Shown one piece after another: positions 1 to 64,000 of a stretch of DNA of 64,000 nt. The notes under the pieces were generated by a model. That model searched no databases and was not told where the DNA came from. It saw nothing but the letters and a program-made list of their open reading frames with translations. The DNA is taken from the NCBI GenBank assembly GCA_030619925.1, contig JAUXAL010000006.1, forward strand, positions 1-64,000. Direction: 5' to 3'. The position numbers were made by a program, and so were the translations under genes. How positions within the stretch are numbered: the stretch's first letter is position 1; each line of letters opens with the position of its first letter. The stretch is from Phycisphaerae bacterium. GTDB taxonomy: Bacteria; Planctomycetota; Phycisphaerae; Sedimentisphaerales; Anaerobacaceae.

Positions 1-415
<415 letters not shown>

Positions 416-445
416 ATATCAATCCTTGATTGAACAGTGAGGAAG

Positions 446-508
446 TTCATGGTTATGAGTTCATGGTTCATCGACTATGAACTACGAACAATGAACTACG
501 AACTATAA
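446..508. repeat. Heptanucleotide-period array in the rRNA spacer
   Basis: Nine consecutive 7-mers keep exact phase: TTCATGG, TTATGAG, TTCATGG, TTCATCG, ACTATGA, ACTACGA, ACAATGA, ACTACGA, ACTATAA. The first four read as TTCAT-type units and the last five as their reverse-complement type, so the array inverts near 473. The same unit family (TTCATTG, TTCGTAG) forms the array at 42267-42357. Confidence 0.8.
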
Positions 509-554
509 TGGTGCTTATATTCGCATCTGCATATTTTTTGGGAAATCCGAAGCA

Positions 555-681
555 CTAAATCCTAAATCCTAAACAATATCGAAATTCAAATGTTCAAATG
601 GCTAAAACGTTTGAAATTTTGGGTTTCGGTCATTTGGATTTGTTTAGGATTTAGATATTCGAATTTAGGATTTTTGAATTT
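555..681. repeat. Imperfect inverted repeat (MITE-like), rRNA spacer
   Basis: The left arm opens with CTAAATC, CTAAATC, CTAAACA and the right arm contains TGTTTAGGATTTAG, its near reverse complement, so the AT-rich segment can fold on itself across a centre near 605-625. There is no coding capacity. The structure resembles small non-autonomous palindromic elements; mobility is inferred only from shape. Confidence 0.55.
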
Positions 682-709
682 ATCAGGTTTCTGCCTGATA
701 TAACGATCT

Positions 710-820
710 TCCTGGTGACTATACTGGCGGGGAAACGCCTGATCCCATTCCGAACTCAGAAGCTAAGCCCGTCAGGCCGATGGTAGTCCTTACGGGCGAG
801 AGTAGGTCATCGCCAGGAAT
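710..820 (+). rRNA. rrf: 5S ribosomal RNA
   Basis: A 111-nt segment begins TCCTGGTGACTAT and ends CGCCAGGA, so its ends pair as expected for helix I of 5S rRNA. It contains the conserved CCCATTCCGAACTCAGAAG loop region and the closing GAGAGTAGGTCATCGCC. It lies downstream of 23S in the same direction and is followed directly by a terminator. Confidence 0.95.
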
Positions 821-823
821 TAT

Positions 824-860
824 AAGCCCCGATGGTGAGAATCATCGGGGCTTTCCTTTT
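824..860 (+). terminator. Intrinsic terminator of the rRNA operon
   Basis: An 11-bp stem, AAGCCCCGATG (824-834) paired with CATCGGGGCTT (843-853), has an 8-nt loop and is followed by TTCCTTTT. It lies four bases after 5S rRNA and is the natural rRNA operon terminator. Confidence 0.9.
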
Positions 861-870
861 GCGCCACAGA

Positions 871-891
871 CCCCCAACGTAAAGTTGGGGG
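871..891 (+). repeat. REP hairpin 1 (upstream of RAYT)
   Basis: Stem CCCCCAAC and GTTGGGGG, loop GTAAA, followed by CTAAACTT. It is a direct-orientation copy upstream of the transposase gene. Confidence 0.8.
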
Positions 892-904
892 CTAAACTTT
901 GAAA

Positions 905-925
905 CCCCCAATGTAAAATTGGGGG
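905..925 (+). repeat. REP hairpin 2 (upstream of RAYT)
   Basis: Stem CCCCCAAT and ATTGGGGG, loop GTAAA, followed by CCAAACC. Compared with hairpin 1, the innermost pair changes from C-G to T-A on both sides, which is a compensatory change. Confidence 0.8.
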
Positions 926-976
926 CCAAACCAGATTGAAAGTTGACCAATTGTCAGTAAACATTATCGTCAAAGC

Positions 977-1435
977 ATGGGCAAAATCATCGGATATATG
1001 ATTACCTGGACCACATACGGAACCTGGCTGCAGGGCGATAAGCGCGGATATGTCAAGGATGGAAAAATTCTTGGGGAAAATGATGCTCTATTGCAATCAA
1101 ATCTAAAAAGGCTGAAAAATCCCGCCACAAGACTCGACACTAAGCATTGTGCTATTGTTCGTCGTGCCATTCTTAAGAAAGCAAAAGAAATTCGGCAGCA
1201 GATATATGCTATTGCAGTACGTTCCAATCACGTCCACATAGTGGCTGAGCGCACAAATGAGTCAATAGAGCAAGTTGTGAGTTACTACAAAAACGCAGCC
1301 CGTCTTGCGCTGCGGGCAAGCGGGTTTGTTGGAAGAGTTTGGACAAGGGGTTTTGACAAGCGTTTCTGTTTTGACCGGGACCAATTGCAAAGCAGGATTA
1401 AGTATATTAAAGACCATCACAATACAGATGGTTAG
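977..1435 (+). CDS. REP-associated tyrosine transposase (IS200/Y1 family)
   Basis: This 152-residue protein is a single-domain Y1 (HUH) endonuclease of the Y1_Tnp family. The HUH motif is H85-V86-H87 within NHVHIV, and the likely nucleophilic tyrosine is Y103 or Y104 in VSYYKNAARL. The length fits RAYT and short IS200-like enzymes. Such enzymes cut single-stranded DNA at hairpins and rejoin it through a 5'-phosphotyrosine link. The gene lies among hairpins of one family: two directly upstream and one at the stop codon on the opposite strand. The TAG stop lies in the tail of that downstream hairpin. No strong Shine-Dalgarno precedes the ATG. It could instead be an IS200-like insertion, but the repeated REP design favours RAYT. 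Confidence 0.88.
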   Translation: MGKIIGYMITWTTYGTWLQGDKRGYVKDGKILGENDALLQSNLKRLKNPATRLDTKHCAIVRRAILKKAKEIRQQIYAIAVRSNHVHIVAERTNESIEQVVSYYKNAARLALRASGFVGRVWTRGFDKRFCFDRDQLQSRIKYIKDHHNTDG

Positions 1436-1456
1436 CCCTCAGGTTTACCCTGAGGG
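1436..1456 (-). repeat. REP hairpin 3 (downstream of RAYT, inverted)
   Basis: On the minus strand the stem is CCCTCAGG and CCTGAGGG, the loop GTAAA and the tail CTAAC. The stem sequence differs from the other copies but loop and tail are kept, so it is an inverted member of the same family. It could also act as a weak terminator for the RAYT gene. Confidence 0.7.
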
Positions 1457-1483
1457 TTATTATGTTCTTTTAGGGAAGTTTAG

Positions 1484-1580
1484 GCAGGCCCTTCGACCCG
1501 CTATGCTCGCTTAGGGTAAACTCATTTCACGTCAGGAAAGTTTAAACATGCAAATTCTTTGAACAACTCTCTTGCTTTAT
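1484..1580 (+). repeat. Dispersed direct repeat, copy 1
   Basis: The core, GGTAAACTCATTTCACGT onward (about 1515-1580), agrees at roughly 58 of 67 positions with 3640-3704. Both are preceded by an AGGCCCTTC-type segment. The two copies flank the aldo/keto reductase and flagellin-like genes in the same orientation. Confidence 0.7.
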
Positions 1581-1692
1581 TATCGTAGCCATACAGATGT
1601 GAAGTGGTTACTATATGCGATTATGTCGATTTACGCAGGTGCCAAGTCTGGTGGAGCGGCGGTTGCTGAAAATCATATGAAGGAGTCCCATT

Positions 1693-2607
1693 ATGAGTAG
1701 AAAAGGAATCACTCGGCGTGAATTCATCAAGGGTACGGCTGCTTTGGCCGGCACCGTCTTGTTGTCGTCTTGCACCACAGGGCCTTTAGCCAAAGGACAC
1801 AAGCCAACGGCTGTGGACCAGGTCCCGCTGGGCAAGACAGGATTGAGGCTGAGCCGTCTTGGTTTCGGTACCGGCACCAAGGGCGGCAGCATTCAGCGAG
1901 CGCTGGGACCCGAGGAATTCACCCGGCTGATACGGTATGCGTATGACCGGGGAATTACGTATATCGACACGGCTGAGAACTACAGAACGCACACAATGGT
2001 CCGCGAGGCAATCGGGGGCCTTGACCGGGAGAAGCTGTTCATCCAGTCCAAGATGCCCGGTGTTCCTGAGAAACCTCTTGAGGTGCTGGATCGCTATCGT
2101 AAGGAGCTGGGCGTTGATTACATCGACAGCCTGCTGGTCCACGCTGCCCGCAGGGCCGACTGGTACGACGAGCGCAAACGGCTGCTGGATGCCTTCGAGG
2201 AGGCCAAGGCCAAGCAGATCATACGCGCCCACGGTGTCTCGTGCCATTCGCTGCCTGCCTTGAGGAAAGCTGCCCAGTTGGATTGGGTTGACGTGAATCT
2301 GGTGCGGGTCAATCCGCAGGGTGCGCATATTGATACCCCAGATACGGGCCGGCGTGCCAAGAGCGATGCATCTCATTTGCCCCCGGTATTGGAACAAATC
2401 AAGCTCATGCGCCGGAACCGCCACGGCGTTATCGGCATGAAAATCATCGGGAACGGCGATTTCACACAGCCCGAGGACCGTGAGAAGTCCATACGCTTGG
2501 CCATGCAGTCCGGTTTGGTGGACGCGGTTGTGATAGGCTTCAAGAGCACCGCGGAAATCGATGAGGCCATCCTGCGTATCAATCGTGCTCTTGCCGAGAC
2601 GGTGTGA
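1693..2607 (+). CDS. Tat-exported aldo/keto reductase lipoprotein
   Basis: This 304-residue protein of the aldo/keto reductase superfamily would reduce or oxidise carbonyl compounds with NAD(P)H outside the cytoplasm. Residues 1-27 form an export signal combining a twin-arginine motif (RREFIK) with a lipobox ending LLSSC27, so it is probably a lipid-anchored periplasmic protein. The TIM-barrel catalytic tetrad is visible: Asp and Tyr in YIDTAENY, Lys in FIQSKM, His in LLVHAAR. AAGGAG lies just upstream of the ATG. The gene stands alone between repeats. The substrate is unknown; similar planctomycete proteins are often annotated as oxidoreductases acting on sugars. Confidence 0.9.
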   Translation: MSRKGITRREFIKGTAALAGTVLLSSCTTGPLAKGHKPTAVDQVPLGKTGLRLSRLGFGTGTKGGSIQRALGPEEFTRLIRYAYDRGITYIDTAENYRTHTMVREAIGGLDREKLFIQSKMPGVPEKPLEVLDRYRKELGVDYIDSLLVHAARRADWYDERKRLLDAFEEAKAKQIIRAHGVSCHSLPALRKAAQLDWVDVNLVRVNPQGAHIDTPDTGRRAKSDASHLPPVLEQIKLMRRNRHGVIGMKIIGNGDFTQPEDREKSIRLAMQSGLVDAVVIGFKSTAEIDEAILRINRALAETV

Positions 2608-2814
2608 AAGCGCAATTCAGGGCGACACCTAATCGTGGGGGAAGGCAAGACCCCGCGTTTGCGCTTAGGGCTCTGCGCCAAGTCAGAGTGTGGGTGAAAA
2701 ACCGTCCGAGAATAATAGCAGTTATTTTAAAGTCAAGTTTGGTCGTATAGCGGATTTTTTATATATTATAAAGAGTGGGGGTTTGCGCATCTGTCATCAA
2801 AAATGGGGGTGAGA
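2608..2814 (+). other. Intergenic region upstream of the flagellin-like gene
   Basis: About 200 nt without a coding signal. It includes an AT-rich stretch at 2750-2775 (TTTTTTATATATTATAAAG) that may belong to the promoter of the next gene. No clear -35/-10 pair can be assigned by eye. Confidence 0.4.
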
Positions 2815-3591
2815 ATGTCTGGAGTAGACGGTGTATTCAAGACCGCTTTTCGTAACTGGCTGTTTAGAGAAGATTACGACTGGGCCACGGGTTCGCACAA
2901 GAAGGCAGGTACGGATAAGGAAATAGCGGTAATCCGGGAATTTCTTCTCGGCAATACCGCCAACATTCGGCTCAGTGCCCAGCAGGCTAACAATGCAGTT
3001 TCAATGGTCCAGATATTTGACGATGCCGCTACAAGCATCCGCGACACGCTGGCTTCGATGGAAAAACTGGCTGAAAAGGCTACAAAGAGCTATTACACGG
3101 ACACAGAAAAAACCTCCATGCAAAAAGAGCTTGAAGGATTAGTCAAAGATATCAACGACACAGTAAACAATACCAAATACGACGGCAACAAACTGTTTAC
3201 CGCTGCAGGCCAAGTTATAACCAGATCAATCGGCAGAGGGCGCACTATTGCCCTCTTTGCGAAGGACCTGGGCTTTGATGTTGAAGATGTGGATTTAACC
3301 AAGGATGCTCAAGGAGCGCTGGCGACTATCAAGAACGCACTAAAAGAAGCGGACGAATATACTACGTACGTCAAAAGTCAGAATAAATTTTTGCAAGATG
3401 CGATGGCGATCATAGAACATAAGATGGCAAGTGCCGTGGGTATTGATCCGGGCAGCTTTCAGACAAAAATTATGGAGCAGCTCATAGCTAATATCTCGGC
3501 CGCGATCTCGAATGATACCGATACCTCCACTCAGATCCAATCCAATATTACCGCTGATGAGGCTCTACAGCTGCTGAAAGATGGAAATTGA
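2815..3591 (+). CDS. Orphan flagellin-like protein
   Basis: This 258-residue protein resembles flagellin in its two helical end domains. The segment QQANNAVSMVQIFDDAA, then the helix around LEGLVKDINDTVNNTKYDG, corresponds to the D0/D1 region of flagellin (the usual pattern ends N-T-x-F/Y-x-G-x-x-L, here NTKYDGNKLF). The C-terminal part (LATIKNALKEADEYTTYV onward) resembles the terminal helix. The hypervariable middle is very short. The first 45 residues are atypical. The start is placed at 2815 because GGGGGTGAG lies just before it; an in-frame ATG at 2803 has no ribosome site. No other flagellar genes are nearby. It could be a flagellin paralog or another helical surface filament. Confidence 0.65.
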   Translation: MSGVDGVFKTAFRNWLFREDYDWATGSHKKAGTDKEIAVIREFLLGNTANIRLSAQQANNAVSMVQIFDDAATSIRDTLASMEKLAEKATKSYYTDTEKTSMQKELEGLVKDINDTVNNTKYDGNKLFTAAGQVITRSIGRGRTIALFAKDLGFDVEDVDLTKDAQGALATIKNALKEADEYTTYVKSQNKFLQDAMAIIEHKMASAVGIDPGSFQTKIMEQLIANISAAISNDTDTSTQIQSNITADEALQLLKDGN

Positions 3592-3594
3592 GGT

Positions 3595-3704
3595 AGGCCC
3601 TTCCCTTCGATTACACTCAGGGTAAACTCCCAAGCTCAAGGTAAACTCATTTCACGTTAGGGAAGTTCAAGCATGCATATTCATTGAACAACTGTGTTGC
3701 TTTT
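3595..3704 (+). repeat. Dispersed direct repeat, copy 2
   Basis: This is the second copy of the repeat at 1484-1580, with the best match at 3640-3704. It contains two partial GGTAAACTC words in tandem (3631 and 3641 area). It begins just after the stop of the flagellin-like gene. Confidence 0.7.
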
Positions 3705-3764
3705 TTGCCAAATCATATCTGCTTCCAGCTTGATTCTGTTGCCCTCTTAACCTACAATTAGCTT

Positions 3765-4280
3765 ATGCTTTATCTTTGGTCGACTATACTGATTGTGCTC
3801 AATGGTTTTTGGCTGGTGTGGGATATTTTCGGCCTGCCGGGCAATTGGCTCATCGTCGTATCGACGTGCCTGTTTGCGTGGTGGCGATGGGACCAGAGCG
3901 TGTTCAGTATCTACACATTGATTGCCGTAGCGGCCCTTGCCGTCGTGGGCGAATTGTTCGAATTCTTCGGCGGTATGCATGGAGCGAAAAGGGCGGGAGC
4001 AAGCTGGCCCGGCTCAATTGCGGCACTTGCAGGTGCTATAACAGGTGCTATCCTCGGCACTTTCCTGATTCCAATCCTGTTTTTGGGGACTTTGCTCGGT
4101 GCCTGCATTGGAGCAGGGTTGGGTGCGTGTGCGTTGGAATTCTCCCGCGGAAAAAAGATGGAACAATCTGTTCGCTACGCCGTGGGTGCCGGGCTCGGCG
4201 AATTTCTCGGTATCACCGGCAAATTTGCTCTCGGCATCGTTATCTGGTTTGTCGTGGCGATAGCGGCCTTTTGGCCGTGA
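3765..4280 (+). CDS. DUF456 family membrane protein
   Basis: This 171-residue integral membrane protein matches the DUF456 layout: an N-terminal pair of membrane helices with the conserved G-L-P-G-N-W turn (FGLPGNWLIV), a polar segment with GELFEFFGG, then a glycine-rich helical hairpin (GSIAALAGAITGAILG and FLGTLLGACIGAGLG) and a C-terminal helix ending AIAAFWP. About five membrane segments are visible. The function of the family is unknown. No Shine-Dalgarno is obvious. It converges with the DUF362 gene, leaving only 10 nt between stops. Confidence 0.85.
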   Translation: MLYLWSTILIVLNGFWLVWDIFGLPGNWLIVVSTCLFAWWRWDQSVFSIYTLIAVAALAVVGELFEFFGGMHGAKRAGASWPGSIAALAGAITGAILGTFLIPILFLGTLLGACIGAGLGACALEFSRGKKMEQSVRYAVGAGLGEFLGITGKFALGIVIWFVVAIAAFWP

Positions 4281-4290
4281 AGGCCGTCAT

Positions 4291-5376
4291 TTACAGCCCA
4301 TAAGGCTCGACCATCCGCTTATTCGGCTTGAAGTGATACTGACACTCCGCCAGCGGTGTTCCGAGCACTTCTATCTTGTCCAAATCGCCCTGACCCATGC
4401 CCGCGTCAGCCATGGCCGTCATATACATAATCTGGCTTGGATCGAATCCCATTATCTTCGTGGCCAAAACGTCCATAGCCAGCGGGTCCATGCTGGCCAG
4501 AGCTACCCTTGCATCGAAGGGTGTTCCGCCGACGGGGCCGTTGCCTTCCATAGCTACAAAGCCGTCAATAACGCCTAAGTCGGGATAAATCTCCTGTGCC
4601 AGGTGGAACATATTGTAGTGAAGAAGCGCCTCACGGGAGTAATTGTACGCAGCGTGGGTCAGGCGCTTATCATTCTTGGTGTAGTCGTTCAGCGGCGCGC
4701 CAAGCAGGACGTTTTTCAGTGACAAGGTTGTTACAGCGCGGTCGTGTGTTTTCATTTTGGCCGCGGAGATGATGTACAAATCAGGGTTTAGGAACGTGGA
4801 GATAATCCGAATCGGCGTTGGACGGTGACCTTGCCCGAATACGTAACGGTACTGCCAGGGCTGAAGGTTCAGATCGATGAGTTTGACATTATATTCGGTC
4901 TCCAGCGGCAGGTAGCCGTAATTCTTGTAGCCGTCAAACGTGCCTTCCTTGGAGATTGTCGATTCACCGATAAGAATCTGCTTTTTGTGGTGGGGCTCGA
5001 GGAAATCGAGGATTCCTCTGACCGCGTCGGCGTGAGTAGCGGCAAGCTGGCGATTGGTCACGACAAAGTTCGGCTTGATAAGGATATTCTTGTTGCCGAT
5101 AGAGGCCAGAACTTCGTCTTCAATCTTTTTCAGCGCCTGGTATACAATGTCCCGTCGGTCATTGCCCTTGACCAGGCAGACTTTTGCCGGCGGTGCTTGT
5201 TTTTGGTAGAGCTGGTCCTTTGCGAGCAGGGGGCTGCCCGGTGCGGCCAAACTACGTGCAGGGCCAAAAGCGTTCCTTCCCAGCGCAAAACCCATCGTCC
5301 CCAAACCTATGCCTTTTAGAACATCGCGTCGGTTCATATCGTTTTTATTACTTGCCATTGGCAGTTCCTTTCTCAT
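4291..5376 (-). CDS. DUF362 domain protein, Tat-exported
   Basis: This 361-residue protein carries a twin-arginine signal (NRRDVLKGIGLG near residue 14) followed by a DUF362 domain, seen in NILIKPNFV, ILIGESTI and the C-terminal ASMDPLAMDVLATKIMGF. DUF362 proteins are often iron-sulfur-linked, but no cysteine cluster is present here. Two starts have good ribosome sites: 5376 (GGGGGAG upstream) and 5358 (AAGGAA upstream). Longer forms would overlap the kinase gene and are not supported. It begins 31 nt after the WD40 kinase stop, so the two are probably co-transcribed. A related DUF362 domain is fused to SMP-30 at 14183-16639. Confidence 0.85.
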   Translation of the reverse strand: MRKELPMASNKNDMNRRDVLKGIGLGTMGFALGRNAFGPARSLAAPGSPLLAKDQLYQKQAPPAKVCLVKGNDRRDIVYQALKKIEDEVLASIGNKNILIKPNFVVTNRQLAATHADAVRGILDFLEPHHKKQILIGESTISKEGTFDGYKNYGYLPLETEYNVKLIDLNLQPWQYRYVFGQGHRPTPIRIISTFLNPDLYIISAAKMKTHDRAVTTLSLKNVLLGAPLNDYTKNDKRLTHAAYNYSREALLHYNMFHLAQEIYPDLGVIDGFVAMEGNGPVGGTPFDARVALASMDPLAMDVLATKIMGFDPSQIMYMTAMADAGMGQGDLDKIEVLGTPLAECQYHFKPNKRMVEPYGL

Positions 5377-5407
5377 TATTAGCTCCCCCTGGGCTTCGTA
5401 TCGAAAT

Positions 5408-8400
5408 TTACCTGCTTTCAGTCTCCTGCTGGGCCGCGACTTCTTCCGGACTGGCCGAATCCCATACCTTGATCGTTCCGTCCCAACCGCCTGAGGCGAT
5501 CCGCTTGCCATCCGGACTGAACGCTACCGAGAGCACATAAAACTCATGACCACGGAGGGTCATGACTTCTGTGCCGCTGGCCGCGTCCCAGACCTTGACC
5601 GTTTTGTCCCAACTTCCTGAGACAATTCGCTTGCCGTCTGGACTGAACGCTACTGATGAGACCGCGCCGCCATGCCCACGGAGGGTCATCAGTTCGGCCC
5701 CACTGGCCGCGTCCCACACCTTGACAGTCCCATTCCGACAACCCGAAACGATATGCTTGCCGTCCGGACCGAATGCTACCGAGCGCACATAGCCCTCATG
5801 ACCGCGGAGGGTCATCACTTCGTCACCAGTTGATGCGTTCCACACTTTGATAGTTCTGTCCTTGCCACCCGAGACAATGCGCCTGCCGTCCGTACCGAAC
5901 GCTATTGAACTGACCAGTTCCTTTTCCTTGTGCCCTCGGAGGGTTAATAGTTCATCGCCGCTGGTGGCATCCCACACCTTGACAGTATTAGCCCAACTTC
6001 CCGAGGCGATGCGCTTGCCGTCTGGACTAAACGCTACGCACCAGATACTGCTGTCGTGCCCGCGGAGGGTCATCAGTTCGGCCCCACTGGCCGCATCCCA
6101 GACCTTGATTGTTTTGTCCGAACCTCCCGAGACGATGCGCTTGCCGTCCGGACTGAACGCTACGCAACTGACAATCCTATCGTGTCCGCGCAAGGTCATC
6201 AGTTCCTCGCCACTGGCGGCGTCCCACACCTTGACCATTTTGTCGTCGCCGCCCGAGACAATACGTTTGCCGTTCGGACTGAACGCTATCGATCTAGCCA
6301 CCCGCTCGTGTCCGAGGAGGTTCATCACTTCAAAGCTGCGTTCCGCGTCCCACACCTTGACCGTTTCGTCATCACTGGCCGAGACGATGCGCTTGCCGTC
6401 TGGACTGAACGCTACAGACCAGACACAGCTATCATGCGCAAGGAGGGTCATCACTTCGGCGCCCGTTCTTGCGTCCCACACCCTGACCATATTGTCATCG
6501 TCACCCGAAACAATGTGTTTACCGTCAGGGCTGAACGCTACCGAATAGACCCAATCCTTGTGCCCACGGAGGGTCATTAGTTCGGCCCCACTGGCCGCAT
6601 CCCAGACCTTGACCGTTTCGTCATCACTGGCCGAGACGATGCGCTTGCCGTCAGGGCTGAACGCTACCGACTCGACGTCGCCGCGGTGCCCACGCAGGGT
6701 CATCAGTTCGGCCCCGGTTGCCGCATCCCAGACCTTGATAATCTCGTCCCAACTGCCCGAGATGATCCGCTCGCCGTCAAGGCTGAAAGCTACTGACCAG
6801 ACCTCGCCGTCATGCCCACGGAGCGTCATTAGTTCGGCCCCATTGGCCGCATCCCAGACCTTGACCGTTTCGTCATCACTACCCGAAGCGATGCGCCTGC
6901 CGTCCGGACTGAACGCTATCGACTCAACCCATTCCTTGTGTCCACGGAGGGTCATCAGCTCCTCGCCGCTGGCCGCATCCCAGACCTTGATCGTTTTGTC
7001 GTCACTGCCCGAGACGATGCGCTTGCCGTCCGGACTGAACTCTACCGAATTGACCCAACCCTTGTGCCCACGCAGGGTTATCATTTCGGCCCCGGTTGCC
7101 GCATCCCAGACCTTGACTGTTTTGTAACTCCCGGAGACGATGCGCTTGCCATCCGCACTGAACGCTACCGAATAGACAGTAGCTTCATGGCCGCGGAGAG
7201 TCATGAGCGGCTGGTGTAAGATACGCCAGAGGCGATACCATTCCCATGCGCGCAGGTCCTCCGGACACAGCGCCAGCACCTCACGGACACGGCGTATATT
7301 GCCGTCTCGATATGCTATCTCGGCCATAGCAAGGCGATTGAAATAGAGCGCACGGCGGTGGGCTTCGGCTTGCTCCTCGGCCAGTTTACGCTGCTGTTGT
7401 GCGATCTTCTCGGCCTGTTCAGATTCATCACGGGCAGTTACCGCTTCGGCGCGCGCGGCGGCCTCTTTTTCGCGCGCCTGCTCGGCTTGGAAGTACATCG
7501 CAGTAGCGACTATCAGGCCCACCACTATCGCACCTGCCACGACCGCAGCCGTCGTTACTGACGTTCGATTGCGGCGCACAAACTTCCTGACCCGGTACAT
7601 CACCGACTCGGGCCCGGCTAGTAGCGGAGCACCGTTTAAGTAGTTCTGGATTTCATCCGCAAGCTCGGAGGCCGACCGATACCGACGTGCCCGTTCCTTG
7701 CGCATGGCCTTGAGCGGAATCCATTCGAGCTCCTTGTGCAGGCGTTTGGCCAGTGTCGCGACCTCGGTGCGACGGCTTTTGGCGACCTTTTCTGCCTCTT
7801 CGCCGAGGCTCGACAGCCGCGTGCTCGGAAGGGGCGGGTCCTGCTCCCGAATTATTCTTTGAATCTCTGCAAAACCCGCCTGCTCTAATGTTCTTCGGTC
7901 AAACGGTAGTGCCCCAGCCAATAGTTCATAGAGCACCACACCCAGCGAGTAGATGTCTGAGCGGGTATCAATGTCCTGGGCGGTCATCTCCGCCTGCTCA
8001 GGACTCATGTACTCGGGCGTGCCAATCAACTGGCCCTGCTGGGTGAACAGCGTCCGCTCGGTCAAAGGCTGCGTGATGGCCTTGGCCACCCCGAAATCGA
8101 TAATCTTCGGGATAGCTTTCTCACCTTCGATTGACACCAGGATATTCGATGGCTTGATATCGCGGTGTATGATTCCCTTCTGGTGGGCGTGCTGAACCGC
8201 CTCGCATACCTGCAGGAATAGTCTGAGCCGTTCCTCGATGTTGAGCTTCTCCCGGTCGCAGTGCTCGGTGAGGGACACGCCCTTAACGTGTTCCATCACG
8301 AAGTATGGCCGGCCGGCCTCGGTCGTTCCGGCATCGAAGACCTGCTCGATATTGGGATGGTCCAGCAGTGCCAGGGCCTGGCGTTCGGCCTCAAAGCGGG

Positions 8401-8623
8401 CGATAACCTGTTTGGTATCCATGCCCGGCTTGATGACCTTCAGCGCCACCCGCCGTTTGACAGGCTTGAGCTGCTCTGCTAAGTAAACCACAGCGAAACC
8501 GCCTTCGCCTAAGACACTAAGCAGCTTATAGGGACCGATCTGGCCGCCCGGCCCTGGAACCGAGCTGTCAATAGAGCGGGTAGGACCAAGTCCCTTATCG
8601 TTTTTTGCTTCAGCGTCGCTCAT
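5408..8623 (-). CDS. Membrane Ser/Thr protein kinase with 14 WD40 repeats
   Basis: The protein has 1071 residues. An N-terminal Hanks-type kinase domain (about 30-310) has the glycine loop GEGGFAVV, the lysine in ALKVI, the catalytic HRDIKPSN near residue 156, DFGVAK and the APE-equivalent SPEQ. A membrane helix lies near 355-377, then a coiled-coil rich in A, E, R and Q. Fourteen WD40 repeats of about 42 residues (about 470-1065) follow, enough for two seven-bladed propellers. The start at 8623 follows GGAG with good spacing and matches the MSE- start of the second kinase; an upstream in-frame ATG at 8695 lacks a ribosome site. The role is presumably signalling from an extracytoplasmic propeller to the kinase. 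The substrate is unknown. Confidence 0.93.
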   Translation of the reverse strand: MSDAEAKNDKGLGPTRSIDSSVPGPGGQIGPYKLLSVLGEGGFAVVYLAEQLKPVKRRVALKVIKPGMDTKQVIARFEAERQALALLDHPNIEQVFDAGTTEAGRPYFVMEHVKGVSLTEHCDREKLNIEERLRLFLQVCEAVQHAHQKGIIHRDIKPSNILVSIEGEKAIPKIIDFGVAKAITQPLTERTLFTQQGQLIGTPEYMSPEQAEMTAQDIDTRSDIYSLGVVLYELLAGALPFDRRTLEQAGFAEIQRIIREQDPPLPSTRLSSLGEEAEKVAKSRRTEVATLAKRLHKELEWIPLKAMRKERARRYRSASELADEIQNYLNGAPLLAGPESVMYRVRKFVRRNRTSVTTAAVVAGAIVVGLIVATAMYFQAEQAREKEAAARAEAVTARDESEQAEKIAQQQRKLAEEQAEAHRRALYFNRLAMAEIAYRDGNIRRVREVLALCPEDLRAWEWYRLWRILHQPLMTLRGHEATVYSVAFSADGKRIVSGSYKTVKVWDAATGAEMITLRGHKGWVNSVEFSPDGKRIVSGSDDKTIKVWDAASGEELMTLRGHKEWVESIAFSPDGRRIASGSDDETVKVWDAANGAELMTLRGHDGEVWSVAFSLDGERIISGSWDEIIKVWDAATGAELMTLRGHRGDVESVAFSPDGKRIVSASDDETVKVWDAASGAELMTLRGHKDWVYSVAFSPDGKHIVSGDDDNMVRVWDARTGAEVMTLLAHDSCVWSVAFSPDGKRIVSASDDETVKVWDAERSFEVMNLLGHERVARSIAFSPNGKRIVSGGDDKMVKVWDAASGEELMTLRGHDRIVSCVAFSPDGKRIVSGGSDKTIKVWDAASGAELMTLRGHDSSIWCVAFSPDGKRIASGSWANTVKVWDATSGDELLTLRGHKEKELVSSIAFGTDGRRIVSGGKDRTIKVWNASTGDEVMTLRGHEGYVRSVAFGPDGKHIVSGCRNGTVKVWDAASGAELMTLRGHGGAVSSVAFSPDGKRIVSGSWDKTVKVWDAASGTEVMTLRGHEFYVLSVAFSPDGKRIASGGWDGTIKVWDSASPEEVAAQQETESR
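5420..7215 (-). repeat. Tandem 126-bp repeats encoding WD40 blades
   Basis: The C-terminal half of the kinase gene consists of 14 tandem units of about 126 bp, each encoding a blade with MTLRGH, SVAFSPDGKRI and VKVWDAASGAE. The units are very alike at the DNA level as well as in protein. They also create long meaningless open frames on the opposite strand. Confidence 0.85.
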
Positions 8624-8734
8624 CGGCTCGCTCCGCGTAAACGCGTCCCGCCCTTGAGCAGGAATTGGGCGAGACTCTATCTCATTCGGCAACATTATAG
8701 CAGCCGACCGGAGTAATGTCGAGATGTTTTAGAG

Positions 8735-8803
8735 CACCCCCAAACAAGTTTGTACTACTCTGCGAAGCAGCGCTTCGCTGCGAAGCACGAGAGGGTGCCA
8801 CCC
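8735..8803 (-). repeat. Dispersed palindromic repeat, copy 1
   Basis: The repeat has a self-complementary centre (CTGCGAAGCAGCGCTTCGC) between CAAACAAGTTTGTACTACT and GAGAGGGTGCCACCC. A near-identical copy is at 36665-36733, and a copy lacking the centre is at 8822-8866. Both full copies lie 50-110 nt upstream of a minus-strand start codon. Confidence 0.8.
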
Positions 8804-8821
8804 GGGGTCAGGAAAACCTCG

Positions 8822-8866
8822 CAAACAGGTTTGTACTACTCTGCGAAGCACGAGAGGGTGCCACCC
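8822..8866 (-). repeat. Dispersed palindromic repeat, copy 2 (centre deleted)
   Basis: It has the same ends as copy 1 (CAAACAGGTTTGTACTACT and GAGAGGGTGCCACCC) but the second arm of the central palindrome is missing, as if deleted between repeated CTGCGAAGCA words. Confidence 0.75.
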
Positions 8867-8918
8867 GGGTTTTATTAGTAACACAAAGCTCAATAAATCC
8901 GGGAGTTTTTATTTGCCG

Positions 8919-9797
8919 CTATAAGCCTTTAACGCGCATCCGGACTGAGTACAGTGAGGTTCGGGCCGTGATAAAGAGCGTCTGTCTATCCTTGCCGCCG
9001 AAAGAGACATTGGCCGGCCGTTCGGGAACCTCAATCGTTTCAATCTTTTGGCCGTTCTTGTTGTAAACCGCCACAACATCTGTCGTGAGGTAAACGTTGC
9101 CTTCGTTATCTATAGTCATACCATCAGAGCCTTCCGGAGCAAAAAGCTTTTTGTTCGACAGGGTTGCGTCCTTATTGATTGTGTACACAAAGGTCTTTTT
9201 CCCGCCGTGGTCGGTGACGTAAAGTAGTTTTCCGTCGGGAGTGCCTATTATTCCATTTGGCCTGACCATATCATCAATCACCCTGATAATCTTTTTGTGG
9301 TCGGTCGAGAGATAATAGACATGTTCGCCGTCCTGCTCGAGGTCATCTCTGGGTCCGTAGCGAGGGTCGGTAAAATAAGTACCTCCTTTCGGGTCGATCC
9401 AGAGGTCGTTGAGACTGTTGAATCGTTTGTTTTCGTACTTTTCAGCGAGCACCGTCACTCTACCTTGCGGGTCGATGGACACTAACCGGCGGCCACCTCC
9501 TTCACAGGCCAGAAGATTACCGTCTTTGTCAAAGTAAAGACCGTTGGACCTGCCTGAGTTCTCGCGAAAGGTTAACAGTCTACCGTCCAGCGACCACTTG
9601 TGAATTCGATTGTTGGGGATGTCGGAAAAGAAGATATTGCCCTGGGCGTCCGCGGCAGGTCCTTCTGTGAACCTAAAGCCACCGGCAAGTTTTTCGGCCT
9701 TTGCCCCAGCTGCGACAACGCTTGCCTTTTCAGCACGACAGCCCATTATCGCTACTGCTAAAAACAATACCGGCAATCGATACCATTTCCTGTTCAT
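8919..9797 (-). CDS. SMP-30/gluconolactonase-family lipoprotein
   Basis: This 292-residue beta-propeller of the SMP-30/gluconolactonase family is predicted to hydrolyse lactones of sugar acids outside the cytoplasm. A signal peptide ends in a lipobox (AIMGC, about residue 20). The family pattern FTEGPAADAQGNIFFSD is present, together with NGLYFDKDGNLLAC, NDLWIDPKGGTYFTD and the C-terminal DGMTIDNEGNVYLT, which supply the usual metal-binding Glu, Asn and Asp. AAGGAG precedes the ATG. It begins 52 nt after the M19 dipeptidase stop and is likely in the same transcript. It is a close paralog of the C-terminal domain of the fusion protein at 14183-16639, with an almost identical last 60 residues. 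Confidence 0.9.
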   Translation of the reverse strand: MNRKWYRLPVLFLAVAIMGCRAEKASVVAAGAKAEKLAGGFRFTEGPAADAQGNIFFSDIPNNRIHKWSLDGRLLTFRENSGRSNGLYFDKDGNLLACEGGGRRLVSIDPQGRVTVLAEKYENKRFNSLNDLWIDPKGGTYFTDPRYGPRDDLEQDGEHVYYLSTDHKKIIRVIDDMVRPNGIIGTPDGKLLYVTDHGGKKTFVYTINKDATLSNKKLFAPEGSDGMTIDNEGNVYLTTDVVAVYNKNGQKIETIEVPERPANVSFGGKDRQTLFITARTSLYSVRMRVKGL

Positions 9798-9849
9798 CTG
9801 TAACTCCTTTCAATCGCTTCGCTAAAGATTTATAAAAATTTTATCGGCT

Positions 9850-11205
9850 TTACGATAATACGGCACGGGCCACACGGAGTACGTTGCCGCCGAGAATCTT
9901 TTGAATGTCGGAGTCGGAATAGCCGAGCTGGACAAGACCAACGGTAAAGAGCGGCCAATTTGTCCACGCCATGCTGAGTCTACTTTCTCGCGGCTTGTTG
10001 ACGCGTGAACCGGCCGGCCAGAACTGTTCCCATGCGCTGCGGGTCTTCCTGCGCTTCGGGATTTTTTTATTCTGCTCGGCTGCCATTCGTGATCTATAGC
10101 CGACATCCGTGGCAATAGCGACGTGGTCTGGACCAAAGGTTTTGACTGCGTAGTCGATATGCTCCATCATTTTGGCGATGTCACCTTTTCCGCCCAGAAA
10201 ACCCGGGATACAGCAAATTCCGATTAGCCCTGCCTTATCCACAATGGCGCGGATGACATTGTCCGGCTTGCTTCGAATATGCTCGTTGACCGCACCGCAG
10301 ACAGTATGACTGGCGACTATAGGCCGTTCAGAAACCTCAGCGGCTTCAAGGCTGGTTTGCCAGCCGCAATGCGCTACGTCCACAATCACGCCGAGGCGAT
10401 TCATCTCTATGACTACTGCCCGCCCAAAATCGCTTAACCCCCCATCGGATGGCTCTCCACATCCGTCACCAATCACGTTGCGTCTATTGTAAGTTAAGTG
10501 CATCATTCGGATACCTAACTGGAAAAACACGCGAATGTAGCGTAATTCTTCTTCGACCGAGACCCAGTCCTGAGGAATCGGCACACCGTTGCCGCTAAAA
10601 TAAAGACAGTGCTTATTTTGCTCCTTAGCGGCAACAATATCATCAGGTGTCACCGCCTTGGAAACAAAGCCGGGCATCATGTCTGTAACGTACGTAAATC
10701 TCGCCAGCCGTTTCAACAGCCTACCTATAGCCATCCCTTCCTCTCCGGCGTTTTGAAAGATACAAGTAACGCCGGCTGCTTCCCAGGCGTCCATATATTC
10801 CTGGCGCTCAGCCGGGTCGGTTACAGAGCGGGTCCTCTGCATATCTTCGGTCATATCGTGAAGTTCGAGCTCCGAAGCGCCGGCCTCGATTGCTGCTCGC
10901 ACTTTGTCGCCATCTACGGCCGCGTAGGGCGAGAAACCATACGGCTCGATAACGAGCGAATTTGCATGAAGCTCCAGGCCATGCTCCAATTCTTTGTTGC
11001 TTGGTTTCAAGATATTCAAAGCTACCTGGCGGGCTCTCTGAATTTGCTGATTGGCCTCGATCCTTGTTTTTCTTTCCGGGTCGTCTTTCTGCGAGCTGGC
11101 AAACGCCGAAGGGTTTGTTCCTGCCTGGGTGATAATTCCTGTAACTATAGGCATCTCAGCCGAGGCCTTCAAAAACTGTCGGCGGTCCATCGGTTCGCCT
11201 CGCAT
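9850..11205 (-). CDS. Peptidase M19 (membrane dipeptidase) family protein
   Basis: This 451-residue protein of the renal dipeptidase/M19 amidohydrolase family would hydrolyse dipeptides, including D-amino-acid ones. It has a Tat-like N-terminus (DRRQFLKASAE). The two later histidine sites are clear: DVAHCG and VASHTVCG, followed by GIDPxG-like material around DHVAIATDVGY. The usual first metal site near the N-terminus (DGHND) is not seen; instead there is LVIEPYGFSPYAAVDGD. It may therefore be a divergent subfamily with altered metal binding. AAGGAG lies before the ATG at 11205. It is probably in one transcript with the SMP-30 gene downstream. Confidence 0.82.
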   Translation of the reverse strand: MRGEPMDRRQFLKASAEMPIVTGIITQAGTNPSAFASSQKDDPERKTRIEANQQIQRARQVALNILKPSNKELEHGLELHANSLVIEPYGFSPYAAVDGDKVRAAIEAGASELELHDMTEDMQRTRSVTDPAERQEYMDAWEAAGVTCIFQNAGEEGMAIGRLLKRLARFTYVTDMMPGFVSKAVTPDDIVAAKEQNKHCLYFSGNGVPIPQDWVSVEEELRYIRVFFQLGIRMMHLTYNRRNVIGDGCGEPSDGGLSDFGRAVVIEMNRLGVIVDVAHCGWQTSLEAAEVSERPIVASHTVCGAVNEHIRSKPDNVIRAIVDKAGLIGICCIPGFLGGKGDIAKMMEHIDYAVKTFGPDHVAIATDVGYRSRMAAEQNKKIPKRRKTRSAWEQFWPAGSRVNKPRESRLSMAWTNWPLFTVGLVQLGYSDSDIQKILGGNVLRVARAVLS

Positions 11206-11273
11206 AACTCAATCTCCTTTCGCTTTTAAGAGTCCAATCGTGCGTGTTTCCGTTAAACTATTTCCCTTTCCTG

Positions 11274-11344
11274 CCACCAAGGCACCAAGACACGAAGATT
11301 ATAATATATTTTACTTTTGCCTTTGTGCCTTTGTGTCTTCGTGG
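11274..11344. repeat. Heptad-period repeat at the kinase stop
   Basis: Two short 7-nt-phased blocks occur: CCACCAA, GGCACCA, AGACACG (11274-11294) and TTGCCTT, TGTGCCT, TTGTGTC, TTCGTGG (11317-11344). The second runs into the coding end of the kinase gene and encodes its last residues, HEDTKAQRQK. Confidence 0.6.
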
Positions 11345-14043
11345 CTAATCATTCCCGCTAAAAGCCTCTTGAAGCGCGGGTGCTCCCGCAGGGGCTTGTA
11401 GTCCGGATCGAGTCGGATAAGATTCAAATTCATTTCGCTGGGAATGGAGAGCAGCTGTTCCAGCAGATCGAAGGCCCGGTCGTAGTCCCCCAACAGGATA
11501 TAGATGCGCAGTACGCGAACGAGGATCAGCGTCCCCGCCATGGCATCTTTCTCTACAGACTTAAGGGTAGTGGCAATAGCCACTTGCCGAAGGGCGTCGT
11601 CCCGGCGACCCAGCCCGGCATAGCTTTGCCCCAAATAGGCATGATCAAAGAAGTCTTTAGGATCCACGGCGACCCGGTTCTCGTAATCAATACGTGCTGA
11701 GTCATAGTAGGCGGCTGCCTGTTGGGGCCGCCCCATCAACCGGTACAGGTCGGCAAGCCGAAGCTGCCAACTACCGGTTACATCATCATAGGATTGAATC
11801 CTGTCTACCGCTTCCTGGTAGTTGCCCGCGTACGTATCTACCAGAAATTCCCAGCCTCGCAGATCGGCGCCGTGCCGGGCGCCCTGGGCCAGTACCTGCC
11901 GCATCTTTTGAAGATCACCTGATGAGCCTCTGATAGAGGAGAGCTTATGACCGTAGCCAAGCCCGGCTTCCGGCTCCAGTTGGATAGCAAGGTCAGCATA
12001 GTGCTCGGCCTCCCGCCAGCGGCGTAAGAAACCATAGGAAAGGGTTAAATGCCCAAACCTCTCAATATGGCGTGGATCCGACTGCAGGGCCGGCTTGAAG
12101 AAAGAAATAGCTGTTTCCCACTCGCCCAGCCGCCGATGCGCAATTCCTACGGCGCCGAGAATCTCACTATTATTGGGCGCCTTCACCAGGGCCTGCTGGA
12201 AATATTCCAATGCCTGGCGATAGTCCTCTGTCCAGTAGTAGTCATACCCGTGGGCCAGGATTACTTCAGGATGGCCCGGATCAAGGGCCAGGGCATGGTC
12301 CAGGCTCCTTTGTGCCTGTTCCAGGCGTTCAGGTGTTGGATCGGTGCGCCAGAAGGCATAGCTGCGCAAGTGGACCCGGGCCAGGCGGGCCCAGGCCAGA
12401 GCAAAATTGGGGTCCAGCTCCACGGCTTTTGCATACATTTCCACTGAGTTAACCATGATTTCCCGTCGGCTGTAGCCTAGCCATTGACGGTACCAGTAAT
12501 TGTTCCCCTGGAGGTAATAATCATAGGCCTCCATGTTTTCTGTGGGCCTGGACTCCAACGCCCGCCGTTCCGGCTCAAGCAGGGTAATGTCCAGTGCCTG
12601 CGCCACCTGCTCGGCGATGTCGGATTGGACCTGGAAGATGTTGGCCAGAACCGCGTCATAACGGTTAGACCAAAGGTGGGTATCGTCAGTGACCCTGATG
12701 AGCTGGGGCGTGACACGCACTCGACTTGGACCCTCCGACGGTCGGTCCCAGCGGACCGTGCCCTCGAGCACATACTGGACACCCAACTCTTGGCCGATCT
12801 GCCGGATGGTCTTGTTGCTGTTCTTATATTGAATGGCGCTTGTTCGGGAGATGACACCTAACGTACGAATTGCGGAGAGCCGCGACATGATTTCCTCGGT
12901 TATGCCGTCGGCGAAATACTCGTCCTCGGCAGAGCCCAGATTCTCAAACGGCAGAACCACCAGCCGTATTTTCTTTGAAGGAGGTTGAGTTGGCTTTTTT
13001 GAAATAAACCACACAGCGATACCGAATAGGACAATGATGACAGCCGCACCAACAATCATCGCCGTTCTTCGTAACTTCGATTTGGCAGCGGCCTCTGACT
13101 TAAACGAAATGCTCGAGGGGGCGGCCGCTGGTATGTTTAGCATTTCACGGATTTCCATACCGACATCCCTGATATGCTGAAGCCGCCGCCACGGGTCTTT
13201 CTCTAAGCAGCGCTGCAGCAGAGCCTGGATGTTTGGCGGCGTAGTCCAGGGCAGCACCTGCCAGTTGGGCTCTGTTTGCAGAACATTGGCCAGTGTGTCG
13301 GAAACTGTTTCGCCGTGGAAGGGAACCTTGCCAGTTAGCATCTCATACAGCACGCAGCCGAACGACCAAATATCGCTGCGCTTATCGGCCGGCTTACCGC
13401 GGGCCTGCTCAGGACTCATATAGGCGGGCGTACCGATGATCTTGCCAGGCTCAGTGGTGGTGCTTAGCTTCTCTGAGGGTTCACCGCCGACCGTCTTGGC
13501 CAGGCCGAAGTCCAGCACCTTGACCCTGCCTTCCGGCGTGATTTTGATGTTGCCGGGCTTCAGGTCCCGGTGGATAACATCATGCTCATGCGCCGCCGCC
13601 ACCGCCTCAGCTATTTGCAAAGCTATCGTTAATGCTTCTTCCAGCTTAAGCGGTCCCTTCGTTATTTGTTCAGCCAGCGTCTGGCCGGGGACATATTCGA
13701 GGACCAGATAGCCCGCCCCCTCAGCCACTTCGAGCTCTTCGTGGATGGTGGCAATGTTGGGGTGATTCAATGAAGCCAGAAGTCGGGCCTCACGCTTCCA
13801 GCGCGACAGGGCCATGCGGTTGCCCATTACCTCAGCCGGCAGGCTTTTGATAGCGACGGGCCGGTCAAGCTTGGTGTCGTGGGCCAGATAAACCACCCCA
13901 ATCCCGCCACGGCCCAGCTCTCGCTCGATACGGAATGGACCGATTTGGCTACCCGGCCCTAACACCAGGTCGCTAAAGCTGGTCGTGGGACGCAGCTCCT
14001 CTTCACCTGGCCGCCTATTGTTGTCATGCTCAATCTCGCTCAT
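11311..14043 (-). CDS. Membrane Ser/Thr protein kinase with TolB-like and TPR domains
   Basis: The protein has 910 residues. The Hanks kinase domain (about 35-300) has GRGGIGVVY, AIKSL, HRDLKPGN (near 158), DFGLAK and SPEQARG. A membrane helix lies at about 330-350. A TolB/FlgO-like domain follows (RLVVLPFENLG, FADGITEEI, YVLEGTVRW), then many TPR motifs (about 530-880; for example NPNNSEILGAVGIAHRRLGE-like units). This architecture is common in planctomycetes and acidobacteria and suggests a sensor kinase with a protein-binding tail. GGAG lies before the ATG. The final residues are encoded by a 7-nt-period repeat, so the native C-terminus has probably been extended by it. Confidence 0.93.
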   Translation of the reverse strand: MSEIEHDNNRRPGEEELRPTTSFSDLVLGPGSQIGPFRIERELGRGGIGVVYLAHDTKLDRPVAIKSLPAEVMGNRMALSRWKREARLLASLNHPNIATIHEELEVAEGAGYLVLEYVPGQTLAEQITKGPLKLEEALTIALQIAEAVAAAHEHDVIHRDLKPGNIKITPEGRVKVLDFGLAKTVGGEPSEKLSTTTEPGKIIGTPAYMSPEQARGKPADKRSDIWSFGCVLYEMLTGKVPFHGETVSDTLANVLQTEPNWQVLPWTTPPNIQALLQRCLEKDPWRRLQHIRDVGMEIREMLNIPAAAPSSISFKSEAAAKSKLRRTAMIVGAAVIIVLFGIAVWFISKKPTQPPSKKIRLVVLPFENLGSAEDEYFADGITEEIMSRLSAIRTLGVISRTSAIQYKNSNKTIRQIGQELGVQYVLEGTVRWDRPSEGPSRVRVTPQLIRVTDDTHLWSNRYDAVLANIFQVQSDIAEQVAQALDITLLEPERRALESRPTENMEAYDYYLQGNNYWYRQWLGYSRREIMVNSVEMYAKAVELDPNFALAWARLARVHLRSYAFWRTDPTPERLEQAQRSLDHALALDPGHPEVILAHGYDYYWTEDYRQALEYFQQALVKAPNNSEILGAVGIAHRRLGEWETAISFFKPALQSDPRHIERFGHLTLSYGFLRRWREAEHYADLAIQLEPEAGLGYGHKLSSIRGSSGDLQKMRQVLAQGARHGADLRGWEFLVDTYAGNYQEAVDRIQSYDDVTGSWQLRLADLYRLMGRPQQAAAYYDSARIDYENRVAVDPKDFFDHAYLGQSYAGLGRRDDALRQVAIATTLKSVEKDAMAGTLILVRVLRIYILLGDYDRAFDLLEQLLSIPSEMNLNLIRLDPDYKPLREHPRFKRLLAGMISHEDTKAQRQK

Positions 14044-14182
14044 CAGTCCGCTCCGTTTGAATATCTGTTGCTCGTGAGCAGGAAATGACTCTGACTGTAT
14101 CTAAACCGATAACAATATATCGATCAACCAGTGTGATGTCAAGATAATTGATGGTGTTCCAAATCGACAAATCTTTGTTTTT

Positions 14183-16639
14183 TTACTGTACGCCTTTAAC
14201 CCGCATCCGGACCGAGTAGAGTGAGGTTCGAGCTGTGATAAAGAGCGTCTGTCTATCCTTGCCGCCGAAACAAACATTGGCCGGCCGCTCAGGAACTTTG
14301 ATCCTTTCAATATTATTGCCCTGCGGGTCGTAAACCAACACGTCCTTTGTCGTTAGATAAACATTGCCTTCGTTGTCAATTGTCATTCCATCAGAGCCTT
14401 CCGGTGCAAAAAGTTTTTTGTTCGAGAGTGTCCCGTCGTTGTTAGTGGTATAGACAAAGGTCCTTTTCGCCCTGATGTCGGCCACGTAAAGAAGTTTGCC
14501 GTCAGGAGTGCCTATTATCCCGTTGGGCTGGACGAGCTTATCAGCCACCCGTATGAGTTTTTTGCGGTCGGGTGTGAGGTAGTAAACGTGTTGGCCGTCC
14601 TGCTCCATAGGCCCTCTGCTCCAGTATGACCTGCGGTAAAACGGGTCCGTAAAGTAAATACCGCCTTTCGGGTCCACCCAGAGGTCGTTGGGGGCGTTTA
14701 ACTTTTTGCCCCGGTACCCCTTGACCAGCACTGTCACTTCACCGTTCATATTGATTAACCATAGCTCGTTATTAAGGTCGGCACAGGCCAGGAGGTTACC
14801 ATTTTTGTCGAAGTAAAGACCGTTGGCCCTTCCTGGATTTTGGTGAAAGATTGACAGCCTGCCGTCCACCGACCACCTGTGAATCCGGTTGTTTGGCTGG
14901 TCAGTAAAGAAGACATTGCCTTTGGCGTCGGAGGCCGGGCCTTCGGTAAACTTAAAACCGCCGGCAAGCTTTACCACCCTCGCCCCTGGCGCGATGATAC
15001 TTCGTTTTGCAGCCGTGCCTGCGGCTGTCACTGCTACCAGCTCAATGCCGAGGGCGCGTCCCAGATTGCGAGAGTATTTCTTGTCCCTCGGATTGTTCCA
15101 GTGCTCGTGCACCCCAAGACTGGCAAGTCTTATGACGTTGCCGGCATGGTCAGAGTCATAAAATGTCCCCGAAGGTGGATTATTCGCCAGTGCTGCCTCG
15201 TGGAGATAATCGTCAACTCCACTGGCACGTGGATAGTCATCGTATTCGGCATGGAGAAAATCGAAGCCGACCGAATCGATAGCCACCGGGTCCTGTGAAG
15301 CCAAAAGACTCAACGTCCACTGGCCATTGAAAGGATGCAATTTCCACCTTCTTGGCCCTCTATCCATATCTATGGGGTGCTTACCGGAGTATAGTCCGTC
15401 AACCAGGTACAACACAGTCTTGCCGCCAATGTGCGCATGACCCATCAGGTCTACCAGGGGCCTATAGACCCCGGTCTCCTTGGAAAAAGCGCTTTGATGC
15501 ATATTGTAATAGCCCTTCTGTATCGGCGACCTGATCAGCGAGCCGTAGTGGTTCTTGGCGCAGAGCGTCACGCCGGCTCCTGTGTGGGCCTTGAGGTTCG
15601 CAAAGTTGATTAAGTAATCGGCCCCGACAAATGATACGGGGACATAGTCCGGCTTGCATCCTACCAGATGGCAACTCCAGTGAAATGGAACTGAAGATTG
15701 TTTCATCTTGATTCGGCCGAATTTGCCTCCGTAGTCCAGGTACCGTACATTCGGAAACTCTCTGCGGAAAATGTTATAGTACTCGTTGGCAAAATACGCC
15801 AAACTGTCACCAATCGAAATATCGAATTCTCTGACACCAACTGTGTTTACAAGCTGCCGCAGCAGAGCTATAAGCATTTGCGGCGACGTATTCATATAAT
15901 CCCTTTTGCTTTCCAAATTGTAATTGTTCGGGTTGACTCCTCCATGAGACCGGATAAAGCCGACAAAATTGACCTTGATAACAACCTTCTCGCCCCGCTT
16001 ATACCCGACGTCGCCTTTGCCGCGCGTTTTATTGAAGTGTCTGAACAATTTGTCCCACGCTGCGGCGTCACTGGCTTCACCGGCCAGGTTACGGATTGCC
16101 AGCGCCATCATTTGACTCACCCGCTCTTGATTTGTGTGGCTGCTCTGCCACCAGTGTCCGTCCCCAGGCCCTTGCCAGTCGGCTGCATTAGGGTCATGTA
16201 CCCACGCGACGCGCCCGGGATAAATTCCCTTTGCAACTCCTATTGGCTTATTGGCAGGTTGCTCTTTGGCTAAAACTAACTTCTCGCCGGTGGTGCTGAC
16301 AGTTACCCAAATGGCCCCGACACTGAGGGTTATGCATATTAGACCGACCACGTAGCGCCTCCGTGCAAAGTTGAGTTTTGCCTTTCTAAATGCTGCACCG
16401 CAGGCACTCAGGCCCAAAAGCCAAGCCACAAAACCCGAGGCCAATGGGAAAGCCACCCGCTGGCATGGATACGCTGCCCGTGAAGGCTTCGGCACCACGC
16501 GTATCAAAAACCATATCAGCGATACCAGCCCGGCTATGGGAAGTGTCCACATCAACCAGCGATATTTCCTTTTGCGCCTGTGATATTTACCTGTCTTCGG
16601 ACAAGCTGAGGGTGTGTGTCTTCTTCTTAAGAGCTGCAT
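14183..16639 (-). CDS. Membrane-anchored DUF362/SMP-30 fusion protein
   Basis: This 818-residue protein has three parts. At the N-terminus, three membrane helices lie in residues 26-116 (WTLPIAGLVSLIWFLI, PLASGFVAWLLGLSACG, VVGLICITLSVGAIWVTV). A DUF362 domain follows (about 180-480), with KVVIKVNFVGF, FDISIGDS, NFANLKAHTGAG and SQDPVAIDSVGFDF. An SMP-30/gluconolactonase propeller (about 550-818) has FTEGPASDAKGNVFFTD and DGMTIDNEGNVYLT. The start at 16639 follows GGAGGT; the ATG at 16654 overlaps that ribosome site. The last 60 residues nearly duplicate those of the SMP-30 gene 5 kb away, suggesting recent duplication or conversion. The function is unknown; the parts suggest an extracytoplasmic lactone-handling enzyme tied to a DUF362 unit. 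Confidence 0.85.
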   Translation of the reverse strand: MQLLRRRHTPSACPKTGKYHRRKRKYRWLMWTLPIAGLVSLIWFLIRVVPKPSRAAYPCQRVAFPLASGFVAWLLGLSACGAAFRKAKLNFARRRYVVGLICITLSVGAIWVTVSTTGEKLVLAKEQPANKPIGVAKGIYPGRVAWVHDPNAADWQGPGDGHWWQSSHTNQERVSQMMALAIRNLAGEASDAAAWDKLFRHFNKTRGKGDVGYKRGEKVVIKVNFVGFIRSHGGVNPNNYNLESKRDYMNTSPQMLIALLRQLVNTVGVREFDISIGDSLAYFANEYYNIFRREFPNVRYLDYGGKFGRIKMKQSSVPFHWSCHLVGCKPDYVPVSFVGADYLINFANLKAHTGAGVTLCAKNHYGSLIRSPIQKGYYNMHQSAFSKETGVYRPLVDLMGHAHIGGKTVLYLVDGLYSGKHPIDMDRGPRRWKLHPFNGQWTLSLLASQDPVAIDSVGFDFLHAEYDDYPRASGVDDYLHEAALANNPPSGTFYDSDHAGNVIRLASLGVHEHWNNPRDKKYSRNLGRALGIELVAVTAAGTAAKRSIIAPGARVVKLAGGFKFTEGPASDAKGNVFFTDQPNNRIHRWSVDGRLSIFHQNPGRANGLYFDKNGNLLACADLNNELWLINMNGEVTVLVKGYRGKKLNAPNDLWVDPKGGIYFTDPFYRRSYWSRGPMEQDGQHVYYLTPDRKKLIRVADKLVQPNGIIGTPDGKLLYVADIRAKRTFVYTTNNDGTLSNKKLFAPEGSDGMTIDNEGNVYLTTKDVLVYDPQGNNIERIKVPERPANVCFGGKDRQTLFITARTSLYSVRMRVKGVQ

Positions 16640-17010
16640 TTTTTTTACCTCCATAACACTTGGCCGTGTTTCTTATCTCGCACGATATAACTCAGTCGAG
16701 GAGACAAATGCCGGGATTTCCCAAAAACCGGTTCCAGGGTAAACTGCCATCGTAAGTTGATGCAAATATAACCGAGTCGGTCGAAGATTTCAATCTAAAA
16801 CCCCCATTGCTGGCGCAGCTAAGAATCCAGTCTTCTTTTCCAATATTCTCATTGTGAGCAGCACATCGCTGAAAGTCCGCCCCGGGCGGAACGCGACAAT
16901 CTAAAATAATCAATTAAAGGGGCCTATGCCGAATCATTCGGTATAGGCCCCTAATTGATGCAAATCCATCCCGATGTATCGGGCTCAAGCCACTGAACCA
17001 CCAACGTCGT
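16640..17010. other. Intergenic region with a terminator
   Basis: These 370 nt contain the terminator hairpin at 16919-16951 and a GC-rich hairpin near 16875-16892 (GTCCGCCCCGGGCGGA). No coding sequence is supported. Confidence 0.5.
16919..16951 (-). terminator. Terminator of the 940-residue secreted protein gene
   Basis: A 15-16-bp stem is formed by GGGGCCTATGCCGAAT and ATTCGGTATAGGCCCC, with one imperfect pair. It lies about 60 nt after the minus-strand stop at 17011. On the minus strand it is followed by TTTAATTG, a weak T-rich tract. Confidence 0.75.
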
Positions 17011-19833
17011 TTAGTCAATCTTAGAAATCACGATAACATCCAGCATAGCACCATCTTCACGACGAGCAATTTCCAAAGTATACGTCCCGGCAGGCATCGT
17101 GAAGAGCACCGTTGCATCTTGATCATCGTCGTCGCTGAAGACATCGTTCCAGAACCAGTTGCCTAAATCCTCAGCGTCATTCCACCTCACCCAGCCACTA
17201 CTGTGGATCTCCGTCTCGGCGGGAATAGTAGCTCCCTGGATTCGGACCCAGAATGAGTTGCTGCCGCCAGGGATATTTATGCGACCACTGATCTTGTAGG
17301 TTCCACCCGCTACCGTGAAATTGTACGTTGCGATACCGTCAGGAGGCGGGTTGCTACTCTGGTTGCCGATGCCGTCGTCTGTGCCGATATACTTACCACC
17401 CGATGCTGCGGGGTCGTCATAAATCTTCATGGGTTCGGTTATCGTAGCGGCAGACTCTGCTTCGATCCAGATTTCTTCCGAAGGAACCACAATCTCAGGA
17501 GCCAACCGGTACAGCCGAAAGTCGTCAAAGTACAGTTTGCCAGTGGCACCACTGCCATCAATCCCAATGCTCAGCTTCGTGACATTCTGCAGGTTCGCGC
17601 CTAAGGGTGCAAGGTCGATATTCCACTGCTTCCATCGTAGTGTCGCTATGTCAGCTACATCACCGTCATATGCCACCTTGGCGTCGTTGATCTTCACATA
17701 CAACTGCCCGGTGCTGCCCGCAGTGCCGTGGAAATACAGCACCAATGTCGCAACGCCGGCTTTAGTCCAATTCTGTGGAGCAGCAAAAGTGCGGCCGGCC
17801 TCTGAATATGCTGCGCCGCCGGTGTTGTTGTAGAAGAACGGCATCGACTGCTTATCGCTATGAACGATAGTCTGCTCGGCAAAAGGAGCAGCATCATAAC
17901 CGACGAGAGAACCGTTTGTCGCGATGCCGTACCCATCTATCCACACATTAAATATCCTGTTGCTCTCGGGGTCGTCGGGGTCAAGGTCATTGTAGCTCTC
18001 AATATCGTCCACGACAAAATATTCTTGTGTCGTAAAGCTCCAGAGATCGCTTTCCCAGGTAGTTGGGGTCTCGGCCTCATTGACTTCGTTAATCTTCCAG
18101 TAGTAGGTCTTGCCTAAATCGAGGGCCAAGGGACCATAGCCGCTCTCGGTCACGGTAGTAACAGGTGCAGTACCGTCTATCACAGTCTGCTCGTCGGTGC
18201 TCAAGTACACGTTGTGCTTAGCCGCCTCTCTTCCCGTTCTGAAGCCGAGGGTCACATCCACGGCCACATCTGTTGTGCCCGAATCCGGGCTGGGCTCTGT
18301 TGCATTCACAGGTATATGGAAGAAGCGGACCTCACTAAGACCGTATTGGTTCAGGAGGCCTCCCCAGTTGCTGTTAGCTGTGAGCCTGACGTACTTTGCT
18401 GCGGCGCCGCCAAAATCAATAGTGGTGTTGTGTTCGTAGTCGGGTACACCAGGGGCCCGGGCAAACTCGTGAGTAGCACCCAATGGCGTATAGTCGGTGC
18501 CATCGACCGAATACTCGATGAAAACATCTTTGCAGCCTAAACCGAGCACTGGCTCCATGAATTCGTTATAGTTCCATACCCACATCTCATGGAGTTTGTA
18601 AACGTTGTCGAACTGAAATTCGATCCAGGTCGGCTGTGGCCCTGTAGCACCGCTCAGCCACATATTGTTGTCACCATCTTTGCCGTGCAATAGACCACTG
18701 TCATCCAGTCCCGAGCCGTTGATGGTATTTTCAGGCCCTCTGCCTGCGCCGCTGCTGGAAGCTGTGGCAATTATGTTCCCGATGGCATAAGCAACGGGCT
18801 CAGTCGTAAAACTCCAGACACCGCCTTCGTATACCGCATAGTCCGGTGGGCCGTTGACCTCATCGACGCGCCAGTAGTAAGTCGTGCCGAAAGCAAGGCG
18901 TCCAGGAGCATAGCTGTTGGCATCCTGGGCGATGCCGCCAACGCTGTCGTTGACGTCGTTGAAGTTATCACTAAGGTAAACTGTGTGCCCATTGACTGGG
19001 GGCGCATATTGTCCCGGCGTCCAGCCAAGGACCGCATCTCGCGGCACATCTGTTGCCTCATTAGCCGGCTTCGGGTCAGAGGCTTCTTTTAAGGCCACGA
19101 CAAAAGCAGAGGTGATAAAAGCCACGTCATCCAAATTTGTCCAACCAATAAGATCGAAATTGACATTCACAATACCTTCGCCCCGAGGCGCGACAAATCC
19201 GAAGAATGTATCCTTGGAATGACCGGGAGCCCCCATAGGCATGTCCGCGATTGCTGTTACGGTGCCGCCGCCGCTGAAGGTCGCGGTCACCTGAGGATTC
19301 AACTCACGATTGTCTCGATAAAGTAACGTCCCAGCGAAATATGTGACCACCTCGCCCGGCACACCACCGGTAACAGGGCTGATATCAAACACCCAGTCCG
19401 GCGGGCTTTCGGCTTTCGAAAAGCGCCCATTTCCCGACGTTGGTAAGCGATTGCCGTCGCTTCCGCCCGACCCGCGGGTGAGATTGCCGGTGGTGTCGGC
19501 GAAGGTTACAGACTTGGCTCTGCTGACCCCGAAGTTGGCGATGATGTCTTGACCATCCCTACTCCCGCGTTCACTTTCGGCATCTACCACACCACCGGCA
19601 TCTGCGTCGAAGGCAGGGCCGATCAGAGCTTGAAAAGTTGCCAGGTCGATCACGTTTTCAGGACCGGCGTTGCCTGTATGGCTATCATACACACCACTTT
19701 GATCCACTTGATTGTGGTGGGGGTCATCATCCGGGTCGTACACGCCTACCGTGTCGAAAGCCGCCTCTGCCACGCCTATAGTAAGGCCCAGCACTAAAAC
19801 AGAAGAAACCAAATAAATCAATTTCTTACACAT
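17011..19833 (-). CDS. Large secreted discoidin/CBM-type multidomain protein
   Basis: This 940-residue protein has a Sec signal (about 1-25, ending GVAEA). After a family-specific N-terminal region come a fibronectin-like domain (KPANEATDVPRDAVLGW, then TTYYWRVDEVN), an F5/8 type C discoidin domain (residues about 350-500, with MWVWNYNE and KYVRLTANSNWGG), a second fibronectin-like repeat (TYYWKINEVNEA), a jelly-roll region with LYFDDFRLYR, and a C-terminal CBM6-like module (IWIEAESAATI to MLDVIVISKID). Such proteins bind glycans or other extracellular polymers; no catalytic domain is recognised. AAGGAGG precedes the ATG. It is first in a long minus-strand run and has a strong terminator of its own. 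Confidence 0.88.
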   Translation of the reverse strand: MCKKLIYLVSSVLVLGLTIGVAEAAFDTVGVYDPDDDPHHNQVDQSGVYDSHTGNAGPENVIDLATFQALIGPAFDADAGGVVDAESERGSRDGQDIIANFGVSRAKSVTFADTTGNLTRGSGGSDGNRLPTSGNGRFSKAESPPDWVFDISPVTGGVPGEVVTYFAGTLLYRDNRELNPQVTATFSGGGTVTAIADMPMGAPGHSKDTFFGFVAPRGEGIVNVNFDLIGWTNLDDVAFITSAFVVALKEASDPKPANEATDVPRDAVLGWTPGQYAPPVNGHTVYLSDNFNDVNDSVGGIAQDANSYAPGRLAFGTTYYWRVDEVNGPPDYAVYEGGVWSFTTEPVAYAIGNIIATASSSGAGRGPENTINGSGLDDSGLLHGKDGDNNMWLSGATGPQPTWIEFQFDNVYKLHEMWVWNYNEFMEPVLGLGCKDVFIEYSVDGTDYTPLGATHEFARAPGVPDYEHNTTIDFGGAAAKYVRLTANSNWGGLLNQYGLSEVRFFHIPVNATEPSPDSGTTDVAVDVTLGFRTGREAAKHNVYLSTDEQTVIDGTAPVTTVTESGYGPLALDLGKTYYWKINEVNEAETPTTWESDLWSFTTQEYFVVDDIESYNDLDPDDPESNRIFNVWIDGYGIATNGSLVGYDAAPFAEQTIVHSDKQSMPFFYNNTGGAAYSEAGRTFAAPQNWTKAGVATLVLYFHGTAGSTGQLYVKINDAKVAYDGDVADIATLRWKQWNIDLAPLGANLQNVTKLSIGIDGSGATGKLYFDDFRLYRLAPEIVVPSEEIWIEAESAATITEPMKIYDDPAASGGKYIGTDDGIGNQSSNPPPDGIATYNFTVAGGTYKISGRINIPGGSNSFWVRIQGATIPAETEIHSSGWVRWNDAEDLGNWFWNDVFSDDDDQDATVLFTMPAGTYTLEIARREDGAMLDVIVISKID

Positions 19834-19866
19834 AATAGTCCTCCTTCAAAAACTAAATATAGGATG

Positions 19867-19932
19867 TTAATTGAAGTGTGAAAAATCTTTACTCTCCGGC
19901 ACAAAGCCTCTATACAGCTTTGTGCCTTTCAT
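19867..19932 (-). CDS. 21-residue ORF with strong ribosome site (possible leader peptide)
   Basis: The 22-codon frame (including stop) starts ATGAAAGGC and is preceded by GGAGGAGTCATT, one of the best ribosome sites in the window. It ends about 30 nt before the start of the 940-residue protein gene. An exact 10-bp inverted repeat (GGCACAAAGC and GCTTTGTGCC) lies within it. It could be a translated leader that affects the downstream gene, or a remnant of a lost gene. The product resembles nothing I know. Confidence 0.35.
   Translation of the reverse strand: MKGTKLYRGFVPESKDFSHFN
19898..19926 (-). promoter_or_regulatory. Perfect 10-bp hairpin in the leader of the secreted protein gene
   Basis: GGCACAAAGC (19898-19907) and GCTTTGTGCC (19917-19926) are separated by 9 nt. 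It lies inside the short 21-residue frame and upstream of the large gene. A regulatory role is inference. Confidence 0.4.
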
Positions 19933-20396
19933 AATGACTCCTCCTCTATCGAAAAACTACGAAACTTCCACAGGTCCGAAGACCAAAACCTACAGATGCC
20001 CGCCCATTCGGCTGCCCCTTCGACTTAGCTCAGGGCTACGGCTCATTCAGGGTAGGCTCTGCGCGGGCACAAGCTCAATCAATCTTATTTATACCAAATT
20101 AGCCGGTTTACTTCAAGGTTAAATTACCAATGTTTTTGAAAGAGATTACGCACATTTCTTGATGAGATTGTGCAAAAATGCGCATTTTTGAAATCACCCC
20201 CAAATCATTATAACCATCTGCGCAACCAGGCCTGATAAAGATTTTCCTTCAAAATCTTAAAAAGTAAATGTCTGAAGCTGTGGCGCAGCGGAGTCACAGG
20301 ATCTGCTAAGACTCAAAATTCGAGATTATATCGGTCACCGGTTGGGTGCCGAATCTCCGGCTCAAACCATTTCAATATTGGAAGTTCCTGGTCTGT
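19933..20396. other. Intergenic region, no gene seen
   Basis: About 460 nt. It contains a CTTCGACTTAGCTCAGGG-type segment at about 20025 that is distantly like the repeats at 1484 and 3595. The remainder is AT-rich with no supported frame. Confidence 0.5.
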
Positions 20397-20855
20397 TTAA
20401 TCCTGGTCGTCGGGAGTGCTTTCGAGCCCAGCCTTTGCCCGGTAGTGCTCCACCAGCTTGACTAATTTGCCAAGGCCGATCAGGACAAGAATTGCAAGAA
20501 GTGCTGCAAAAACGGCCATCTGGTAAAAGCACGCGCCGCAGGCCATTCCGATACTTGCAACGAGCCATATCGTTGCGGCGGTGGTCAAGCCGTGCACCCC
20601 GCCTCTATCCTGAATGATGGCCCCGGCACCTAAAAAACCAACGCCGGTAACAATCTGGGCAGCTATCCTTGTAGTGGAACCTTCGGTCACGTCCACCATT
20701 CGTTTGGAGATTATGGTAAAGACCGCTGCGCCGAGGCATATCAAGACATTTGTCCGCAGCCCGGCGGACTTACCGCTGATTTCTCTCTCCAGCCCGATTA
20801 CTGCTCCGAGAACGATAGCCAAGATTATGCTGTAGAAATCGTTTGGCCAAACCAT
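20397..20855 (-). CDS. MgtC/SapB family membrane protein
   Basis: This 152-residue protein shows the MgtC fold: the N-terminal GAVIGLEREISGKSAGLRTN signature, the RIAAQIVTGVGFLGAGAI helix and GLTTAATIWLVASIGMACG, with four to five membrane helices in all. MgtC proteins are linked to magnesium limitation and to inhibition of the F-type ATPase in pathogens. Free-living bacteria carry them with unknown partners. The gene starts only 4 nt after the AroB' gene stop, so it is probably translated from the same mRNA. No metal-sensing leader is visible. Confidence 0.9.
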   Translation of the reverse strand: MVWPNDFYSIILAIVLGAVIGLEREISGKSAGLRTNVLICLGAAVFTIISKRMVDVTEGSTTRIAAQIVTGVGFLGAGAIIQDRGGVHGLTTAATIWLVASIGMACGACFYQMAVFAALLAILVLIGLGKLVKLVEHYRAKAGLESTPDDQD

Positions 20856-20859
20856 AGCT

Positions 20860-21855
20860 CTACCTTTCTATTAGCGTCTCATCGACCTGCATACCGAAGT
20901 GTCTTCCGGCCTTTTCGATGTGGCCCAGAACCTTATCGCCGGGCTTTAAGGCCGTAACCGAAACGGCCTTGCCCTCCGGGCCAACCAATCGAATCGTCTC
21001 GGCATTCTGCATGACCAGACTTATCGGCTCACCTTCAGCCTCGGCGGCGATTAGCATCATGGGCCTTTTTTCGATCTTGTTTCTGCCGAGATAAGCGATT
21101 TGACTTTTGCCTTGAAAATCAACCAGCAGCACTTCGTCGCCGGCTTTGAGGTCTGCCAAGTATTTCGTTTTACCACCCGGCGTCAAGGTATATGCGTGCA
21201 CGGCCCCGGCATTGACGCGGAACGGTCGAGATGCCACGTAAGGATTATCGATGGATTCGGAATGCACTAAAAAGAAACCCGCAGCGGTGTTGCCGACGAG
21301 TATCCCTTCGCCAAGAGTCATTTGCGTACAGGTATCGAGGCAGGCCCGATCGCCCATGCCGAGCTGCTTTGTGTCTGTGATAGTGGCTGCTACAAGAGTG
21401 ATTTTTTCGCTTATACCGTGAATGATTTCAGCAGTTTTCTTGATTTCGTTTACATCGCTGGTATTGAGCACGACGCCATCGACGCCTTTTTCAAGTATTT
21501 CGACCATAAGTTTGGCCTGCTCGCTATTTTCGACCTGGACCATAATATTTTTGCCTCGGCGAGCGAGCAGGTTCTCAATGGGGATAATCGTCCAGTCGAG
21601 CATTCTGAGGACGAGGATTTTGTCATTCGGTACTGCCGCGGCTTTGTCTTCATCAGCCTTGCCGGCTATGTCTATGAACTCGACGTCCGTGCCGGGTTTA
21701 ATGTCGCCGCTTTTTTCGACGGTTTTGATTTTGCCGAACTGCCGCACCTTGTCACTGTCACCATCGGGCAACACAACCGCCTCAGCCCCGCTTTCCAGCG
21801 CAGCTATGGCGATTTCTTTTTTATATGGAACAACATTTACCCACATTTTCTTCAT
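20860..21855 (-). CDS. aroB': 3-dehydroquinate synthase II (archaeal type, AroB')
   Basis: This 331-residue protein belongs to the 3-dehydroquinate synthase II family. These enzymes deaminate and cyclise the ADTH-derived C7 intermediate to 3-dehydroquinate in the shikimate route lacking DAHP synthase. Family features are the [13 protein letters not shown] start, [34 protein letters not shown] and the C-terminal [12 protein letters not shown] and [13 protein letters not shown]. It follows the AroA'-type aldolase by 38 nt, which strongly supports the assignment. Found in most archaea and in scattered bacteria. Confidence 0.93.
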
Positions 21856-21893
21856 CGGACTTATCCCTTACCGCAGTATGCTCGATAATTATT

Positions 21894-22688
21894 TTAGCTT
21901 TGCAGTATTTTAACTGCTTCGGTGACACTGGCTCCTTCGTGCACCATTTTGCTCAGGGCCTGGACCATTTTGTCCGGCTTTTTGTGCTGGAAGGCGTTTC
22001 GGCCGATCGAGACACCGGCGGCACCGGCTTTAAGGGCATCTTCCACCATTTTGAAGATGTCCTCGTCGCTGTCCATTTTCTCTCCGCCTGCAATCACTAC
22101 CGGCACCGGACAGCCTTGGACTACTTCGGTGAAACTATCGACGCTGCCGGTATAGGGGACCTTAACAATATCTGCGCCGAGCTCGGCTCCGACTCTGGCG
22201 GCGTGCTTGACATTGTTGACGTCAAATTCATTTTTGATTTTCTGGCCGCGGGTGTACATCATTGCGACCAGCGGCATCTGCCATTCGAGGCATCGCTCGC
22301 TGACCTGTCCTAATTGGGCCAGCATCTCTTTGTCGGTCTCGGCACCGAGATTTATGTGGACAGAGACCGCGTCGGCACCGAGCTTGATAGCTTCGGCGAC
22401 AGTGCAGACCAGCTCCTTTGCGTTCGGGTCGGGACTTATCGATGTCCCTGCTGAAAGGTGGATAATCAGCCCTACGTCCTTGCCTGTGCCTCTATGGCCG
22501 GCGCGTACGATTCCTTTGTGTATCAGGATAGCGTTTGCCCCGCCGGCCACAACTTTGCTCACCGCCGTCCGCATGTCAGCCAGGCCCTCAATAGGTCCGA
22601 CCGTAACGCCGTGATCCATCGGAATAATTACCGTCTTGCGGGAATTGCGGTCGATTATTCTTTCGAGTCTTATCTCTTTGCCTATCAT
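21894..22688 (-). CDS. aroA': 2-amino-3,7-dideoxy-D-threo-hept-6-ulosonate synthase (AroA')
   Basis: This 264-residue class I aldolase of the DhnA/fructose-bisphosphate aldolase family condenses an aspartate semialdehyde with a sugar-derived donor to begin the archaeal shikimate route. [15 protein letters not shown], the Schiff-base region [13 protein letters not shown] (Lys) and [11 protein letters not shown] are visible. The ATG at 22688 has GGAG at good spacing; an in-frame GTG at 22706 gives only six more residues. It is first of a tight run aroA'-aroB'-mgtC on the minus strand, divergent from the AroD-AroE fusion. A generic aldolase is less likely given the neighbours. Confidence 0.9.
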
Positions 22689-23077
22689 TGCCAAATCTCC
22701 AACCACGAAAGTCTAAAGCGTAAAATGCAAAACTACAGCCCAAAAATCAAAAGTTTTGAATCTTCAATTGCGATTCTTACCTCTCAGATTTCAGTTTTCA
22801 TTTTAATTTGCCATAATCTACCTGAAGCCATTCAAAAGGCAAGAAAAAAACAGCGAATCCGGCATTTTGGAGTTTGAGACGGCTGTTGCGGGGATTTCGA
22901 ACTGCGGCCGGAGTTGCGCTGGGGTCAGAACGGAGGCGAGCGCGACGCGGAGCGGGCATGAGCCAGGAGCAGGCAGTCTTTGGAATTCTGAAGCCCGAAT
23001 TCCTCGGCGCTGTGGTGCGATACTTTAGTTTTTGCTCTTGCCTTCGGGACAGCTCGCTGCTATATGTTTGAATTACT
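22689..23077. other. Divergent promoter region between aroA' and aroDE
   Basis: About 390 nt separate the two divergent shikimate genes, so both promoters must lie here. The aroA' side is AT-rich and the centre is GC-rich. I cannot assign specific promoter boxes, and no open frame in it looks real. Confidence 0.5.
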
Positions 23078-24640
23078 ATGACATATTTAGCCGTTCCCAT
23101 AGCAGCGCAGAATTTAGAGCGGGCAAGGCAGCAAATCAAGGCTGCTCTGGCCGCAGGTGCCGAGATGCTCGAGCTGCGAACCGATTATCTCGAAAACCTC
23201 AGTGTAGAGTTGGTCAAAAATTTAATTGCCAGCGTAAAAAGTGCCAACGATAGACGGTTGCCTGTAATCGTAACCTGTCGGGACAAGCAGCAGGGCGGAG
23301 CGATAGGCTATCGGCAGCAATTGCGAGTTGATGTGCTCACCGGCGCCCTGAAAGCGGGCGGCGAATTTATCGATTTTGAATACGACAATTTCCTCTCTGC
23401 CGAGAATCAGGAAAAGATAAAGCTGGCGCTGTCGCAGAACCCAAAGGGCCGGCTGATTTTGTCGGCCCACAATTTCGAAACAAAATTCGCTGATATCGAC
23501 AAACTGTACCGTGAGATCTTAGATGTTTGTCCGGCGGCGATACCCAAGCTCGTCTATACCGCAAATCATATTAACGATTGCTTTGAGGCCTTTGATTTGC
23601 TGCATCGAACCAGCGGCGAGCGAATCGTTTTCTGTATGGGCGCCGCCGGCCTTGTCAGCAGAATCATTGCAAAGAAGCTGAGCTGTTTTGTGACTTTCGC
23701 GAGTGTCGATGAGAAAAGCGCGACCGCACCAGGCCAGCTGACCATTGAGCAGTTTAAGAAATTATACCGCTATGACGACATAAAAGCCGATACCGAACTT
23801 TTCGGCGTGATTGCCGACCCGGTCGGCCATTCGCTAAGTCCTGCCATTCATAATGCCGGCTTTGCCGAGAAGCGTATGAACAAATTATATTTGCCGCTGC
23901 TGGTAGAAGGCCGGCAGCGCGAGTTCGACTTGTTTTTGCGTAATGTGCTTTTGAGAAAATGGCTGAACTTCGGCGGCTTTAGCGTAACAATCCCGCACAA
24001 ACAAAATGCGCTGGCTTTTGCCCGCACAAACCAGGGCTTTATTGAGCCGTTAGCGGGGAAAATTGGAGCCGTTAATACTTTGGTCATTCGTGCGGACGGT
24101 AAACTTAGCGCTTACAATACCGATTATGCCGCTGCACTGGATGCGATTACTTCGACCCTGAGAATTAGCAGAGACGATTTGAATGAGCTGCCGGTCGCAG
24201 TTGTAGGCGCAGGCGGTGTCGCACGGGCGATTGTGGCCGGCTTAGGCGACGCCGGCGCCAAAATCAAGATTTACAACCGCACTGTCGAAAGGGCGGAGAA
24301 ACTTGCAGCCGAGTTTAATTGTGAGTTTGCGCCTCTGGATGATTTGCCGAACGTCGAGGTAAAATTGCTCATAAACTGCACCAGTATTGGGATGTGTCCG
24401 AATGTTGGCCAAACACTTTTGCCGAAAGAGTGCTTGAAAAAAGATATGGCGGTCTTTGACACCGTTTACAATCCTGCGGAGACTTTGCTGTTGAAGCAGG
24501 CAAAACAAAAAAGGGCAAAAACGATTGACGGCCTATCAATGTTTGTTAACCAGGCCTTAGCCCAGTTTAAACTCTTCATCGGCCAGAAAGGCAACACGGC
24601 CCTTATGCGAAAGACTATTTTGGGTTGTCTTTCTCGTTAA
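23078..24640 (+). CDS. aroDE: Bifunctional 3-dehydroquinate dehydratase / shikimate dehydrogenase
   Basis: The protein has 520 residues in two parts. Residues 1-230 are a type I dehydroquinase (AroD): ELRTDYL, IVTCRDKQQGG, ILSAHNFE with the catalytic histidine, and the Schiff-base lysine in PKLVYTAN. Residues about 240-520 are shikimate dehydrogenase (AroE): FGVIADPVGHSLSPAIHNAGF, FGGFSVTIPHK with the catalytic lysine, the NADP loop VGAGGVARAI, NRT, and DGLSMFVNQALAQF. The same fusion order is known in plants and chlamydiae. It stands divergent to aroA'-aroB', so steps 1-4 of the pathway lie together. No Shine-Dalgarno is evident. Confidence 0.95.
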   Translation: MTYLAVPIAAQNLERARQQIKAALAAGAEMLELRTDYLENLSVELVKNLIASVKSANDRRLPVIVTCRDKQQGGAIGYRQQLRVDVLTGALKAGGEFIDFEYDNFLSAENQEKIKLALSQNPKGRLILSAHNFETKFADIDKLYREILDVCPAAIPKLVYTANHINDCFEAFDLLHRTSGERIVFCMGAAGLVSRIIAKKLSCFVTFASVDEKSATAPGQLTIEQFKKLYRYDDIKADTELFGVIADPVGHSLSPAIHNAGFAEKRMNKLYLPLLVEGRQREFDLFLRNVLLRKWLNFGGFSVTIPHKQNALAFARTNQGFIEPLAGKIGAVNTLVIRADGKLSAYNTDYAAALDAITSTLRISRDDLNELPVAVVGAGGVARAIVAGLGDAGAKIKIYNRTVERAEKLAAEFNCEFAPLDDLPNVEVKLLINCTSIGMCPNVGQTLLPKECLKKDMAVFDTVYNPAETLLLKQAKQKRAKTIDGLSMFVNQALAQFKLFIGQKGNTALMRKTILGCLSR

Positions 24641-24732
24641 TAATTTGTATAATATTTGTTCTTGATTTAAGAAAAAACGTGCGACGCTGAAGTAATAAAT
24701 ACGGGACATTACCATGCATAAGATACGGGTTT

Positions 24733-24936
24733 ATGCAGATGGCGACAAGGGCGAAAAAATTTGATTGTGTACAAATGAAAAACCGCATCCAAAGGGAATT
24801 AAGACAAGAGTACCAGGCCAGAAAGACCAAGTTTGCTTCATACGCCGATTTCTTAAACGCCACAGCGGACGAATCGGAAGAGATACGCATCTTCCGTGAT
24901 AAAGTTGCTAAAGCAAGGGCTACAGCGAAAGGCTAA
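24733..24936 (+). CDS. Small hypothetical protein, antitoxin-like
   Basis: This 67-residue basic, helical protein begins with two close ATGs (24733 and 24739). The pattern K-K-F-D-C-V-x-M-K (KKFDCVQMKNRIQRELR) resembles the start of short proteins often found beside toxin genes or nucleotidyltransferases. I cannot name a family with certainty. It lies upstream of an MntA/HepT module, but 280 nt away. No ribosome site is seen. Confidence 0.5.
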   Translation: MQMATRAKKFDCVQMKNRIQRELRQEYQARKTKFASYADFLNATADESEEIRIFRDKVAKARATAKG

Positions 24937-25060
24937 AATCTCATTAACTGGAACGGTCAGCGTATTTTGTGTGATAAGGGGGACATTCTCCACCGGCCAA
25001 ACCGCCAACCCAGAACTCATGCGGAAAATGGTTTCTGAAGAACTTAGGGACAAAGGCACA

Positions 25061-25095
25061 TAGTGACGAATATCGAATGCCGAACAAGGAACAAC
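25061..25095. repeat. Heptad array upstream of mntA
   Basis: 7-mers in phase: TAGTGAC, GAATATC, GAATGCC, GAACAAG, GAACAAC. The order GAATATC, GAAT, GAACAAG, GAAC is the same as in the array adjoining the four-helix-bundle gene (39321-39355, opposite strand), so the two arrays are related copies. The 280-nt gap it sits in holds no supported gene. Confidence 0.7.
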
Positions 25096-25214
25096 CATGT
25101 GAGGCTGTGCCGCGCGTGGTATTAACATTGCGTGATTTAATTGTTGCTTTGGGGCTGGAATTATTGGTATATTAGGGATGTAAAAAGTAGTAATTTAATA
25201 ACAAAGGTGAGAAC

Positions 25215-25526
25215 ATGGGTATTCAGATTGAGGTACCCAAAGAGAAGATTTCAGCGTTTTGCCGGCGGAATCATATTTGCGGTCTTGCGTTTTTTGGCTC
25301 TGTACTGCGCGATGACTTTCGGTCGGACAGCGATGTAGATGTGCTGGTGGAATTTGAACCAGGACAAGAATTGAGTTTGATGGAACTGGTTGCGATGGAG
25401 AATGAACTGTCTGAGATACTTGGGCGGAAAGCGGATATGGTTGAACGCCAAGCCGTCGAAAGAAGTGAAAACTATATCCGGAGACGGTACGTCCTACAGT
25501 CCGTGGAGAAGGTCTATGTGGCGTGA
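25215..25526 (+). CDS. mntA: MntA-type nucleotidyltransferase antitoxin
   Basis: This 103-residue minimal nucleotidyltransferase has the diagnostic GSx10DxD motif: G28-S29, ten residues, D40-V-D42 (in GSVLRDDFRSDSDVDVLV). MntA proteins are known to AMPylate or polyadenylate the partner HEPN toxin HepT. The gene overlaps the HepT start by 11 nt, as is typical. The ribosome site AAAGGTGAG precedes the ATG. All visible active-site residues are intact, whereas the toxin frame is broken. Confidence 0.9.
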   Translation: MGIQIEVPKEKISAFCRRNHICGLAFFGSVLRDDFRSDSDVDVLVEFEPGQELSLMELVAMENELSEILGRKADMVERQAVERSENYIRRRYVLQSVEKVYVA

Positions 25527-25876
25527 TAACGCTTATCTACTGGATATGTTGCTTAGCTGCGAGGAAGGTTTGCGAATTCACTCAAAATACGACCTGGGAG
25601 CAGTTTCAGGCTGATGAGCTAATGCAAAACGGTGTAATGCGGCAGATTCAGATTATAGGAGAAGCTGCCCGTAAAGTGTCGCTTCAGTATCAACAGGAAC
25701 ATCCAGAGATTGTCTGGCAAAAAATTATTGGGATGCGAAATCGGTTAGTCCATGAATACTTTCGTATCATCCCAGAAAGAGTTTGGGATGTGGTTGAGAA
25801 AGACATACCGGAATTGATTCGGCTCATTGAGCCGCTTGTGCCACCGGATGAAAACCCCAATAAATTGGGGGGCTAA
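25516..25876 (+). pseudogene. hepT: HepT-type HEPN ribonuclease toxin, frameshifted
   Basis: The expected start MWRDNAYLLDMLLSCEEG lies in one frame (from 25516), while the remainder (TWEQFQADELMQ to the stop at 25876) lies in the next. The change of frame occurs around 25570-25600, near the run of four A at 25584-25587. The whole segment is 361 nt, one more than a multiple of three, which fits a single inserted base. The RNase motif RX4HxY (RNRLVHEY) is intact in the second part. The C-terminus PNKLGG is encoded by a REP hairpin. Loss of toxin, a sequencing error or programmed slippage are all possible. Confidence 0.75.
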
Positions 25877-25877
25877 A
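25855..25877 (+). repeat. REP hairpin 4, overlapping the hepT stop
   Basis: Stem CCCCAA and TTGGGG with loop TAAA, then GGCTAAAT. Tail and loop match the copies beside the RAYT gene. It encodes the last residues and stop of hepT. Confidence 0.75.
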
Positions 25878-25909
25878 TATCACCTTTGACCTCATTAAGG
25901 ACAAACTGA

Positions 25910-27151
25910 ATGGCTAAAAGTAGTAAAAGCAAAAAAGCTGAAAAAGTAGTATTGGCATATAGCGGGGGTTTGGACACGAGTGTGATTCTGCCGTGGCTTA
26001 AGGAAACGTACGGCTATGAAGTAATAGCATTTGCGGCCGACCTGGGACAGGGCGATGAATTGGCTGGTATTAAACGAAAAGCGCTGGCGAGCGGGGCGGT
26101 TAAGTGTGTAGTAAAAGACCTGCGCAAAGAGTTTGTGGAAGATTATCTCTGGCCGCTGCTCAAAGCAGGTGCGGTTTATGAAAAGGGTTATCTGCTGGGC
26201 ACAAGTGTTGCCCGGCCGTTAATCGCCAAGCATCAAGTCGAAGTTGCGCACGCTGAAGGTGCGACAGCCGTAGCTCACGGCGCGACCGGCAAAGGCAACG
26301 ACCAGGTACGATTCGAAGTGAGCTATATGGCCCTGGACCCATCTTTGAAAATTATCTCTCCCTGGAAAGACCCGAACTTTACGCTTGCCTGCCGTGAAGC
26401 AGCGGTTGATTACGCCAAGAAGCACAAGATTCCCGTCGGGCAGACCAAAAAGAAAATCTATTCCCGCGACCGCAACCTCTGGCACCTCAGCCATGAAGGA
26501 GGCGACCTTGAAGACCCCTCTAATGAGCCCAAAGACGATTTGTTTGTTATCTCCCGGCCGGTTTCGAAAACGCCTGATGAGCCGGACTATGTAACGATAG
26601 GTTTTTATGAAGGAATCCCAATAAAACTTGACGGCAAGTTAACAAGCGGCGTAAAGCTGATTGAAACATTGAACCGGCTCGGCGGCAAACACGGCGTTGG
26701 TCAGGTGGACATGGTCGAGAACCGGCTGATTGGTATAAAGTCGCGGGGCGTGTATGAGGCGCCGGGCGGAACAGTTCTCGTTATGGCCCACAACGCTTTG
26801 GAGAGTGTGACGCTTGATAGAGAAACTATGCATTACAAACAACAGCTTGCTCTAAAGTACGCAGAGCTGGTTTATTACGGCCTGTGGTTTACTAAATTGC
26901 GTGAGGCTCTTGGCGTATTCTTTGATGTTACGCAGCAGAATGTCACCGGCGAAGTGAAAATGAAATTATTCAAGGGGCGTTGCACGCCGGCCGGCATAGA
27001 AAGCTCGAACAGTCTGTACGAAAAAGACCTGGCGAGCTTTAAGATGGGTGCCGAATACGACCCAACTGATGCAACCGGCTTTATACGTTTGTTCGGCTTG
27101 CCTGCAAAAGTTGCGGCTTTGGTTAACAAGAAAACGAAAAGTGTAAAGTGA
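25910..27151 (+). CDS. argG: Argininosuccinate synthase
   Basis: This 413-residue enzyme joins citrulline and aspartate with ATP in arginine synthesis in the cytoplasm. The PP-loop [12 protein letters not shown] begins at about residue 17. Other family landmarks are [18 protein letters not shown], the [15 protein letters not shown] segment and GVYEAPGGT. The length is normal. AAGGAC lies about 9 nt before the ATG. It sits directly after the frameshifted toxin-antitoxin module. A repeated hairpin follows the stop. Confidence 0.97.
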
Positions 27152-27215
27152 GCTAAAGTGCCTAAAGTGAGCTAAAATGACACGTAAGTGTCACTTTAGG
27201 CACTCCACATTTTAG
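27140..27215 (+). terminator. Hairpin repeat after argG
   Basis: CTAAAATGACAC (27172-27183) pairs with GTGTCACTTTAG (27188-27199) around GTAA with one mismatch, and the upstream GTGCCTAAAGTG offers a competing partner for CACTTTAGGCAC. The same hairpin sequence is found after the acetyltransferase gene at 43502-43548. It probably works as a terminator; the competing pairing is only suggestive. Confidence 0.6.
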
Positions 27216-27237
27216 GCGCTTGAGCAAAGGAAGCATT

Positions 27238-28371
27238 GTGGCAGTACCGGATTGGATTTGGTTTGTCTTTGTTTTTGCGTTTGGGTGCTGTATAGGCAGT
27301 TTTCTGAATGTTGTCATCTATCGCTTACCTCGCGACAAGTCTTTAATAACTCCGCCTTCAGCTTGTCCGGCGTGCGGTAGGCACATTCGCTTTTATGACA
27401 ATATACCACTTATTTCGTGGCTGCTTTTGGGGCGAAAGTGCAGGCATTGCAAAGCGGCAATCTCGCCGCGTTATTTTGCTGTCGAGCTGCTGACGGGCTC
27501 GGTTTTCCTCGGGCTTTTTATTCTGTATTTTCAAATCAATCCGCGAGACGGTGCCCAATCGTTTGCCGGTGGCGGCTGGTTTATTTATCTTCTTCACATT
27601 ACTATGTTAGCAGGTTTCATTGCCGCTTCAGCAATTGACCTGGAATATTGGGTCATTCCACTGTCTATTTGCTGGGTCGTTACCGCGGTTGGGTTGATCG
27701 CCTCGGCGGTCGGTGTTTATGTAATTGACCCTGCTCTGATTCGTGCGTATTGCCTTTTGCCAAGCGCCTCGGCTGATACGGGCGCCCTGGCCGTCGGGGC
27801 GATGATAGGGTTGGTTATATCCTGGGTGCTGCTGGCAACCGGTTTGGTTAAAAGAAGTTACGAACCAGAAGACGGAGGACAGGAGACAGAGGACAGAAGT
27901 GAGCAGAAGGTCAACCATCGTCTGGAGAGCTGCAGAGAAGCCATTTTTTTACTGCCGGTCATCATCTGCTCGGCCGCGGCTTGTTGGATTATCAGAGAAC
28001 GCACCTGGTGGGTAGATTTTTCGCAACATGCTGTCGTTGCAGGACTTCTGGGCAGTCTGTGGGGTTACTTTGTGGGTTGCGGAGTTGTCTGGGGCATCCG
28101 TATCTTTGGCACATTAGCCTTTGGACGGGAGGCAATGGGGCTGGGCGATGTGCATCTAATGGGTGCTGCAGGGGCGGTAATAGGGCCGCTTTTTGTCGTT
28201 GTGGCGTTTTTTGTCGCGCCGTTCTTCGGGCTGGCCTGGGCGGGATTCCAAATGTTTTTTAAAAAAATTCGACAAATTCCCTACGGTCCTTTCTTGTCTT
28301 TGGGTATACTTGTTGTTATGATTTTACACGACTGGATTCGTGGTTATCTGAGTTTTATGTTTTGGCGTTGA
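27238..28371 (+). CDS. pilD: Prepilin peptidase (type IV leader peptidase, A24)
   Basis: This 377-residue membrane aspartic protease cleaves and N-methylates type IV pilin-like preproteins. The N-terminal methylase part has GSFLNVVIYRLPRD and the two CxxC pairs in CPACG and CRHCK. The catalytic aspartates are in ASAIDLEYWVIP and MGLGDVHLMGA. About eight membrane helices are visible. The GTG at 27238 has AAAGGAA just upstream and is preferred to the TTG at 27220. A loop in the middle (EDGGQETEDRSEQ) is encoded by a 7-nt-period repeat at 27868-27902 and is not part of the family core. Confidence 0.92.
   Translation: MAVPDWIWFVFVFAFGCCIGSFLNVVIYRLPRDKSLITPPSACPACGRHIRFYDNIPLISWLLLGRKCRHCKAAISPRYFAVELLTGSVFLGLFILYFQINPRDGAQSFAGGGWFIYLLHITMLAGFIAASAIDLEYWVIPLSICWVVTAVGLIASAVGVYVIDPALIRAYCLLPSASADTGALAVGAMIGLVISWVLLATGLVKRSYEPEDGGQETEDRSEQKVNHRLESCREAIFLLPVIICSAAACWIIRERTWWVDFSQHAVVAGLLGSLWGYFVGCGVVWGIRIFGTLAFGREAMGLGDVHLMGAAGAVIGPLFVVVAFFVAPFFGLAWAGFQMFFKKIRQIPYGPFLSLGILVVMILHDWIRGYLSFMFWR
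27868..27902. repeat. Heptad array inside pilD
   Basis: GAAGACG, GAGGACA, GGAGACA, GAGGACA, GAAGTGA in exact 7-nt phase. It is translated as a charged loop between membrane helices of the prepilin peptidase. Confidence 0.75.
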
Positions 28372-28411
28372 AACGGAAAAACTAAATTTCAATATTATAA
28401 GGAGATATCAA

Positions 28412-29071
28412 ATGCGGGCTGCCAACAAAAAAACAATCGCTCTGGTAATTTGTCTTGTATCATTTACTCTTTTGTCCGGCTGCACTAATTGGGAGGAAAG
28501 ATATAGAGCTTTGAGCGTGGAGAATGAGAATCTAAAGGGCCTGTTCGAACGCGAAAGGGCGGAGAAGGGTCAGCTTGCCGACCGGATTTCGCAGGACCAA
28601 CGAACAATCGATGAGCTCCAAAGACAGATTGAAGACCTCAGCAGGTCGCCGGCGGACGCCACCGGCTTTGGCCCGGGCTATGATGTTGCTTTTGACCCTA
28701 CTGCCGGAACGATTACGGTAACACTGCCGAATGCGGTATTGTTTGATTCGGGAAAGGCCACACTCAAAAAAGCAACCAGCACCGAGCTTGACCATATTCG
28801 GTTGGTATTGGAGGCGAAATACTCGGGCAAACAAATAGATGTTGTCGGCCATACCGATTCGGATCCTATTAAGAAATCGAAATGGAAAGATAATTGGGAA
28901 CTTTCAGCCCAACGTTCTCTGACGGTGGCCAGATACCTGATAGACCGTGGGATTGCCAACGACGATATTCGAGCGGTTGGCTGTGGAGAAAGCCGACCCA
29001 TTGCTTCCAATGCAACAGACAGCGGTAAAAAAAAGAACCGGAGAGTTGAAATCGTTGTTCGTATGAGGTGA
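28412..29071 (+). CDS. OmpA-family peptidoglycan-binding lipoprotein
   Basis: This 219-residue protein has a lipoprotein signal ending in LLSGC (about residue 24), a coiled-coil stretch (about 30-75, ENENLKGLFERERAEKGQL and similar), and a C-terminal OmpA/Pal domain: NAVLFDSGKATLKK, VVGHTDSDPI, NWELSAQRSLTVARYLI and CGESRPIASN followed by KNRRVEIVV. The domain binds peptidoglycan, so the protein is likely to link the outer envelope to the wall. AAGGAG precedes the ATG. It follows the prepilin peptidase by 40 nt and may be co-transcribed with it. Confidence 0.9.
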   Translation: MRAANKKTIALVICLVSFTLLSGCTNWEERYRALSVENENLKGLFERERAEKGQLADRISQDQRTIDELQRQIEDLSRSPADATGFGPGYDVAFDPTAGTITVTLPNAVLFDSGKATLKKATSTELDHIRLVLEAKYSGKQIDVVGHTDSDPIKKSKWKDNWELSAQRSLTVARYLIDRGIANDDIRAVGCGESRPIASNATDSGKKKNRRVEIVVRMR

Positions 29072-29109
29072 ATTAGTGGTCTGTGATTCGAGTCACGAAT
29101 CGCTGGAGG

Positions 29110-31791
29110 CTATTGACTTTTTACAAATGTTGTGGTTCTTATCGTGCCGTCTTTGCCGAGGCAGACCGTAACGGCTCCAAGGCCGGCTGTATAGAATGAC
29201 TTTGTCTTATTCGGGTCAGAGGGCCCGGGACCCGGGGCACGATTCTTGCTTTCGTATCGGCTTCGGCCGCAACTGCATATCAAAATATCCGCATCAAGAT
29301 TTTCGAGGAAGTCAGGGTCTGCCGTTTTGACTGAGCCGTGGTGAGGGACAACGACAACATCGGCCCTCAAGTCGGGATTTAGCCGAAGAAGCTCTGTTTG
29401 TGCAAACTCTTCGATGTCGGAGCATAAAAGTATTTTGGTGCCGGCAAATTCTATCAATGAAACCAGCGATTTGTCATTGTCACCCAATTGCGCATCCTGA
29501 GATATTTGTTCGCTCGGCCAGAGTATTTTAATCTTAGCAGCACTGTTTAGATTCAAATCTTTTAAGTTTTTTATTTCAAAACCCTGTTCACTTAGTGATT
29601 CGTTGAGAAATTTTACCGTGGTCTGCTGGTCTGCCTTGTCAAAAAAGGCATCATTGGCATAAATGGCGTCGACTTTGAAATATTCGACGACCTCAGGTAT
29701 TCCATTTATATGGTCTATGTCATTATGGCTTATGATAATGGCGTCGATTTTGCCTGTTCCGCTGTAATCTAAAAATGGTGCGATAATTCGTCTGCCGATA
29801 TCACTTTTGTGCAGCGAGCCTGCGTCAAACAAAACGTTGGCTTTGCCCGGAAGCTGGGCCAGTATTGCCTGGCCGTGGCCTACATCCAGACAGGTGAGGA
29901 CTAAATTGTCCCGATGTGTCCGTTGCCATTTCGCAGTGCCAAGAAAAATAATTGTTGCTAAAAGCATCGCTGTGCAGATTACTCTTTTTATCAGAGGACG
30001 CCGAAAATAAGCGAAGCCGGCAAAAAGAATCAGGCAGTAATACAAAATTACCGGTGCAAGTGGCACGTGGCCTATTAGTATTTGTGAAATATCCAAATGT
30101 GCGATGAGCTTTACGAGCCAAATAAAACAGTCTGACAGAAGGGCGGCTGTAGCGCCTAAAACAGCACTCAATGTCGGCAGCAAAAAAAATAGGATTATCT
30201 TCAAGAATCCGATGGTCAAAATCAAGGCCACCAGTGGAAAGACGACCACCGTCCACATACTTGTAAGGGGGTTAATCGTGTAAAAGTGATAAAGCAAAAT
30301 CCCGGCACCGCCCAGCCATGCGGCAAGGCCCACACAGAATAATCTAGATAAATATGGTACGGGCCTTGAAATTATGCGGAAAAACGGTTTTGCTCTTAGG
30401 GCTTTCTTACGCCAGGGCAAACTCGTTATTTTTTCGTATAGAAAGAAGTGGATTCGCCCTTCAAAAAGTAAAATTCCGAGCACTGTTCCGAAGGAGAGCT
30501 GCCAGCCGGCCTCGAATAACTGCGTCGGCCGTATGAGTAAAAGAATTATTGCTGCTAACGAAAGTGCATTGATGGGGTTGGAGTGTCGGCGAAAGAAAAA
30601 TGATACGCAGAAAACGCAACATATAATAGCTGCCCTTAACGTAGGTGCCCTCGGCGGGACAATCAATAAGAAAATAACTATCGCAATTATACAAACAACC
30701 GCACGGGCAGGTTTCATTAACCCTGCTGTTTTGCATAGCCACCAGATAATCCCTATCAAAATGCCCAGGTGCAGTCCGGACAGACTAATAAAGTGCAGCA
30801 GACCCGTTTTGCGAAAGGCCTCGTACGTGTCACTGTCAATATGCCCTCTATAGCCCAACAACAGCGCCTCCAGCAGGCCTCTGCTTGGCTCGGCCGGTGA
30901 CAGATCACCCAATAACGCCCGTGTGGCTGTTTGCCTGAGCCTGCTTTTTATTTTTGTAAAGGCACCCGACCACCTGTCATTCTGAGCGAAGCGAAGAATT
31001 TCGATACCGTCCCGCGATTTGATAGATGCCGCGAGAAAGACATTCTTGCGCGCCAGATATTTAGCTGTATCGAATTGTCCGGGGTTGGTCGGCGGTTTGA
31101 ATCTATCCAGCCAGCAGTATGCCTGTATATGGTCGCCGGCCTTTAAATCCAGCACCGGCTCGTCAACCTGCACTCGAACAGTGCCGGCTGCCTTTGCCCA
31201 GCCGTTGCGCCGCAGCGGACCTTCAGCAACAGTTTTCACTTCGCTAACCTTGAGGTAGAAGCTGCTTGTTGGATCGGTCGGCTTAAACCTACTGAATTTC
31301 CACTGTCGATTTTCGTTGATATACGGCTCGGTGATAATCAGGCCGCGAATTGTTGCCAGTTTCGGTTCGCCGGTAACGAAATTTCGGATATCGTTGGGCT
31401 TTGGCTGATGAAAACCGGTCAGCCGAATCGCACCGAGACATACGAAGCAGGCCAGGGCTAAGTACGCTGTGGCGTAGTGGTAATCGGTGATTGGTAAATG
31501 GTAATTGGTGAATGGTAATTGGTTATTGGTAGAGTAAAGCTGTTGGATGATGAAGAAGAAAATAGTTGCTGCTGTAAGCAGAGCAAGCAGTATCAGCCAG
31601 AGCCAGACAAATCGTGACTCGTCGCCCGTCGTTCGTGACCCGATCAATGCATGTTGTATCAGAATCCCGATGATTAAACCGACTGCGACAAAAACAAGAG
31701 GGCATGTGCTTATGATTTGTCTGTGAAGATTTGCGGGGCCTGTGGTGAGCTGTTTATCAATCAGAGCTAATTTTCGCTGTATGTTGTCCAT
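29110..31791 (-). CDS. comEC: ComEC/Rec2 DNA uptake channel protein
   Basis: This protein of about 893 residues has N-terminal membrane helices, a DUF4131 region, the competence channel domain (LLHFISLSGLHLGILIG, FLLIVPPRAPTLRAAI) and a C-terminal metallo-beta-lactamase-like domain (LDVGHGQAILAQ, IISHNDIDHINGI, VVVPHHGS). It would carry single-stranded DNA across the inner membrane. The ATG at 31791 is chosen over a TTG at 31821; neither has a clear ribosome site. Three repeats are translated within the N-terminal half: heptad arrays at 31479-31534 and 31613-31647, and a REP-like word at 30976 giving EILRFAQND. All are in loops or linkers. Confidence 0.93.
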   Translation of the reverse strand: MDNIQRKLALIDKQLTTGPANLHRQIISTCPLVFVAVGLIIGILIQHALIGSRTTGDESRFVWLWLILLALLTAATIFFFIIQQLYSTNNQLPFTNYHLPITDYHYATAYLALACFVCLGAIRLTGFHQPKPNDIRNFVTGEPKLATIRGLIITEPYINENRQWKFSRFKPTDPTSSFYLKVSEVKTVAEGPLRRNGWAKAAGTVRVQVDEPVLDLKAGDHIQAYCWLDRFKPPTNPGQFDTAKYLARKNVFLAASIKSRDGIEILRFAQNDRWSGAFTKIKSRLRQTATRALLGDLSPAEPSRGLLEALLLGYRGHIDSDTYEAFRKTGLLHFISLSGLHLGILIGIIWWLCKTAGLMKPARAVVCIIAIVIFLLIVPPRAPTLRAAIICCVFCVSFFFRRHSNPINALSLAAIILLLIRPTQLFEAGWQLSFGTVLGILLFEGRIHFFLYEKITSLPWRKKALRAKPFFRIISRPVPYLSRLFCVGLAAWLGGAGILLYHFYTINPLTSMWTVVVFPLVALILTIGFLKIILFFLLPTLSAVLGATAALLSDCFIWLVKLIAHLDISQILIGHVPLAPVILYYCLILFAGFAYFRRPLIKRVICTAMLLATIIFLGTAKWQRTHRDNLVLTCLDVGHGQAILAQLPGKANVLFDAGSLHKSDIGRRIIAPFLDYSGTGKIDAIIISHNDIDHINGIPEVVEYFKVDAIYANDAFFDKADQQTTVKFLNESLSEQGFEIKNLKDLNLNSAAKIKILWPSEQISQDAQLGDNDKSLVSLIEFAGTKILLCSDIEEFAQTELLRLNPDLRADVVVVPHHGSVKTADPDFLENLDADILICSCGRSRYESKNRAPGPGPSDPNKTKSFYTAGLGAVTVCLGKDGTIRTTTFVKSQ
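30976..31002. repeat. REP-like word inside comEC
   Basis: GTCATTCTGAGCGAAGCG and the following bases encode, on the minus strand, the peptide EILRFAQNDR. This word is a known kind of dispersed repeat in many bacteria. A related GGAATGAC end occurs at 36820-36827 and in the element that disrupts hicA. Confidence 0.7.
31479..31534. repeat. Heptad array inside comEC (8 units)
   Basis: GGTAATC, GGTGATT, GGTAAAT, GGTAATT, GGTGAAT, GGTAATT, GGTTATT, GGTAGAG in perfect 7-nt phase. It is translated on the minus strand as an Asn/Pro/Tyr/Leu/Thr-rich linker. Confidence 0.85.
31613..31647. repeat. Heptad array inside comEC (second)
   Basis: CGTGACT, CGTCGCC, CGTCGTT, CGTGACC, CGATCAA in phase. On the minus strand it encodes SRTTGDESR. 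Its units resemble those at 37476-37517. Confidence 0.7.
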
Positions 31792-31799
31792 GGCAAAAC

Positions 31800-31834
31800 A
31801 GACTACAGACTCAAGAGGCAAGACTCAAGTGCAA
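31800..31834. repeat. Heptad array just upstream of comEC
   Basis: AGACTAC, AGACTCA, AGAGGCA, AGACTCA, AGTGCAA in phase. It ends 8 nt from the comEC start codon and takes the place where a ribosome site would lie. Confidence 0.7.
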
Positions 31835-31880
31835 TTTTGCCATAGAGAACACGGAGGTTTTCCCTGATGTCATTGGCGGT

Positions 31881-33560
31881 TTACTTTTTCCATCCCGGCC
31901 CACGCACCACACGGCCAGGTTTGGCACCGGTATGTTCGCCGTCTTTGAGCACCTGTGTGCCGTTTACGAAAACATGGCGCATACCTGTCGCATACTGGTG
32001 CGGTTTTTCAAACGTGGCATGGTCAATAATTGTCTCAGGATTGAAAACGACAACGTCTGCATAATATCCTTTTGCGAGTCTTCCCCGCCGGTCAAGCTTG
32101 AGATTGTCCGCCGGAAGCCAGGTCAAGCGCCTGATGGCCTCGGCTAATGTAATGACCTTTTCTTGGCGAACATATTTACCGAGAAGCCGGGCAAAGCTGC
32201 CGTATGCGCGGGGATGTGGATTTGATTTTAAGAAGACCCCCTCGGGGGCGAGAGAGCCTGCATCTGAGCAGAAGCTGACCCACGGCAGCTTAATCTGTCT
32301 TTTCACATTCTCCTGCGACATTAAAAAGTAGACCGTGCCGACGCGGCTGTCGTCTTCAATGACAAGGTCTATTATAGTTTCTGCCGGTGATTTTCCTCTC
32401 ATTTTGGCAACTTGGCCGAGTGTTTTGCCGGTGAGATGTTTGAGTCGTTCGTTTTTGAAGCCCACTAAAAGAACATTTTCCGGCGAACCAGCTAACATAT
32501 ATAAACTTTCCCATTCGTCGGTGGGCGTAGTCATCTCTTTGGAAAGCCGCCGCCTGATTCTCGGGTCTTTCAGCCGCTCTACCCATGCCCGATGTCCGCC
32601 TTCCTGAACCCAGGGAGGCATTGCGGCATCGAGACCTGTTGCGCCTGCGGTGTAGGTGTACATATCTGCCGTAATTTTAAGACCTTCAGCCCGCGCTTTT
32701 TCAATCCTTTCAATCATAGCATCAAGTTTATGCCAATTTGATTTACCGGCAGCTTTCATGTGATACAGTTCAGCGGCAACATTCGCCTTTCGCGCAGTTG
32801 TTATAAATTCATCCAATTCTTCAAGCAAGCGGTTACCCTCGCTACGGATGTGCGAAATATACATTCCGCCATATTGGCTCGCCACCTCTGCAAGAGCTAT
32901 CAACTCACCAGTATCAGCATAACAGCCCGGAGCATAAATCAGCGCGGAACTAACACCGAGCGCCCCGGCTTGCATTGCATTGGCTACTAATTTACGCATC
33001 TGGTCGAGTTCTTTAGGAGTTGGCCGACGGTCTTCATATCCAATAGCATAAACGCGAACAGTCGTTGCGCCCACAAAAGAGGCTATATTGGTGGACACTC
33101 CTCTTCTTTCAAGATATTCGAGATATTCGCCAAGTGTAGTCCATTTTATGCTGAATTTGATGTCCCCCTGAGAGCTTCTCATCTCCCGCTTCATCTTCTC
33201 GTTGAGAGGCCCCATTGACCATGCTTCGCCCATAACTTCGAGAGTCACTCCCTGACGAATATCGCTCTGCGACCTACCATCCTCTATGAGAGATTCATTC
33301 GCCCAGCTTAGCATATTGATAAAACCCGGGGCGACTGCGAGACCTTGCGCATCGATTACCACATCTGCGTCCGGTTGGAGCTGCCCGATAGCTGCGATAT
33401 GACCATCTTTAATTGCGACATCCGCAGCATATGATGCGCGGCCGGAACCGTCGTAGACCCGGCCTGATGTTATTACTACGTCATAAGTCTTTGAGCGACC
33501 GACACTGGGCAAACTTACTATGAATAATACTGTACAGAAGAACAAAGTAACTTTTCGCAT
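31881..33560 (-). CDS. N-acyl-D-amino-acid deacylase-like amidohydrolase, exported
   Basis: This 559-residue amidohydrolase of the D-aminoacylase family would split N-acylated D-amino acids outside the cytoplasm. A Sec signal (1-23) is followed by the composite barrel: VVITSGRVYDGSG, DVAIKDGHIAAIG, APGFINMLSWANESL, QGVTLEVMGE, YISHIRSEG, AELYHMKAAG and SFCSDAG, then the C-terminal RLAKGYYADVVVF. The usual HxH metal pair after PGFI (PGFIDxHTH) is absent and replaced by NMLSW, as in a divergent subfamily, so mononuclear zinc binding through the later Cys/His/Asp sites is likely. It follows the C69 dipeptidase gene on the same strand, so both may handle D-amino-acid or dipeptide products. Confidence 0.88.
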   Translation of the reverse strand: MRKVTLFFCTVLFIVSLPSVGRSKTYDVVITSGRVYDGSGRASYAADVAIKDGHIAAIGQLQPDADVVIDAQGLAVAPGFINMLSWANESLIEDGRSQSDIRQGVTLEVMGEAWSMGPLNEKMKREMRSSQGDIKFSIKWTTLGEYLEYLERRGVSTNIASFVGATTVRVYAIGYEDRRPTPKELDQMRKLVANAMQAGALGVSSALIYAPGCYADTGELIALAEVASQYGGMYISHIRSEGNRLLEELDEFITTARKANVAAELYHMKAAGKSNWHKLDAMIERIEKARAEGLKITADMYTYTAGATGLDAAMPPWVQEGGHRAWVERLKDPRIRRRLSKEMTTPTDEWESLYMLAGSPENVLLVGFKNERLKHLTGKTLGQVAKMRGKSPAETIIDLVIEDDSRVGTVYFLMSQENVKRQIKLPWVSFCSDAGSLAPEGVFLKSNPHPRAYGSFARLLGKYVRQEKVITLAEAIRRLTWLPADNLKLDRRGRLAKGYYADVVVFNPETIIDHATFEKPHQYATGMRHVFVNGTQVLKDGEHTGAKPGRVVRGPGWKK

Positions 33561-33738
33561 GATATTGTCCCAATGTGATATTTGTTAGTTCAGTTCCGAC
33601 CAGCCGCACTGGCTATCAGTCAGAGCTAATTTGCGCTGTATCGCATCCAAAACAGAAAAGCCAAATCTCTGCTTTCTGTTTTTATTTACCGGCCTGCATT
33701 TTCAGCTATCGAAGGTACTACATAAGTACGGCAGTACA

Positions 33739-35226
33739 TCAGCGCATCGGCGGTATGGGTAGGTCGAGGGAATTGGTTTTACAATTGTCTTGTAGGAAAT
33801 CGAGCCATAAATAATCGATTCCCACGACCGGTACCATTCGAGTTAAGCTGTGTATCAGCGTTTTATATTCTTTTGTTGTCCGTTTAACGTTTTCGTTACA
33901 GAAGTCCTGCAAAATTTTTTCCGCCTTTTTCTCATCACCTTTATTGATAAGTTCAAGAGCCTGGTCTTCAATTACCTTAGCCCTTTCTAACTCCCGCCTC
34001 TCGATTTCCCGAAACACTCTTTGTACGACAGGGGCGAGTTTGCGATAGTTCAGGTCACAAAGACGTTTTATCTTCTCGGCCGACCACCACGGTGAATCCG
34101 AGGAATATTTGTTTGTAGCTTCGCCGAATTGTTCGGGGACTGTCCGGCCGGCAAAGTAGAATGGCCGGAAGACATTTACACATGGGGCGCTGAAACTCTG
34201 CCAATATACCTGCCTCAACATAGGAGGCATATCTTTTCTCAAATGGGCAATCATACTTGCCGCTGTACGATAACGACGAGTGTTCGGGCAATCATGCATG
34301 CAGGTCTGGGTAAAATGGGACTCATTAGCAGCCCATCGAGGAGAAAGGATGGTACCTTCATGGTGGTTCCTGCATACCTTCATCATGTATTCGACCGTGA
34401 TCTGGCCTTTTTTAGCCTTCAACATGCGCAGATTTGAATTTACACGATTCTGTGAAGACGATGTATCTCTTGTCGTGTAATTGCCGTAGTTTCTGGCGAA
34501 ATTGAAATCCTTTTCTGACCTGCACCAGCCCCTTTCTATAGCGTGCTTGATAAGGTCGGGATGAGCTTCGTCGAAGTCGGCCTCGATACTGTATACATTA
34601 GATATCGCCCATACGTCTTCGACTTTTTTCGCTACCCAGTATCTGCCTGCCGATTCCAAAACCCACGCTTCGTTGGGGTCAGCGATAATAAATGAATTAT
34701 GATAGGTCGTGTTCTCGTCCCACTGGCCTGGATATTCGCAACCTCCGCCTTGGCCGTGCTCTGCCAGTAATTTAGTTATGACATGCATTGCTTCGTAAGC
34801 GGTCCTGGCTCTCTCCAGAGCGAGCCTGATTAGGTCCATCCCGAGAAGCCCTGTTTTTTCGCATGGTTCTTTGGAATGTTCGGCCTCATTGCCAATCGCA
34901 ACGCCCCACTCGTTCATGCCTATCTCGTAACCAAAGAGCCACCAGATATTTGACCCGATGTGTGCATACGTCTCTTTTGCCTGGGGGATTGTTATGTGCG
35001 TGCATTTAACCTCGCTTTCTCGATGTTTTATTCGTGGAAAGTATTTAAGGCCCTGAGCCTCGACTGAAGGCCTGTCACTGTTTTTTCCCAGAATAACCGA
35101 CCCGTCTTTCGTGGAGTTGCCAACAGCTACCCAGGTGTCACACGCATAAGAAAAAGTGCAAAGGCCTAATAACACCACAAAGCCAATCGCAATGCGTTTT
35201 GCTATGGTTTCCTGCTCTAATTTCAT
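33739..35226 (-). CDS. Peptidase C69 (secernin/dipeptidase A family), exported
   Basis: This 495-residue protein belongs to the N-terminal nucleophile peptidases of family C69. The signal peptide (1-28) ends YA, and cleavage would expose C29 as the N-terminal catalytic cysteine in CDTWVAVG, followed by KDGSVILGKNSDRP, typical of the family. Further landmarks are GMNEWGVAIGNEA, GLLGMDLIRLALERA and FIIADPNEAWVLES. The start at 35226 has AAAGGAG nine bases upstream; the ATG at 35235 overlaps that site. The protein likely acts in the periplasm on dipeptides. Confidence 0.9.
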   Translation of the reverse strand: MKLEQETIAKRIAIGFVVLLGLCTFSYACDTWVAVGNSTKDGSVILGKNSDRPSVEAQGLKYFPRIKHRESEVKCTHITIPQAKETYAHIGSNIWWLFGYEIGMNEWGVAIGNEAEHSKEPCEKTGLLGMDLIRLALERARTAYEAMHVITKLLAEHGQGGGCEYPGQWDENTTYHNSFIIADPNEAWVLESAGRYWVAKKVEDVWAISNVYSIEADFDEAHPDLIKHAIERGWCRSEKDFNFARNYGNYTTRDTSSSQNRVNSNLRMLKAKKGQITVEYMMKVCRNHHEGTILSPRWAANESHFTQTCMHDCPNTRRYRTAASMIAHLRKDMPPMLRQVYWQSFSAPCVNVFRPFYFAGRTVPEQFGEATNKYSSDSPWWSAEKIKRLCDLNYRKLAPVVQRVFREIERRELERAKVIEDQALELINKGDEKKAEKILQDFCNENVKRTTKEYKTLIHSLTRMVPVVGIDYLWLDFLQDNCKTNSLDLPIPPMR

Positions 35227-35323
35227 CTTTATCATCTCCTTTTATGTTTTGTGGATGGTCTTAATGTTTCTTCCTCTATCTAAGCCGAACCTCTGTACCC
35301 ACTTTTTGGTTCGGTGCCGGAGT

Positions 35324-36616
35324 TCATCTCGCACTACGATGTGGGTCGGGGACAAGCTTTTCTTTGCCGTTCATGTATGGGCGGAGGACTATAGGGACCG
35401 TTATTGAGCCGTCGGCGTTCTGGTAAAGCTCCAGAAGGGATATCAGTATTCGAGGCGAGGCAATTACAGTATTGTTCAATGTATGGCAGAAGAGGTTTTT
35501 CTTTGTGGCGGGCTCTTTATAGCGGAGGTTCATTCGTCTTGCCTGGAATTCGTAGAATTTGCTTGCACTGTGTGTTTCACAGTAATTGCCCCGCGAGGGC
35601 ATCCAGGCCTCGATGTCGAATTTTTTGGCCTGGCCCCTTCCCAGATCGCCGGTACAGACATTTACAACACGGTATGGCAGCTCAAGCGCCTGCATAACGG
35701 CCTCGGCGTTGGCTAAAATCTCGCCGTGGAACTTGTTGCTTTCTTCGATGCTGTTTTTACAAATGACCACCTGCTCGACCTTGTCGAACTGATGGATTCT
35801 GTAAAGGCCATAGGTGTCTTTGCCGGCGGCGCCCGCTTCGCGTCTAAAGCAGCTCGACAGTGCCACATATTTTAACGGCAGCTCTTCGGCGTTTAATATC
35901 TCGCCCATGCGGTATGCTGTCAGCGGGACCTCAGCGGTTCCCGCCAGGTTGAGCTGGTCCTTTTCCATTCGGTATGTCTGGTCTTCCGAGCCGGGGAAAA
36001 AACCGGTGCCTGTCATCGTCTCATCCTTCATAAGAAGCGGCACCGACATGGGGACATATCCTTTGCCGACCATACAATCCATTGCGAAATGCAGAACCGC
36101 CCAGTGTAACAAGGCCCCGTCACCTTTTAGGATGTAATTTCTCGTCCCTGCTAATTTCACGCCTCGTTCGATGTCTATAATGCCCAAGGCCAGCCCCAAC
36201 TGCACGTGGTCTTTCGGCTCGAAGTCGAACTGCCGAATCTGGCCCTCTTTTCTTATCTCGACATTTTCGGTATCATCTTTGCCGAAGGGCACATCATCAT
36301 CTGCCGGCTGAGGCACAAGCAGCATAAGCTCATCAAACACCGGTTGAAACTTCCATATATTCGTGTTAATTTCTATTTCAGAAAGTTTGAACTCCGAGAG
36401 CTCAAATAACTTGGCGACTTTATCGTTACCCTCAAGCTTAGGAATTAACTTCCCGATTTGTTTTTTTCTTGTTGAAATCTCTTGCAATTGTTGTTTTTGG
36501 CTTCTCAGACTGGAATCCACTTGTAGCAATCTATCAATATCTACCGCAAATCCTTTTGCTTCGCAGGCGTCTTTGAATTTTTGTCGATTTTCGCGTATTT
36601 GCTTAATGTCAATCAT
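35324..36616 (-). CDS. serS: Seryl-tRNA synthetase
   Basis: This 430-residue cytoplasmic enzyme charges tRNA-Ser (and tRNA-Sec where present). Residues 1-105 form the long tRNA-binding coiled coil (MIDIKQIRENRQKFKD start). The class II core follows, with NLAGTAEVPLTAY, motif 2 in LSSCFRREAGAAGKDTYGLYR and motif 3 ending RILISLLELYQ. The length is normal when started at 36616; the longer frame runs into an upstream repeat (36665-36733) and is not real. Here the C69 dipeptidase gene follows downstream. Confidence 0.97.
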   Translation of the reverse strand: MIDIKQIRENRQKFKDACEAKGFAVDIDRLLQVDSSLRSQKQQLQEISTRKKQIGKLIPKLEGNDKVAKLFELSEFKLSEIEINTNIWKFQPVFDELMLLVPQPADDDVPFGKDDTENVEIRKEGQIRQFDFEPKDHVQLGLALGIIDIERGVKLAGTRNYILKGDGALLHWAVLHFAMDCMVGKGYVPMSVPLLMKDETMTGTGFFPGSEDQTYRMEKDQLNLAGTAEVPLTAYRMGEILNAEELPLKYVALSSCFRREAGAAGKDTYGLYRIHQFDKVEQVVICKNSIEESNKFHGEILANAEAVMQALELPYRVVNVCTGDLGRGQAKKFDIEAWMPSRGNYCETHSASKFYEFQARRMNLRYKEPATKKNLFCHTLNNTVIASPRILISLLELYQNADGSITVPIVLRPYMNGKEKLVPDPHRSAR

Positions 36617-36952
36617 AGTGGTTTTCGAAGAGCAGAAATATGTTATTTTCAACTCGGAAGTCAACACCCCCAAACAAGTTTGTACTACTCTGCGAAGCGG
36701 CGCTTCGCTGCGAAGCACGAGAGGGTGCCACCCCTGGTTCCATTAATAACGCAAATCTCAATAAAAGGGCTATTTTAACAGATTCCTCGACTTTGCGATG
36801 CTGCGCATCGCTTCGCTCGGAATGACGATTGTGTCACCTTTTCTGCCATTAGCGGACTCGGAATAACGGTTGTTTTGTGTTCTGCCGAAAGCTGCTCAAT
36901 TCTTTTAACAATTATGCTCGATTTTGGCGCGCTGACCCAAACGCTACTGTTC
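36617..36952. other. Intergenic region upstream of serS, repeat-rich
   Basis: About 335 nt. It includes copy 3 of the 70-bp palindromic repeat, shared text after it (AACGCAAATCTCAATAAAA), and a REP-like palindrome at 36791-36830 ending GGAATGAC. No gene is seen. Confidence 0.6.
36665..36733 (-). repeat. Dispersed palindromic repeat, copy 3
   Basis: Nearly identical to 8735-8803, with G for A in the centre (GCGAAGCGGCGCTTCGC). Similarity continues for another 25 nt beyond the core in both places. It lies 49 nt upstream of the serS start. Confidence 0.8.
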
Positions 36953-37366
36953 CTACCTTTTCGAACCTGCAAGAAACCAGGCCCCGGATTCTTTCTGCAG
37001 TGTGTATTCGCGCGTAAACATGCCTTCATCAGAGCTGAATTTAACTGGACCGAACTCGGCCTTGTCCCCATCAATCGTGGTTTTGGCGTTTTCGAGAGTG
37101 ACCTTGACATTATCCATCCATCCCCGGTCGAAGATTCTCGTCATGCGCTCTCGTACCGAGTCCTTGCCGCTGGCTCTGGCCGAGACGTAGTTCTCAGAAT
37201 ACGTCGCCATGAGCCTGTCCAAATCCCGGGCTTTCAGAGCTGCTTTCCAATCGGTCATTGTCCAGTTGATGAGTTCTTCGTCGGAAGGCGCGCCGACCTG
37301 GCAGCCACCTGCCAGGACCACTATAACAACAGCCACAACGGGGTTCATAATAACCGGCTTCTTCAT
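36953..37366 (-). CDS. NTF2-like (SnoaL/DUF4440-type) lipoprotein
   Basis: This 137-residue protein has a lipoprotein signal ending LAGGC (about residue 22) and an NTF2-like alpha+beta fold: the helix WKAALKARDLDRLMATYSENYV, then strands around KVTLENAKTTIDGDKAEF and TREYTLQKESGAWFLAG. Such small domains bind ligands or act as accessory enzymes; the role here is unknown. An alternative start lies six codons in. The gene ends the minus-strand run after the ketosynthase, separated by about 150 nt containing a 7-nt array. Confidence 0.75.
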   Translation of the reverse strand: MKKPVIMNPVVAVVIVVLAGGCQVGAPSDEELINWTMTDWKAALKARDLDRLMATYSENYVSARASGKDSVRERMTRIFDRGWMDNVKVTLENAKTTIDGDKAEFGPVKFSSDEGMFTREYTLQKESGAWFLAGSKR

Positions 37367-37475
37367 GCTTTCTCTCTTTTTACTATGTTATTGGCCCCTG
37401 CTTGTAAAATCAGGGCTTTCGGCTGTAGCATATCGTGGAGTGTACCTTCCCGTCGAACCGACGTCAATCATATTT

Positions 37476-37517
37476 CGTCGCTCGTCGCTCGTAACTCAAT
37501 ACCTCGTGTCATGGGTC
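37476..37517. repeat. Heptad array at the ketosynthase stop
   Basis: CGTCGCT, CGTCGCT, CGTAACT are exact, then CAATACC, TCGTGTC and ATGGGTC continue the 7-nt phase up to the ketosynthase stop codon (37516). The reverse complement reads as ACGAG/CGACGAG units. Confidence 0.65.
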
Positions 37518-38820
37518 ACGAGAAACGTTTAATAATTACAACGTTATTCTGGCCGCCGAATCCGAAAGACTCGTTCATTGCAACATTGACCGGCATTTTT
37601 CTCGGCTCGTTTGGCACATAATCCAAATCAAGCTCGGGGTCGCGGTCTATCAAATTCATTGTCGGCGGAACTATATTGTCTCGGATAGCCAGGACGCATG
37701 TAATCAGTTCTGCGGCACCGGCTGCGCCGATTAAATGTCCAAACATACTCTTGACACTGCTGACAGGGGTGTTTTTTGCCTCGGCTTTGAAGACCGCTTT
37801 GATGGCCTTGGTCTCTATCGAGTCGTTTTCCATCGTACTTGTGCCGTGGGCATTTATGTAATCGACATTTTTGTAGCTGATGCCGGCGTCGGCAAGTGCC
37901 GCGGTGATGGCCTGTATCGCACCTCTGCCCTGCTCGTGCATGTCAGTAACTCTGAACGCGTCGGAGCTGCTGCCGTAGCCGATGACTTCAGCTAAGATTT
38001 CCACTCCTCTTTTTTTCGCCGAGCTCAAAGATTCGATAATAAGAATCGCGGCGCCTTCGCCAAGGATGAAGCCGTCTCTGGTGGCTGAGAACGGCCTTGA
38101 TGCTGTTTGCGGACTGTCATTTCTTGTCGATAGGGCGGTAAGACGATTAAAGCCCATAAGGCCCAGCGGGTGTATCATTGAATGTACGCCCCCTGCAATG
38201 ATTACGTCTGCGTCGCCCCTGCGGATCATCATCATTGCTTCGCCGATGGCCTGAGTGCTGGCTGCGCAGGCGGTAAGACAGCTCCTTGTAGGCCCGCGTG
38301 CACCGGTGAGTCTTGCGATGTGAGCGGCGCGCATATTCGGCTCCTGCTCAAGTTCACGCATCGCGTCCATCCTGCCAAAAGCGACCTTTGCCCACCGCCC
38401 CCAGTCCATCTCGTTTTTGTCTGCGTCCCATCCTTCAAGAATTGCAGCGAAAAATGCGTCGTTGTCAACGGAGCCCTCGCCTGCTCCCAGATAAATTCCT
38501 AATCTGTTGCGGTCTATCCGGTCGGTAGGCTCGGCGGTTTCCACATCAATCCAGGCCTGCCGGCAGGCCTGGACCGCAGCGCCAATAACAAATTCAGAAC
38601 CTCGACTGCCGTGTTCGTGCAACTGCGGATTCTTTGTGTATTTTGTAAAGTCGTAGTCTTTAACTTCGGCGTCGAAGACGGTAGGGAATGTCGAGGCATC
38701 GAAGATGGTGGTTTTGGCCACTCCGCTTTTGCCTGCTAATATTGCCTGCCAGAGTGTTTCTACATCGTGACCTAAAGGACAAACAATGCCCATTCCGGTT
38801 ATTACGACCCTTTCAGTCAT
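37516..38820 (-). CDS. Beta-ketoacyl-ACP synthase (FabF-like)
   Basis: This 434-residue condensing enzyme has the full Cys-His-His triad of the KAS I/II type: C185 in LTACAAST, H325 in NAHGTST and H362 in KSMFGHLIGAAG. The C-terminal NESFGFGGQNN is also typical. It would extend acyl chains on ACP with malonyl-ACP. It is the last synthase of a minus-strand cluster with FabZ-like dehydratases and an ACP, which suggests a dedicated acyl chain rather than bulk membrane lipid, since FabD, FabG and FabH are not present here. AAGGT lies before the ATG. Confidence 0.93.
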   Translation of the reverse strand: MTERVVITGMGIVCPLGHDVETLWQAILAGKSGVAKTTIFDASTFPTVFDAEVKDYDFTKYTKNPQLHEHGSRGSEFVIGAAVQACRQAWIDVETAEPTDRIDRNRLGIYLGAGEGSVDNDAFFAAILEGWDADKNEMDWGRWAKVAFGRMDAMRELEQEPNMRAAHIARLTGARGPTRSCLTACAASTQAIGEAMMMIRRGDADVIIAGGVHSMIHPLGLMGFNRLTALSTRNDSPQTASRPFSATRDGFILGEGAAILIIESLSSAKKRGVEILAEVIGYGSSSDAFRVTDMHEQGRGAIQAITAALADAGISYKNVDYINAHGTSTMENDSIETKAIKAVFKAEAKNTPVSSVKSMFGHLIGAAGAAELITCVLAIRDNIVPPTMNLIDRDPELDLDYVPNEPRKMPVNVAMNESFGFGGQNNVVIIKRFS

Positions 38821-38865
38821 TTAATTAGACCTTTGAGATAACTTTCATACCCAATTTAAAATAAT

Positions 38866-38900
38866 GAATATCCAACAAAGAATATCGAATGTCGAAGTTA
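38866..38900. repeat. Heptad array between S23 gene and ketosynthase
   Basis: GAATATC, CAACAAA, GAATATC, GAATGTC, GAAGTTA in phase. Together with 39321-39355 it flanks the four-helix-bundle gene with the same unit in inverted orientation. Confidence 0.7.
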
Positions 38901-38918
38901 AAAAACTATTCTCTATTC

Positions 38919-39320
38919 CTACTTTCTGCGTTTGTTTTTCTCCGCTGTTTTTACACTTGTCACAAAAATTGAGATTAACTCATCGCATTCAGCTATAAGC
39001 AATTCTATCTCTCTCGTAGATTTTGATAAGCTTTTACGCTGGATAATCTTTAGCCATACTCTTGTCTCACGCAGTTCTTTAAGGACTATTTTAATTTTAT
39101 GAATAAAATCATTGCGGGACTCAGCACTTTGCGCCTCGCCATAATTAGGCGCCGGAGCTGTCCCACATCGTACTAACTGACCTCCTATATGATTTCCCGC
39201 ACGTGTATTAGGTAAAGCCTCAACTATGTTGATAATACGAATTGCAAAGTCAATCAGGCGCTCTTCAAGATCATATTTCCTGTTTTTACTTTTCTTTGTT
39301 TTGCCATTTTCCTTCATCAT
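38919..39320 (-). CDS. Four-helix-bundle protein (23S rRNA intervening-sequence family)
   Basis: This 133-residue protein belongs to the S23/four-helix-bundle family, first known from insertions in 23S rRNA of Leptospira and later seen widely as solitary genes. Visible family text: YDLEERLIDFAIRIINIVEALP, GGQLVRCGTAPAPNYGEAQ, FIHKIKIVLKELRETRVWL. The function is unknown. It interrupts the acyl-synthesis cluster and has 7-nt-period arrays on both sides. The ATG at 39320 directly abuts one array, whose GGAAC may serve as ribosome site. The last residues are lysine/arginine-rich. Confidence 0.88.
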   Translation of the reverse strand: MMKENGKTKKSKNRKYDLEERLIDFAIRIINIVEALPNTRAGNHIGGQLVRCGTAPAPNYGEAQSAESRNDFIHKIKIVLKELRETRVWLKIIQRKSLSKSTREIELLIAECDELISIFVTSVKTAEKNKRRK

Positions 39321-39355
39321 TCGAAGTTCCTTGTTCGATATTCGATATTCAATCT
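39321..39355. repeat. Heptad array abutting the S23 start codon
   Basis: TCGAAGT, TCCTTGT, TCGATAT, TCGATAT, TCAATCT in phase, beginning at the base next to the start codon of the minus-strand gene. Confidence 0.75.
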
Positions 39356-39375
39356 TTTATCCTTTCCCTTCATAA

Positions 39376-39410
39376 TTCCGAATTCCTTGTTCGATATTCG
39401 ATATTCAATC
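39376..39410. repeat. Heptad array overlapping the second ketosynthase stop
   Basis: TTCCGAA, TTCCTTG, TTCGATA, TTCGATA, TTCAATC in phase; nearly the same text as 39321-39355. The TGA stop of the upstream ketosynthase (39405-39407) lies inside it. Confidence 0.75.
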
Positions 39411-40718
39411 CGGCCCTTTTAGTACCACAGCGGCTGTTTGTCCGCCATAAGTGTAACTGCAGCATAGTGCGTAACGAATATCGGTCTCTTGCGGCTGTTT
39501 TACAATATTCAAATTGCAGCCGTCAGCTTTTCTGTCGCAGTTTTTCGCAGCAGGTATCCTACCGTCAGCCATTGCACAAACTGCGGCGACCAGGTCAATC
39601 GCTCCACTTGCTGCGCCTGTGTTGCTTAGCATACTTTTGGTCGGCCAGACGGCTGTCTTTGCCGCTGCATCGCCAAGGGCGGCCTGGATTGCCTTTGCCT
39701 CAGCCAGGTCGTCGGCAGCTATCCCTGTTCCGTGCGGGATAACCAGGCCCAAATCCTCCGGCTCTATCTGAGCATCGGCCATTGCCTTTTCTATCGCTAT
39801 TTGTAACCCGTAGCCATCCGGCTCGAGATGTTCGTATGCCGGATTGATATTATTGCTTTGCCCGAGGCCGACGACCTCGGCGTAAATTTTTGCACCTCGC
39901 CTTTGGGCATTTTCGAGATTTTCGAGTATCACTATGCCGGCGGCTTCACCGAAAACCGAGCCTTTGGCATCGGCGTCAAAAGGCCTGCAGGCAGAAGCAG
40001 GCTCATCATTGTTTTCGCTGGTCACTCTTTTAAGCAGGCACTGGCGAATCATAATCATTGGATTGACCTTTGCTTCTGCGCCACCGGCCAGAGCGATGTC
40101 AGTGTCGCCGCGGGCGATAATCTGAGCTGCTTCAGCTATCGCCAGATGCGCAGATGCTTCAGCGCAGGTGATAGAGTTGCTCGGTCCCTGGATGTCGTGA
40201 ATAATGCCTATATGGCAGGCGAGCATATTGGGCAGATATTTCAATAACCACAAAGGCGTAACCAGCTCAAGGCCATCTTTGCCCCACTTACGAGTGTCAA
40301 ACTTACCATCGGTAGCGCTTGCCGCCACCGCGGGAGCCAGCTCAACCAGATCACAGCTTATAAAGCCTGCACCCAGATTGATTGCTACACGCTCCGGGTT
40401 GATATTGACGTTTTCCGGGTCGATACCCTTTGTAACCAGACCGCTGTGGACGAGGGCTTCGTTTGCCGCTATGACCGCCAGTTCGATGTCTCTGGACATC
40501 AGTTTAATGGCTTTGCGATGGGCCCTTGGCACATATTTTTGTATTTTATAATCGGGGACCTGGCCGGCTAATTTGCAGCTAAAGCCGACGGGGTCAAATG
40601 CTGTAATTGTGCCTATCCCACAGTCGCCGGCACAGAGACCGGCCCACATATCGGTTACAGTTAATCCAAGTGGGGTTATCGCACCAAGGCCGGTTATTAC
40701 TACGCGAGCCGAACTCAC
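39405..40718 (-). CDS. Divergent beta-ketoacyl synthase with Cys-His-Asn site
   Basis: This 437-residue FabF-like thiolase-fold protein keeps the nucleophile C185 (NSITCAEAS) and the first histidine H329 (IPHGTGI). Where the second catalytic histidine should be (KSxxGHxxGA), it has KSMLSNTGAASG, placing N366. That gives a Cys-His-Asn triad as in FabH-type enzymes, although the fold is FabF-like. It is neither a typical chain-length factor (which loses the Cys) nor a normal KAS II. It starts with GTG, preceded by GGAGG, and its start overlaps the FabZ stop (TAGTG) by one base. It probably pairs with the FabF-like enzyme downstream. Confidence 0.88.
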   Translation of the reverse strand: MSSARVVITGLGAITPLGLTVTDMWAGLCAGDCGIGTITAFDPVGFSCKLAGQVPDYKIQKYVPRAHRKAIKLMSRDIELAVIAANEALVHSGLVTKGIDPENVNINPERVAINLGAGFISCDLVELAPAVAASATDGKFDTRKWGKDGLELVTPLWLLKYLPNMLACHIGIIHDIQGPSNSITCAEASAHLAIAEAAQIIARGDTDIALAGGAEAKVNPMIMIRQCLLKRVTSENNDEPASACRPFDADAKGSVFGEAAGIVILENLENAQRRGAKIYAEVVGLGQSNNINPAYEHLEPDGYGLQIAIEKAMADAQIEPEDLGLVIPHGTGIAADDLAEAKAIQAALGDAAAKTAVWPTKSMLSNTGAASGAIDLVAAVCAMADGRIPAAKNCDRKADGCNLNIVKQPQETDIRYALCCSYTYGGQTAAVVLKGPD

Positions 40719-41218
40719 TAATTTGCCTCCGACTCCTGCTTGGTACCTGCAAGCACGTCTCGCAGAAGTGAATCGAATACCGATGTGTTGGAACCAAAGA
40801 CGAAGTTCTCGGCCGGGAATTCTTTGCCCCCCAGGTTCTGGTCTATATGGCTGAACATCAAATCTATCTCGGCAACTAATTTTCCCGCACAGGTGATTTT
40901 ACCCTTTGTGCTTGCCGCTTCGGAGACGATGGATTCAATCGTTGCATCTAATTCTATTGTGTCGCCGGGCCTGGCATAGTCAAAAAAGACGGCTTTTTTT
41001 ATCTTTGCAAGGATGACTTTTTCCTGAAATTTTTTTGCCTCGCCGACAAGTATCCCTGCTGTCTGGGCCATTGCTTCAATCATCAAGGTTTCCGGCATAA
41101 CGGGAAAGCCCGGAAAATGGTCGTGCAAATGCTCTTCAGCAAGCGTTACATTTTTGAGCGCTACGGCACGCCGGCCGCTGTGAAACTCAACAAATTTATC
41201 TATCCAAATCCAACGCAT
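40718..41218 (-). CDS. FabZ-like 3-hydroxyacyl-ACP dehydratase (1)
   Basis: This 166-residue hot-dog fold protein has the FabZ catalytic pair H34 (HDHFPGFPVMP) and E48 (LMIEAMAQTAG). It would dehydrate 3-hydroxyacyl-ACP. The last 35 residues form an unusual extension. The start at 41218 (MRWIWIDKF) matches the second dehydratase (MRFILIDKI) and has a weak GGCGGAA before it; an ATG at 41236 adds six residues. Its stop overlaps the start of the ketosynthase. Confidence 0.9.
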   Translation of the reverse strand: MRWIWIDKFVEFHSGRRAVALKNVTLAEEHLHDHFPGFPVMPETLMIEAMAQTAGILVGEAKKFQEKVILAKIKKAVFFDYARPGDTIELDATIESIVSEAASTKGKITCAGKLVAEIDLMFSHIDQNLGGKEFPAENFVFGSNTSVFDSLLRDVLAGTKQESEAN

Positions 41219-41338
41219 TTTCCGCCGGGTCCCCATTTTGCGATGTATTGCAAAACGGGAGCCCCGCCTATATTAAAGTTAGCGGCAGATTGACTTTGAG
41301 CAATCCTGCCGCTAAGGCCTTAAAGACGCTTTACACTG

Positions 41339-41734
41339 TCAGGTAGCATTGAGCTTACTCTCAACGTAATTTACGATCGCTGCGACAGTGAACAAATCAC
41401 CTAATTTGTTAATATCGGGGTCTTTTTCAAATGCCGACAGGTCGGTATGCGGCACCTTCTCTCGTAATTCAGTCAGCCCTGTTTCGGTAAATTTGCCATT
41501 CTTGACGAATTCAGGATTGTTCATCAGACTCTCAGCAGGGAATAACTCTTCCCTCGGGACTTTTATTGCGAACGCCTTTTCCAGCCGAAATACTATGTCC
41601 AAAAAGTCAATGCTTTCAGCTCCCAAGTCTCCCATCAAGGTCGCTTCAATCGTAACCTCATTGTCGTCGACTCCCAAGGCGTCGAGCAGCACTTCCTGAA
41701 CATGCTGTAAAATTTCGTCCCGACTCATTGCCAT
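41339..41734 (-). CDS. Acyl carrier protein, extended form
   Basis: This 131-residue carrier protein is longer than the usual 75-80 residues. The phosphopantetheine serine lies in GDLGAESIDFLDIVF, followed by RLEKAFAIKVPREELFP. An insert of about 35-40 residues (ESLMNNPEFVKNGKF to FEKDPDINKL) separates helix III from the final helix LFTVAAIVNYVESKL. The start at 41734 has AGGAGG upstream; the longer frame to 41770 is unlikely. It is flanked by the two dehydratase genes. Confidence 0.92.
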   Translation of the reverse strand: MAMSRDEILQHVQEVLLDALGVDDNEVTIEATLMGDLGAESIDFLDIVFRLEKAFAIKVPREELFPAESLMNNPEFVKNGKFTETGLTELREKVPHTDLSAFEKDPDINKLGDLFTVAAIVNYVESKLNAT

Positions 41735-41777
41735 ATCTTTTTGCCTCCTGTTCTTTGCAGCGTATAGCAAACAGCGT

Positions 41778-42266
41778 TTAGTTTTCTTTTTTCGTCTTTT
41801 GACTGCTCAGCAGTTTCCATCGTTTCTTCATATTTTCGATTATCGCGGCATCGACCGCGGCCATTGTCGGACTCTCGTCGGCCAGGTTAAAGTGCCTCAA
41901 TCCGAATCGTGCCTCCACAATTTTCTGACCTTCCGATAAGCCGAAGCCGTTAAAACTGCTGAGGTTTTCTTCGATAGTCCTGGCCTGTACCGTATATTCT
42001 ATCCGGGCGCCCGGCGCCAGAAAACTTCTATATTTTACATTTCTGGCCTGTTCGAGCAATATCATACTATGGGCGAAATTCTCCGCCTCCCGCACGAGCC
42101 ACGATGCTGACTCGATCAATCCTTCCAGGAGCAATACGCCGGGCAGTACCGGAAACGTAGGAAAATGGTCTGCCAAATACTCTTCAGCTAAAGAAACGCT
42201 CTTGACCGCTTTTATTTCCTTGCCGCTTTCCAGCGAAACAATCTTGTCAATAAGTATAAATCGCAT
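41778..42266 (-). CDS. FabZ-like 3-hydroxyacyl-ACP dehydratase (2)
   Basis: This 162-residue hot-dog protein is paralogous to the first dehydratase, with H34 (ADHFPTFPVLPG) and E48 (LLLEGLIES) in equal positions. It is the first gene of the acyl cluster. No ribosome site is present: the ATG directly follows a 90-nt heptad array (42267-42357). The tail is basic (KKRWKLLSSQKTKK). Its activity may be dehydration or a related ACP step. Confidence 0.88.
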   Translation of the reverse strand: MRFILIDKIVSLESGKEIKAVKSVSLAEEYLADHFPTFPVLPGVLLLEGLIESASWLVREAENFAHSMILLEQARNVKYRSFLAPGARIEYTVQARTIEENLSSFNGFGLSEGQKIVEARFGLRHFNLADESPTMAAVDAAIIENMKKRWKLLSSQKTKKEN

Positions 42267-42357
42267 GAATTAGTTCATAGTTCATTGTTCGTAGTTCATT
42301 GTTCGTAGTTCATTGTTCATAGTTCATTGTTCGTAGTTCATTGTTCGTAGTTCTCGT
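42267..42357. repeat. Heptad array abutting the acyl-cluster start (13 units)
   Basis: From 42274, 7-mers TTCATAG, TTCATTG, TTCGTAG, TTCATTG, TTCGTAG, TTCATTG, TTCATAG, TTCATTG, TTCGTAG, TTCATTG, TTCGTAG, TTCTCGT run without a phase break; GAATTAG at 42267 precedes. The first base adjoins the start codon of the dehydratase. The units equal those in the rRNA spacer. Confidence 0.9.
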
Positions 42358-42638
42358 GGTTCGACTCACAATGCGTCGTACGCCAGATTTTCGCTATTTT
42401 AGTCATACGCAATTGTTTTTCCAGCCTTTTTTGGCTTTTTTATACTTCTCGCACGTAAATGCTCATTTCTCAAAAGGAGCTTGACTGTTATTCCAATAAA
42501 TGGTATCCTTTTACAGTTTCACCACCCAAACCATTCGGTCTATTTGTTGGCAGATTAGACCAAATTTGATACAATTGGCTATACAAAGGCATTAAGGGAT
42601 GCTAACAGTTCATACGTTGATAACGAAAGGAATAACAA
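42358..42638. other. Intergenic region between acyl cluster and hicB
   Basis: About 280 nt, divergent promoters expected. Mostly AT-rich; GAACTGT-like or other operator sites are not visible. No gene seen. Confidence 0.5.
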
Positions 42639-42848
42639 ATGAAAAGGTTCTTTACCCTTGAATACTGGCAGGATGATAGCTGGTTCGTCGGAAAATTAAA
42701 GGAAATTCCGGGCGTCTTCAGCCAAGGCAAAACCATAGAGGAACTAAAGGAAAATATAATTGATGCGTACCATATGATGCTGCAAGAATCTGATGTTGAA
42801 GACAAACACCCTGATGTCAAGTATATAGAACTGGGAGTCGAAGTGTGA
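42639..42848 (+). CDS. hicB: HicB-like antitoxin
   Basis: This 69-residue protein has the HicB RNase-H-like partial fold: FTLEYWQDDSWFVGKLKEIPGVFSQGKTIEELKENI and DAYHMML. There is no C-terminal DNA-binding domain. It is the antitoxin of a HicAB type II module. The stop overlaps the GTG start of a HicA-like frame (42845). GAAAGGAA lies before the ATG. Confidence 0.85.
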   Translation: MKRFFTLEYWQDDSWFVGKLKEIPGVFSQGKTIEELKENIIDAYHMMLQESDVEDKHPDVKYIELGVEV

Positions 42849-43015
42849 AGCGAAAGGCCTTGATAAAGGACATTGTTAAAGGCGGTTGTTATTTGAAAAG
42901 ACACGGCAGCTCTTTTGTCATTCCGGGCTTGACCCGGAATCCAGAAAATTTTAACTGGATTCCTGCTTCCGCAGGAATGACAATTTTTGACTTTCTCAGA
43001 AAATTGTTGCATTAG
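42845..43015 (+). pseudogene. hicA: HicA toxin, disrupted by a repeat element
   Basis: The frame starts with GTG at 42845 and begins like HicA (KRKALIKDIVKGGCYLKRHGSSF), including the catalytic histidine region. After SSF the family text (normally I-Y-x-x-P and a conserved C-terminal helix) is replaced by the translation of an inserted palindromic element (VIPGLTRNPENF and so on) and ends after 56 residues. The toxin is therefore likely to be inactive. The module keeps an intact HicB. Confidence 0.75.
42917..42982. repeat. REP-like palindromic element within hicA
   Basis: The ends are GTCATTCCGGG and CAGGAATGAC, mutually inverted. Inside are two small hairpins: CCGGGCTTGACCCGG and CCTGCTTCCGCAGG. 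The element type (GTCATTCC ... GGAATGAC) is common in bacteria, and shorter relatives are at 30976 and 36820 here. Confidence 0.75.
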
Positions 43016-43061
43016 ATTTCCACAACGCAATTAACATATAAACTTAAACTGACCGAATGCT

Positions 43062-43520
43062 ATGAATATACGCAGTGCAAAAATCTCGGATGTCAAAGCT
43101 ATTCATGCCCTGATTAGTTCTTATGCGGAGCGGGACAGGATGCTGTTTCGCTCGATGGCGGATATTTATGAAAATTTGCAGGCTTTTACCGTGGCTGAAC
43201 TGGAGGGTAATGTTGTCGGCTGCTGTGCGTTAGAGATTATCTGGTCGGACTTGGCCGAAATAAAGTCCCTGGCAGTCGATGAAGCAAACACGGAAAAGGG
43301 CATCGGCAAAATGTTGGTGACCGCAGCGGCCGAGCAGGCACGTCAGCTTGGCCTGCAAAGGCTTTTTGCACTTACACTTAAGCCGGACTTTTTTGAGAAA
43401 CTGGGCTTTGAGATAGTTGAAAAAGAAACACTGCCGATGAAGGTCTGGAGCGACTGTGCCAAGTGTCCGAAGCAGCAAAATTGTGACGAGGTTGCAGTTG
43501 TAAAAAGTGAGCTAAAGTGA
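43062..43520 (+). CDS. GNAT acetyltransferase, ArgA-like N-acetylglutamate synthase
   Basis: This 152-residue GNAT protein resembles the short N-acetylglutamate synthases of arginine biosynthesis. Seen: NIRSAKISDVKAIHALI, CCALEIIWSDLAEIKSLAV, the acetyl-CoA loop EKGIGKMLVTAA and the C-terminal WSDCAKCPKQQNCDE typical of this subgroup. The argG gene at 25910 shows the pathway is present. No ribosome site is visible. It is followed by a bidirectional terminator. Another GNAT function is possible. Confidence 0.82.
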   Translation: MNIRSAKISDVKAIHALISSYAERDRMLFRSMADIYENLQAFTVAELEGNVVGCCALEIIWSDLAEIKSLAVDEANTEKGIGKMLVTAAAEQARQLGLQRLFALTLKPDFFEKLGFEIVEKETLPMKVWSDCAKCPKQQNCDEVAVVKSELK

Positions 43521-43548
43521 CACATAAGTGTCACTTTAGGCACTTTTT
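43502..43548. terminator. Bidirectional terminator between acetyltransferase and ABC permease
   Basis: A perfect 12-bp stem CTAAAGTGACAC (43512-43523) and GTGTCACTTTAG (43528-43539) around ATAA is extended by AAAAAGTG and CACTTTTT. T runs lie on both sides, suiting both convergent genes. The same hairpin text occurs after argG at 27172-27199. Confidence 0.85.
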
Positions 43549-44509
43549 ATCCTACCTGTCGGCGTTGGAAGAGGGCAACAGCCAGTGCGAGTATAGCTGT
43601 CGTGTAGCACAAGGCGTAGGAAGCACTTATCGCAATATATTTTAGGGGGACCTCACTGCCCTCGTAAATGGCGTCGCTAATCCAGAAAATCTGCAGATTC
43701 GGCACCAGAAACCTGCCTATTTTGGCCCACAAATGGGTCTCGGCGAGCCTGCCGAATGTGTAATCACTTGCAAGACCTAATAAAAAAATCCCGATACAGG
43801 CCGAGAGCGTTACCACTATGTTAAACCTGGCTGAAAGTGCCACCGCCAGAGCCACTATTATTATCGCAGCTAACAACAGCAATACTGAGCCGTAAATATC
43901 TACTGTGTTTATGCCATTATCCTGGGGCTTGAACTGCCAGTTGCGGTCGATAAAAGATAAGAACACTATGCCTAATGTAGCGAATATGCCGGTCAGTACT
44001 ATGGCTGTTGATGAGAATTTCCACTCATAAGCATAGTTGAAAAAAGCACTTAGCAGAAATGCTGCGAGGACGACGACCGCCGCCGTGCCCAGAACCGTCC
44101 AGTCGTGCGTATCGTTTACCGTCTCAAGAACACCGTGTCTGATTGCCATCAGCAGGGCGATAGTGCAGATATAATGGGCCAGAGCCACAGCGGCAGCAAC
44201 GCCGAAAAACTTTGCAATAATGAATATCGGACGTTGGACGGGTTTGCTCAGGACAGTCGTTATAGTCTTATTCTCTAATTCCTTGGCCACAGCTCCGGAG
44301 GCGGAAAATATTGCGATGAACAAGCTGGTGAGGAATAACGTAGATAATCCTAGTTCGCGCAGGAGTTTGTTGTCATCGCTCATTGTGTACATTGTCAAAG
44401 ACGGACTGAAAAAGAACAAGAACAAGGCGGCGGCAATGATTATGGCGTAGACCGGCTGCCTCAGGGTTTCTATGAAGGTGTTTTTTGCTATTGTAAATAA
44501 CTTATTCAT
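43547..44509 (-). CDS. ABC-2 type transporter permease
   Basis: This 320-residue membrane protein has about six to seven helices and the ABC-2/NosY-like start MNKLFTIAKNTFIETLR. The segment GAVAKELENKTITTVLSKPVQR is the amphipathic coupling region typical of ABC-2 permeases, and it is like the equivalent part of the permease at 52376 (VTSDIEQRQIYTVVTKPIRR). It lies divergent to the SPFH genes and its partner ATPase may be the one at 51136. Substrate unknown. Confidence 0.85.
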   Translation of the reverse strand: MNKLFTIAKNTFIETLRQPVYAIIIAAALFLFFFSPSLTMYTMSDDNKLLRELGLSTLFLTSLFIAIFSASGAVAKELENKTITTVLSKPVQRPIFIIAKFFGVAAAVALAHYICTIALLMAIRHGVLETVNDTHDWTVLGTAAVVVLAAFLLSAFFNYAYEWKFSSTAIVLTGIFATLGIVFLSFIDRNWQFKPQDNGINTVDIYGSVLLLLAAIIIVALAVALSARFNIVVTLSACIGIFLLGLASDYTFGRLAETHLWAKIGRFLVPNLQIFWISDAIYEGSEVPLKYIAISASYALCYTTAILALAVALFQRRQVG

Positions 44510-44714
44510 CCTTCACTACCAACTCGCAACGATTAGGCTATCTGCCCGCTCGTCGGGATTTCGGTTTGAGTTAATGACTTAATTTTTTTCGCAATTGTCC
44601 CTATACGAAGATGGCATTTGCTGTTATATTACGAAACTTTCAAATTGTAAAGAGCTTACACATATAAATACAATGATTGTGTTTTTTTGTTCAGTGTAGA
44701 GCCGGGATAAAAAA

Positions 44715-46808
44715 ATGACAGTATCGTCCAAACGCCCTGAACAGGTAGCATTGGTATCTTTGATTTTGAGCGTGGTCTTTTTCGGCATTTCGTTTTTTTT
44801 GGGCCGATGGAGCGGTTTTTTCGCTATCACCGCAGTTAGCTGGCTGACCGGCTCGGCTGCTTTGATTTGGTTTGTCCTGGTTATTCAGTTCCATCAGCGT
44901 GCTTTAGCCGAGCAGGAAAAGCTTGATATGGGCCAATTGGCCAAGGATGAGCAAGCACCCACAATTTTTCAGGCCAAGGGTGAGCGGGCCGCTTTATTTG
45001 CCGTAGCTCAGCGGCATCTGCAAATACTCGAGAAATGGTTCATTCCTGTATTTTCAGTACTAATCGCTGTCTATCAAATAGGCATCGGTCTGTACTTATT
45101 GAGGGCTGCTCAGGCCTCGGCTGATGCTTTACAGGCCGCCCAGTCCGGGTTCGATGTCGAGCTAAAACCGGCGTTGCTTTGTGCAGTCTGTATGATGGCC
45201 ATAGCATTTGTGAGCTTCTTAATTTCCCGCTATGCCACCGGTATGTCGGCCCAGCCGCAGTGGAAGCCGTTACGGGCCGGCGGCAGCTTTTTGCTTGGCA
45301 TTGCCGTGTTGTGCTTTGCTCTGGCGATAGGCCTGGCGCTGGCACAATTCGAGATTAGCATTGTGGTGGTTGTAATTAACTTCGTTGTTCCGATTTTGCT
45401 GGTCGTTCTTGGTGTGGAAACCGCTCTGAATGTCGTTCTGGACATATATCGCCCAAGGCTGAAAAGCCGATACAGCAGGAGCGCATTTGACAGCAGACTT
45501 CTGGGGATTATAAATGAGCCGGGCGGCATATTACGCAGCGCAGCAGATGCCATTGATTATCAATTTGGTTTTAAGGTCTCTCAAACCTGGTTTTATAAAC
45601 TCCTCGAAAAAGCGATTGTGCCTCTGGTCTTATTTGCCGGTGTTACGCTGTATTTGTTGAGCTGCGTAGTTGTGGTAGCCCCCGATGAGGAGGCGATAAT
45701 AGAGCATTTCGGCAATCCTATGGACCAGGCCGGTAATGTCAGGCATGTTAAGCCCGGATTGACTTTCAAATGGCCCTGGCCGATTGATATTGCCTATAAG
45801 TATCCCACGAAAAAAGTTACGGAACTTCATATTGGCTTTGTTCCCAAGCTCGACCCAGAGAGCAAAGAGAGAGTCCGTGAGCCGTTGTTATGGGGCAAAG
45901 CTCATCACGAAACCGAATACCATTTACTTGTAGCCAGCGAACAAACAGGCCCCACTTCAGAGGCCGGAGCGGTCCCGGTAAGTCTTGTAGTTGCTGCGGT
46001 CCCCGTTCAATACAGAATAAAGGATTTGTATCACTTTATCTACAACCATAGCCAGCCGGAGAAGCTGCTCGAATCTATCTGTTATCGAGAACTCACGAAG
46101 TTTGCAGCCAGTGCCAGGATTGAAGTGGACAACGAAGCCGATATGGCCCATAGCCTGCTTGGAGCAGGCAGGGACCAGGCCAAGAGGATTTTAACTAAAA
46201 ATATTCAGAAAGCTGCTGATGAAGCCGGCCTCGGTGTTGAAATCGTGTTTTTGGGTCTGCAGGGCATTCACCCTCCGCCTGAAGTTGCACCGGATTATCA
46301 AAGGGTTGTCGGTGCCGTTCAAAAGAAACAGGCACTTATCCTTAGGGCGCAAGCCGAGCGAAACAAGACTTTGAGCACACTGGTAGGTTCTGTGGAAGAA
46401 GCCGACGAGCTTTACAACCTTGCGGCGAGATACCAGCAGGCCGAAGAGGCAGACAGACCGGAGAATGTAAGTGAGCTTGGCAGGCAGTTGGATGAGGCCT
46501 TTGCAAAAGCCAAGGGCGATATCTTCAAGGCTCTGCGGGAATCACAAAGCTATGCCTTCGAAAAAGCGACCCTTGCTCGCGCTACCGGCCGGCGTTTTGC
46601 CAGCCAGCTCAAGGCATACGAGGCCGCAGAGGAAATTTACAAACGTGAGCAAATATTAACGGCCTTCGAAGAGTCGCTCGAGAAGGTACGAAAATATATC
46701 GTGGTGGCCGATCCGAACGACAGGCAGGTAATCATAATCGATTTTAGGGAAGAGCTGACGCCAAGTTTGTATGACTTTGGTGGCTTTGAGGAGAGCAGCG
46801 AGAAATGA
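44715..46808 (+). CDS. Polytopic SPFH/HflK-like protein
   Basis: This 697-residue protein has an N-terminal membrane part with about seven helices (residues 8-260) and a further helix near 305-325 (IVPLVLFAGVTLYLLSCVV) leading into an HflK-like SPFH domain (VVAPDEEAIIEHFGNP, PGLTFKWPWPIDI) and a long helical tail. SPFH proteins form large membrane rings that control proteases such as FtsH or organise membrane areas. The polytopic N-terminus is unusual for HflK. Its stop overlaps the next start by 4 nt (ATGA), so the products probably assemble together. Confidence 0.88.
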   Translation: MTVSSKRPEQVALVSLILSVVFFGISFFLGRWSGFFAITAVSWLTGSAALIWFVLVIQFHQRALAEQEKLDMGQLAKDEQAPTIFQAKGERAALFAVAQRHLQILEKWFIPVFSVLIAVYQIGIGLYLLRAAQASADALQAAQSGFDVELKPALLCAVCMMAIAFVSFLISRYATGMSAQPQWKPLRAGGSFLLGIAVLCFALAIGLALAQFEISIVVVVINFVVPILLVVLGVETALNVVLDIYRPRLKSRYSRSAFDSRLLGIINEPGGILRSAADAIDYQFGFKVSQTWFYKLLEKAIVPLVLFAGVTLYLLSCVVVVAPDEEAIIEHFGNPMDQAGNVRHVKPGLTFKWPWPIDIAYKYPTKKVTELHIGFVPKLDPESKERVREPLLWGKAHHETEYHLLVASEQTGPTSEAGAVPVSLVVAAVPVQYRIKDLYHFIYNHSQPEKLLESICYRELTKFAASARIEVDNEADMAHSLLGAGRDQAKRILTKNIQKAADEAGLGVEIVFLGLQGIHPPPEVAPDYQRVVGAVQKKQALILRAQAERNKTLSTLVGSVEEADELYNLAARYQQAEEADRPENVSELGRQLDEAFAKAKGDIFKALRESQSYAFEKATLARATGRRFASQLKAYEAAEEIYKREQILTAFEESLEKVRKYIVVADPNDRQVIIIDFREELTPSLYDFGGFEESSEK

Positions 46809-47722
46809 AAAATATAGCGATTACAATTTTCATCGTATTAGTAGTCATAGTCATGGGTTTGCATCTTGTCTTGTTCCAGGTAAGAGAGATAGAAACCGCT
46901 CTGGTAACGACGTTTGGAAAGGCTACCAGCGAAGATGAAATTACCGAACCAGGCTGGTATTTCAGATGGCCGGCTCCAATCCAGCGGGTCTATAAATTTG
47001 ACTCCCGCAAGAGAGTTTTTGAGGCCGACCTTGTCGAGACAACGACCAGAGGGGCTGTGCCGATTATCGTAAATACTTATGTCGTTTGGAAAATTGCCGA
47101 GCCGCTGCAATTTTTTAGGGCTGTAGGAACAGTCAGGGAAGCGCAAAGCAAATTGCTGAGCCAGATCAGCGATACTCAAAATAGAGTGATTGGCCAGCAT
47201 TCCTTCGGTGAATTTGTAAACAGCGACCTGAACAAAATAAGATTTGAAGAGATTCAGAATGAGATGCTCGCCGATATTAAACAGCCTGTCAGAGACAATT
47301 ACGGCATTGAAGTTGTGGCCCTTGGCATAAAGCAGCTCAAAGTCAGTGAAGATGTAAGCAAAGAAGTCTTTGCACGAATGAGGGCTGAACGAAATCGCAG
47401 AACCGAGGCAACTATCGCGCAGGGAAACGCAGAGGTGACCAAGATAAAAACCGATGCCGATTCGAAAAAGACAGAGTTACTCGCTGCCGCAGAGGCAAGG
47501 GCAAAAGCAATACGAGGGCAGGGCGACGCCGAAGCTGCGAAATATTACAAAATGCTGGAAGCCGACCCCGCCCTTGCGATGTTCCTGCGGGACATCGAGG
47601 CCCTCAAGAAAATATTAGCAGAAAGGTCGACGGTTGTTTTCAGCAGTAAAACAGCACCTTTCAGGTTGTTAGAGAAAATGCCCGACATTAAACCACCAGA
47701 CCCCAACGAACCGGAAAGATAG
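46805..47722 (+). CDS. HflC-like SPFH protein
   Basis: This 305-residue protein has one N-terminal membrane helix (AITIFIVLVVIVMGLHLVLF) and an HflC-type SPFH domain (REIETALVTTFGKA, EPGWYFRWPAPIQRVYKFD), then helical text with ARMRAERNRRTEATIAQGNAE-like repeats typical for HflC. It overlaps the preceding SPFH gene by 4 nt and precedes a third by 18 nt. Likely a partner in a heteromeric ring. Confidence 0.92.
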   Translation: MKNIAITIFIVLVVIVMGLHLVLFQVREIETALVTTFGKATSEDEITEPGWYFRWPAPIQRVYKFDSRKRVFEADLVETTTRGAVPIIVNTYVVWKIAEPLQFFRAVGTVREAQSKLLSQISDTQNRVIGQHSFGEFVNSDLNKIRFEEIQNEMLADIKQPVRDNYGIEVVALGIKQLKVSEDVSKEVFARMRAERNRRTEATIAQGNAEVTKIKTDADSKKTELLAAAEARAKAIRGQGDAEAAKYYKMLEADPALAMFLRDIEALKKILAERSTVVFSSKTAPFRLLEKMPDIKPPDPNEPER

Positions 47723-47740
47723 CCTGGAATCATTGCCGTT

Positions 47741-49033
47741 ATGACAGAACAAAATAAGGAAAATAACGAGGATTTGGGTCGGCCGGTGCCGGAGAAATCT
47801 GTGGCCGATGAGCTTGATGTGGCAGGTAAGAGCCTGTCCGAGGCATTGAGAATCAGCTTTATTGTCTTAAAGATAATAATGATTGTGCTGGTCGCTGCCT
47901 TTCTGGCCTCGGGTTTTAAGACGATTGACTCTGATGAGCAGGCACTTGTTTTACGATTTGGAAAGATTCGAGGTGTGGGTGAAGAAAGACTCCTCGATCC
48001 CGGCCTACATTGGATATTCCCATATCCAATAGACGAAATTGTGAAGATCCCTGTAGCCAAGAAGGTAAATTTAGCGGTCAACTCGTTCTGGTACTTCCAG
48101 ACAAAGGAAGAGAAGCTGGCCGGGGGAAAAGGCAGAATTCGCCCGGAGGACCCACTAAAGCCCACGGTTGACGGCTATTGCCTGACCCGAAGTGAGAAAC
48201 AAAATGAGGCTATCGCCGGCTCTGACGGCAGTGACTACAACATTGTCCATTCCAGGTGGCAGCTAACCTATCAGATTGCCAAGCCCGAGCTATTCTTCAA
48301 GAATGTCTACGTTGAGGATGTAAAGCCGGGGGAGATTTATTTCGATGTCATCAGAAACACCATAGAACCGCTTTTGCAGAAGCTTTTTGAAGACGCAGTT
48401 GTAACTGCAATGGTCAATTATACTGTTGACGACGTTATGTTCGACCAGATCGCGGCACTAACGGGCCACGTCAAAAGGTTGCTGCAGAAGAATCTCGAAA
48501 CAATAGAAAGCGGCATAGAAGTTGTTGAGGTGCAGCTGACAGATAAAACCTGGTCTCGGCAGGTTGACGAAGCGTTCCAGGCCGCCCATAAGGCAAGTCA
48601 GGAAAGTCAAAAAGCGATAAGCGAGGCGAGAACTTACGCTGAAAATACTCTCAACGAAGTCGCCGGGCCGGTCGCTGAGCAGCTATTTGCAGCTCTGCAC
48701 GATGAAACTGTCAGCGAACAGGAAGAAGAGTTGTTATGGTTTCAATTGGCCGGTGCCGCTCAGGGGAAAATCGCCGAGGCGCGGGCCTACCGGACGAAGG
48801 TTGTGGAAATTGCCAAAGCCAATGCCGATTATTTGCTGCGTTTGCTGCCAGAATATCGCAAACGTCCGAAACTTGTCCTTCAAGAAATCTATCGGGACGC
48901 TATGGAATATGTCCTTAATAATACGGATGAGAAAATAATAATTCAGCCTGGTGAAGGAGCCGAGGATAGAGAAATAAGAATCCTTCTGAGCAGGGACCAG
49001 ACGTTAAAACCAAAGTCTGATAAAGAGCAATGA
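47741..49033 (+). CDS. HflK-like SPFH protein, third of three
   Basis: This 430-residue protein has a cytoplasmic N-terminus, one helix (SFIVLKIIMIVLVAAFLASGF) and an SPFH domain (IDSDEQALVLRFGKIRG, DPGLHWIFPYPIDEIVKIP). An insert of around 40 residues (KLAGGKGRIRPEDPLKP area) sits within the domain. A long helical tail follows. Three SPFH genes in a row is unusual, since HflKC is normally a pair. Confidence 0.9.
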   Translation: MTEQNKENNEDLGRPVPEKSVADELDVAGKSLSEALRISFIVLKIIMIVLVAAFLASGFKTIDSDEQALVLRFGKIRGVGEERLLDPGLHWIFPYPIDEIVKIPVAKKVNLAVNSFWYFQTKEEKLAGGKGRIRPEDPLKPTVDGYCLTRSEKQNEAIAGSDGSDYNIVHSRWQLTYQIAKPELFFKNVYVEDVKPGEIYFDVIRNTIEPLLQKLFEDAVVTAMVNYTVDDVMFDQIAALTGHVKRLLQKNLETIESGIEVVEVQLTDKTWSRQVDEAFQAAHKASQESQKAISEARTYAENTLNEVAGPVAEQLFAALHDETVSEQEEELLWFQLAGAAQGKIAEARAYRTKVVEIAKANADYLLRLLPEYRKRPKLVLQEIYRDAMEYVLNNTDEKIIIQPGEGAEDREIRILLSRDQTLKPKSDKEQ

Positions 49034-49080
49034 CGCAGGAAGATTGAAAGTTCGAAGATAAACTACACCTTATCGGCAAT

Positions 49081-49108
49081 GAGAGACACGAAACACGAGA
49101 CGCAAGAT
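49081..49108. repeat. Heptad array before the P-type ATPase start
   Basis: GAGAGAC, ACGAAAC, ACGAGAC, GCAAGAT in phase; the ATG follows after one base. It has related text to the array at 51040. Confidence 0.65.
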
Positions 49109-49109
49109 T

Positions 49110-51029
49110 ATGGCTCACGAACATTTACATTTTAAGGATGACATTGCTGCCGAGCGCACTCACGGCAAGCAGATTCGCGTGAGTATGGCTCTGCTGGGGA
49201 CGTTGGCCGGCGGAATGCTGCTTATAAACAGCGGTATCGCGAGGTTCATCTATGGCAGTGGCAGTTTCAACACCGAATTTTTTGCAATGGCCGGGGCGAT
49301 ACTGCTCGGCGCTCCCATTGTTCTGCACGCTATAAAGAGCCTTATACAAAAACAGATGCATATGGATGAGCTGGTGGCTCTGGCAATATTTGCCGCCTTT
49401 GTGACAGGAAAATTTGCCACCGCAGGTATCGTCGCATTCTTTATGCTTTTGAGTGAGCTTATTGAAACGCGTACCGCCCTTGGCGCCCGTGCCTCAATCG
49501 AATCGCTGATAAAGCTGACGCCTACAAGGGCAAATCTTGTCGAACAGAACGGTTCTGAAAAAGAAGTGAAAGTCAGCAGCCTCAAGCCCGGTGATTGTGT
49601 CCGTGTCCGTCCCGGCGATAATATACCAGCCGATGGCGAAGTGGCAAAGGGTCTCAGTTCTGTAAATGAAGCAACGATAACGGGCGAATCCCTGCCCGTC
49701 GATAAAGTGCCGGGAATGCAGGTCTTCGCCGGCACGAACAACCTTACCGGTGTGCTGGATTTCACCGTGACCAAAGCAGGCAAGGATACAACTCTCGGCA
49801 AAGTCCAGTCGTTGATTATGCAGGCCGAGCAGACAAAGATACCGATTATGCGAATAATCGACCGCTACGTTGAGTGGTACACGCCAACAATTTTGATGAT
49901 TGCCGGGATAGTTCTGTTTTTTACCCGTGACGTCGACAGAGCGATTACAATACTTGTTGTGTCGTGTCCCTGTGCGCTAATTCTGGCGACGCCGACTGCA
50001 ATGGTTGCAGCGATATCGGCCTCTGCTCGCCTTGGTATCCTGATAAAGAATGTCGCCGACCTTGAGATTGCCGGCAAGATTACGGCGATGGTATTTGACA
50101 AGACAGGGACGGTTACGACCGGCCGGCTGTATGTGACGAAACTGACACCTGCCGAAGGAATAGAACCGGGTGAATTATTGGCAGAGGCGGCCTCTGCCGA
50201 GCAGATGAGCAAGCACCCGGCCGCAAGAGCGCTGCAGGAAGTGGCCAAAGAAGCAAACCTTTCTTTGCCTGAGACGGACAGTTTTCAAGAAACGCCGGGT
50301 AAAGGGGTAACTGCGGTGGTCGATTCAGCAAAAATCATGGTAGGAAGAGACACCTTCCTCAAAGAAAACAATGTAGATACAAGCAACGTTTCTGACCCGG
50401 TTCTGCACGAGGAGCAGGGCTTCAGCACCCTTTATGTGGCCAAGGACGCAAAGTGCATCGGCTGGATCGGTTTGCAGGACAAAACCAGACCCGAAGCCAA
50501 GCAGGCCGTAAGGGAGCTGCTTAGTATCGGCGTAAAAAGAGTAACTATGCTCACCGGCGACCGCGACGAGGTGGCCAAACGTGTTGCTGCTGAGCTGGCT
50601 TGTACCGATTTCAAGGCACATTGTTTGCCTCAGGACAAACTGGCGATTGTTGAGCAGATTCGAAAAGCCGGCCATACGGTTGTAGTTGTCGGTGACGGTA
50701 TAAACGATGCGCCTGCTTTGGCAGCAGGTGACCTGGGTATTGCTATGGGTGCTGCCGGCAGTGACGTGGCCATAAATTCTGCTTCGATTGCCTTGATGAG
50801 CGACGATTTGAGGCGGCTGCCTTTCCTTGTCCGACTTTCCCGAAAAACAAGAAGAGTTATTAATCAAAATCTTGGCTTTGGAATAATGTTTATCATTCTT
50901 GGTGTTGCTGCAGGCGCGGCGGCGTGGCTGCCGGTGGCTTACGCTGCGGTCTTACATTTTGTCGGCTCGTTGATCGTCGTTTTTAATAGTGCTCGACTTG
51001 TCCGCTACGGCGAGGAATTAGAATCGTGA
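49110..51029 (+). CDS. Heavy-metal P1B-type ATPase
   Basis: This 639-residue pump has the P-type hallmarks: TGES in the actuator domain (ATITGESLPVDK), the CPC metal motif in VVSCPCALILATPTA, the phosphorylation site DKTGTVTTG, and GDGINDAPALAAGD. There is no N-terminal metal-binding domain; the N-terminus holds only a few histidines (MAHEHLHF). The last helices have LHFVGSLIVVFNS, which does not fit the standard Zn (DxG) or Cu (MxxSS) signatures, so metal choice is open. It follows three SPFH genes in the same direction. Confidence 0.92.
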   Translation: MAHEHLHFKDDIAAERTHGKQIRVSMALLGTLAGGMLLINSGIARFIYGSGSFNTEFFAMAGAILLGAPIVLHAIKSLIQKQMHMDELVALAIFAAFVTGKFATAGIVAFFMLLSELIETRTALGARASIESLIKLTPTRANLVEQNGSEKEVKVSSLKPGDCVRVRPGDNIPADGEVAKGLSSVNEATITGESLPVDKVPGMQVFAGTNNLTGVLDFTVTKAGKDTTLGKVQSLIMQAEQTKIPIMRIIDRYVEWYTPTILMIAGIVLFFTRDVDRAITILVVSCPCALILATPTAMVAAISASARLGILIKNVADLEIAGKITAMVFDKTGTVTTGRLYVTKLTPAEGIEPGELLAEAASAEQMSKHPAARALQEVAKEANLSLPETDSFQETPGKGVTAVVDSAKIMVGRDTFLKENNVDTSNVSDPVLHEEQGFSTLYVAKDAKCIGWIGLQDKTRPEAKQAVRELLSIGVKRVTMLTGDRDEVAKRVAAELACTDFKAHCLPQDKLAIVEQIRKAGHTVVVVGDGINDAPALAAGDLGIAMGAAGSDVAINSASIALMSDDLRRLPFLVRLSRKTRRVINQNLGFGIMFIILGVAAGAAAWLPVAYAAVLHFVGSLIVVFNSARLVRYGEELES

Positions 51030-51039
51030 TGCATAATGA

Positions 51040-51137
51040 GAGATACGAGACACGCTTCACGCAATACGTATCACGCAATACGAGATACGAGACACGCTTC
51101 ACGCAATACGCATCACGCAATACGAGATACGAGATAT
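51040..51137. repeat. Heptad array overlapping the ABC ATPase start (14 units)
   Basis: GAGATAC, GAGACAC, GCTTCAC, GCAATAC, GTATCAC, GCAATAC are repeated as a 42-nt block twice (GCATCAC in the second), then GAGATAC, GAGATAT. The ATG at 51136 uses the last bases of the final unit. It fills the gap after the P-type ATPase gene. Confidence 0.9.
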
Positions 51138-52383
51138 GGAGTACGCTGTTGAAACTTTTTCTTTGACGAAGATTTTTTCCGACTGGTGGGGTCGGGCCAA
51201 AGTTTATGCTGTGGACGACCTGAATTTGCAGGTTCGGTACAATGAGGTATTCGGCCTTTTAGGGCCCAACGGCTCCGGCAAAACAACCACCCTGAAGTTA
51301 CTGCTCGGCTTGCTTTATCCGACAAAGGGCAGATCTGTCGTTTTTGGTGGTGACGGTGCCGACCCTAAAATCAGCGCTCGAATCGGCTTTTTGCCCGAGG
51401 AGTCCTATCTCTACAGGTATCTGAACGCCCGCGAAACCCTGGATTTCTACGGCAGATTATTCGGCTTACGTGCTAAAGTGCGCAAAATGCGTATCGAAGC
51501 CCTGCTCGATATGGTCGGACTGAAGGCCGTTGCAAACAGAGCCGTTGGGACATATTCGAAAGGTATGGCGCGCAGAATCGGCCTGGCACAGGCGCTGATA
51601 AACGACCCGGACTTGCTCGTGTTGGATGAGCCGACAACCGGCCTTGACCCTATCGGAACAAGGCAGATAAAGGATTTAATCCTGATGCTCGCACAACGCG
51701 GCAAGACAATCCTGCTCTGCAGTCACTTGCTGGCGGATGTCGAAGATGTATGCGATAGAATCGCAATCCTCTACGGCGGCAGAATCCAGACCCAGGGCCG
51801 GGTTAGAGACCTTTTACAGCAGACGAGTAAGAAGCAAATTACCACCGATGCCATAAGCGATAGCGCCATTGAGAAGATAAAGCAGGTGATTGAGGACGAA
51901 GATGCTGACTGTGTGGTAACTTCTCCGATGGATAAGCTCGAAACATTTTTCATTAAAACCGTTGCAGCTGCCCAACAGCAGGCCCAGCCCACGAGCGGTG
52001 CAGTCAGCACTACCAGAATCGGCGGTTTTCTCGCACCGCAGGCCCCTGTCGAGAGTATACTTGATAAACTTGCCTCTGCACCGATATCGCGGGATACATC
52101 GCTGGAGACTCCAGCAACAGAGCAGGTCGTTCCGGCTGAAAGTTCGGAGCCCAAACCCGATGAACAGTTGCTCAGTGAGCTAACTGAGCCGGCTGAACCG
52201 CTCGGGACCAAACCTGTCGTTAAAGATGAAAAAGTCAAAACAGAACCGGTTGAACCCCAAGGATCTGGGCAAGAACAAATCAAAAAAAGCATTTTAGACC
52301 AGCTCACAGGTCACCGGCGGCCTCAAAATGCCGATAGTGAACAAACGGATAAATCGCAGGCAGGAGACTCGGGCGATGCATAG
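51136..52383 (+). CDS. ABC transporter ATP-binding protein with long C-terminal tail
   Basis: This 415-residue protein has an ATPase domain (about 1-225): Walker A GPNGSGKTTT, signature YSKGMARRIG, Walker B LLVLDEPTTGLD and the H-loop CSHLLAD. A tail of about 170 residues, rich in Glu, Pro, Ser and Lys, follows and is not part of the family core. The start codon is formed by a heptad array, with no Shine-Dalgarno. The stop overlaps the permease start (ATGCATAG), so both form one exporter, perhaps with the permease at 43547. Confidence 0.92.
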   Translation: MEYAVETFSLTKIFSDWWGRAKVYAVDDLNLQVRYNEVFGLLGPNGSGKTTTLKLLLGLLYPTKGRSVVFGGDGADPKISARIGFLPEESYLYRYLNARETLDFYGRLFGLRAKVRKMRIEALLDMVGLKAVANRAVGTYSKGMARRIGLAQALINDPDLLVLDEPTTGLDPIGTRQIKDLILMLAQRGKTILLCSHLLADVEDVCDRIAILYGGRIQTQGRVRDLLQQTSKKQITTDAISDSAIEKIKQVIEDEDADCVVTSPMDKLETFFIKTVAAAQQQAQPTSGAVSTTRIGGFLAPQAPVESILDKLASAPISRDTSLETPATEQVVPAESSEPKPDEQLLSELTEPAEPLGTKPVVKDEKVKTEPVEPQGSGQEQIKKSILDQLTGHRRPQNADSEQTDKSQAGDSGDA

Positions 52384-53743
52384 TATCTGGGCTGTCGCCA
52401 CAAATACTATAAAGCAGGCTTTGCGGATGAAAGTAGCCGTTGTTTTTACAATCCTGCTGATTGTCATGCTTGTGGTTATGGGTGTTTCGACAACAGGCGA
52501 CGGGACCTTGAAAGGCAGGCTGCAAACCTTTGTAAGCTACGGTCTTTCGCTCACCAGTCTTTTGCTCTGTTTGCTCACAATCATAGTCTCAATTTATTCG
52601 GTAACCAGCGACATCGAGCAGAGACAAATATATACTGTTGTCACCAAGCCCATTCGTCGTTTTCAGTTTCTTCTCGGCAAGTTGCTGGGCGTAATATTAT
52701 TGGATGTGGCTCTGCTCTGTTTGTTTTCAGCTATAATATATACAATTACCATTTACACGCCGGAGTTTTCTAACGCAACTGAAACTGAGCGCCTCCAGGC
52801 CGATAATGAGTTTTATACCGCCCGGGCCAGCATAATGCCTCCCGAAGCCGATGTTACCGAGGAGGTTGATGAGGCCTACGGTCAATTAGAAAGAAGTGGC
52901 CAACTGCCTGAAGATATGTCGCGCGATGAAATCATTGCCGAGCTTACCAGCCGGAAAAAACTTGCGAAACGAGCTGCTGCGGTTGGTTACGAATTGGTTT
53001 GGGAATTCGACAACGTCAAACCTGTCGGCCCGGACGAGAGTTTGTTTATAAGATTCAAATATGATGTTGCGGTAACCCCTCCTGACTCGCAAGTTTACAG
53101 CCGATGGTTCGCAGGTGACTACCGACAGATTAAGTATGGTACGAAAATTGAAAACCGCATATACACTTTTGACCGCAAGGACCCCGTTCGAACATTCCGT
53201 GAGATAGAAGTCCCCGCCGACGCTGTGGCGAAGGACGGCTATCTGGCTGTCGGATTTCTTAATGACCCTCGATTTAACAATACCTCTGTAATCTTTCCGC
53301 TCGAGGACGGTCTGGAGGTGCTTTATAAGGCCGATACCTTCACCGGCAATTTTATGAGAGCTGTTCTTTTGATTCTGTTTCGTTTGATTTTCCTGGCTTG
53401 TTTGGGCATATTAGCTTCGACTTTCCTCTCGTTCCCTGTGGCCATACTGCTCTGTCTTGTGCTTTTCTTTACGGCAAGTTTCAGCGGTTTTGTTATCGAA
53501 TCGTTTGACTACCTGAGTGAAAACATTGGTGTGTTCTATTCTTACACCTTTAAATGGATGATTCGGCTGTTGCCGCAGTTTGATAAATTTAGCCCTGCGA
53601 AATTCCTGGTCCCTGCACGATTATTGGAGTGGTCTTTATTGGCCGAATGCGCTGCTCTTATGGTTTGTATTAAAGGGCTTTTGCTGTTGGTTTTCGCCTT
53701 GGTCATTTTCAGTTATCGAGAAATCGCGAGAATTATAATTTAA
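52376..53743 (+). CDS. ABC-2 type transporter permease with large periplasmic domain
   Basis: This 455-residue membrane protein starts with a helix (VAVVFTILLIVMLVVMG) and two more up to residue 135, then a soluble part of about 190 residues (MPPEADVTEEVDEAYG to PLEDGLEVLYK) and four to five C-terminal helices. VTSDIEQRQIYTVVTKPIRR is the coupling segment. The start at 52376 has AGGAG at 9 nt and overlaps the ATPase stop. The periplasmic domain is unlike anything I can name. Confidence 0.88.
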   Translation: MHSIWAVATNTIKQALRMKVAVVFTILLIVMLVVMGVSTTGDGTLKGRLQTFVSYGLSLTSLLLCLLTIIVSIYSVTSDIEQRQIYTVVTKPIRRFQFLLGKLLGVILLDVALLCLFSAIIYTITIYTPEFSNATETERLQADNEFYTARASIMPPEADVTEEVDEAYGQLERSGQLPEDMSRDEIIAELTSRKKLAKRAAAVGYELVWEFDNVKPVGPDESLFIRFKYDVAVTPPDSQVYSRWFAGDYRQIKYGTKIENRIYTFDRKDPVRTFREIEVPADAVAKDGYLAVGFLNDPRFNNTSVIFPLEDGLEVLYKADTFTGNFMRAVLLILFRLIFLACLGILASTFLSFPVAILLCLVLFFTASFSGFVIESFDYLSENIGVFYSYTFKWMIRLLPQFDKFSPAKFLVPARLLEWSLLAECAALMVCIKGLLLLVFALVIFSYREIARIII

Positions 53744-53744
53744 A

Positions 53745-53785
53745 ATCGAGCATCGAGCACTTTTTGTCGTTATCGAGTATTGAGA
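53745..53785. repeat. Short heptad words before the 597-residue protein start
   Basis: ATCGAGC, ATCGAGC (53745-53758) and ATCGAGT, ATTGAGA (53772-53785). The second pair ends at the base before the ATG at 53786. The two blocks are one base out of phase with each other. Confidence 0.5.
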
Positions 53786-55579
53786 ATGCGTTTGCGCGAC
53801 AGGATAATCTTTTTTCTTTGCATTGTTCTCGTGGTCGGTTTGCTTATCGGCGCCGGTGTGCAGCTTGATTCCATAAATCGCCGGCGTGAGGAAATGGGTT
53901 TGATAATCGACAAGCCCGAAAATATTCCTCCTTCACTGATATTTGCGACCGTCGCAACGGGCGCTTTTCGCGGCCTGGTCGTGGATGCTTTGTGGATGCG
54001 GGCCGACAGGCTGAAAGAGGAGGGGCAATTCTTTGATGCCAAGCAACTTGCAGAATGGATAACGACCTTGCAGCCTCGTTTCGCATCGGTCTGGGAATTC
54101 CACGCCTGGAATATGGCTTATAACATTTCCGTCGCCATACCCGCGACCCAGCCGGACCAAAGATGGCAATGGGTCAAAAACGGTTACGAGCTGCTTCGCG
54201 ACAAGGCCATTGATAAACAAAAACTCAAAAACATTACACTTTACCGCGAGCTTGCGAGAATATTTCAGCACAAGATAGGCGGCGTATCGGACGACGTACA
54301 CAAGTATTACAAGCTTCAATTCGCTTTGGCACTGGAGCCGCTGCTTGGCCCTGCGGATGAGCAATACTTCGAGGCTCTTGCCGAAGCGCCGGTTGGCTGG
54401 CGGGAAATTGCCAAAGACCCGAATGTGGCCTCGCTAATCAATGCACTGAAGTCGGCCGATAGCGCATTTGCCGACGATGGGGCATTCGTCAGCAATTACC
54501 TGTCCTTAAGGCAGAATCCCGGCAGGTTCAATCCCGTCGCCTTTAAGACGATAGATGATTTTAGAGGCACAGAAGGCCTCGAAAGGTTTGATATTTTTGC
54601 CAAGGCCTACCAGTTGCGTAAAGTCTGGAAACTTGAGCCTGTCTTGATGCGCGACTTGAATAAAAACTATGGCCCTATCGATTTCAGTGACCCGAATAGG
54701 CACCTGCCTTTGGATTGGCGGCACCCAGACAGTCACGCAATTTACTGGGGCGTCAAAGGCTTGCAAATAGCCGCTAAAGAGCAGGACCGCGAGATTGGGA
54801 TGACTGAAACCAACACCGACCGTATCGTTTTTCATAGTTTGCAGAATCTCTTCCGCAACGGCAAAATGTTTATCTATGATGTGCCGCTTCAAGCACCCTC
54901 GCAGGATTCTTCGCAGGAACCTCAGATGCAGATAATCAAGGAAGTGTTTTTGCGAATGGATCTGAGGATGTTTGAGCCGTACAATAAATGTGTGCTGGCA
55001 AATCTCGAAAAATACAAAGAGGACGAAAGCAGCTATGGATCCCTTCAAAACGGCCACCGGAATATGCTCAAGAATGCCTTGCTTTCCTTTTATCAATCGG
55101 GGCATGAGCGCCAGGCGCGAAAAATTTATAATCAATTGAGAGAACTATATCCCTCAGAGGACTTTAAAGTACCGCTCGTGGTTTTTGCAAGGAGGCGTAT
55201 GCTCGAAGAGCTCGAGACCATCGGCATAAACGATGCAAAAGAGCAGATAATATCGCTTCTTAGGGAAAGCTACTTCAGATACGCACTGCGTGACGACAAC
55301 GAGGCATCCGGCAGAGAGAAACTGGCAGACGAAATTCATAACTATTACCAAGGAAAATATAGAGATGAGAACAGGATTGACCTGCCTGATTTCAAGTTGT
55401 TAAGATACTTCGCACTTCTCGACTTCCTTAATGACCGGCAATATCCGCCTAACTTAAGAGGCAGTCTGCTTGGCCGGATAAAAGTCGAAAGGCCCGAGCT
55501 TTTCAAGCAATTAGAGACCGAAGAGGAAAAGCTCAGGAAGCAATTGGAACAATCAGAACAACCCCGCGCCTATTATTGA
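53786..55579 (+). CDS. Membrane-anchored helical protein of unknown function
   Basis: This 597-residue protein has one N-terminal helix (IIFFLCIVLVVGLLIGAGV) and a large, probably alpha-helical, extracytoplasmic part. A recognisable block is GAFRGLVVDALWMRADRLKEEGQ and ITTLQPRFASVWEFHAWNMAYN, which looks like a TPR-type pair and, as far as I know, is found in related planctomycete proteins of unknown role. Near the C-terminus there is a charged coiled coil (ETEEEKLRKQLEQSEQ). It directly follows the ABC transporter, so it may be an accessory part. An in-frame TTG at 53780 adds two residues. Confidence 0.75.
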   Translation: MRLRDRIIFFLCIVLVVGLLIGAGVQLDSINRRREEMGLIIDKPENIPPSLIFATVATGAFRGLVVDALWMRADRLKEEGQFFDAKQLAEWITTLQPRFASVWEFHAWNMAYNISVAIPATQPDQRWQWVKNGYELLRDKAIDKQKLKNITLYRELARIFQHKIGGVSDDVHKYYKLQFALALEPLLGPADEQYFEALAEAPVGWREIAKDPNVASLINALKSADSAFADDGAFVSNYLSLRQNPGRFNPVAFKTIDDFRGTEGLERFDIFAKAYQLRKVWKLEPVLMRDLNKNYGPIDFSDPNRHLPLDWRHPDSHAIYWGVKGLQIAAKEQDREIGMTETNTDRIVFHSLQNLFRNGKMFIYDVPLQAPSQDSSQEPQMQIIKEVFLRMDLRMFEPYNKCVLANLEKYKEDESSYGSLQNGHRNMLKNALLSFYQSGHERQARKIYNQLRELYPSEDFKVPLVVFARRRMLEELETIGINDAKEQIISLLRESYFRYALRDDNEASGREKLADEIHNYYQGKYRDENRIDLPDFKLLRYFALLDFLNDRQYPPNLRGSLLGRIKVERPELFKQLETEEEKLRKQLEQSEQPRAYY

Positions 55580-55703
55580 CACCCGATTTGTTGACCGAAC
55601 AAATCGCAATTTGAGTTTTGAGTGTACAAACTGATATTTAGCCCCCCAATTTATTGGGGGGTTGTTTAGCCGTCGTCGGCCCGGCGACGGCTCAGTTTCA
55701 GTT
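55580..55703. other. Intergenic region with REP hairpin 5
   Basis: 124 nt upstream of the helicase gene; it includes the REP hairpin at 55642-55661 and no ribosome site near 55704. Confidence 0.5.
55638..55661 (-). repeat. REP hairpin 5
   Basis: Read on the minus strand: stem CCCCCCAA and TTGGGGGG, loop TAAA, tail GCTAAA. Same design as the copies at 871 and 25855. Confidence 0.8.
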
Positions 55704-57821
55704 ATGGACGATATACTTTTGCGACAACTAACCGGCTCGCAAAAAAAAGCTGTCTTTCACGTTGAAGGGCCGTTGCTTGTTATTGCCGGCCCGGGCAGCG
55801 GCAAGACCCGCGTAATCACGTATCGAATCGCAGCGCTTATCGATTCGGGCATCCAGCCGTACAATATTTGCGCAATAACTTTCACGAACAAAGCCGCCGA
55901 CGAGATGCGCCAAAGAGCAGTCGCTCTTGGTGCTTCCGCCGGTGCGCATATCAGCACCTTTCACTCTTTATGTGTCAGGATACTTCGTCGGTATGCAGAT
56001 AAGGCGGGTATAAATCCCAACTTTAGTATATATGACGAGTCCGACCAGGCCAGATGTATCAAGCAAGCCGTCAAAGACTGCGAGCTTGATACCACAAATT
56101 TCCCGCCTGCTCGAATGCTTGACGCAATATCTACCCTGAAGAACAAGCTGATAGATGCTGAATCTTTTAAAAGCAGAGCAGACGATTTTTTTTCCAAAAC
56201 GTTGGCCGAAATATATCTTCGTTATCAGGGCATCCTGAGCGAGCGAAACGGCCTGGATTTTGACGACTTGCTGATGAAGGCAGCTTTTTTGCTGCAAGAC
56301 TGTTCTGATGTTTGCTGTGAGCTTGGCGAGCGTTTCAAATTCCTGCTCATCGACGAATATCAGGACACCAATCACGCCCAGTACAGAATCGCTAAAGCCC
56401 TTGTTTCAGAGCACAACAATATTTGCGCAACCGGCGACCCCGACCAGTCCATCTACCGCTGGCGTGGGGCCGACATCCGTAACATATTGGCCTTTGAAAA
56501 CGATTGGCCTGATGCCACTGTTGTTAAACTCGAAGAAAATTTCCGCAGTACCGCCGATATTCTCGAGGTGGCCGATAACTTGATTGCATTTAACCAAAAT
56601 CGAAAAGAAAAAAGACTTGTCCCCACAAGGCCCCGCGTTAAGGATGTTGCCGCAAGTGTCTTCGAGGATGAGATTGAAGAGGCCCAAGCTGTTACGCTGC
56701 GGGTAAAAGAGTTAGCGAGTGAAGGCGCCTCTCTCAAAGACATTGCCGTATTCTATCGTGTTAACGCTATGAGCAGAGTGCTGGAAGAAGCGTTCATCCG
56801 GAACAAAATACCGTATCAGATTGTTCGCGGCGTGGAATTCTACGGCAGAAAGGAAATCCGCGACCTGCTCGCTTATTTGAAAGTTCTTGTCAACCCTAAT
56901 GATGAGATTGCACTGCTGCGCATCATTAACACACCTGCCCGTGGTATAGGAAAAACTACGATTGACAGGGTTCGCGCTTATGCTGCTCGCAATAGTATTA
57001 CCTTTTTCGAGGCCTTGAAGAAGTCAGAGCATATCGATTCAGTTTCTAAGGCCGCAAAAGCTAAGCTCGCATCTTTTGTCAATATGCTCGAACAGTTCAA
57101 GAAGGATATTGCCGGTCAGGTTGCGCCGCTTGCCGAGCGTGTCTCTGTGGAATCGGGGCTGGCTGATTCTCTACGGGCCGCCGGCCCTGAGGGCGAAGGC
57201 GCGCTGGAGAACGTCAACGAGCTGATAAGCGCCGCTGCCGGTTATGACCAGCAGGCGGAGCAGCCCTCGCTGATTGACTATCTTCAGCAAATATCACTCT
57301 TCAGCGATGCCGATGCGTATGACGCCTCCAGCGAGCGTGTCGCTTTGATGACGCTGCACGCCGCAAAGGGGCTCGAATTTGAAAATGTCTTTATCGTCGG
57401 GGTCGAAGACGGCTTGCTGCCCCACGAAAGAAGTAACGCCGGCGAAGATGAAGATGAGCTGGAAGAGGAACGCAGACTCTTTTTTGTCGGCATAACCCGT
57501 GCCAAAACCGGACTGTATATAAGTTATGCCCGATACCGAACAGTGCGAGGCCAGATGCTGCGCACGATACCGTCGCAGTTTCTTTTTGAACTTGGCCAGG
57601 ACCTTATCGAACAGGCCCAAGAAAATCGATATTGCGATGATAATGAGAATATCAGCCAAATTGATTTTGAGGCAGGCCAGTTGGTACGACACAAAACTTT
57701 CGGCCTGGGCAGGGTCAAAGAGTTTATCGATATGGGCGAAAACAGCGTGGTCGTAGTCGAATTTGACTCTGGACAGACAAAATCCCTAATGGTAAAATAT
57801 GCCGGCCTTTCAAAGACATGA
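55704..57821 (+). CDS. UvrD/PcrA-type DNA helicase
   Basis: This 705-residue superfamily 1A helicase unwinds DNA 3' to 5' in repair and replication. Motifs: I (AGPGSGKTRVITYRI), Ia (TFTNKAADEM), II (LLIDEYQDTNH), III (TGDPDQSIYRWRGAD), IV (LEENFRSTADIL), V (TLHAAKGLEFENVFIVG), VI (VGITRAKTGLYISYA). The C-terminal part ends in a small domain with GLGRVKEFIDMGENSVVVVEFD, typical of PcrA. The start at 55704 is the first ATG; an in-frame TTG at 55662 would read through non-family text. Its link to the transporter upstream is not clear. Confidence 0.95.
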   Translation: MDDILLRQLTGSQKKAVFHVEGPLLVIAGPGSGKTRVITYRIAALIDSGIQPYNICAITFTNKAADEMRQRAVALGASAGAHISTFHSLCVRILRRYADKAGINPNFSIYDESDQARCIKQAVKDCELDTTNFPPARMLDAISTLKNKLIDAESFKSRADDFFSKTLAEIYLRYQGILSERNGLDFDDLLMKAAFLLQDCSDVCCELGERFKFLLIDEYQDTNHAQYRIAKALVSEHNNICATGDPDQSIYRWRGADIRNILAFENDWPDATVVKLEENFRSTADILEVADNLIAFNQNRKEKRLVPTRPRVKDVAASVFEDEIEEAQAVTLRVKELASEGASLKDIAVFYRVNAMSRVLEEAFIRNKIPYQIVRGVEFYGRKEIRDLLAYLKVLVNPNDEIALLRIINTPARGIGKTTIDRVRAYAARNSITFFEALKKSEHIDSVSKAAKAKLASFVNMLEQFKKDIAGQVAPLAERVSVESGLADSLRAAGPEGEGALENVNELISAAAGYDQQAEQPSLIDYLQQISLFSDADAYDASSERVALMTLHAAKGLEFENVFIVGVEDGLLPHERSNAGEDEDELEEERRLFFVGITRAKTGLYISYARYRTVRGQMLRTIPSQFLFELGQDLIEQAQENRYCDDNENISQIDFEAGQLVRHKTFGLGRVKEFIDMGENSVVVVEFDSGQTKSLMVKYAGLSKT

Positions 57822-57854
57822 AGTCTTACAAACACTAAGAAAAAGGAGCTGACG

Positions 57855-59303
57855 ATGGAAAATGAAATCAATCGAAGAAAATTTCTGCAAGTAACGGCGG
57901 CGGGAAGCGCCCTATACCTCGGCGGTTCGGGCATTTTAGCAGTTGGTGCAAATCCAAAAAGGTCGAGGCTTATAAGCCCGGGCTGCAGAAGAACAAAAGT
58001 CAAAGTTGCTAGGATTTATATGGGCACTTCGCATGGGCTTTGGCCCAAACCAAAGTTGAATTTGAAGAACGAAGTCCGGTTTTATGAATCCGAGTTTGCA
58101 AAACTAAAGCGCGAGCTGTCCGATGTAGAGTTTGTTGTAGATGAATTGGTCACTTCTGCAGAGCAGGCCGGTCAGCTCAAGGGCAGATTAAGAGACGTTG
58201 ACGGTATCCTGGCGATTCATTTCAATATTGGAGTAAGGCCGATTCTGAATGAGATTCTCAGTGTGGGCAAGCCCACAATGGTCTTCGCTGTTCCGTATTC
58301 CGGGCATGGATGGACCGGATTCGGCGCTTTGCAGAAACAGGAGCTGGGGGCCAAGATGGAATGTATGCTCACCAGTGATTATAAGCAACTGGCGGTCGCT
58401 ATAAGACCTTTTCGCGCGATTCATCATTTGAGGGAAGCCAAGATTCTTAACGTCACGGAGCGGTCGTTTGATGAATATGCCAGGGACATAAAAAATAAGT
58501 TTGGCACGGAGATTAAGCGAATCGAGCGCGAGCAGGTGCTCGATGCTTATAATTCTATTGGCGACAGGCAGGCAAAGGCAGAGGCTAACCGGTGGATCAA
58601 AGGGGCCGATAGGGTTGTAGAACCTTCCAAAGAAGAAATATTCAAGTCCTTGAAACTGGCACTGGCGTTGGAAAAGTTATTAGATGAAGAGGATGCTACC
58701 GTGATGACCGTTGATTGTTACGGTACGATGTGGGATAAAACCATTAAACTACCGGCTTATCCGTGTCTCGGCTTTACAAGGTTAAATAATATGGGGTTAG
58801 GTGGTATTTGTGAATCGGATTTGCAGTGTGCGATGACCCACATACTGTTCCAGGGATTGGTGGGAAAGCCGGGTTTTATCAGCGACCCTACGGTAGATGA
58901 ATCCAACAACAGTATCATTCTGGCTCACTGTCTTGGTACGACAAAAATGGACGGTCCGGACGGGCCGGAGGCTGCGTACAAGATACGCACGATTATGGAG
59001 CGGCAGGATGGGGCGGTCGCCCAGGTGCAAATGCGCATCGGCCAAAAAGTCACTCAGGCGAAATTGGTTGGTACCGATCTCTTGGTATATTTCACAGGCG
59101 AAATTATCGATACGCCTGTGTCGGTTGACGTAGACAGGGCCTGTCGTACCAAGATTACAGTCAAAGTCGACGGCGATGTGGAGACATTGTGGAAGAACTG
59201 GTCGCATAGATTGCATCGGCAGACATGCTATGGGGATATCACCGAAGACCTTGAGCGCTTCTGTAGATTTAAAGAAATTGAAATGGTCGATGAGGCAGTA
59301 TGA
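57855..59303 (+). CDS. L-fucose/L-arabinose isomerase-like protein, Tat-exported
   Basis: This 482-residue protein has a twin-arginine start (NRRKFLQVTAAGSALYLGG) and a body of the FucI/AraI isomerase fold. Seen: ILAIHFNIGVRPIL, VFAVPYSGHGW, TVMTVDCYGTMWDK, GGICESDLQCAMTHIL and ILAHCLGTTKMDGPDG. An isomerase outside the cytoplasm would be unexpected, so it may be a sugar-binding or modified enzyme. AAAAGGAG lies before the ATG. It is the first gene of the polysaccharide block. Confidence 0.75.
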   Translation: MENEINRRKFLQVTAAGSALYLGGSGILAVGANPKRSRLISPGCRRTKVKVARIYMGTSHGLWPKPKLNLKNEVRFYESEFAKLKRELSDVEFVVDELVTSAEQAGQLKGRLRDVDGILAIHFNIGVRPILNEILSVGKPTMVFAVPYSGHGWTGFGALQKQELGAKMECMLTSDYKQLAVAIRPFRAIHHLREAKILNVTERSFDEYARDIKNKFGTEIKRIEREQVLDAYNSIGDRQAKAEANRWIKGADRVVEPSKEEIFKSLKLALALEKLLDEEDATVMTVDCYGTMWDKTIKLPAYPCLGFTRLNNMGLGGICESDLQCAMTHILFQGLVGKPGFISDPTVDESNNSIILAHCLGTTKMDGPDGPEAAYKIRTIMERQDGAVAQVQMRIGQKVTQAKLVGTDLLVYFTGEIIDTPVSVDVDRACRTKITVKVDGDVETLWKNWSHRLHRQTCYGDITEDLERFCRFKEIEMVDEAV

Positions 59304-59335
59304 GCAAACCCTCCACGAGGCAATTTAATATTTAG

Positions 59336-59361
59336 CCCCGCGTTTTACGCGGGGTTCTTTT
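59336..59361 (+). terminator. REP hairpin 6 / terminator after the isomerase-like gene
   Basis: Stem CCCCGCG and CGCGGGG, loop TTTTA, followed by TTCTTTTTC. On the plus strand it looks like an intrinsic terminator. On the minus strand it has the REP design: loop TAAAA and tail GGGGCTAAATA. The stem differs from the AT-type copies at paired positions. Confidence 0.75.
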
Positions 59362-59406
59362 TCTGCATTTGCAGAAGGCTTAAAATTCTTGTGAAAGGAG
59401 GACTTT

Positions 59407-60756
59407 ATGAATCGGCGTGATTTTTTCAAAGCCACGGGTCTGGGGGCGGCTTCGTTAGCCTTGCCGACGTCTTTGCTCGCCGTGGAAGAACAAAGGGACC
59501 GCATTCTAAGCCAGGTCGATACCCGCATCGAGAAATACCGCAAAGGCGATGTGACGCTGAGACTTGTCGGGCCGGTCGGCAAACCACTTAAGACTGGTTT
59601 GACTGTCAGGTTCGAGCAGAGGCGGCACAAGTTTTTGTTCGGTTGCAATATCTTCAAGTTGGGCAGGTGCAGGACGCGTGACGACAACGCTGCCTACGAG
59701 AAGCAGTTCGCTGCGCTGTTGAACTATGCAACGCTTCCTTTTTACTGGTGGAATTACGAGCGGCGGCGCGGCAGGCCGGACGACGCCCGCACCGAGGAGA
59801 TTGTCCGCTGGTGCAAGGCCCACAACGTAACGACCAAGGGCCATCCGCTCGCCTGGAACCGCAGACAGCCGAGCTGGCTGCCGGACGAGCCCGATACGGC
59901 GATGCGACTACAGTTCAAGCGTGTCGAGCGTTGTGTTCGGCGATTTAAAAATGATATCGACATCTGGGATGTGGTTAATGAGGCAACGCAGTATGATCGT
60001 GACGGCACTAAGAAGGATGCTCCGGTGTTGACCGAAGCCATCGGCAGAATGGGCGTCGGGGCATATGTCCGCGAGGCGTTTGAGACGGCACGCAAGGCAA
60101 ATACAAAAGCCACGCTGGTCATCAACGACTATCGAACCGATCCGCCTTATGCTGAAAAAGTAATCTCCGAACTTGTCGAGGAAAATGGACAACCGCTCTA
60201 CGATGTCATAGGCATCCAATCACATATGCATGGCGGCTATTGGGGCGCACAGAAAGCATGGGAAGTATGCGAATATTTTGCCAGATTTGGAAAACCGCTG
60301 CATTTCACCGAAACAACGCTGGTTTCAGGCGTGCAGGGTTGGGAACTGAGGAAAAAGAGAAAGGACCCGAACTTTGTATGGGCCACTACACCCGAAGGCG
60401 AAAAACGTCAGGCTGAGCAAGTGGCTGAATTCTATACTATTCTTTTCTCCCATCCTGCCGTCGAAGCCATTACCTGGTGGGACTTCAGTGACCAGCAGGC
60501 ATGGCAGGGGGCGCCGGCAGGACTCGTGCGGGCCGATATGACGCCTAAGCCGGCTTACGACGAATTGGAACGGCTCATCAAGGGCAAATGGTGGACGCAA
60601 ACCAGAACAACAGTTGCGGACGGAGGCAAAGCCCGCTTCCGTGGCTTCTTCGGGCAATACGAAGTTGCCGCGCGCGTTGGCGGCCGCGAATTGACCGGCA
60701 CGTTCCGGTTCGATAAGACTGCAAAAGAAATAATAGAAGTTCGATTGAAAACGTAA
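59407..60756 (+). CDS. Glycoside hydrolase family 10 (xylanase-type), Tat-exported
   Basis: This 449-residue protein has a Tat signal (NRRDFFKATGLGAASLALP), a short beta domain (VTLRLVGPVGKPLKTGLTV) and a GH10 barrel. The acid/base glutamate is E192 (IWDVVNEATQ) and the nucleophile E302 (LHFTETTLVSG). KGHPLAWNRRQPSWLP and WWDFSDQQAWQGAPAGL are further GH10 landmarks. It probably cuts beta-1,4-xylan-like chains outside the cell. AAAGGAGG precedes the ATG. About 60 C-terminal residues form an added beta domain. Confidence 0.9.
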   Translation: MNRRDFFKATGLGAASLALPTSLLAVEEQRDRILSQVDTRIEKYRKGDVTLRLVGPVGKPLKTGLTVRFEQRRHKFLFGCNIFKLGRCRTRDDNAAYEKQFAALLNYATLPFYWWNYERRRGRPDDARTEEIVRWCKAHNVTTKGHPLAWNRRQPSWLPDEPDTAMRLQFKRVERCVRRFKNDIDIWDVVNEATQYDRDGTKKDAPVLTEAIGRMGVGAYVREAFETARKANTKATLVINDYRTDPPYAEKVISELVEENGQPLYDVIGIQSHMHGGYWGAQKAWEVCEYFARFGKPLHFTETTLVSGVQGWELRKKRKDPNFVWATTPEGEKRQAEQVAEFYTILFSHPAVEAITWWDFSDQQAWQGAPAGLVRADMTPKPAYDELERLIKGKWWTQTRTTVADGGKARFRGFFGQYEVAARVGGRELTGTFRFDKTAKEIIEVRLKT

Positions 60757-60817
60757 GGTTATGAATGATTGTCTGTTTTGATAAATCTGAATGTCATGCC
60801 GGCTAAAGGAGTCTGTG

Positions 60818-62266
60818 ATGCGTAGAGTATTTTGTGCTTTTATTCTGGTTGGATTGTTCTTGGGTACCATAAGAAATTTGTGTGACCTGGCTCAGGCTGA
60901 AAGCAGAGGTCAGGGGGCTTCTGAGCAAAAGTATATCAAGGTAAGGGTTAAAAGAAAGCCGGCAGACAAGGATTGGACTCTGCGTGATACCCGCACAATA
61001 GAATTACTGGAGGGTGAGGGTTTTCAACCACACGCCGAGAAAATCCGGTGGAGCAGGTATGGCGGCCGGCTTGGCAGGAAGGCTGAGGCAAAAGGTTATT
61101 TTTATCCGAAGAAGGTGGCAGAGAGATGGTGGCTGGTTGACCCCGATGGGAATCTGTTCATAAATGTCGGCGTATGCTCAGTTCGCATGGGACGTTCGGA
61201 GATAAGCCGCAAGCCGGCTAAGGAAAGGTTCGGCACGCCGGAGAAGTGGGCTGAATTTTCTACCGAGCTTCTCGCCGAGTATGGCTTTAATGGAACGGGC
61301 GGATGGTCGGATTCGGATCTTTTGCGAGCAGTCCCGCATCGGCTGGCATATACCCTTTCGTGGAGTTTTATGGGGGCGTTCGGCAGGTCCAAGAGACTTG
61401 TCCGGCAGGAGCCGGGACATCTCGGATACCCTGACAGGTGCATTCTGGTATTTCACCCGGATTTTGAGAAGTTTTGCGATGGTTACGCCAGGCAGCTCGC
61501 TGCGACCAAAGACGACCCATGGCTGATAGGGCATTTTTCGGATAATGAGCTGCCCGTTGTCTCTGATATGCTGGACAGGTCGTTGCGGCTTGATGCGAAT
61601 AATCCGGACCTTCGGTATGGCTATGAGGCGGCCAAGAAATGGCTCAATAAGAGGAAAGGAAAAGAAGCGGGGCTGAAGGATATAACCGACGCTGACCGGC
61701 AGGCTTTCCTTGGTTATGCGTTCGACAGGTATTATCAGGTAACCACCAATGCCATTCGCAAGTACGACTCAAACCATTTGTGTCTCGGCTCAAGGCTGCA
61801 TGGGAGGGCACTTAGAATGCCGCATATGTTAAAAGCGGCCGGTAAGTATCTGGATGTGATAGCGGTGAACTATTATGGTGCGTGGGGACCGGACGCCGGG
61901 AGGATGGCGATGTGGGGCCGCGAGTCGGGCAGGCCTTTTATGATTACGGAGTTCTACGCCAAGGGGCATGATTCGGGCCTGCCGAACAATACCGGGGCCG
62001 GCTGGCTGGTTCCAACGCAAAAGGACAGAGGCCGGTTCTATCAGCATTTTACGATGGGGCTGCTCGAATCCAAATGGTGTGTCGGCTGGCACTGGTTTAA
62101 GTACAGAGACAATAATCCGGAAGATTTGAGCACAGACCCATCTAACCGTGACTCGAACAAGGGAATAGTCAACTATCAGCACAAGCCATATCTTATGCTG
62201 CTTGAAGATATGAGGAAACTGAATAAGCAGGTGTATGCCCTTATTGACTACTTCGGTTCGAAGTGA
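60818..62266 (+). CDS. GH50-like beta-agarase-type hydrolase, secreted
   Basis: This 482-residue protein has a Sec signal (about 1-30). Its body has GYFYPKKVAERWWLVDPDGN, INVGVCSVRM, the likely acid/base HFSDNELP and the nucleophile region MITEFYAKG, as in GH50/agarase-related enzymes. W-rich parts (WCVGWHWFKYRDNNP) would line the sugar site. The ATG at 60818 has AAAGGAG upstream; an ATG at 60791 does not. With GH10 and sulfatase as neighbours, a role on red-algal or similar sulfated polymers is likely. Confidence 0.78.
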   Translation: MRRVFCAFILVGLFLGTIRNLCDLAQAESRGQGASEQKYIKVRVKRKPADKDWTLRDTRTIELLEGEGFQPHAEKIRWSRYGGRLGRKAEAKGYFYPKKVAERWWLVDPDGNLFINVGVCSVRMGRSEISRKPAKERFGTPEKWAEFSTELLAEYGFNGTGGWSDSDLLRAVPHRLAYTLSWSFMGAFGRSKRLVRQEPGHLGYPDRCILVFHPDFEKFCDGYARQLAATKDDPWLIGHFSDNELPVVSDMLDRSLRLDANNPDLRYGYEAAKKWLNKRKGKEAGLKDITDADRQAFLGYAFDRYYQVTTNAIRKYDSNHLCLGSRLHGRALRMPHMLKAAGKYLDVIAVNYYGAWGPDAGRMAMWGRESGRPFMITEFYAKGHDSGLPNNTGAGWLVPTQKDRGRFYQHFTMGLLESKWCVGWHWFKYRDNNPEDLSTDPSNRDSNKGIVNYQHKPYLMLLEDMRKLNKQVYALIDYFGSK

Positions 62267-62420
62267 GGGCGCGCAGCAGCGAGCAGGGGGCCGGGAAGTG
62301 TCTTGGGGAGGTGGTAATACTTTAGCAAAAGGTTTGGATTGCGTCCCAGGTGCGAGACGTTATAATGAGACGCCAATTAAAAATATCCAGGAGAACGTAG
62401 CTATTCTCGAAGGAGACAGG

Positions 62421-63830
62421 ATGAAGCGTCGTGATTTTCTAAAAGCTGCGAGTGTTGGTGCAGCGGCCCTGGCTGTGCCGGGATGTAGTTATGTCCAGCG
62501 GCGAGTCGTCAAGGGCAAGAAAAAGCCCAATATCGTCTACATAATGCTGGATGAGCTCGCCTATTTTGAGTTGTCCTGTATGGGCAATAAATACCTCAAG
62601 ACCCCGAACATTGACCGGATGGCGGCCGAGGGTATGCGCTTCACACAGGCGTTGGCGGGTGCTCCGGTGTGCGCGCCGACCCGCAGCGTATTGATGACCG
62701 GCCAGCATATGGGCCACACGACGGTGCGTACCAACCCGGGAGGAGTGCCATTGCGTGCCGAGGACGTGACGGTTGCCGAAGTGCTCAAAGAAGCCGGCTA
62801 TGCCACCGGTGGATTCGGCAAGTGGGGCTGCGGCGACCGCGGCACTACCGGTGTTCCCGAGAGGCACGGCTTCGATATTTTCTTCGGTTACTATCATCAA
62901 GTCCACGCTCACTCGTATTTCCCCAACTACCTTGTGCGAAGCGGTGAGAAAGTACCTCTTGAGGGCAACACCGGAGATTTCTACGAAGGAAAGCAATTCG
63001 CGCAATATCTAATCTTTGATGAGTCGATAAAGTTCATTCGTGAGAATAAGGACAGGCCGTTTTTCTGCTATTGTGCGTGGACTCCGCCGCACGGCCGCTG
63101 GGGGATTCCGGAAGATGAACCGGCGTGGCTGGAATTCAAGGATAAGCCTTGGCCCGCCGGCCAAAGAAGACCGGAGGATGCAAAGGTTTATGCCGCTATG
63201 GTGAAAATGATTGACCGCCAAATCGGGCAAATCTTCGCTTTGCTCAAAGAGCTCGAAATTGACGATAACACGCTTGTATTCGTCTGCGGTGACAACGGTG
63301 GGGCTCGCTATTTCGACCACTTCTTCGATTCTAACGGGCATTTTCGAGGACGAAAAGGAAATTTATATGAGGGTGGTCTGCGTATACCAATGATTGTGCG
63401 CTGGCCCGGCAGAATCAAACCCGGCGTTGTCAGCGATTATCTGTGGTATTTCCCGGATGTTATGCCGACCTTGGCGGAACTTGCCGGGGCTAAACCGCCG
63501 GATAATATTGATGGAATATCGATTGTTCCGACGCTGTTGGGCGAGAGCGCTGCCGGGCGCAAGCAGAAAAAGCACAAATTCCTATACTGGGAGTACAAAG
63601 GCCAGACGGCTGTGCGAATGGGTGATTGGAAAGCCATTCAGCCGGACAAGAACAAAGCATTCGAGCTATATGACCTCAGTAAGGACATTAGTGAAGAGAA
63701 TAACATTGCAACTGAACATCCTGAAATCTTAGAAAAGATGAAGGCCTATGCGAAGCAAGCCCACACCGAGAACATCCCAGGCGGCTGGGTCGATGAAGAA
63801 AAAGCTTTCAAGGGCCATGAGTTCCACTAA
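62421..63830 (+). CDS. Arylsulfatase-family lipoprotein (S1 sulfatase)
   Basis: This 469-residue protein has a Tat-type start (MKRRDFLKAASVGAAAL) with a lipobox at C22 (AVPGC). The type I sulfatase signature C84-A-P-T-R88 (CAPTRSVLMTG) has the cysteine converted to formylglycine, which needs an activating enzyme encoded elsewhere. FGKWGCGD, VFVCGDNGG and NLYEGGLRIPMIVRWPG are conserved. It would remove sulfate from a polysaccharide. AAGGAGACAGG precedes the ATG; the in-frame extension to 62235 overlaps the GH50-like gene and is not real. Confidence 0.93.
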   Translation: MKRRDFLKAASVGAAALAVPGCSYVQRRVVKGKKKPNIVYIMLDELAYFELSCMGNKYLKTPNIDRMAAEGMRFTQALAGAPVCAPTRSVLMTGQHMGHTTVRTNPGGVPLRAEDVTVAEVLKEAGYATGGFGKWGCGDRGTTGVPERHGFDIFFGYYHQVHAHSYFPNYLVRSGEKVPLEGNTGDFYEGKQFAQYLIFDESIKFIRENKDRPFFCYCAWTPPHGRWGIPEDEPAWLEFKDKPWPAGQRRPEDAKVYAAMVKMIDRQIGQIFALLKELEIDDNTLVFVCGDNGGARYFDHFFDSNGHFRGRKGNLYEGGLRIPMIVRWPGRIKPGVVSDYLWYFPDVMPTLAELAGAKPPDNIDGISIVPTLLGESAAGRKQKKHKFLYWEYKGQTAVRMGDWKAIQPDKNKAFELYDLSKDISEENNIATEHPEILEKMKAYAKQAHTENIPGGWVDEEKAFKGHEFH

Positions 63831-63906
63831 GAGATATGCGAGTGAAATATTAGCGAAAACAAAACTGTGTATCTTTCGGGAATCTTAAGAACGATTGGGA
63901 AGGAAT

Positions 63907-64000
63907 ATGGTAGTGCCGAAACCAGAAGTTAAACTCTACTATAAAAATGTTATGGCGAATGTCATTGGCGACGAACATGGTATTACGGAGAAACAGCTAC
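63907..64000 (+). CDS. Start of a coding region, possibly glucose-6-phosphate isomerase (partial)
   Basis: The open frame runs to the window end for 31 codons: MVVPKPEVKLYYKNVM, then ANVIGDEHGITEKQL. GGAAGGAA lies just before the ATG. The text (Y-x-N-V-M-A then G-E-x-H-G-I-T/S-E) resembles the start of bacterial glucose-6-phosphate isomerases, but only 31 residues are visible, so this is a guess. Confidence 0.4.
   Translation, partial: MVVPKPEVKLYYKNVMANVIGDEHGITEKQL

Follow-up and report, generated by a model that had tools for sequence, protein, structure and literature searches.

Between the genes of a Phycisphaerae bacterium lie short tandem runs of degenerate seven-nucleotide units, in which the period is kept while the unit itself changes from one locus to the next. 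These locus-specific heptads are probably the arms and decayed remains of a widespread element built around a gene of the S23p family, and on our best reading the intervening sequences of 23S rRNA are one case of such elements. Each element would consist of an array of typically four to six units of 7 or 8 nt, an S23p/IVP gene and a complementary array, and would fill an intergenic spacer from roughly one stop codon to roughly the next start codon, usually in the direction of the operon; each locus would look different because each element has its own unit. To our knowledge, the degenerate heptanucleotide repeats known from Xanthomonas, cyanobacteria and other bacteria have stood unexplained since about 1990, as have the S23p intervening sequences of rRNA. 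If the reading is true, joining these old observations would supply the repeats with a partner gene, and S23p, an orphan family, with a candidate ligand whose register can be predicted; a binding assay and a knockout would serve to test both. Annotation would also call for caution, since scars of such elements may occupy many operon spacers. Our search found no paper in the open PMC literature, subscription papers being outside its scope, that links heptad arrays to S23p; the available text of two papers retrieved with four-helix-bundle or IVP terms (PMC8700078, PMC10910872) has no bearing on arrays.

Heptad arrays in the window and its genome

The window, that is, the whole stretch of 64,000 nt that was analysed, holds 11 loci at lag 7 when scanned for 28 positions with at least 18 matches at a given lag, against a mean of 0.37 and a maximum of 2 in 30 local dinucleotide shuffles. 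The arrays are thus real and beyond chance. Lags 4-6, 8-13 and 15 gave 0-3 loci each and lag 14 gave seven. Autocorrelation over the entire window carries no lag-7 signal (0.2503), and the periodicity is therefore local. All 16 coordinates of the original prediction reached p ≤0.037 at lag 7 or 8 when tested singly (300 shuffles per 140-nt stretch), values that serve as a guide only, the sites having been picked by eye. Five short arrays with scores of 8-10 (25061, 31613, 38866, 49081 and 53745) fall below the whole-window threshold, and the scan added others at 538-591, 643-677 and 22774-22810. The array at 11274/11317 has period 8 (lag-7 p 0.07; lag-8 p 0.003), so that the step is not strictly 7, as had been claimed, and arrays of 8-nt units belong to the phenomenon as well; the companion claim, of a constant period with a unit that varies by locus, is borne out.

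The same pattern extends through 437 kb of the genome (the window and 20 stretches from a fixed contig list, scanned without shuffles and with a crude ORF caller), where lag 7 at 19/28 yields 76 arrays, 54 of them mostly non-coding. Lags 4 and 5 yield none, lag 6 yields 12, lag 8 eight, lag 9 23 (one non-coding), lag 12 14 (none non-coding) and lag 14 44 (29 non-coding). By eye, the units differ from locus to locus, with CAGAAGA, CTCGATA, TATTGAC and CGTATAT types recurring. A polymerase or reverse transcriptase that adds heptamers had been envisaged: neither turned up among the 20 window ORFs scanned with Pfam (84 ORFs were listed). A reverse transcriptase beside the gene would be expected of a diversity-generating retroelement with Avd, and none of these 20 ORFs encodes one.

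Within the window the arrays take several forms. The spacer between 23S rRNA (ending at 417) and 5S rRNA (711-818; both by Rfam) holds two gene-less heptad hairpins, one at 446..505 (fold-back score 23, highest shuffled mean 19.3) and one of CTAAATC / GATTTAG type at 538..682 (fold-back score 36), while a hairpin of 8-nt units (CACCAAGG / CCTTTGTG) at 11275..11346 (lag-8 p 0.003) overlaps the 3' end of an ORF at 11311-14043. Some arrays stand within genes. CAGAAGA-type heptads at 27868..27906 (window scan and single-site test) separate the two Pfam domains of a prepilin peptidase (A24_N 21-101, A24 273-341), and a ComEC-like ORF carries AGACTCA heptads at its start (31798..31829; both tests) and TGGTAAT heptads in its N-terminal part (31479..31530; score 25, p 0.003). 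Others adjoin genes or fill spacers: CGTCGCT heptads lying just 3' of the downstream ketoacyl synthase gene (37475..37497; both tests), a long array of about 12 alternating GTTCGTA/GTTCATT heptads just upstream of a FabA-like gene (42271..42353; score 42, p 0.003), and heptads with a 42-nt higher-order repeat that fill the spacer between P-type ATPase and ABC transporter genes (51040..51136; score 34, p 0.003). Short arrays comprise CGAATAT/CGAATGC/CGAACAA at 25067..25094 (lag-7 p 0.007), a CGTCGTT type at 31612..31636 (p 0.007), ACGAGAC between Band-7 and P-type ATPase genes at 49083..49107 (p 0.003) and ATCGAGC at 53733..53759 (p 0.007), spanning the end of a gene together with the adjoining 36-nt spacer.

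S23p genes and their flanking arrays

A complete element occupies positions 38866-39411 on the reverse strand, between two ketoacyl synthase genes and not in 23S rRNA. Its gene (38919..39320) encodes a four-helix-bundle protein of 133 aa of the S23p / 23S_rRNA_IVP family (PF05635, E 7.4e-12; TIGR02436, E 5.3e-23). The upstream arm (39318..39411; lag-7 score 28, p 0.003), made of GAATATC/GAACAAG heptads and present twice, begins where the upstream ketoacyl synthase gene ends, at its stop codon, and the downstream arm (38866..38896; lag-7 p 0.037) has short complementary heptads, reading GAATATC GAATGTC on the forward strand. The two pair with a score of 36, above 99.4% of mismatched pairs (median 16). 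At the orthologous site in 30 loci, its own and those of 29 relatives, the gene is present in six (G000, G003, G004, G007, G012, G020), the proteins of the five relatives being 69-79% identical to that of the window. Likely gene pieces remain in G009 and G019, as weak matches (E 0.03 and 0.05); G018 has heptads alone, G031 and perhaps G025 carry arrays with other units, and 18 of the 30 are a junction of 0-42 nt. Through these weak matches, remnants or scars are indicated at the window site only.

The association holds well beyond this site. An array of 7- or 8-nt units lies beside the gene at 141 of 151 S23p loci, on both sides at 108 (249/302 flanks) and on neither at 10. Background is considerable, with arrays in 28/101 other intergenic spacers of the S23p loci and in 55/196 spacers of this genome (all those sampled, a few of them beside S23p), and because about 28% of spacers carry arrays anyway, the enrichment is about three-fold over spacers, far below that over coding DNA (47/1424 windows with a lag-7 array in a coding-rich control, a contrast flattered by its being mostly coding). 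Measured from ORF edges, S23p loci of the order carry arrays on 53/75 flanks, compared with 1/40 for RAYT transposases (20 loci) and 1/44 when these are measured from match edges (22 of 30 loci, some of them partial matches), and RAYT was rejected as the arrays' partner because its flanks lack heptads. Seven duplicates (L249, L251, L252, L254, L255, L256, L259) were left out of the flank, mismatch, neighbour and spacer-control counts, as were the truncated loci L015, L026 and L028 from the 300-nt flank comparison with RAYT.

Nor is this a peculiarity of planctomycetes, as first supposed: all 19 title-based groups (13 of them single loci, one unassigned) in the named S23p set, which is the best 80 of at least 588 confirmed matches and leans to the main S23p clade, show arrays. 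Among nine S23p genes of cyanobacterial plasmids, eight have arrays on both sides and one on one side. An Azospirillum plasmid element lies within 23S rRNA with heptad arms on both sides, the only one in 23S rRNA among 13 S23p loci beyond the window scanned with Rfam. Over 23 genomes, treated as independent of ancestry and with the arms of S23p genes in sampled stretches kept in, array density rises with S23p genes per Mb (rho 0.75, p 4e-5; control lags 0.23, p 0.30). One genome (G001) has no S23p match yet three arrays in 99 kb, and in the window's genome solo arrays are many-fold commoner than S23p arms (76 in 437 kb; nine genes in 4.0 Mb). A single ordinary repeat family had been named as what would undo the original prediction; one element family does account for the arrays in good part, but it is not one repeat sequence.

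Arm structure, evolution and competing explanations

The arms of an element share more than their position. Their period is the same in 49 of the 50 loci at which it is clear for both arms, with a median length of about five units (mode 4-5, longest 26), and they pair with each other at a median score of 35.5 against 16 for mismatched loci (36.5 against 17 in the best 80 named loci). In period-7 arms a motif with G (0.92) preceded by A (0.72) recurs in one arm and the other, its information of 2.54 exceeding the null maximum of 2.07; the period-8 upstream motif does not rise above its own null maximum, and in both cases the nulls had 8 restarts and the real data 30. Pooled over all S23p arms, in-phase AG occurs in 0.66-0.82 of units and CT in 0.16-0.21, and in the window genome several units have CGA or TGA in place of AG. 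Arms also change together: across 18 Flavobacterium orthologues own arms score 35.8 against 24.9 (permutation p 2e-4). The protein is under purifying selection (median dN/dS 0.168, 79 pairs), and both neighbouring genes are co-directional with it at 112/138 loci (13 further loci, with a flank or neighbour ORF missing, were left out), the arms lying a median of 3 nt past the upstream ORF and 2 nt ahead of the next. Period has only a loose fit to the protein tree (16 changes, 22 when shuffled), and that it is set by protein clade was rejected on account of such weak clustering.

These features suggest how an element might work. Both arms keep a common period, match each other and change jointly, and on the gene-side strand the majority of units have an AG in phase, usually as YAG. 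Solved S23p relatives (2gsc, 2rld) have five chains each, and the Xanthomonas protein is described as a homopentamer (PMC4990558, in excerpt). By analogy with TRAP, which has a spacing of its own, an S23p pentamer would bind an arm in single-stranded form, each subunit holding one unit by its AG, and this would set both the 7-8 nt step and the arm of about five units. Hairpin-templated copying and whole-unit slippage would keep the arms alike, and deletion of the gene would leave whole or partial arms as solo arrays. Slippage as originally proposed survives in this part: whole-unit gain or loss does occur, as seen in a Flavobacterium upstream arm, and may add to turnover, though not with a strict 7-nt step. 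A bolder version is tentative and has the odds against it, namely that the elements form a pan-bacterial class, selfish or regulatory, whose pentameric S23p ring takes one AG with each subunit and reads registers of 7 or 8 nt. Protein geometry rather than sequence would then set the period, the same protein would act in trans on the many gene-less arrays, and bacterial heptanucleotide repeats and 23S rRNA intervening sequences would be a single system. The element would also move, but mobility is unproven because no copies with common arms at two sites were found among the 37 loci compared by BLAST, which do not include every copy in those genomes.

Of the alternatives, the strongest, and still an unlikely one, puts the arrays first: slippage and template switching would make hairpins in operon spacers, and S23p genes would insert into their loops, the arms being their target. 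Arrays do stand in 28/101 and 55/196 spacers, S23p genes from different sites match in BLAST over roughly the gene alone, and intervening sequences offer an analogy, sitting as they do in rRNA helices. At the Flavobacterium site, the heptad hairpins of gene-less spacers have other units and a period of 7 (lag 7 significant in 11/18, fold-back in 11/18), occupied spacers having period 8, so that the gene-less hairpins are not simple remnants; this comparison omits L318 (from the genome that also supplies L297), L298 (its gene is degraded), L310 (different content) and one N-filled spacer. Against arrays coming first, the 0-42 nt at 18 of the 30 window-site loci are too small for a hairpin pair, arrays there accompany, in the main, the gene or what are probably pieces of it (bar G031 and perhaps G025), array density follows S23p number, and the arm motif and its polarity relative to the gene are common to many groups.

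Less likely again is a role in RNA processing, for which the arms would be maintained as stems where RNase III cuts operon transcripts, as it does in the intervening sequences of 23S rRNA. The Coxiella element is excised by RNase III (PMC4990558, in excerpt), arms pair and co-evolve, and S23p is mostly sense to its operon. Arm mismatches, however, show no excess of G.U over A.C (176 vs 192), which argues against selection on an RNA stem and led us to reject G.U wobble as a sign of it (in Flavobacterium, G.U 19 vs A.C 41, with the same tilt in the mismatched control), and processing requires neither a 7/8-nt period nor an AG phase. We consider it improbable that a host regulator of Csp, S1 or CsrA type binds the arrays in post-transcriptional control, S23p being only one of its targets: arrays adjoin start codons, and MacGregor (2015) argued for such control through the TAACTGA repeats of Beggiatoaceae (PMC4679880, in excerpt), but the unit varies from locus to locus and matched arrays flank one gene family on both sides at 108/151 loci. 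Undirected slippage, producing ordinary heptanucleotide microsatellites linked to S23p merely by shared intergenic context, is already disfavoured and very improbable, for while whole-unit changes occur (in Flavobacterium and among Coxiella strains) and over a quarter of spacers carry arrays, it fits poorly with arrays on 249/302 S23p flanks when about 28% of spacers have them, with arms that are inverted and matching, and with a shared AG phase.

Relation to known repeat and ring-protein systems

The S23p element that we favour resembles several known systems in part. REP/BIME elements with their RAYT transposases are likewise small intergenic hairpins together with one small gene, but REP hairpins form one sequence family per genome, and RAYT flanks are without heptads (1/44; 1/40). 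TRAP, the trp RNA-binding attenuation protein, is a ring that binds (G/U)AG repeats and has a fold unrelated to S23p; evenly spaced NAG triplets, in a number near that of the subunits, would be the likeness if S23p is a pentameric ring, and the regular phase of AG is itself seen in the pooled S23p arms. The spacing here is 7-8 nt rather than 5-6, the arms are inverted pairs and binding by S23p is a prediction.

Another likeness is to the short tandemly repeated repetitive (STRR) heptanucleotides of cyanobacteria, in which one or a few units are common genome-wide. As there, the arrays of the window and its genome repeat a degenerate 7-nt unit in tandem between genes, and intergenic heptamers also include GGGAATC in Xanthomonas, GGGGAYT in Nostoc and TAACTGA in Beggiatoaceae. 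The Xanthomonas heptamers stand partly in convergent pairs (PMC4692102, in excerpt), and a linked S23p gene does not figure in these reports, 'S23' and 'four helix' giving no matches in the main texts of PMC4679880, PMC4692102 and PMC2700814. Similar too are 23S rRNA intervening sequences such as those of Coxiella, Leptospira and Azospirillum, where an S23p gene is flanked by terminal inverted repeats, and in Coxiella two or three GACAGAT units, variable among strains, precede the gene (PMC4990558, in excerpt). Unlike these, the window element sits between protein genes and not in rRNA, and here heptad or octad arms are general over many bacterial groups, with units specific to each locus and with arrays that stand without a gene.

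Heptad arrays and S23p genes

Eleven loci in the window repeat at lag 7 (at least 18 of 28 positions matching), where local dinucleotide shuffles average 0.37; the remaining lags from 4 to 15 gave 0-3 loci each, with the exception of lag 14 (seven). Arrays with a period of 7 nt are thus present beyond chance, as the original prediction held, and its sites were upheld singly, although the strict period it claimed fails at 11274/11317, where the step is 8 nt. A sample of 437 kb from the window's genome yielded 76 arrays at 19/28, of which 54 lay mostly outside ORFs and 33 had a fold-back (a unit, then its reverse complement) above the highest shuffled value. Two heptad hairpins occupy the 23S-5S spacer of the rRNA operon (446-682), and in an apparent in-gene case a CAGAAGA array lies within a prepilin peptidase ORF, between two domains (27862-27907).

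The arrays at 38866 and 39321/39376 bracket, in inverted orientation, one small gene (38919..39320, minus strand) encoding an S23p, or 23S rRNA intervening sequence, protein (PF05635, TIGR02436). Of the genome's nine S23p genes, a numeric test found six with an array on each side, two with a single flanking array and one (L006) with none. The predicted difference in unit from locus to locus was borne out by eye: arms match inside a locus (CAGAAGA with TCTTCTG, TCTCGAT with ATCGAGT, TTGACTA with TAGTCAA) and differ among loci. From the same order 38 S23p loci were compared, nine in this genome and the top hit of each of 29 relatives: at lag 7 the upstream flank passed in 28 of them and the downstream flank in 24, where shuffles passed 0.2 of 76, and at lag 8 in five and three. 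In a named set, the best 80 of at least 588 confirmed S23p hits, lag 7 was passed by 52 upstream and 44 downstream flanks and lag 8 by 21 and 18 (shuffles, about 1.5 of 160); all 19 title-based groups of this set had arms, 13 of them being single loci. Ten of 32 plasmid records with an S23p match were sampled (nine cyanobacterial), with both arms in nine and a single arm in one, and in an eight-genome sample 29 of the 30 loci listed, from 52 matches in all, passed the array test. Of 151 loci pooled without duplicates, 141 carry one arm or more, 108 of them both. The genes cas6 and cas4 enclose an S23p gene and its arrays, whose units differ, on plasmids of Anabaena sp. 90 and Pseudanabaena galeata (L143 and L144, about 1100-1600). 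At two further loci (L033 and L036, about 1240-1335) the S23p gene lies directly 3' of a tRNA gene, and the array test failed on both sides.

Across 23 genomes of the order, sampled at fixed positions over 16-437 kb each, array density correlated at rho 0.75 with S23p genes per Mb (p 4e-5, treating the genomes as independent despite kinship and counting S23p arms in the sample), compared with rho 0.23 (p 0.30) for control lags. Five genomes without an S23p match had 0-3 arrays per 100 kb, and seven with at least 1.5 S23p genes per Mb had 9-36. Random 220-nt windows elsewhere in S23p loci passed at lag 7 in 47 of 1424 cases versus 148 of 236 S23p flanks, but these windows are mostly coding, and intergenic spacers scored for a lag-7 or lag-8 array are the fairer control. 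Among spacers 40 nt or longer, such arrays occur in 28 of 101 from other parts of S23p loci and in 55 of 196 from the window's genome, so that S23p flanks (249 of 302) are enriched about three-fold over ordinary spacers of S23p-bearing genomes; the matched inverted pair is what most strongly distinguishes them. Flanks of RAYT transposases, known from REP elements, carried an array in 1 of 44 cases (1 of 40 measured by ORF edges).

The window has a RAYT-like IS200-type transposase gene of its own (977-1435; REP_Tyr_transpos match below the model cut-off), adjoined by two REP-like G/C hairpins of the CCCCCAACG...GTTGGGGG type (region 866-1435). Elsewhere, about 13.7 tandem copies of a 126-nt repeat (5450-7177) lie inside a minus-strand ORF (5408-8695), where by eye they form a putative WD40-like region behind an apparent kinase domain.

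Anatomy of the arms

Arms pair with their own partners far better than with arms of other loci, in both the same-order and named sets, and the period is equal in both arms at 49 of the 50 loci where both are clear. Arms are about five units long at the median and most often four to five, with a tail to 26. After register rotation across loci, period-7 units share a core of T/C, A (0.72), G (0.92) and four free positions, which exceeds a position-permuting null and recurs in the reverse-complemented downstream arm; at period 8 the downstream set lies above the null maximum and the upstream set does not, the nulls having been run with fewer restarts than the observed fit. AG falls in phase in 0.66-0.82 of units versus 0.16-0.21 for CT, which makes the arms polar relative to the gene, but several units of the window's genome have CGA or TGA, and AG is therefore a tendency and no rule. 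The element fits tightly between its neighbours, both co-directional with the S23p gene at 112 of 138 loci: the median gap is 3 nt from the upstream ORF to the arms and 2 nt from the arms to the next ORF.

Occupied and gene-less sites

In 18 of the 30 loci compared for the window site (G018 excluded from the count), the two ketoacyl synthase genes that flank it are 0-42 nt apart. Six genomes have a full-length S23p match there (G000, G003, G004, G007, G012, G020), and the five relatives among them have proteins that share 69-79% identity with the window's, where the nearest other S23p compared reaches 33-40%, which makes this one old occupation. In G020 the gene is retained and the unit looks altered in both arms. 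G009 has kept heptads and a match to S23p residues 3-23 (E 0.05), and in G019 17 residues of the C-terminus match (E 0.03); each is weak alone but in the right place, and by position we read both as probable element remnants, in which case gene-less arrays would be element scars. G018 has heptads only, G031 a different hairpin, G025 a short array and G035 54 nt.

A second site was followed through 61 Flavobacterium genomes, and the comparison covered 18 loci whose element is full-length. In four pairs, similarity is lower in the upstream arm than in the core every time, and lower in the downstream arm three times. The arms co-evolve (own pairing 35.8 vs 24.9, p 2e-4), and purifying selection acts on the protein (dN/dS has a median of 0.168 over 79 of 153 pairs, those with dS under 1.5, the ORF of locus L295 having only 57 codons). 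Gene-less spacers could be assessed at 18 loci, with a significant lag-7 array in 11 and a significant fold-back in 11, and by eye their units differ from those of occupied spacers. Two loci, L297 and L308, have another long inverted repeat at this site, of the CTCTCCAAAGGAGAGGG type.

Possible mechanism and known relatives

Selection on an RNA stem could match the arms, but a search for a G.U signal among arm mismatches found none, which speaks against it and makes copying between arms at the DNA level, or putative single-strand binding, the more likely source of matching. From presence and absence at orthologous sites we infer that the element is mobile; a BLAST comparison of 37 loci found no fresh copies. 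Two solved structures of S23p relatives, 2gsc and 2rld, each contain five chains, and a Xanthomonas S23p protein is described in PMC4990558 as a toroidal homopentamer. Taken with arms of about five AG-phased units, the five-chain relatives suggest that each subunit of a putative S23p pentamer may read one unit.

Our searches of the open-access literature turned up no published statement of the heptad-S23p link, and the main texts of three heptamer-repeat reports (PMC4692102, PMC4679880, PMC2700814) contain neither 'S23' nor 'four helix'. PMC4990558 also describes variable GACAGAT heptamers upstream of S23p in Coxiella, and an Azospirillum plasmid element inside 23S rRNA carries heptad arms; rRNA intervening sequences thus appear to be members of the same class of S23p elements.
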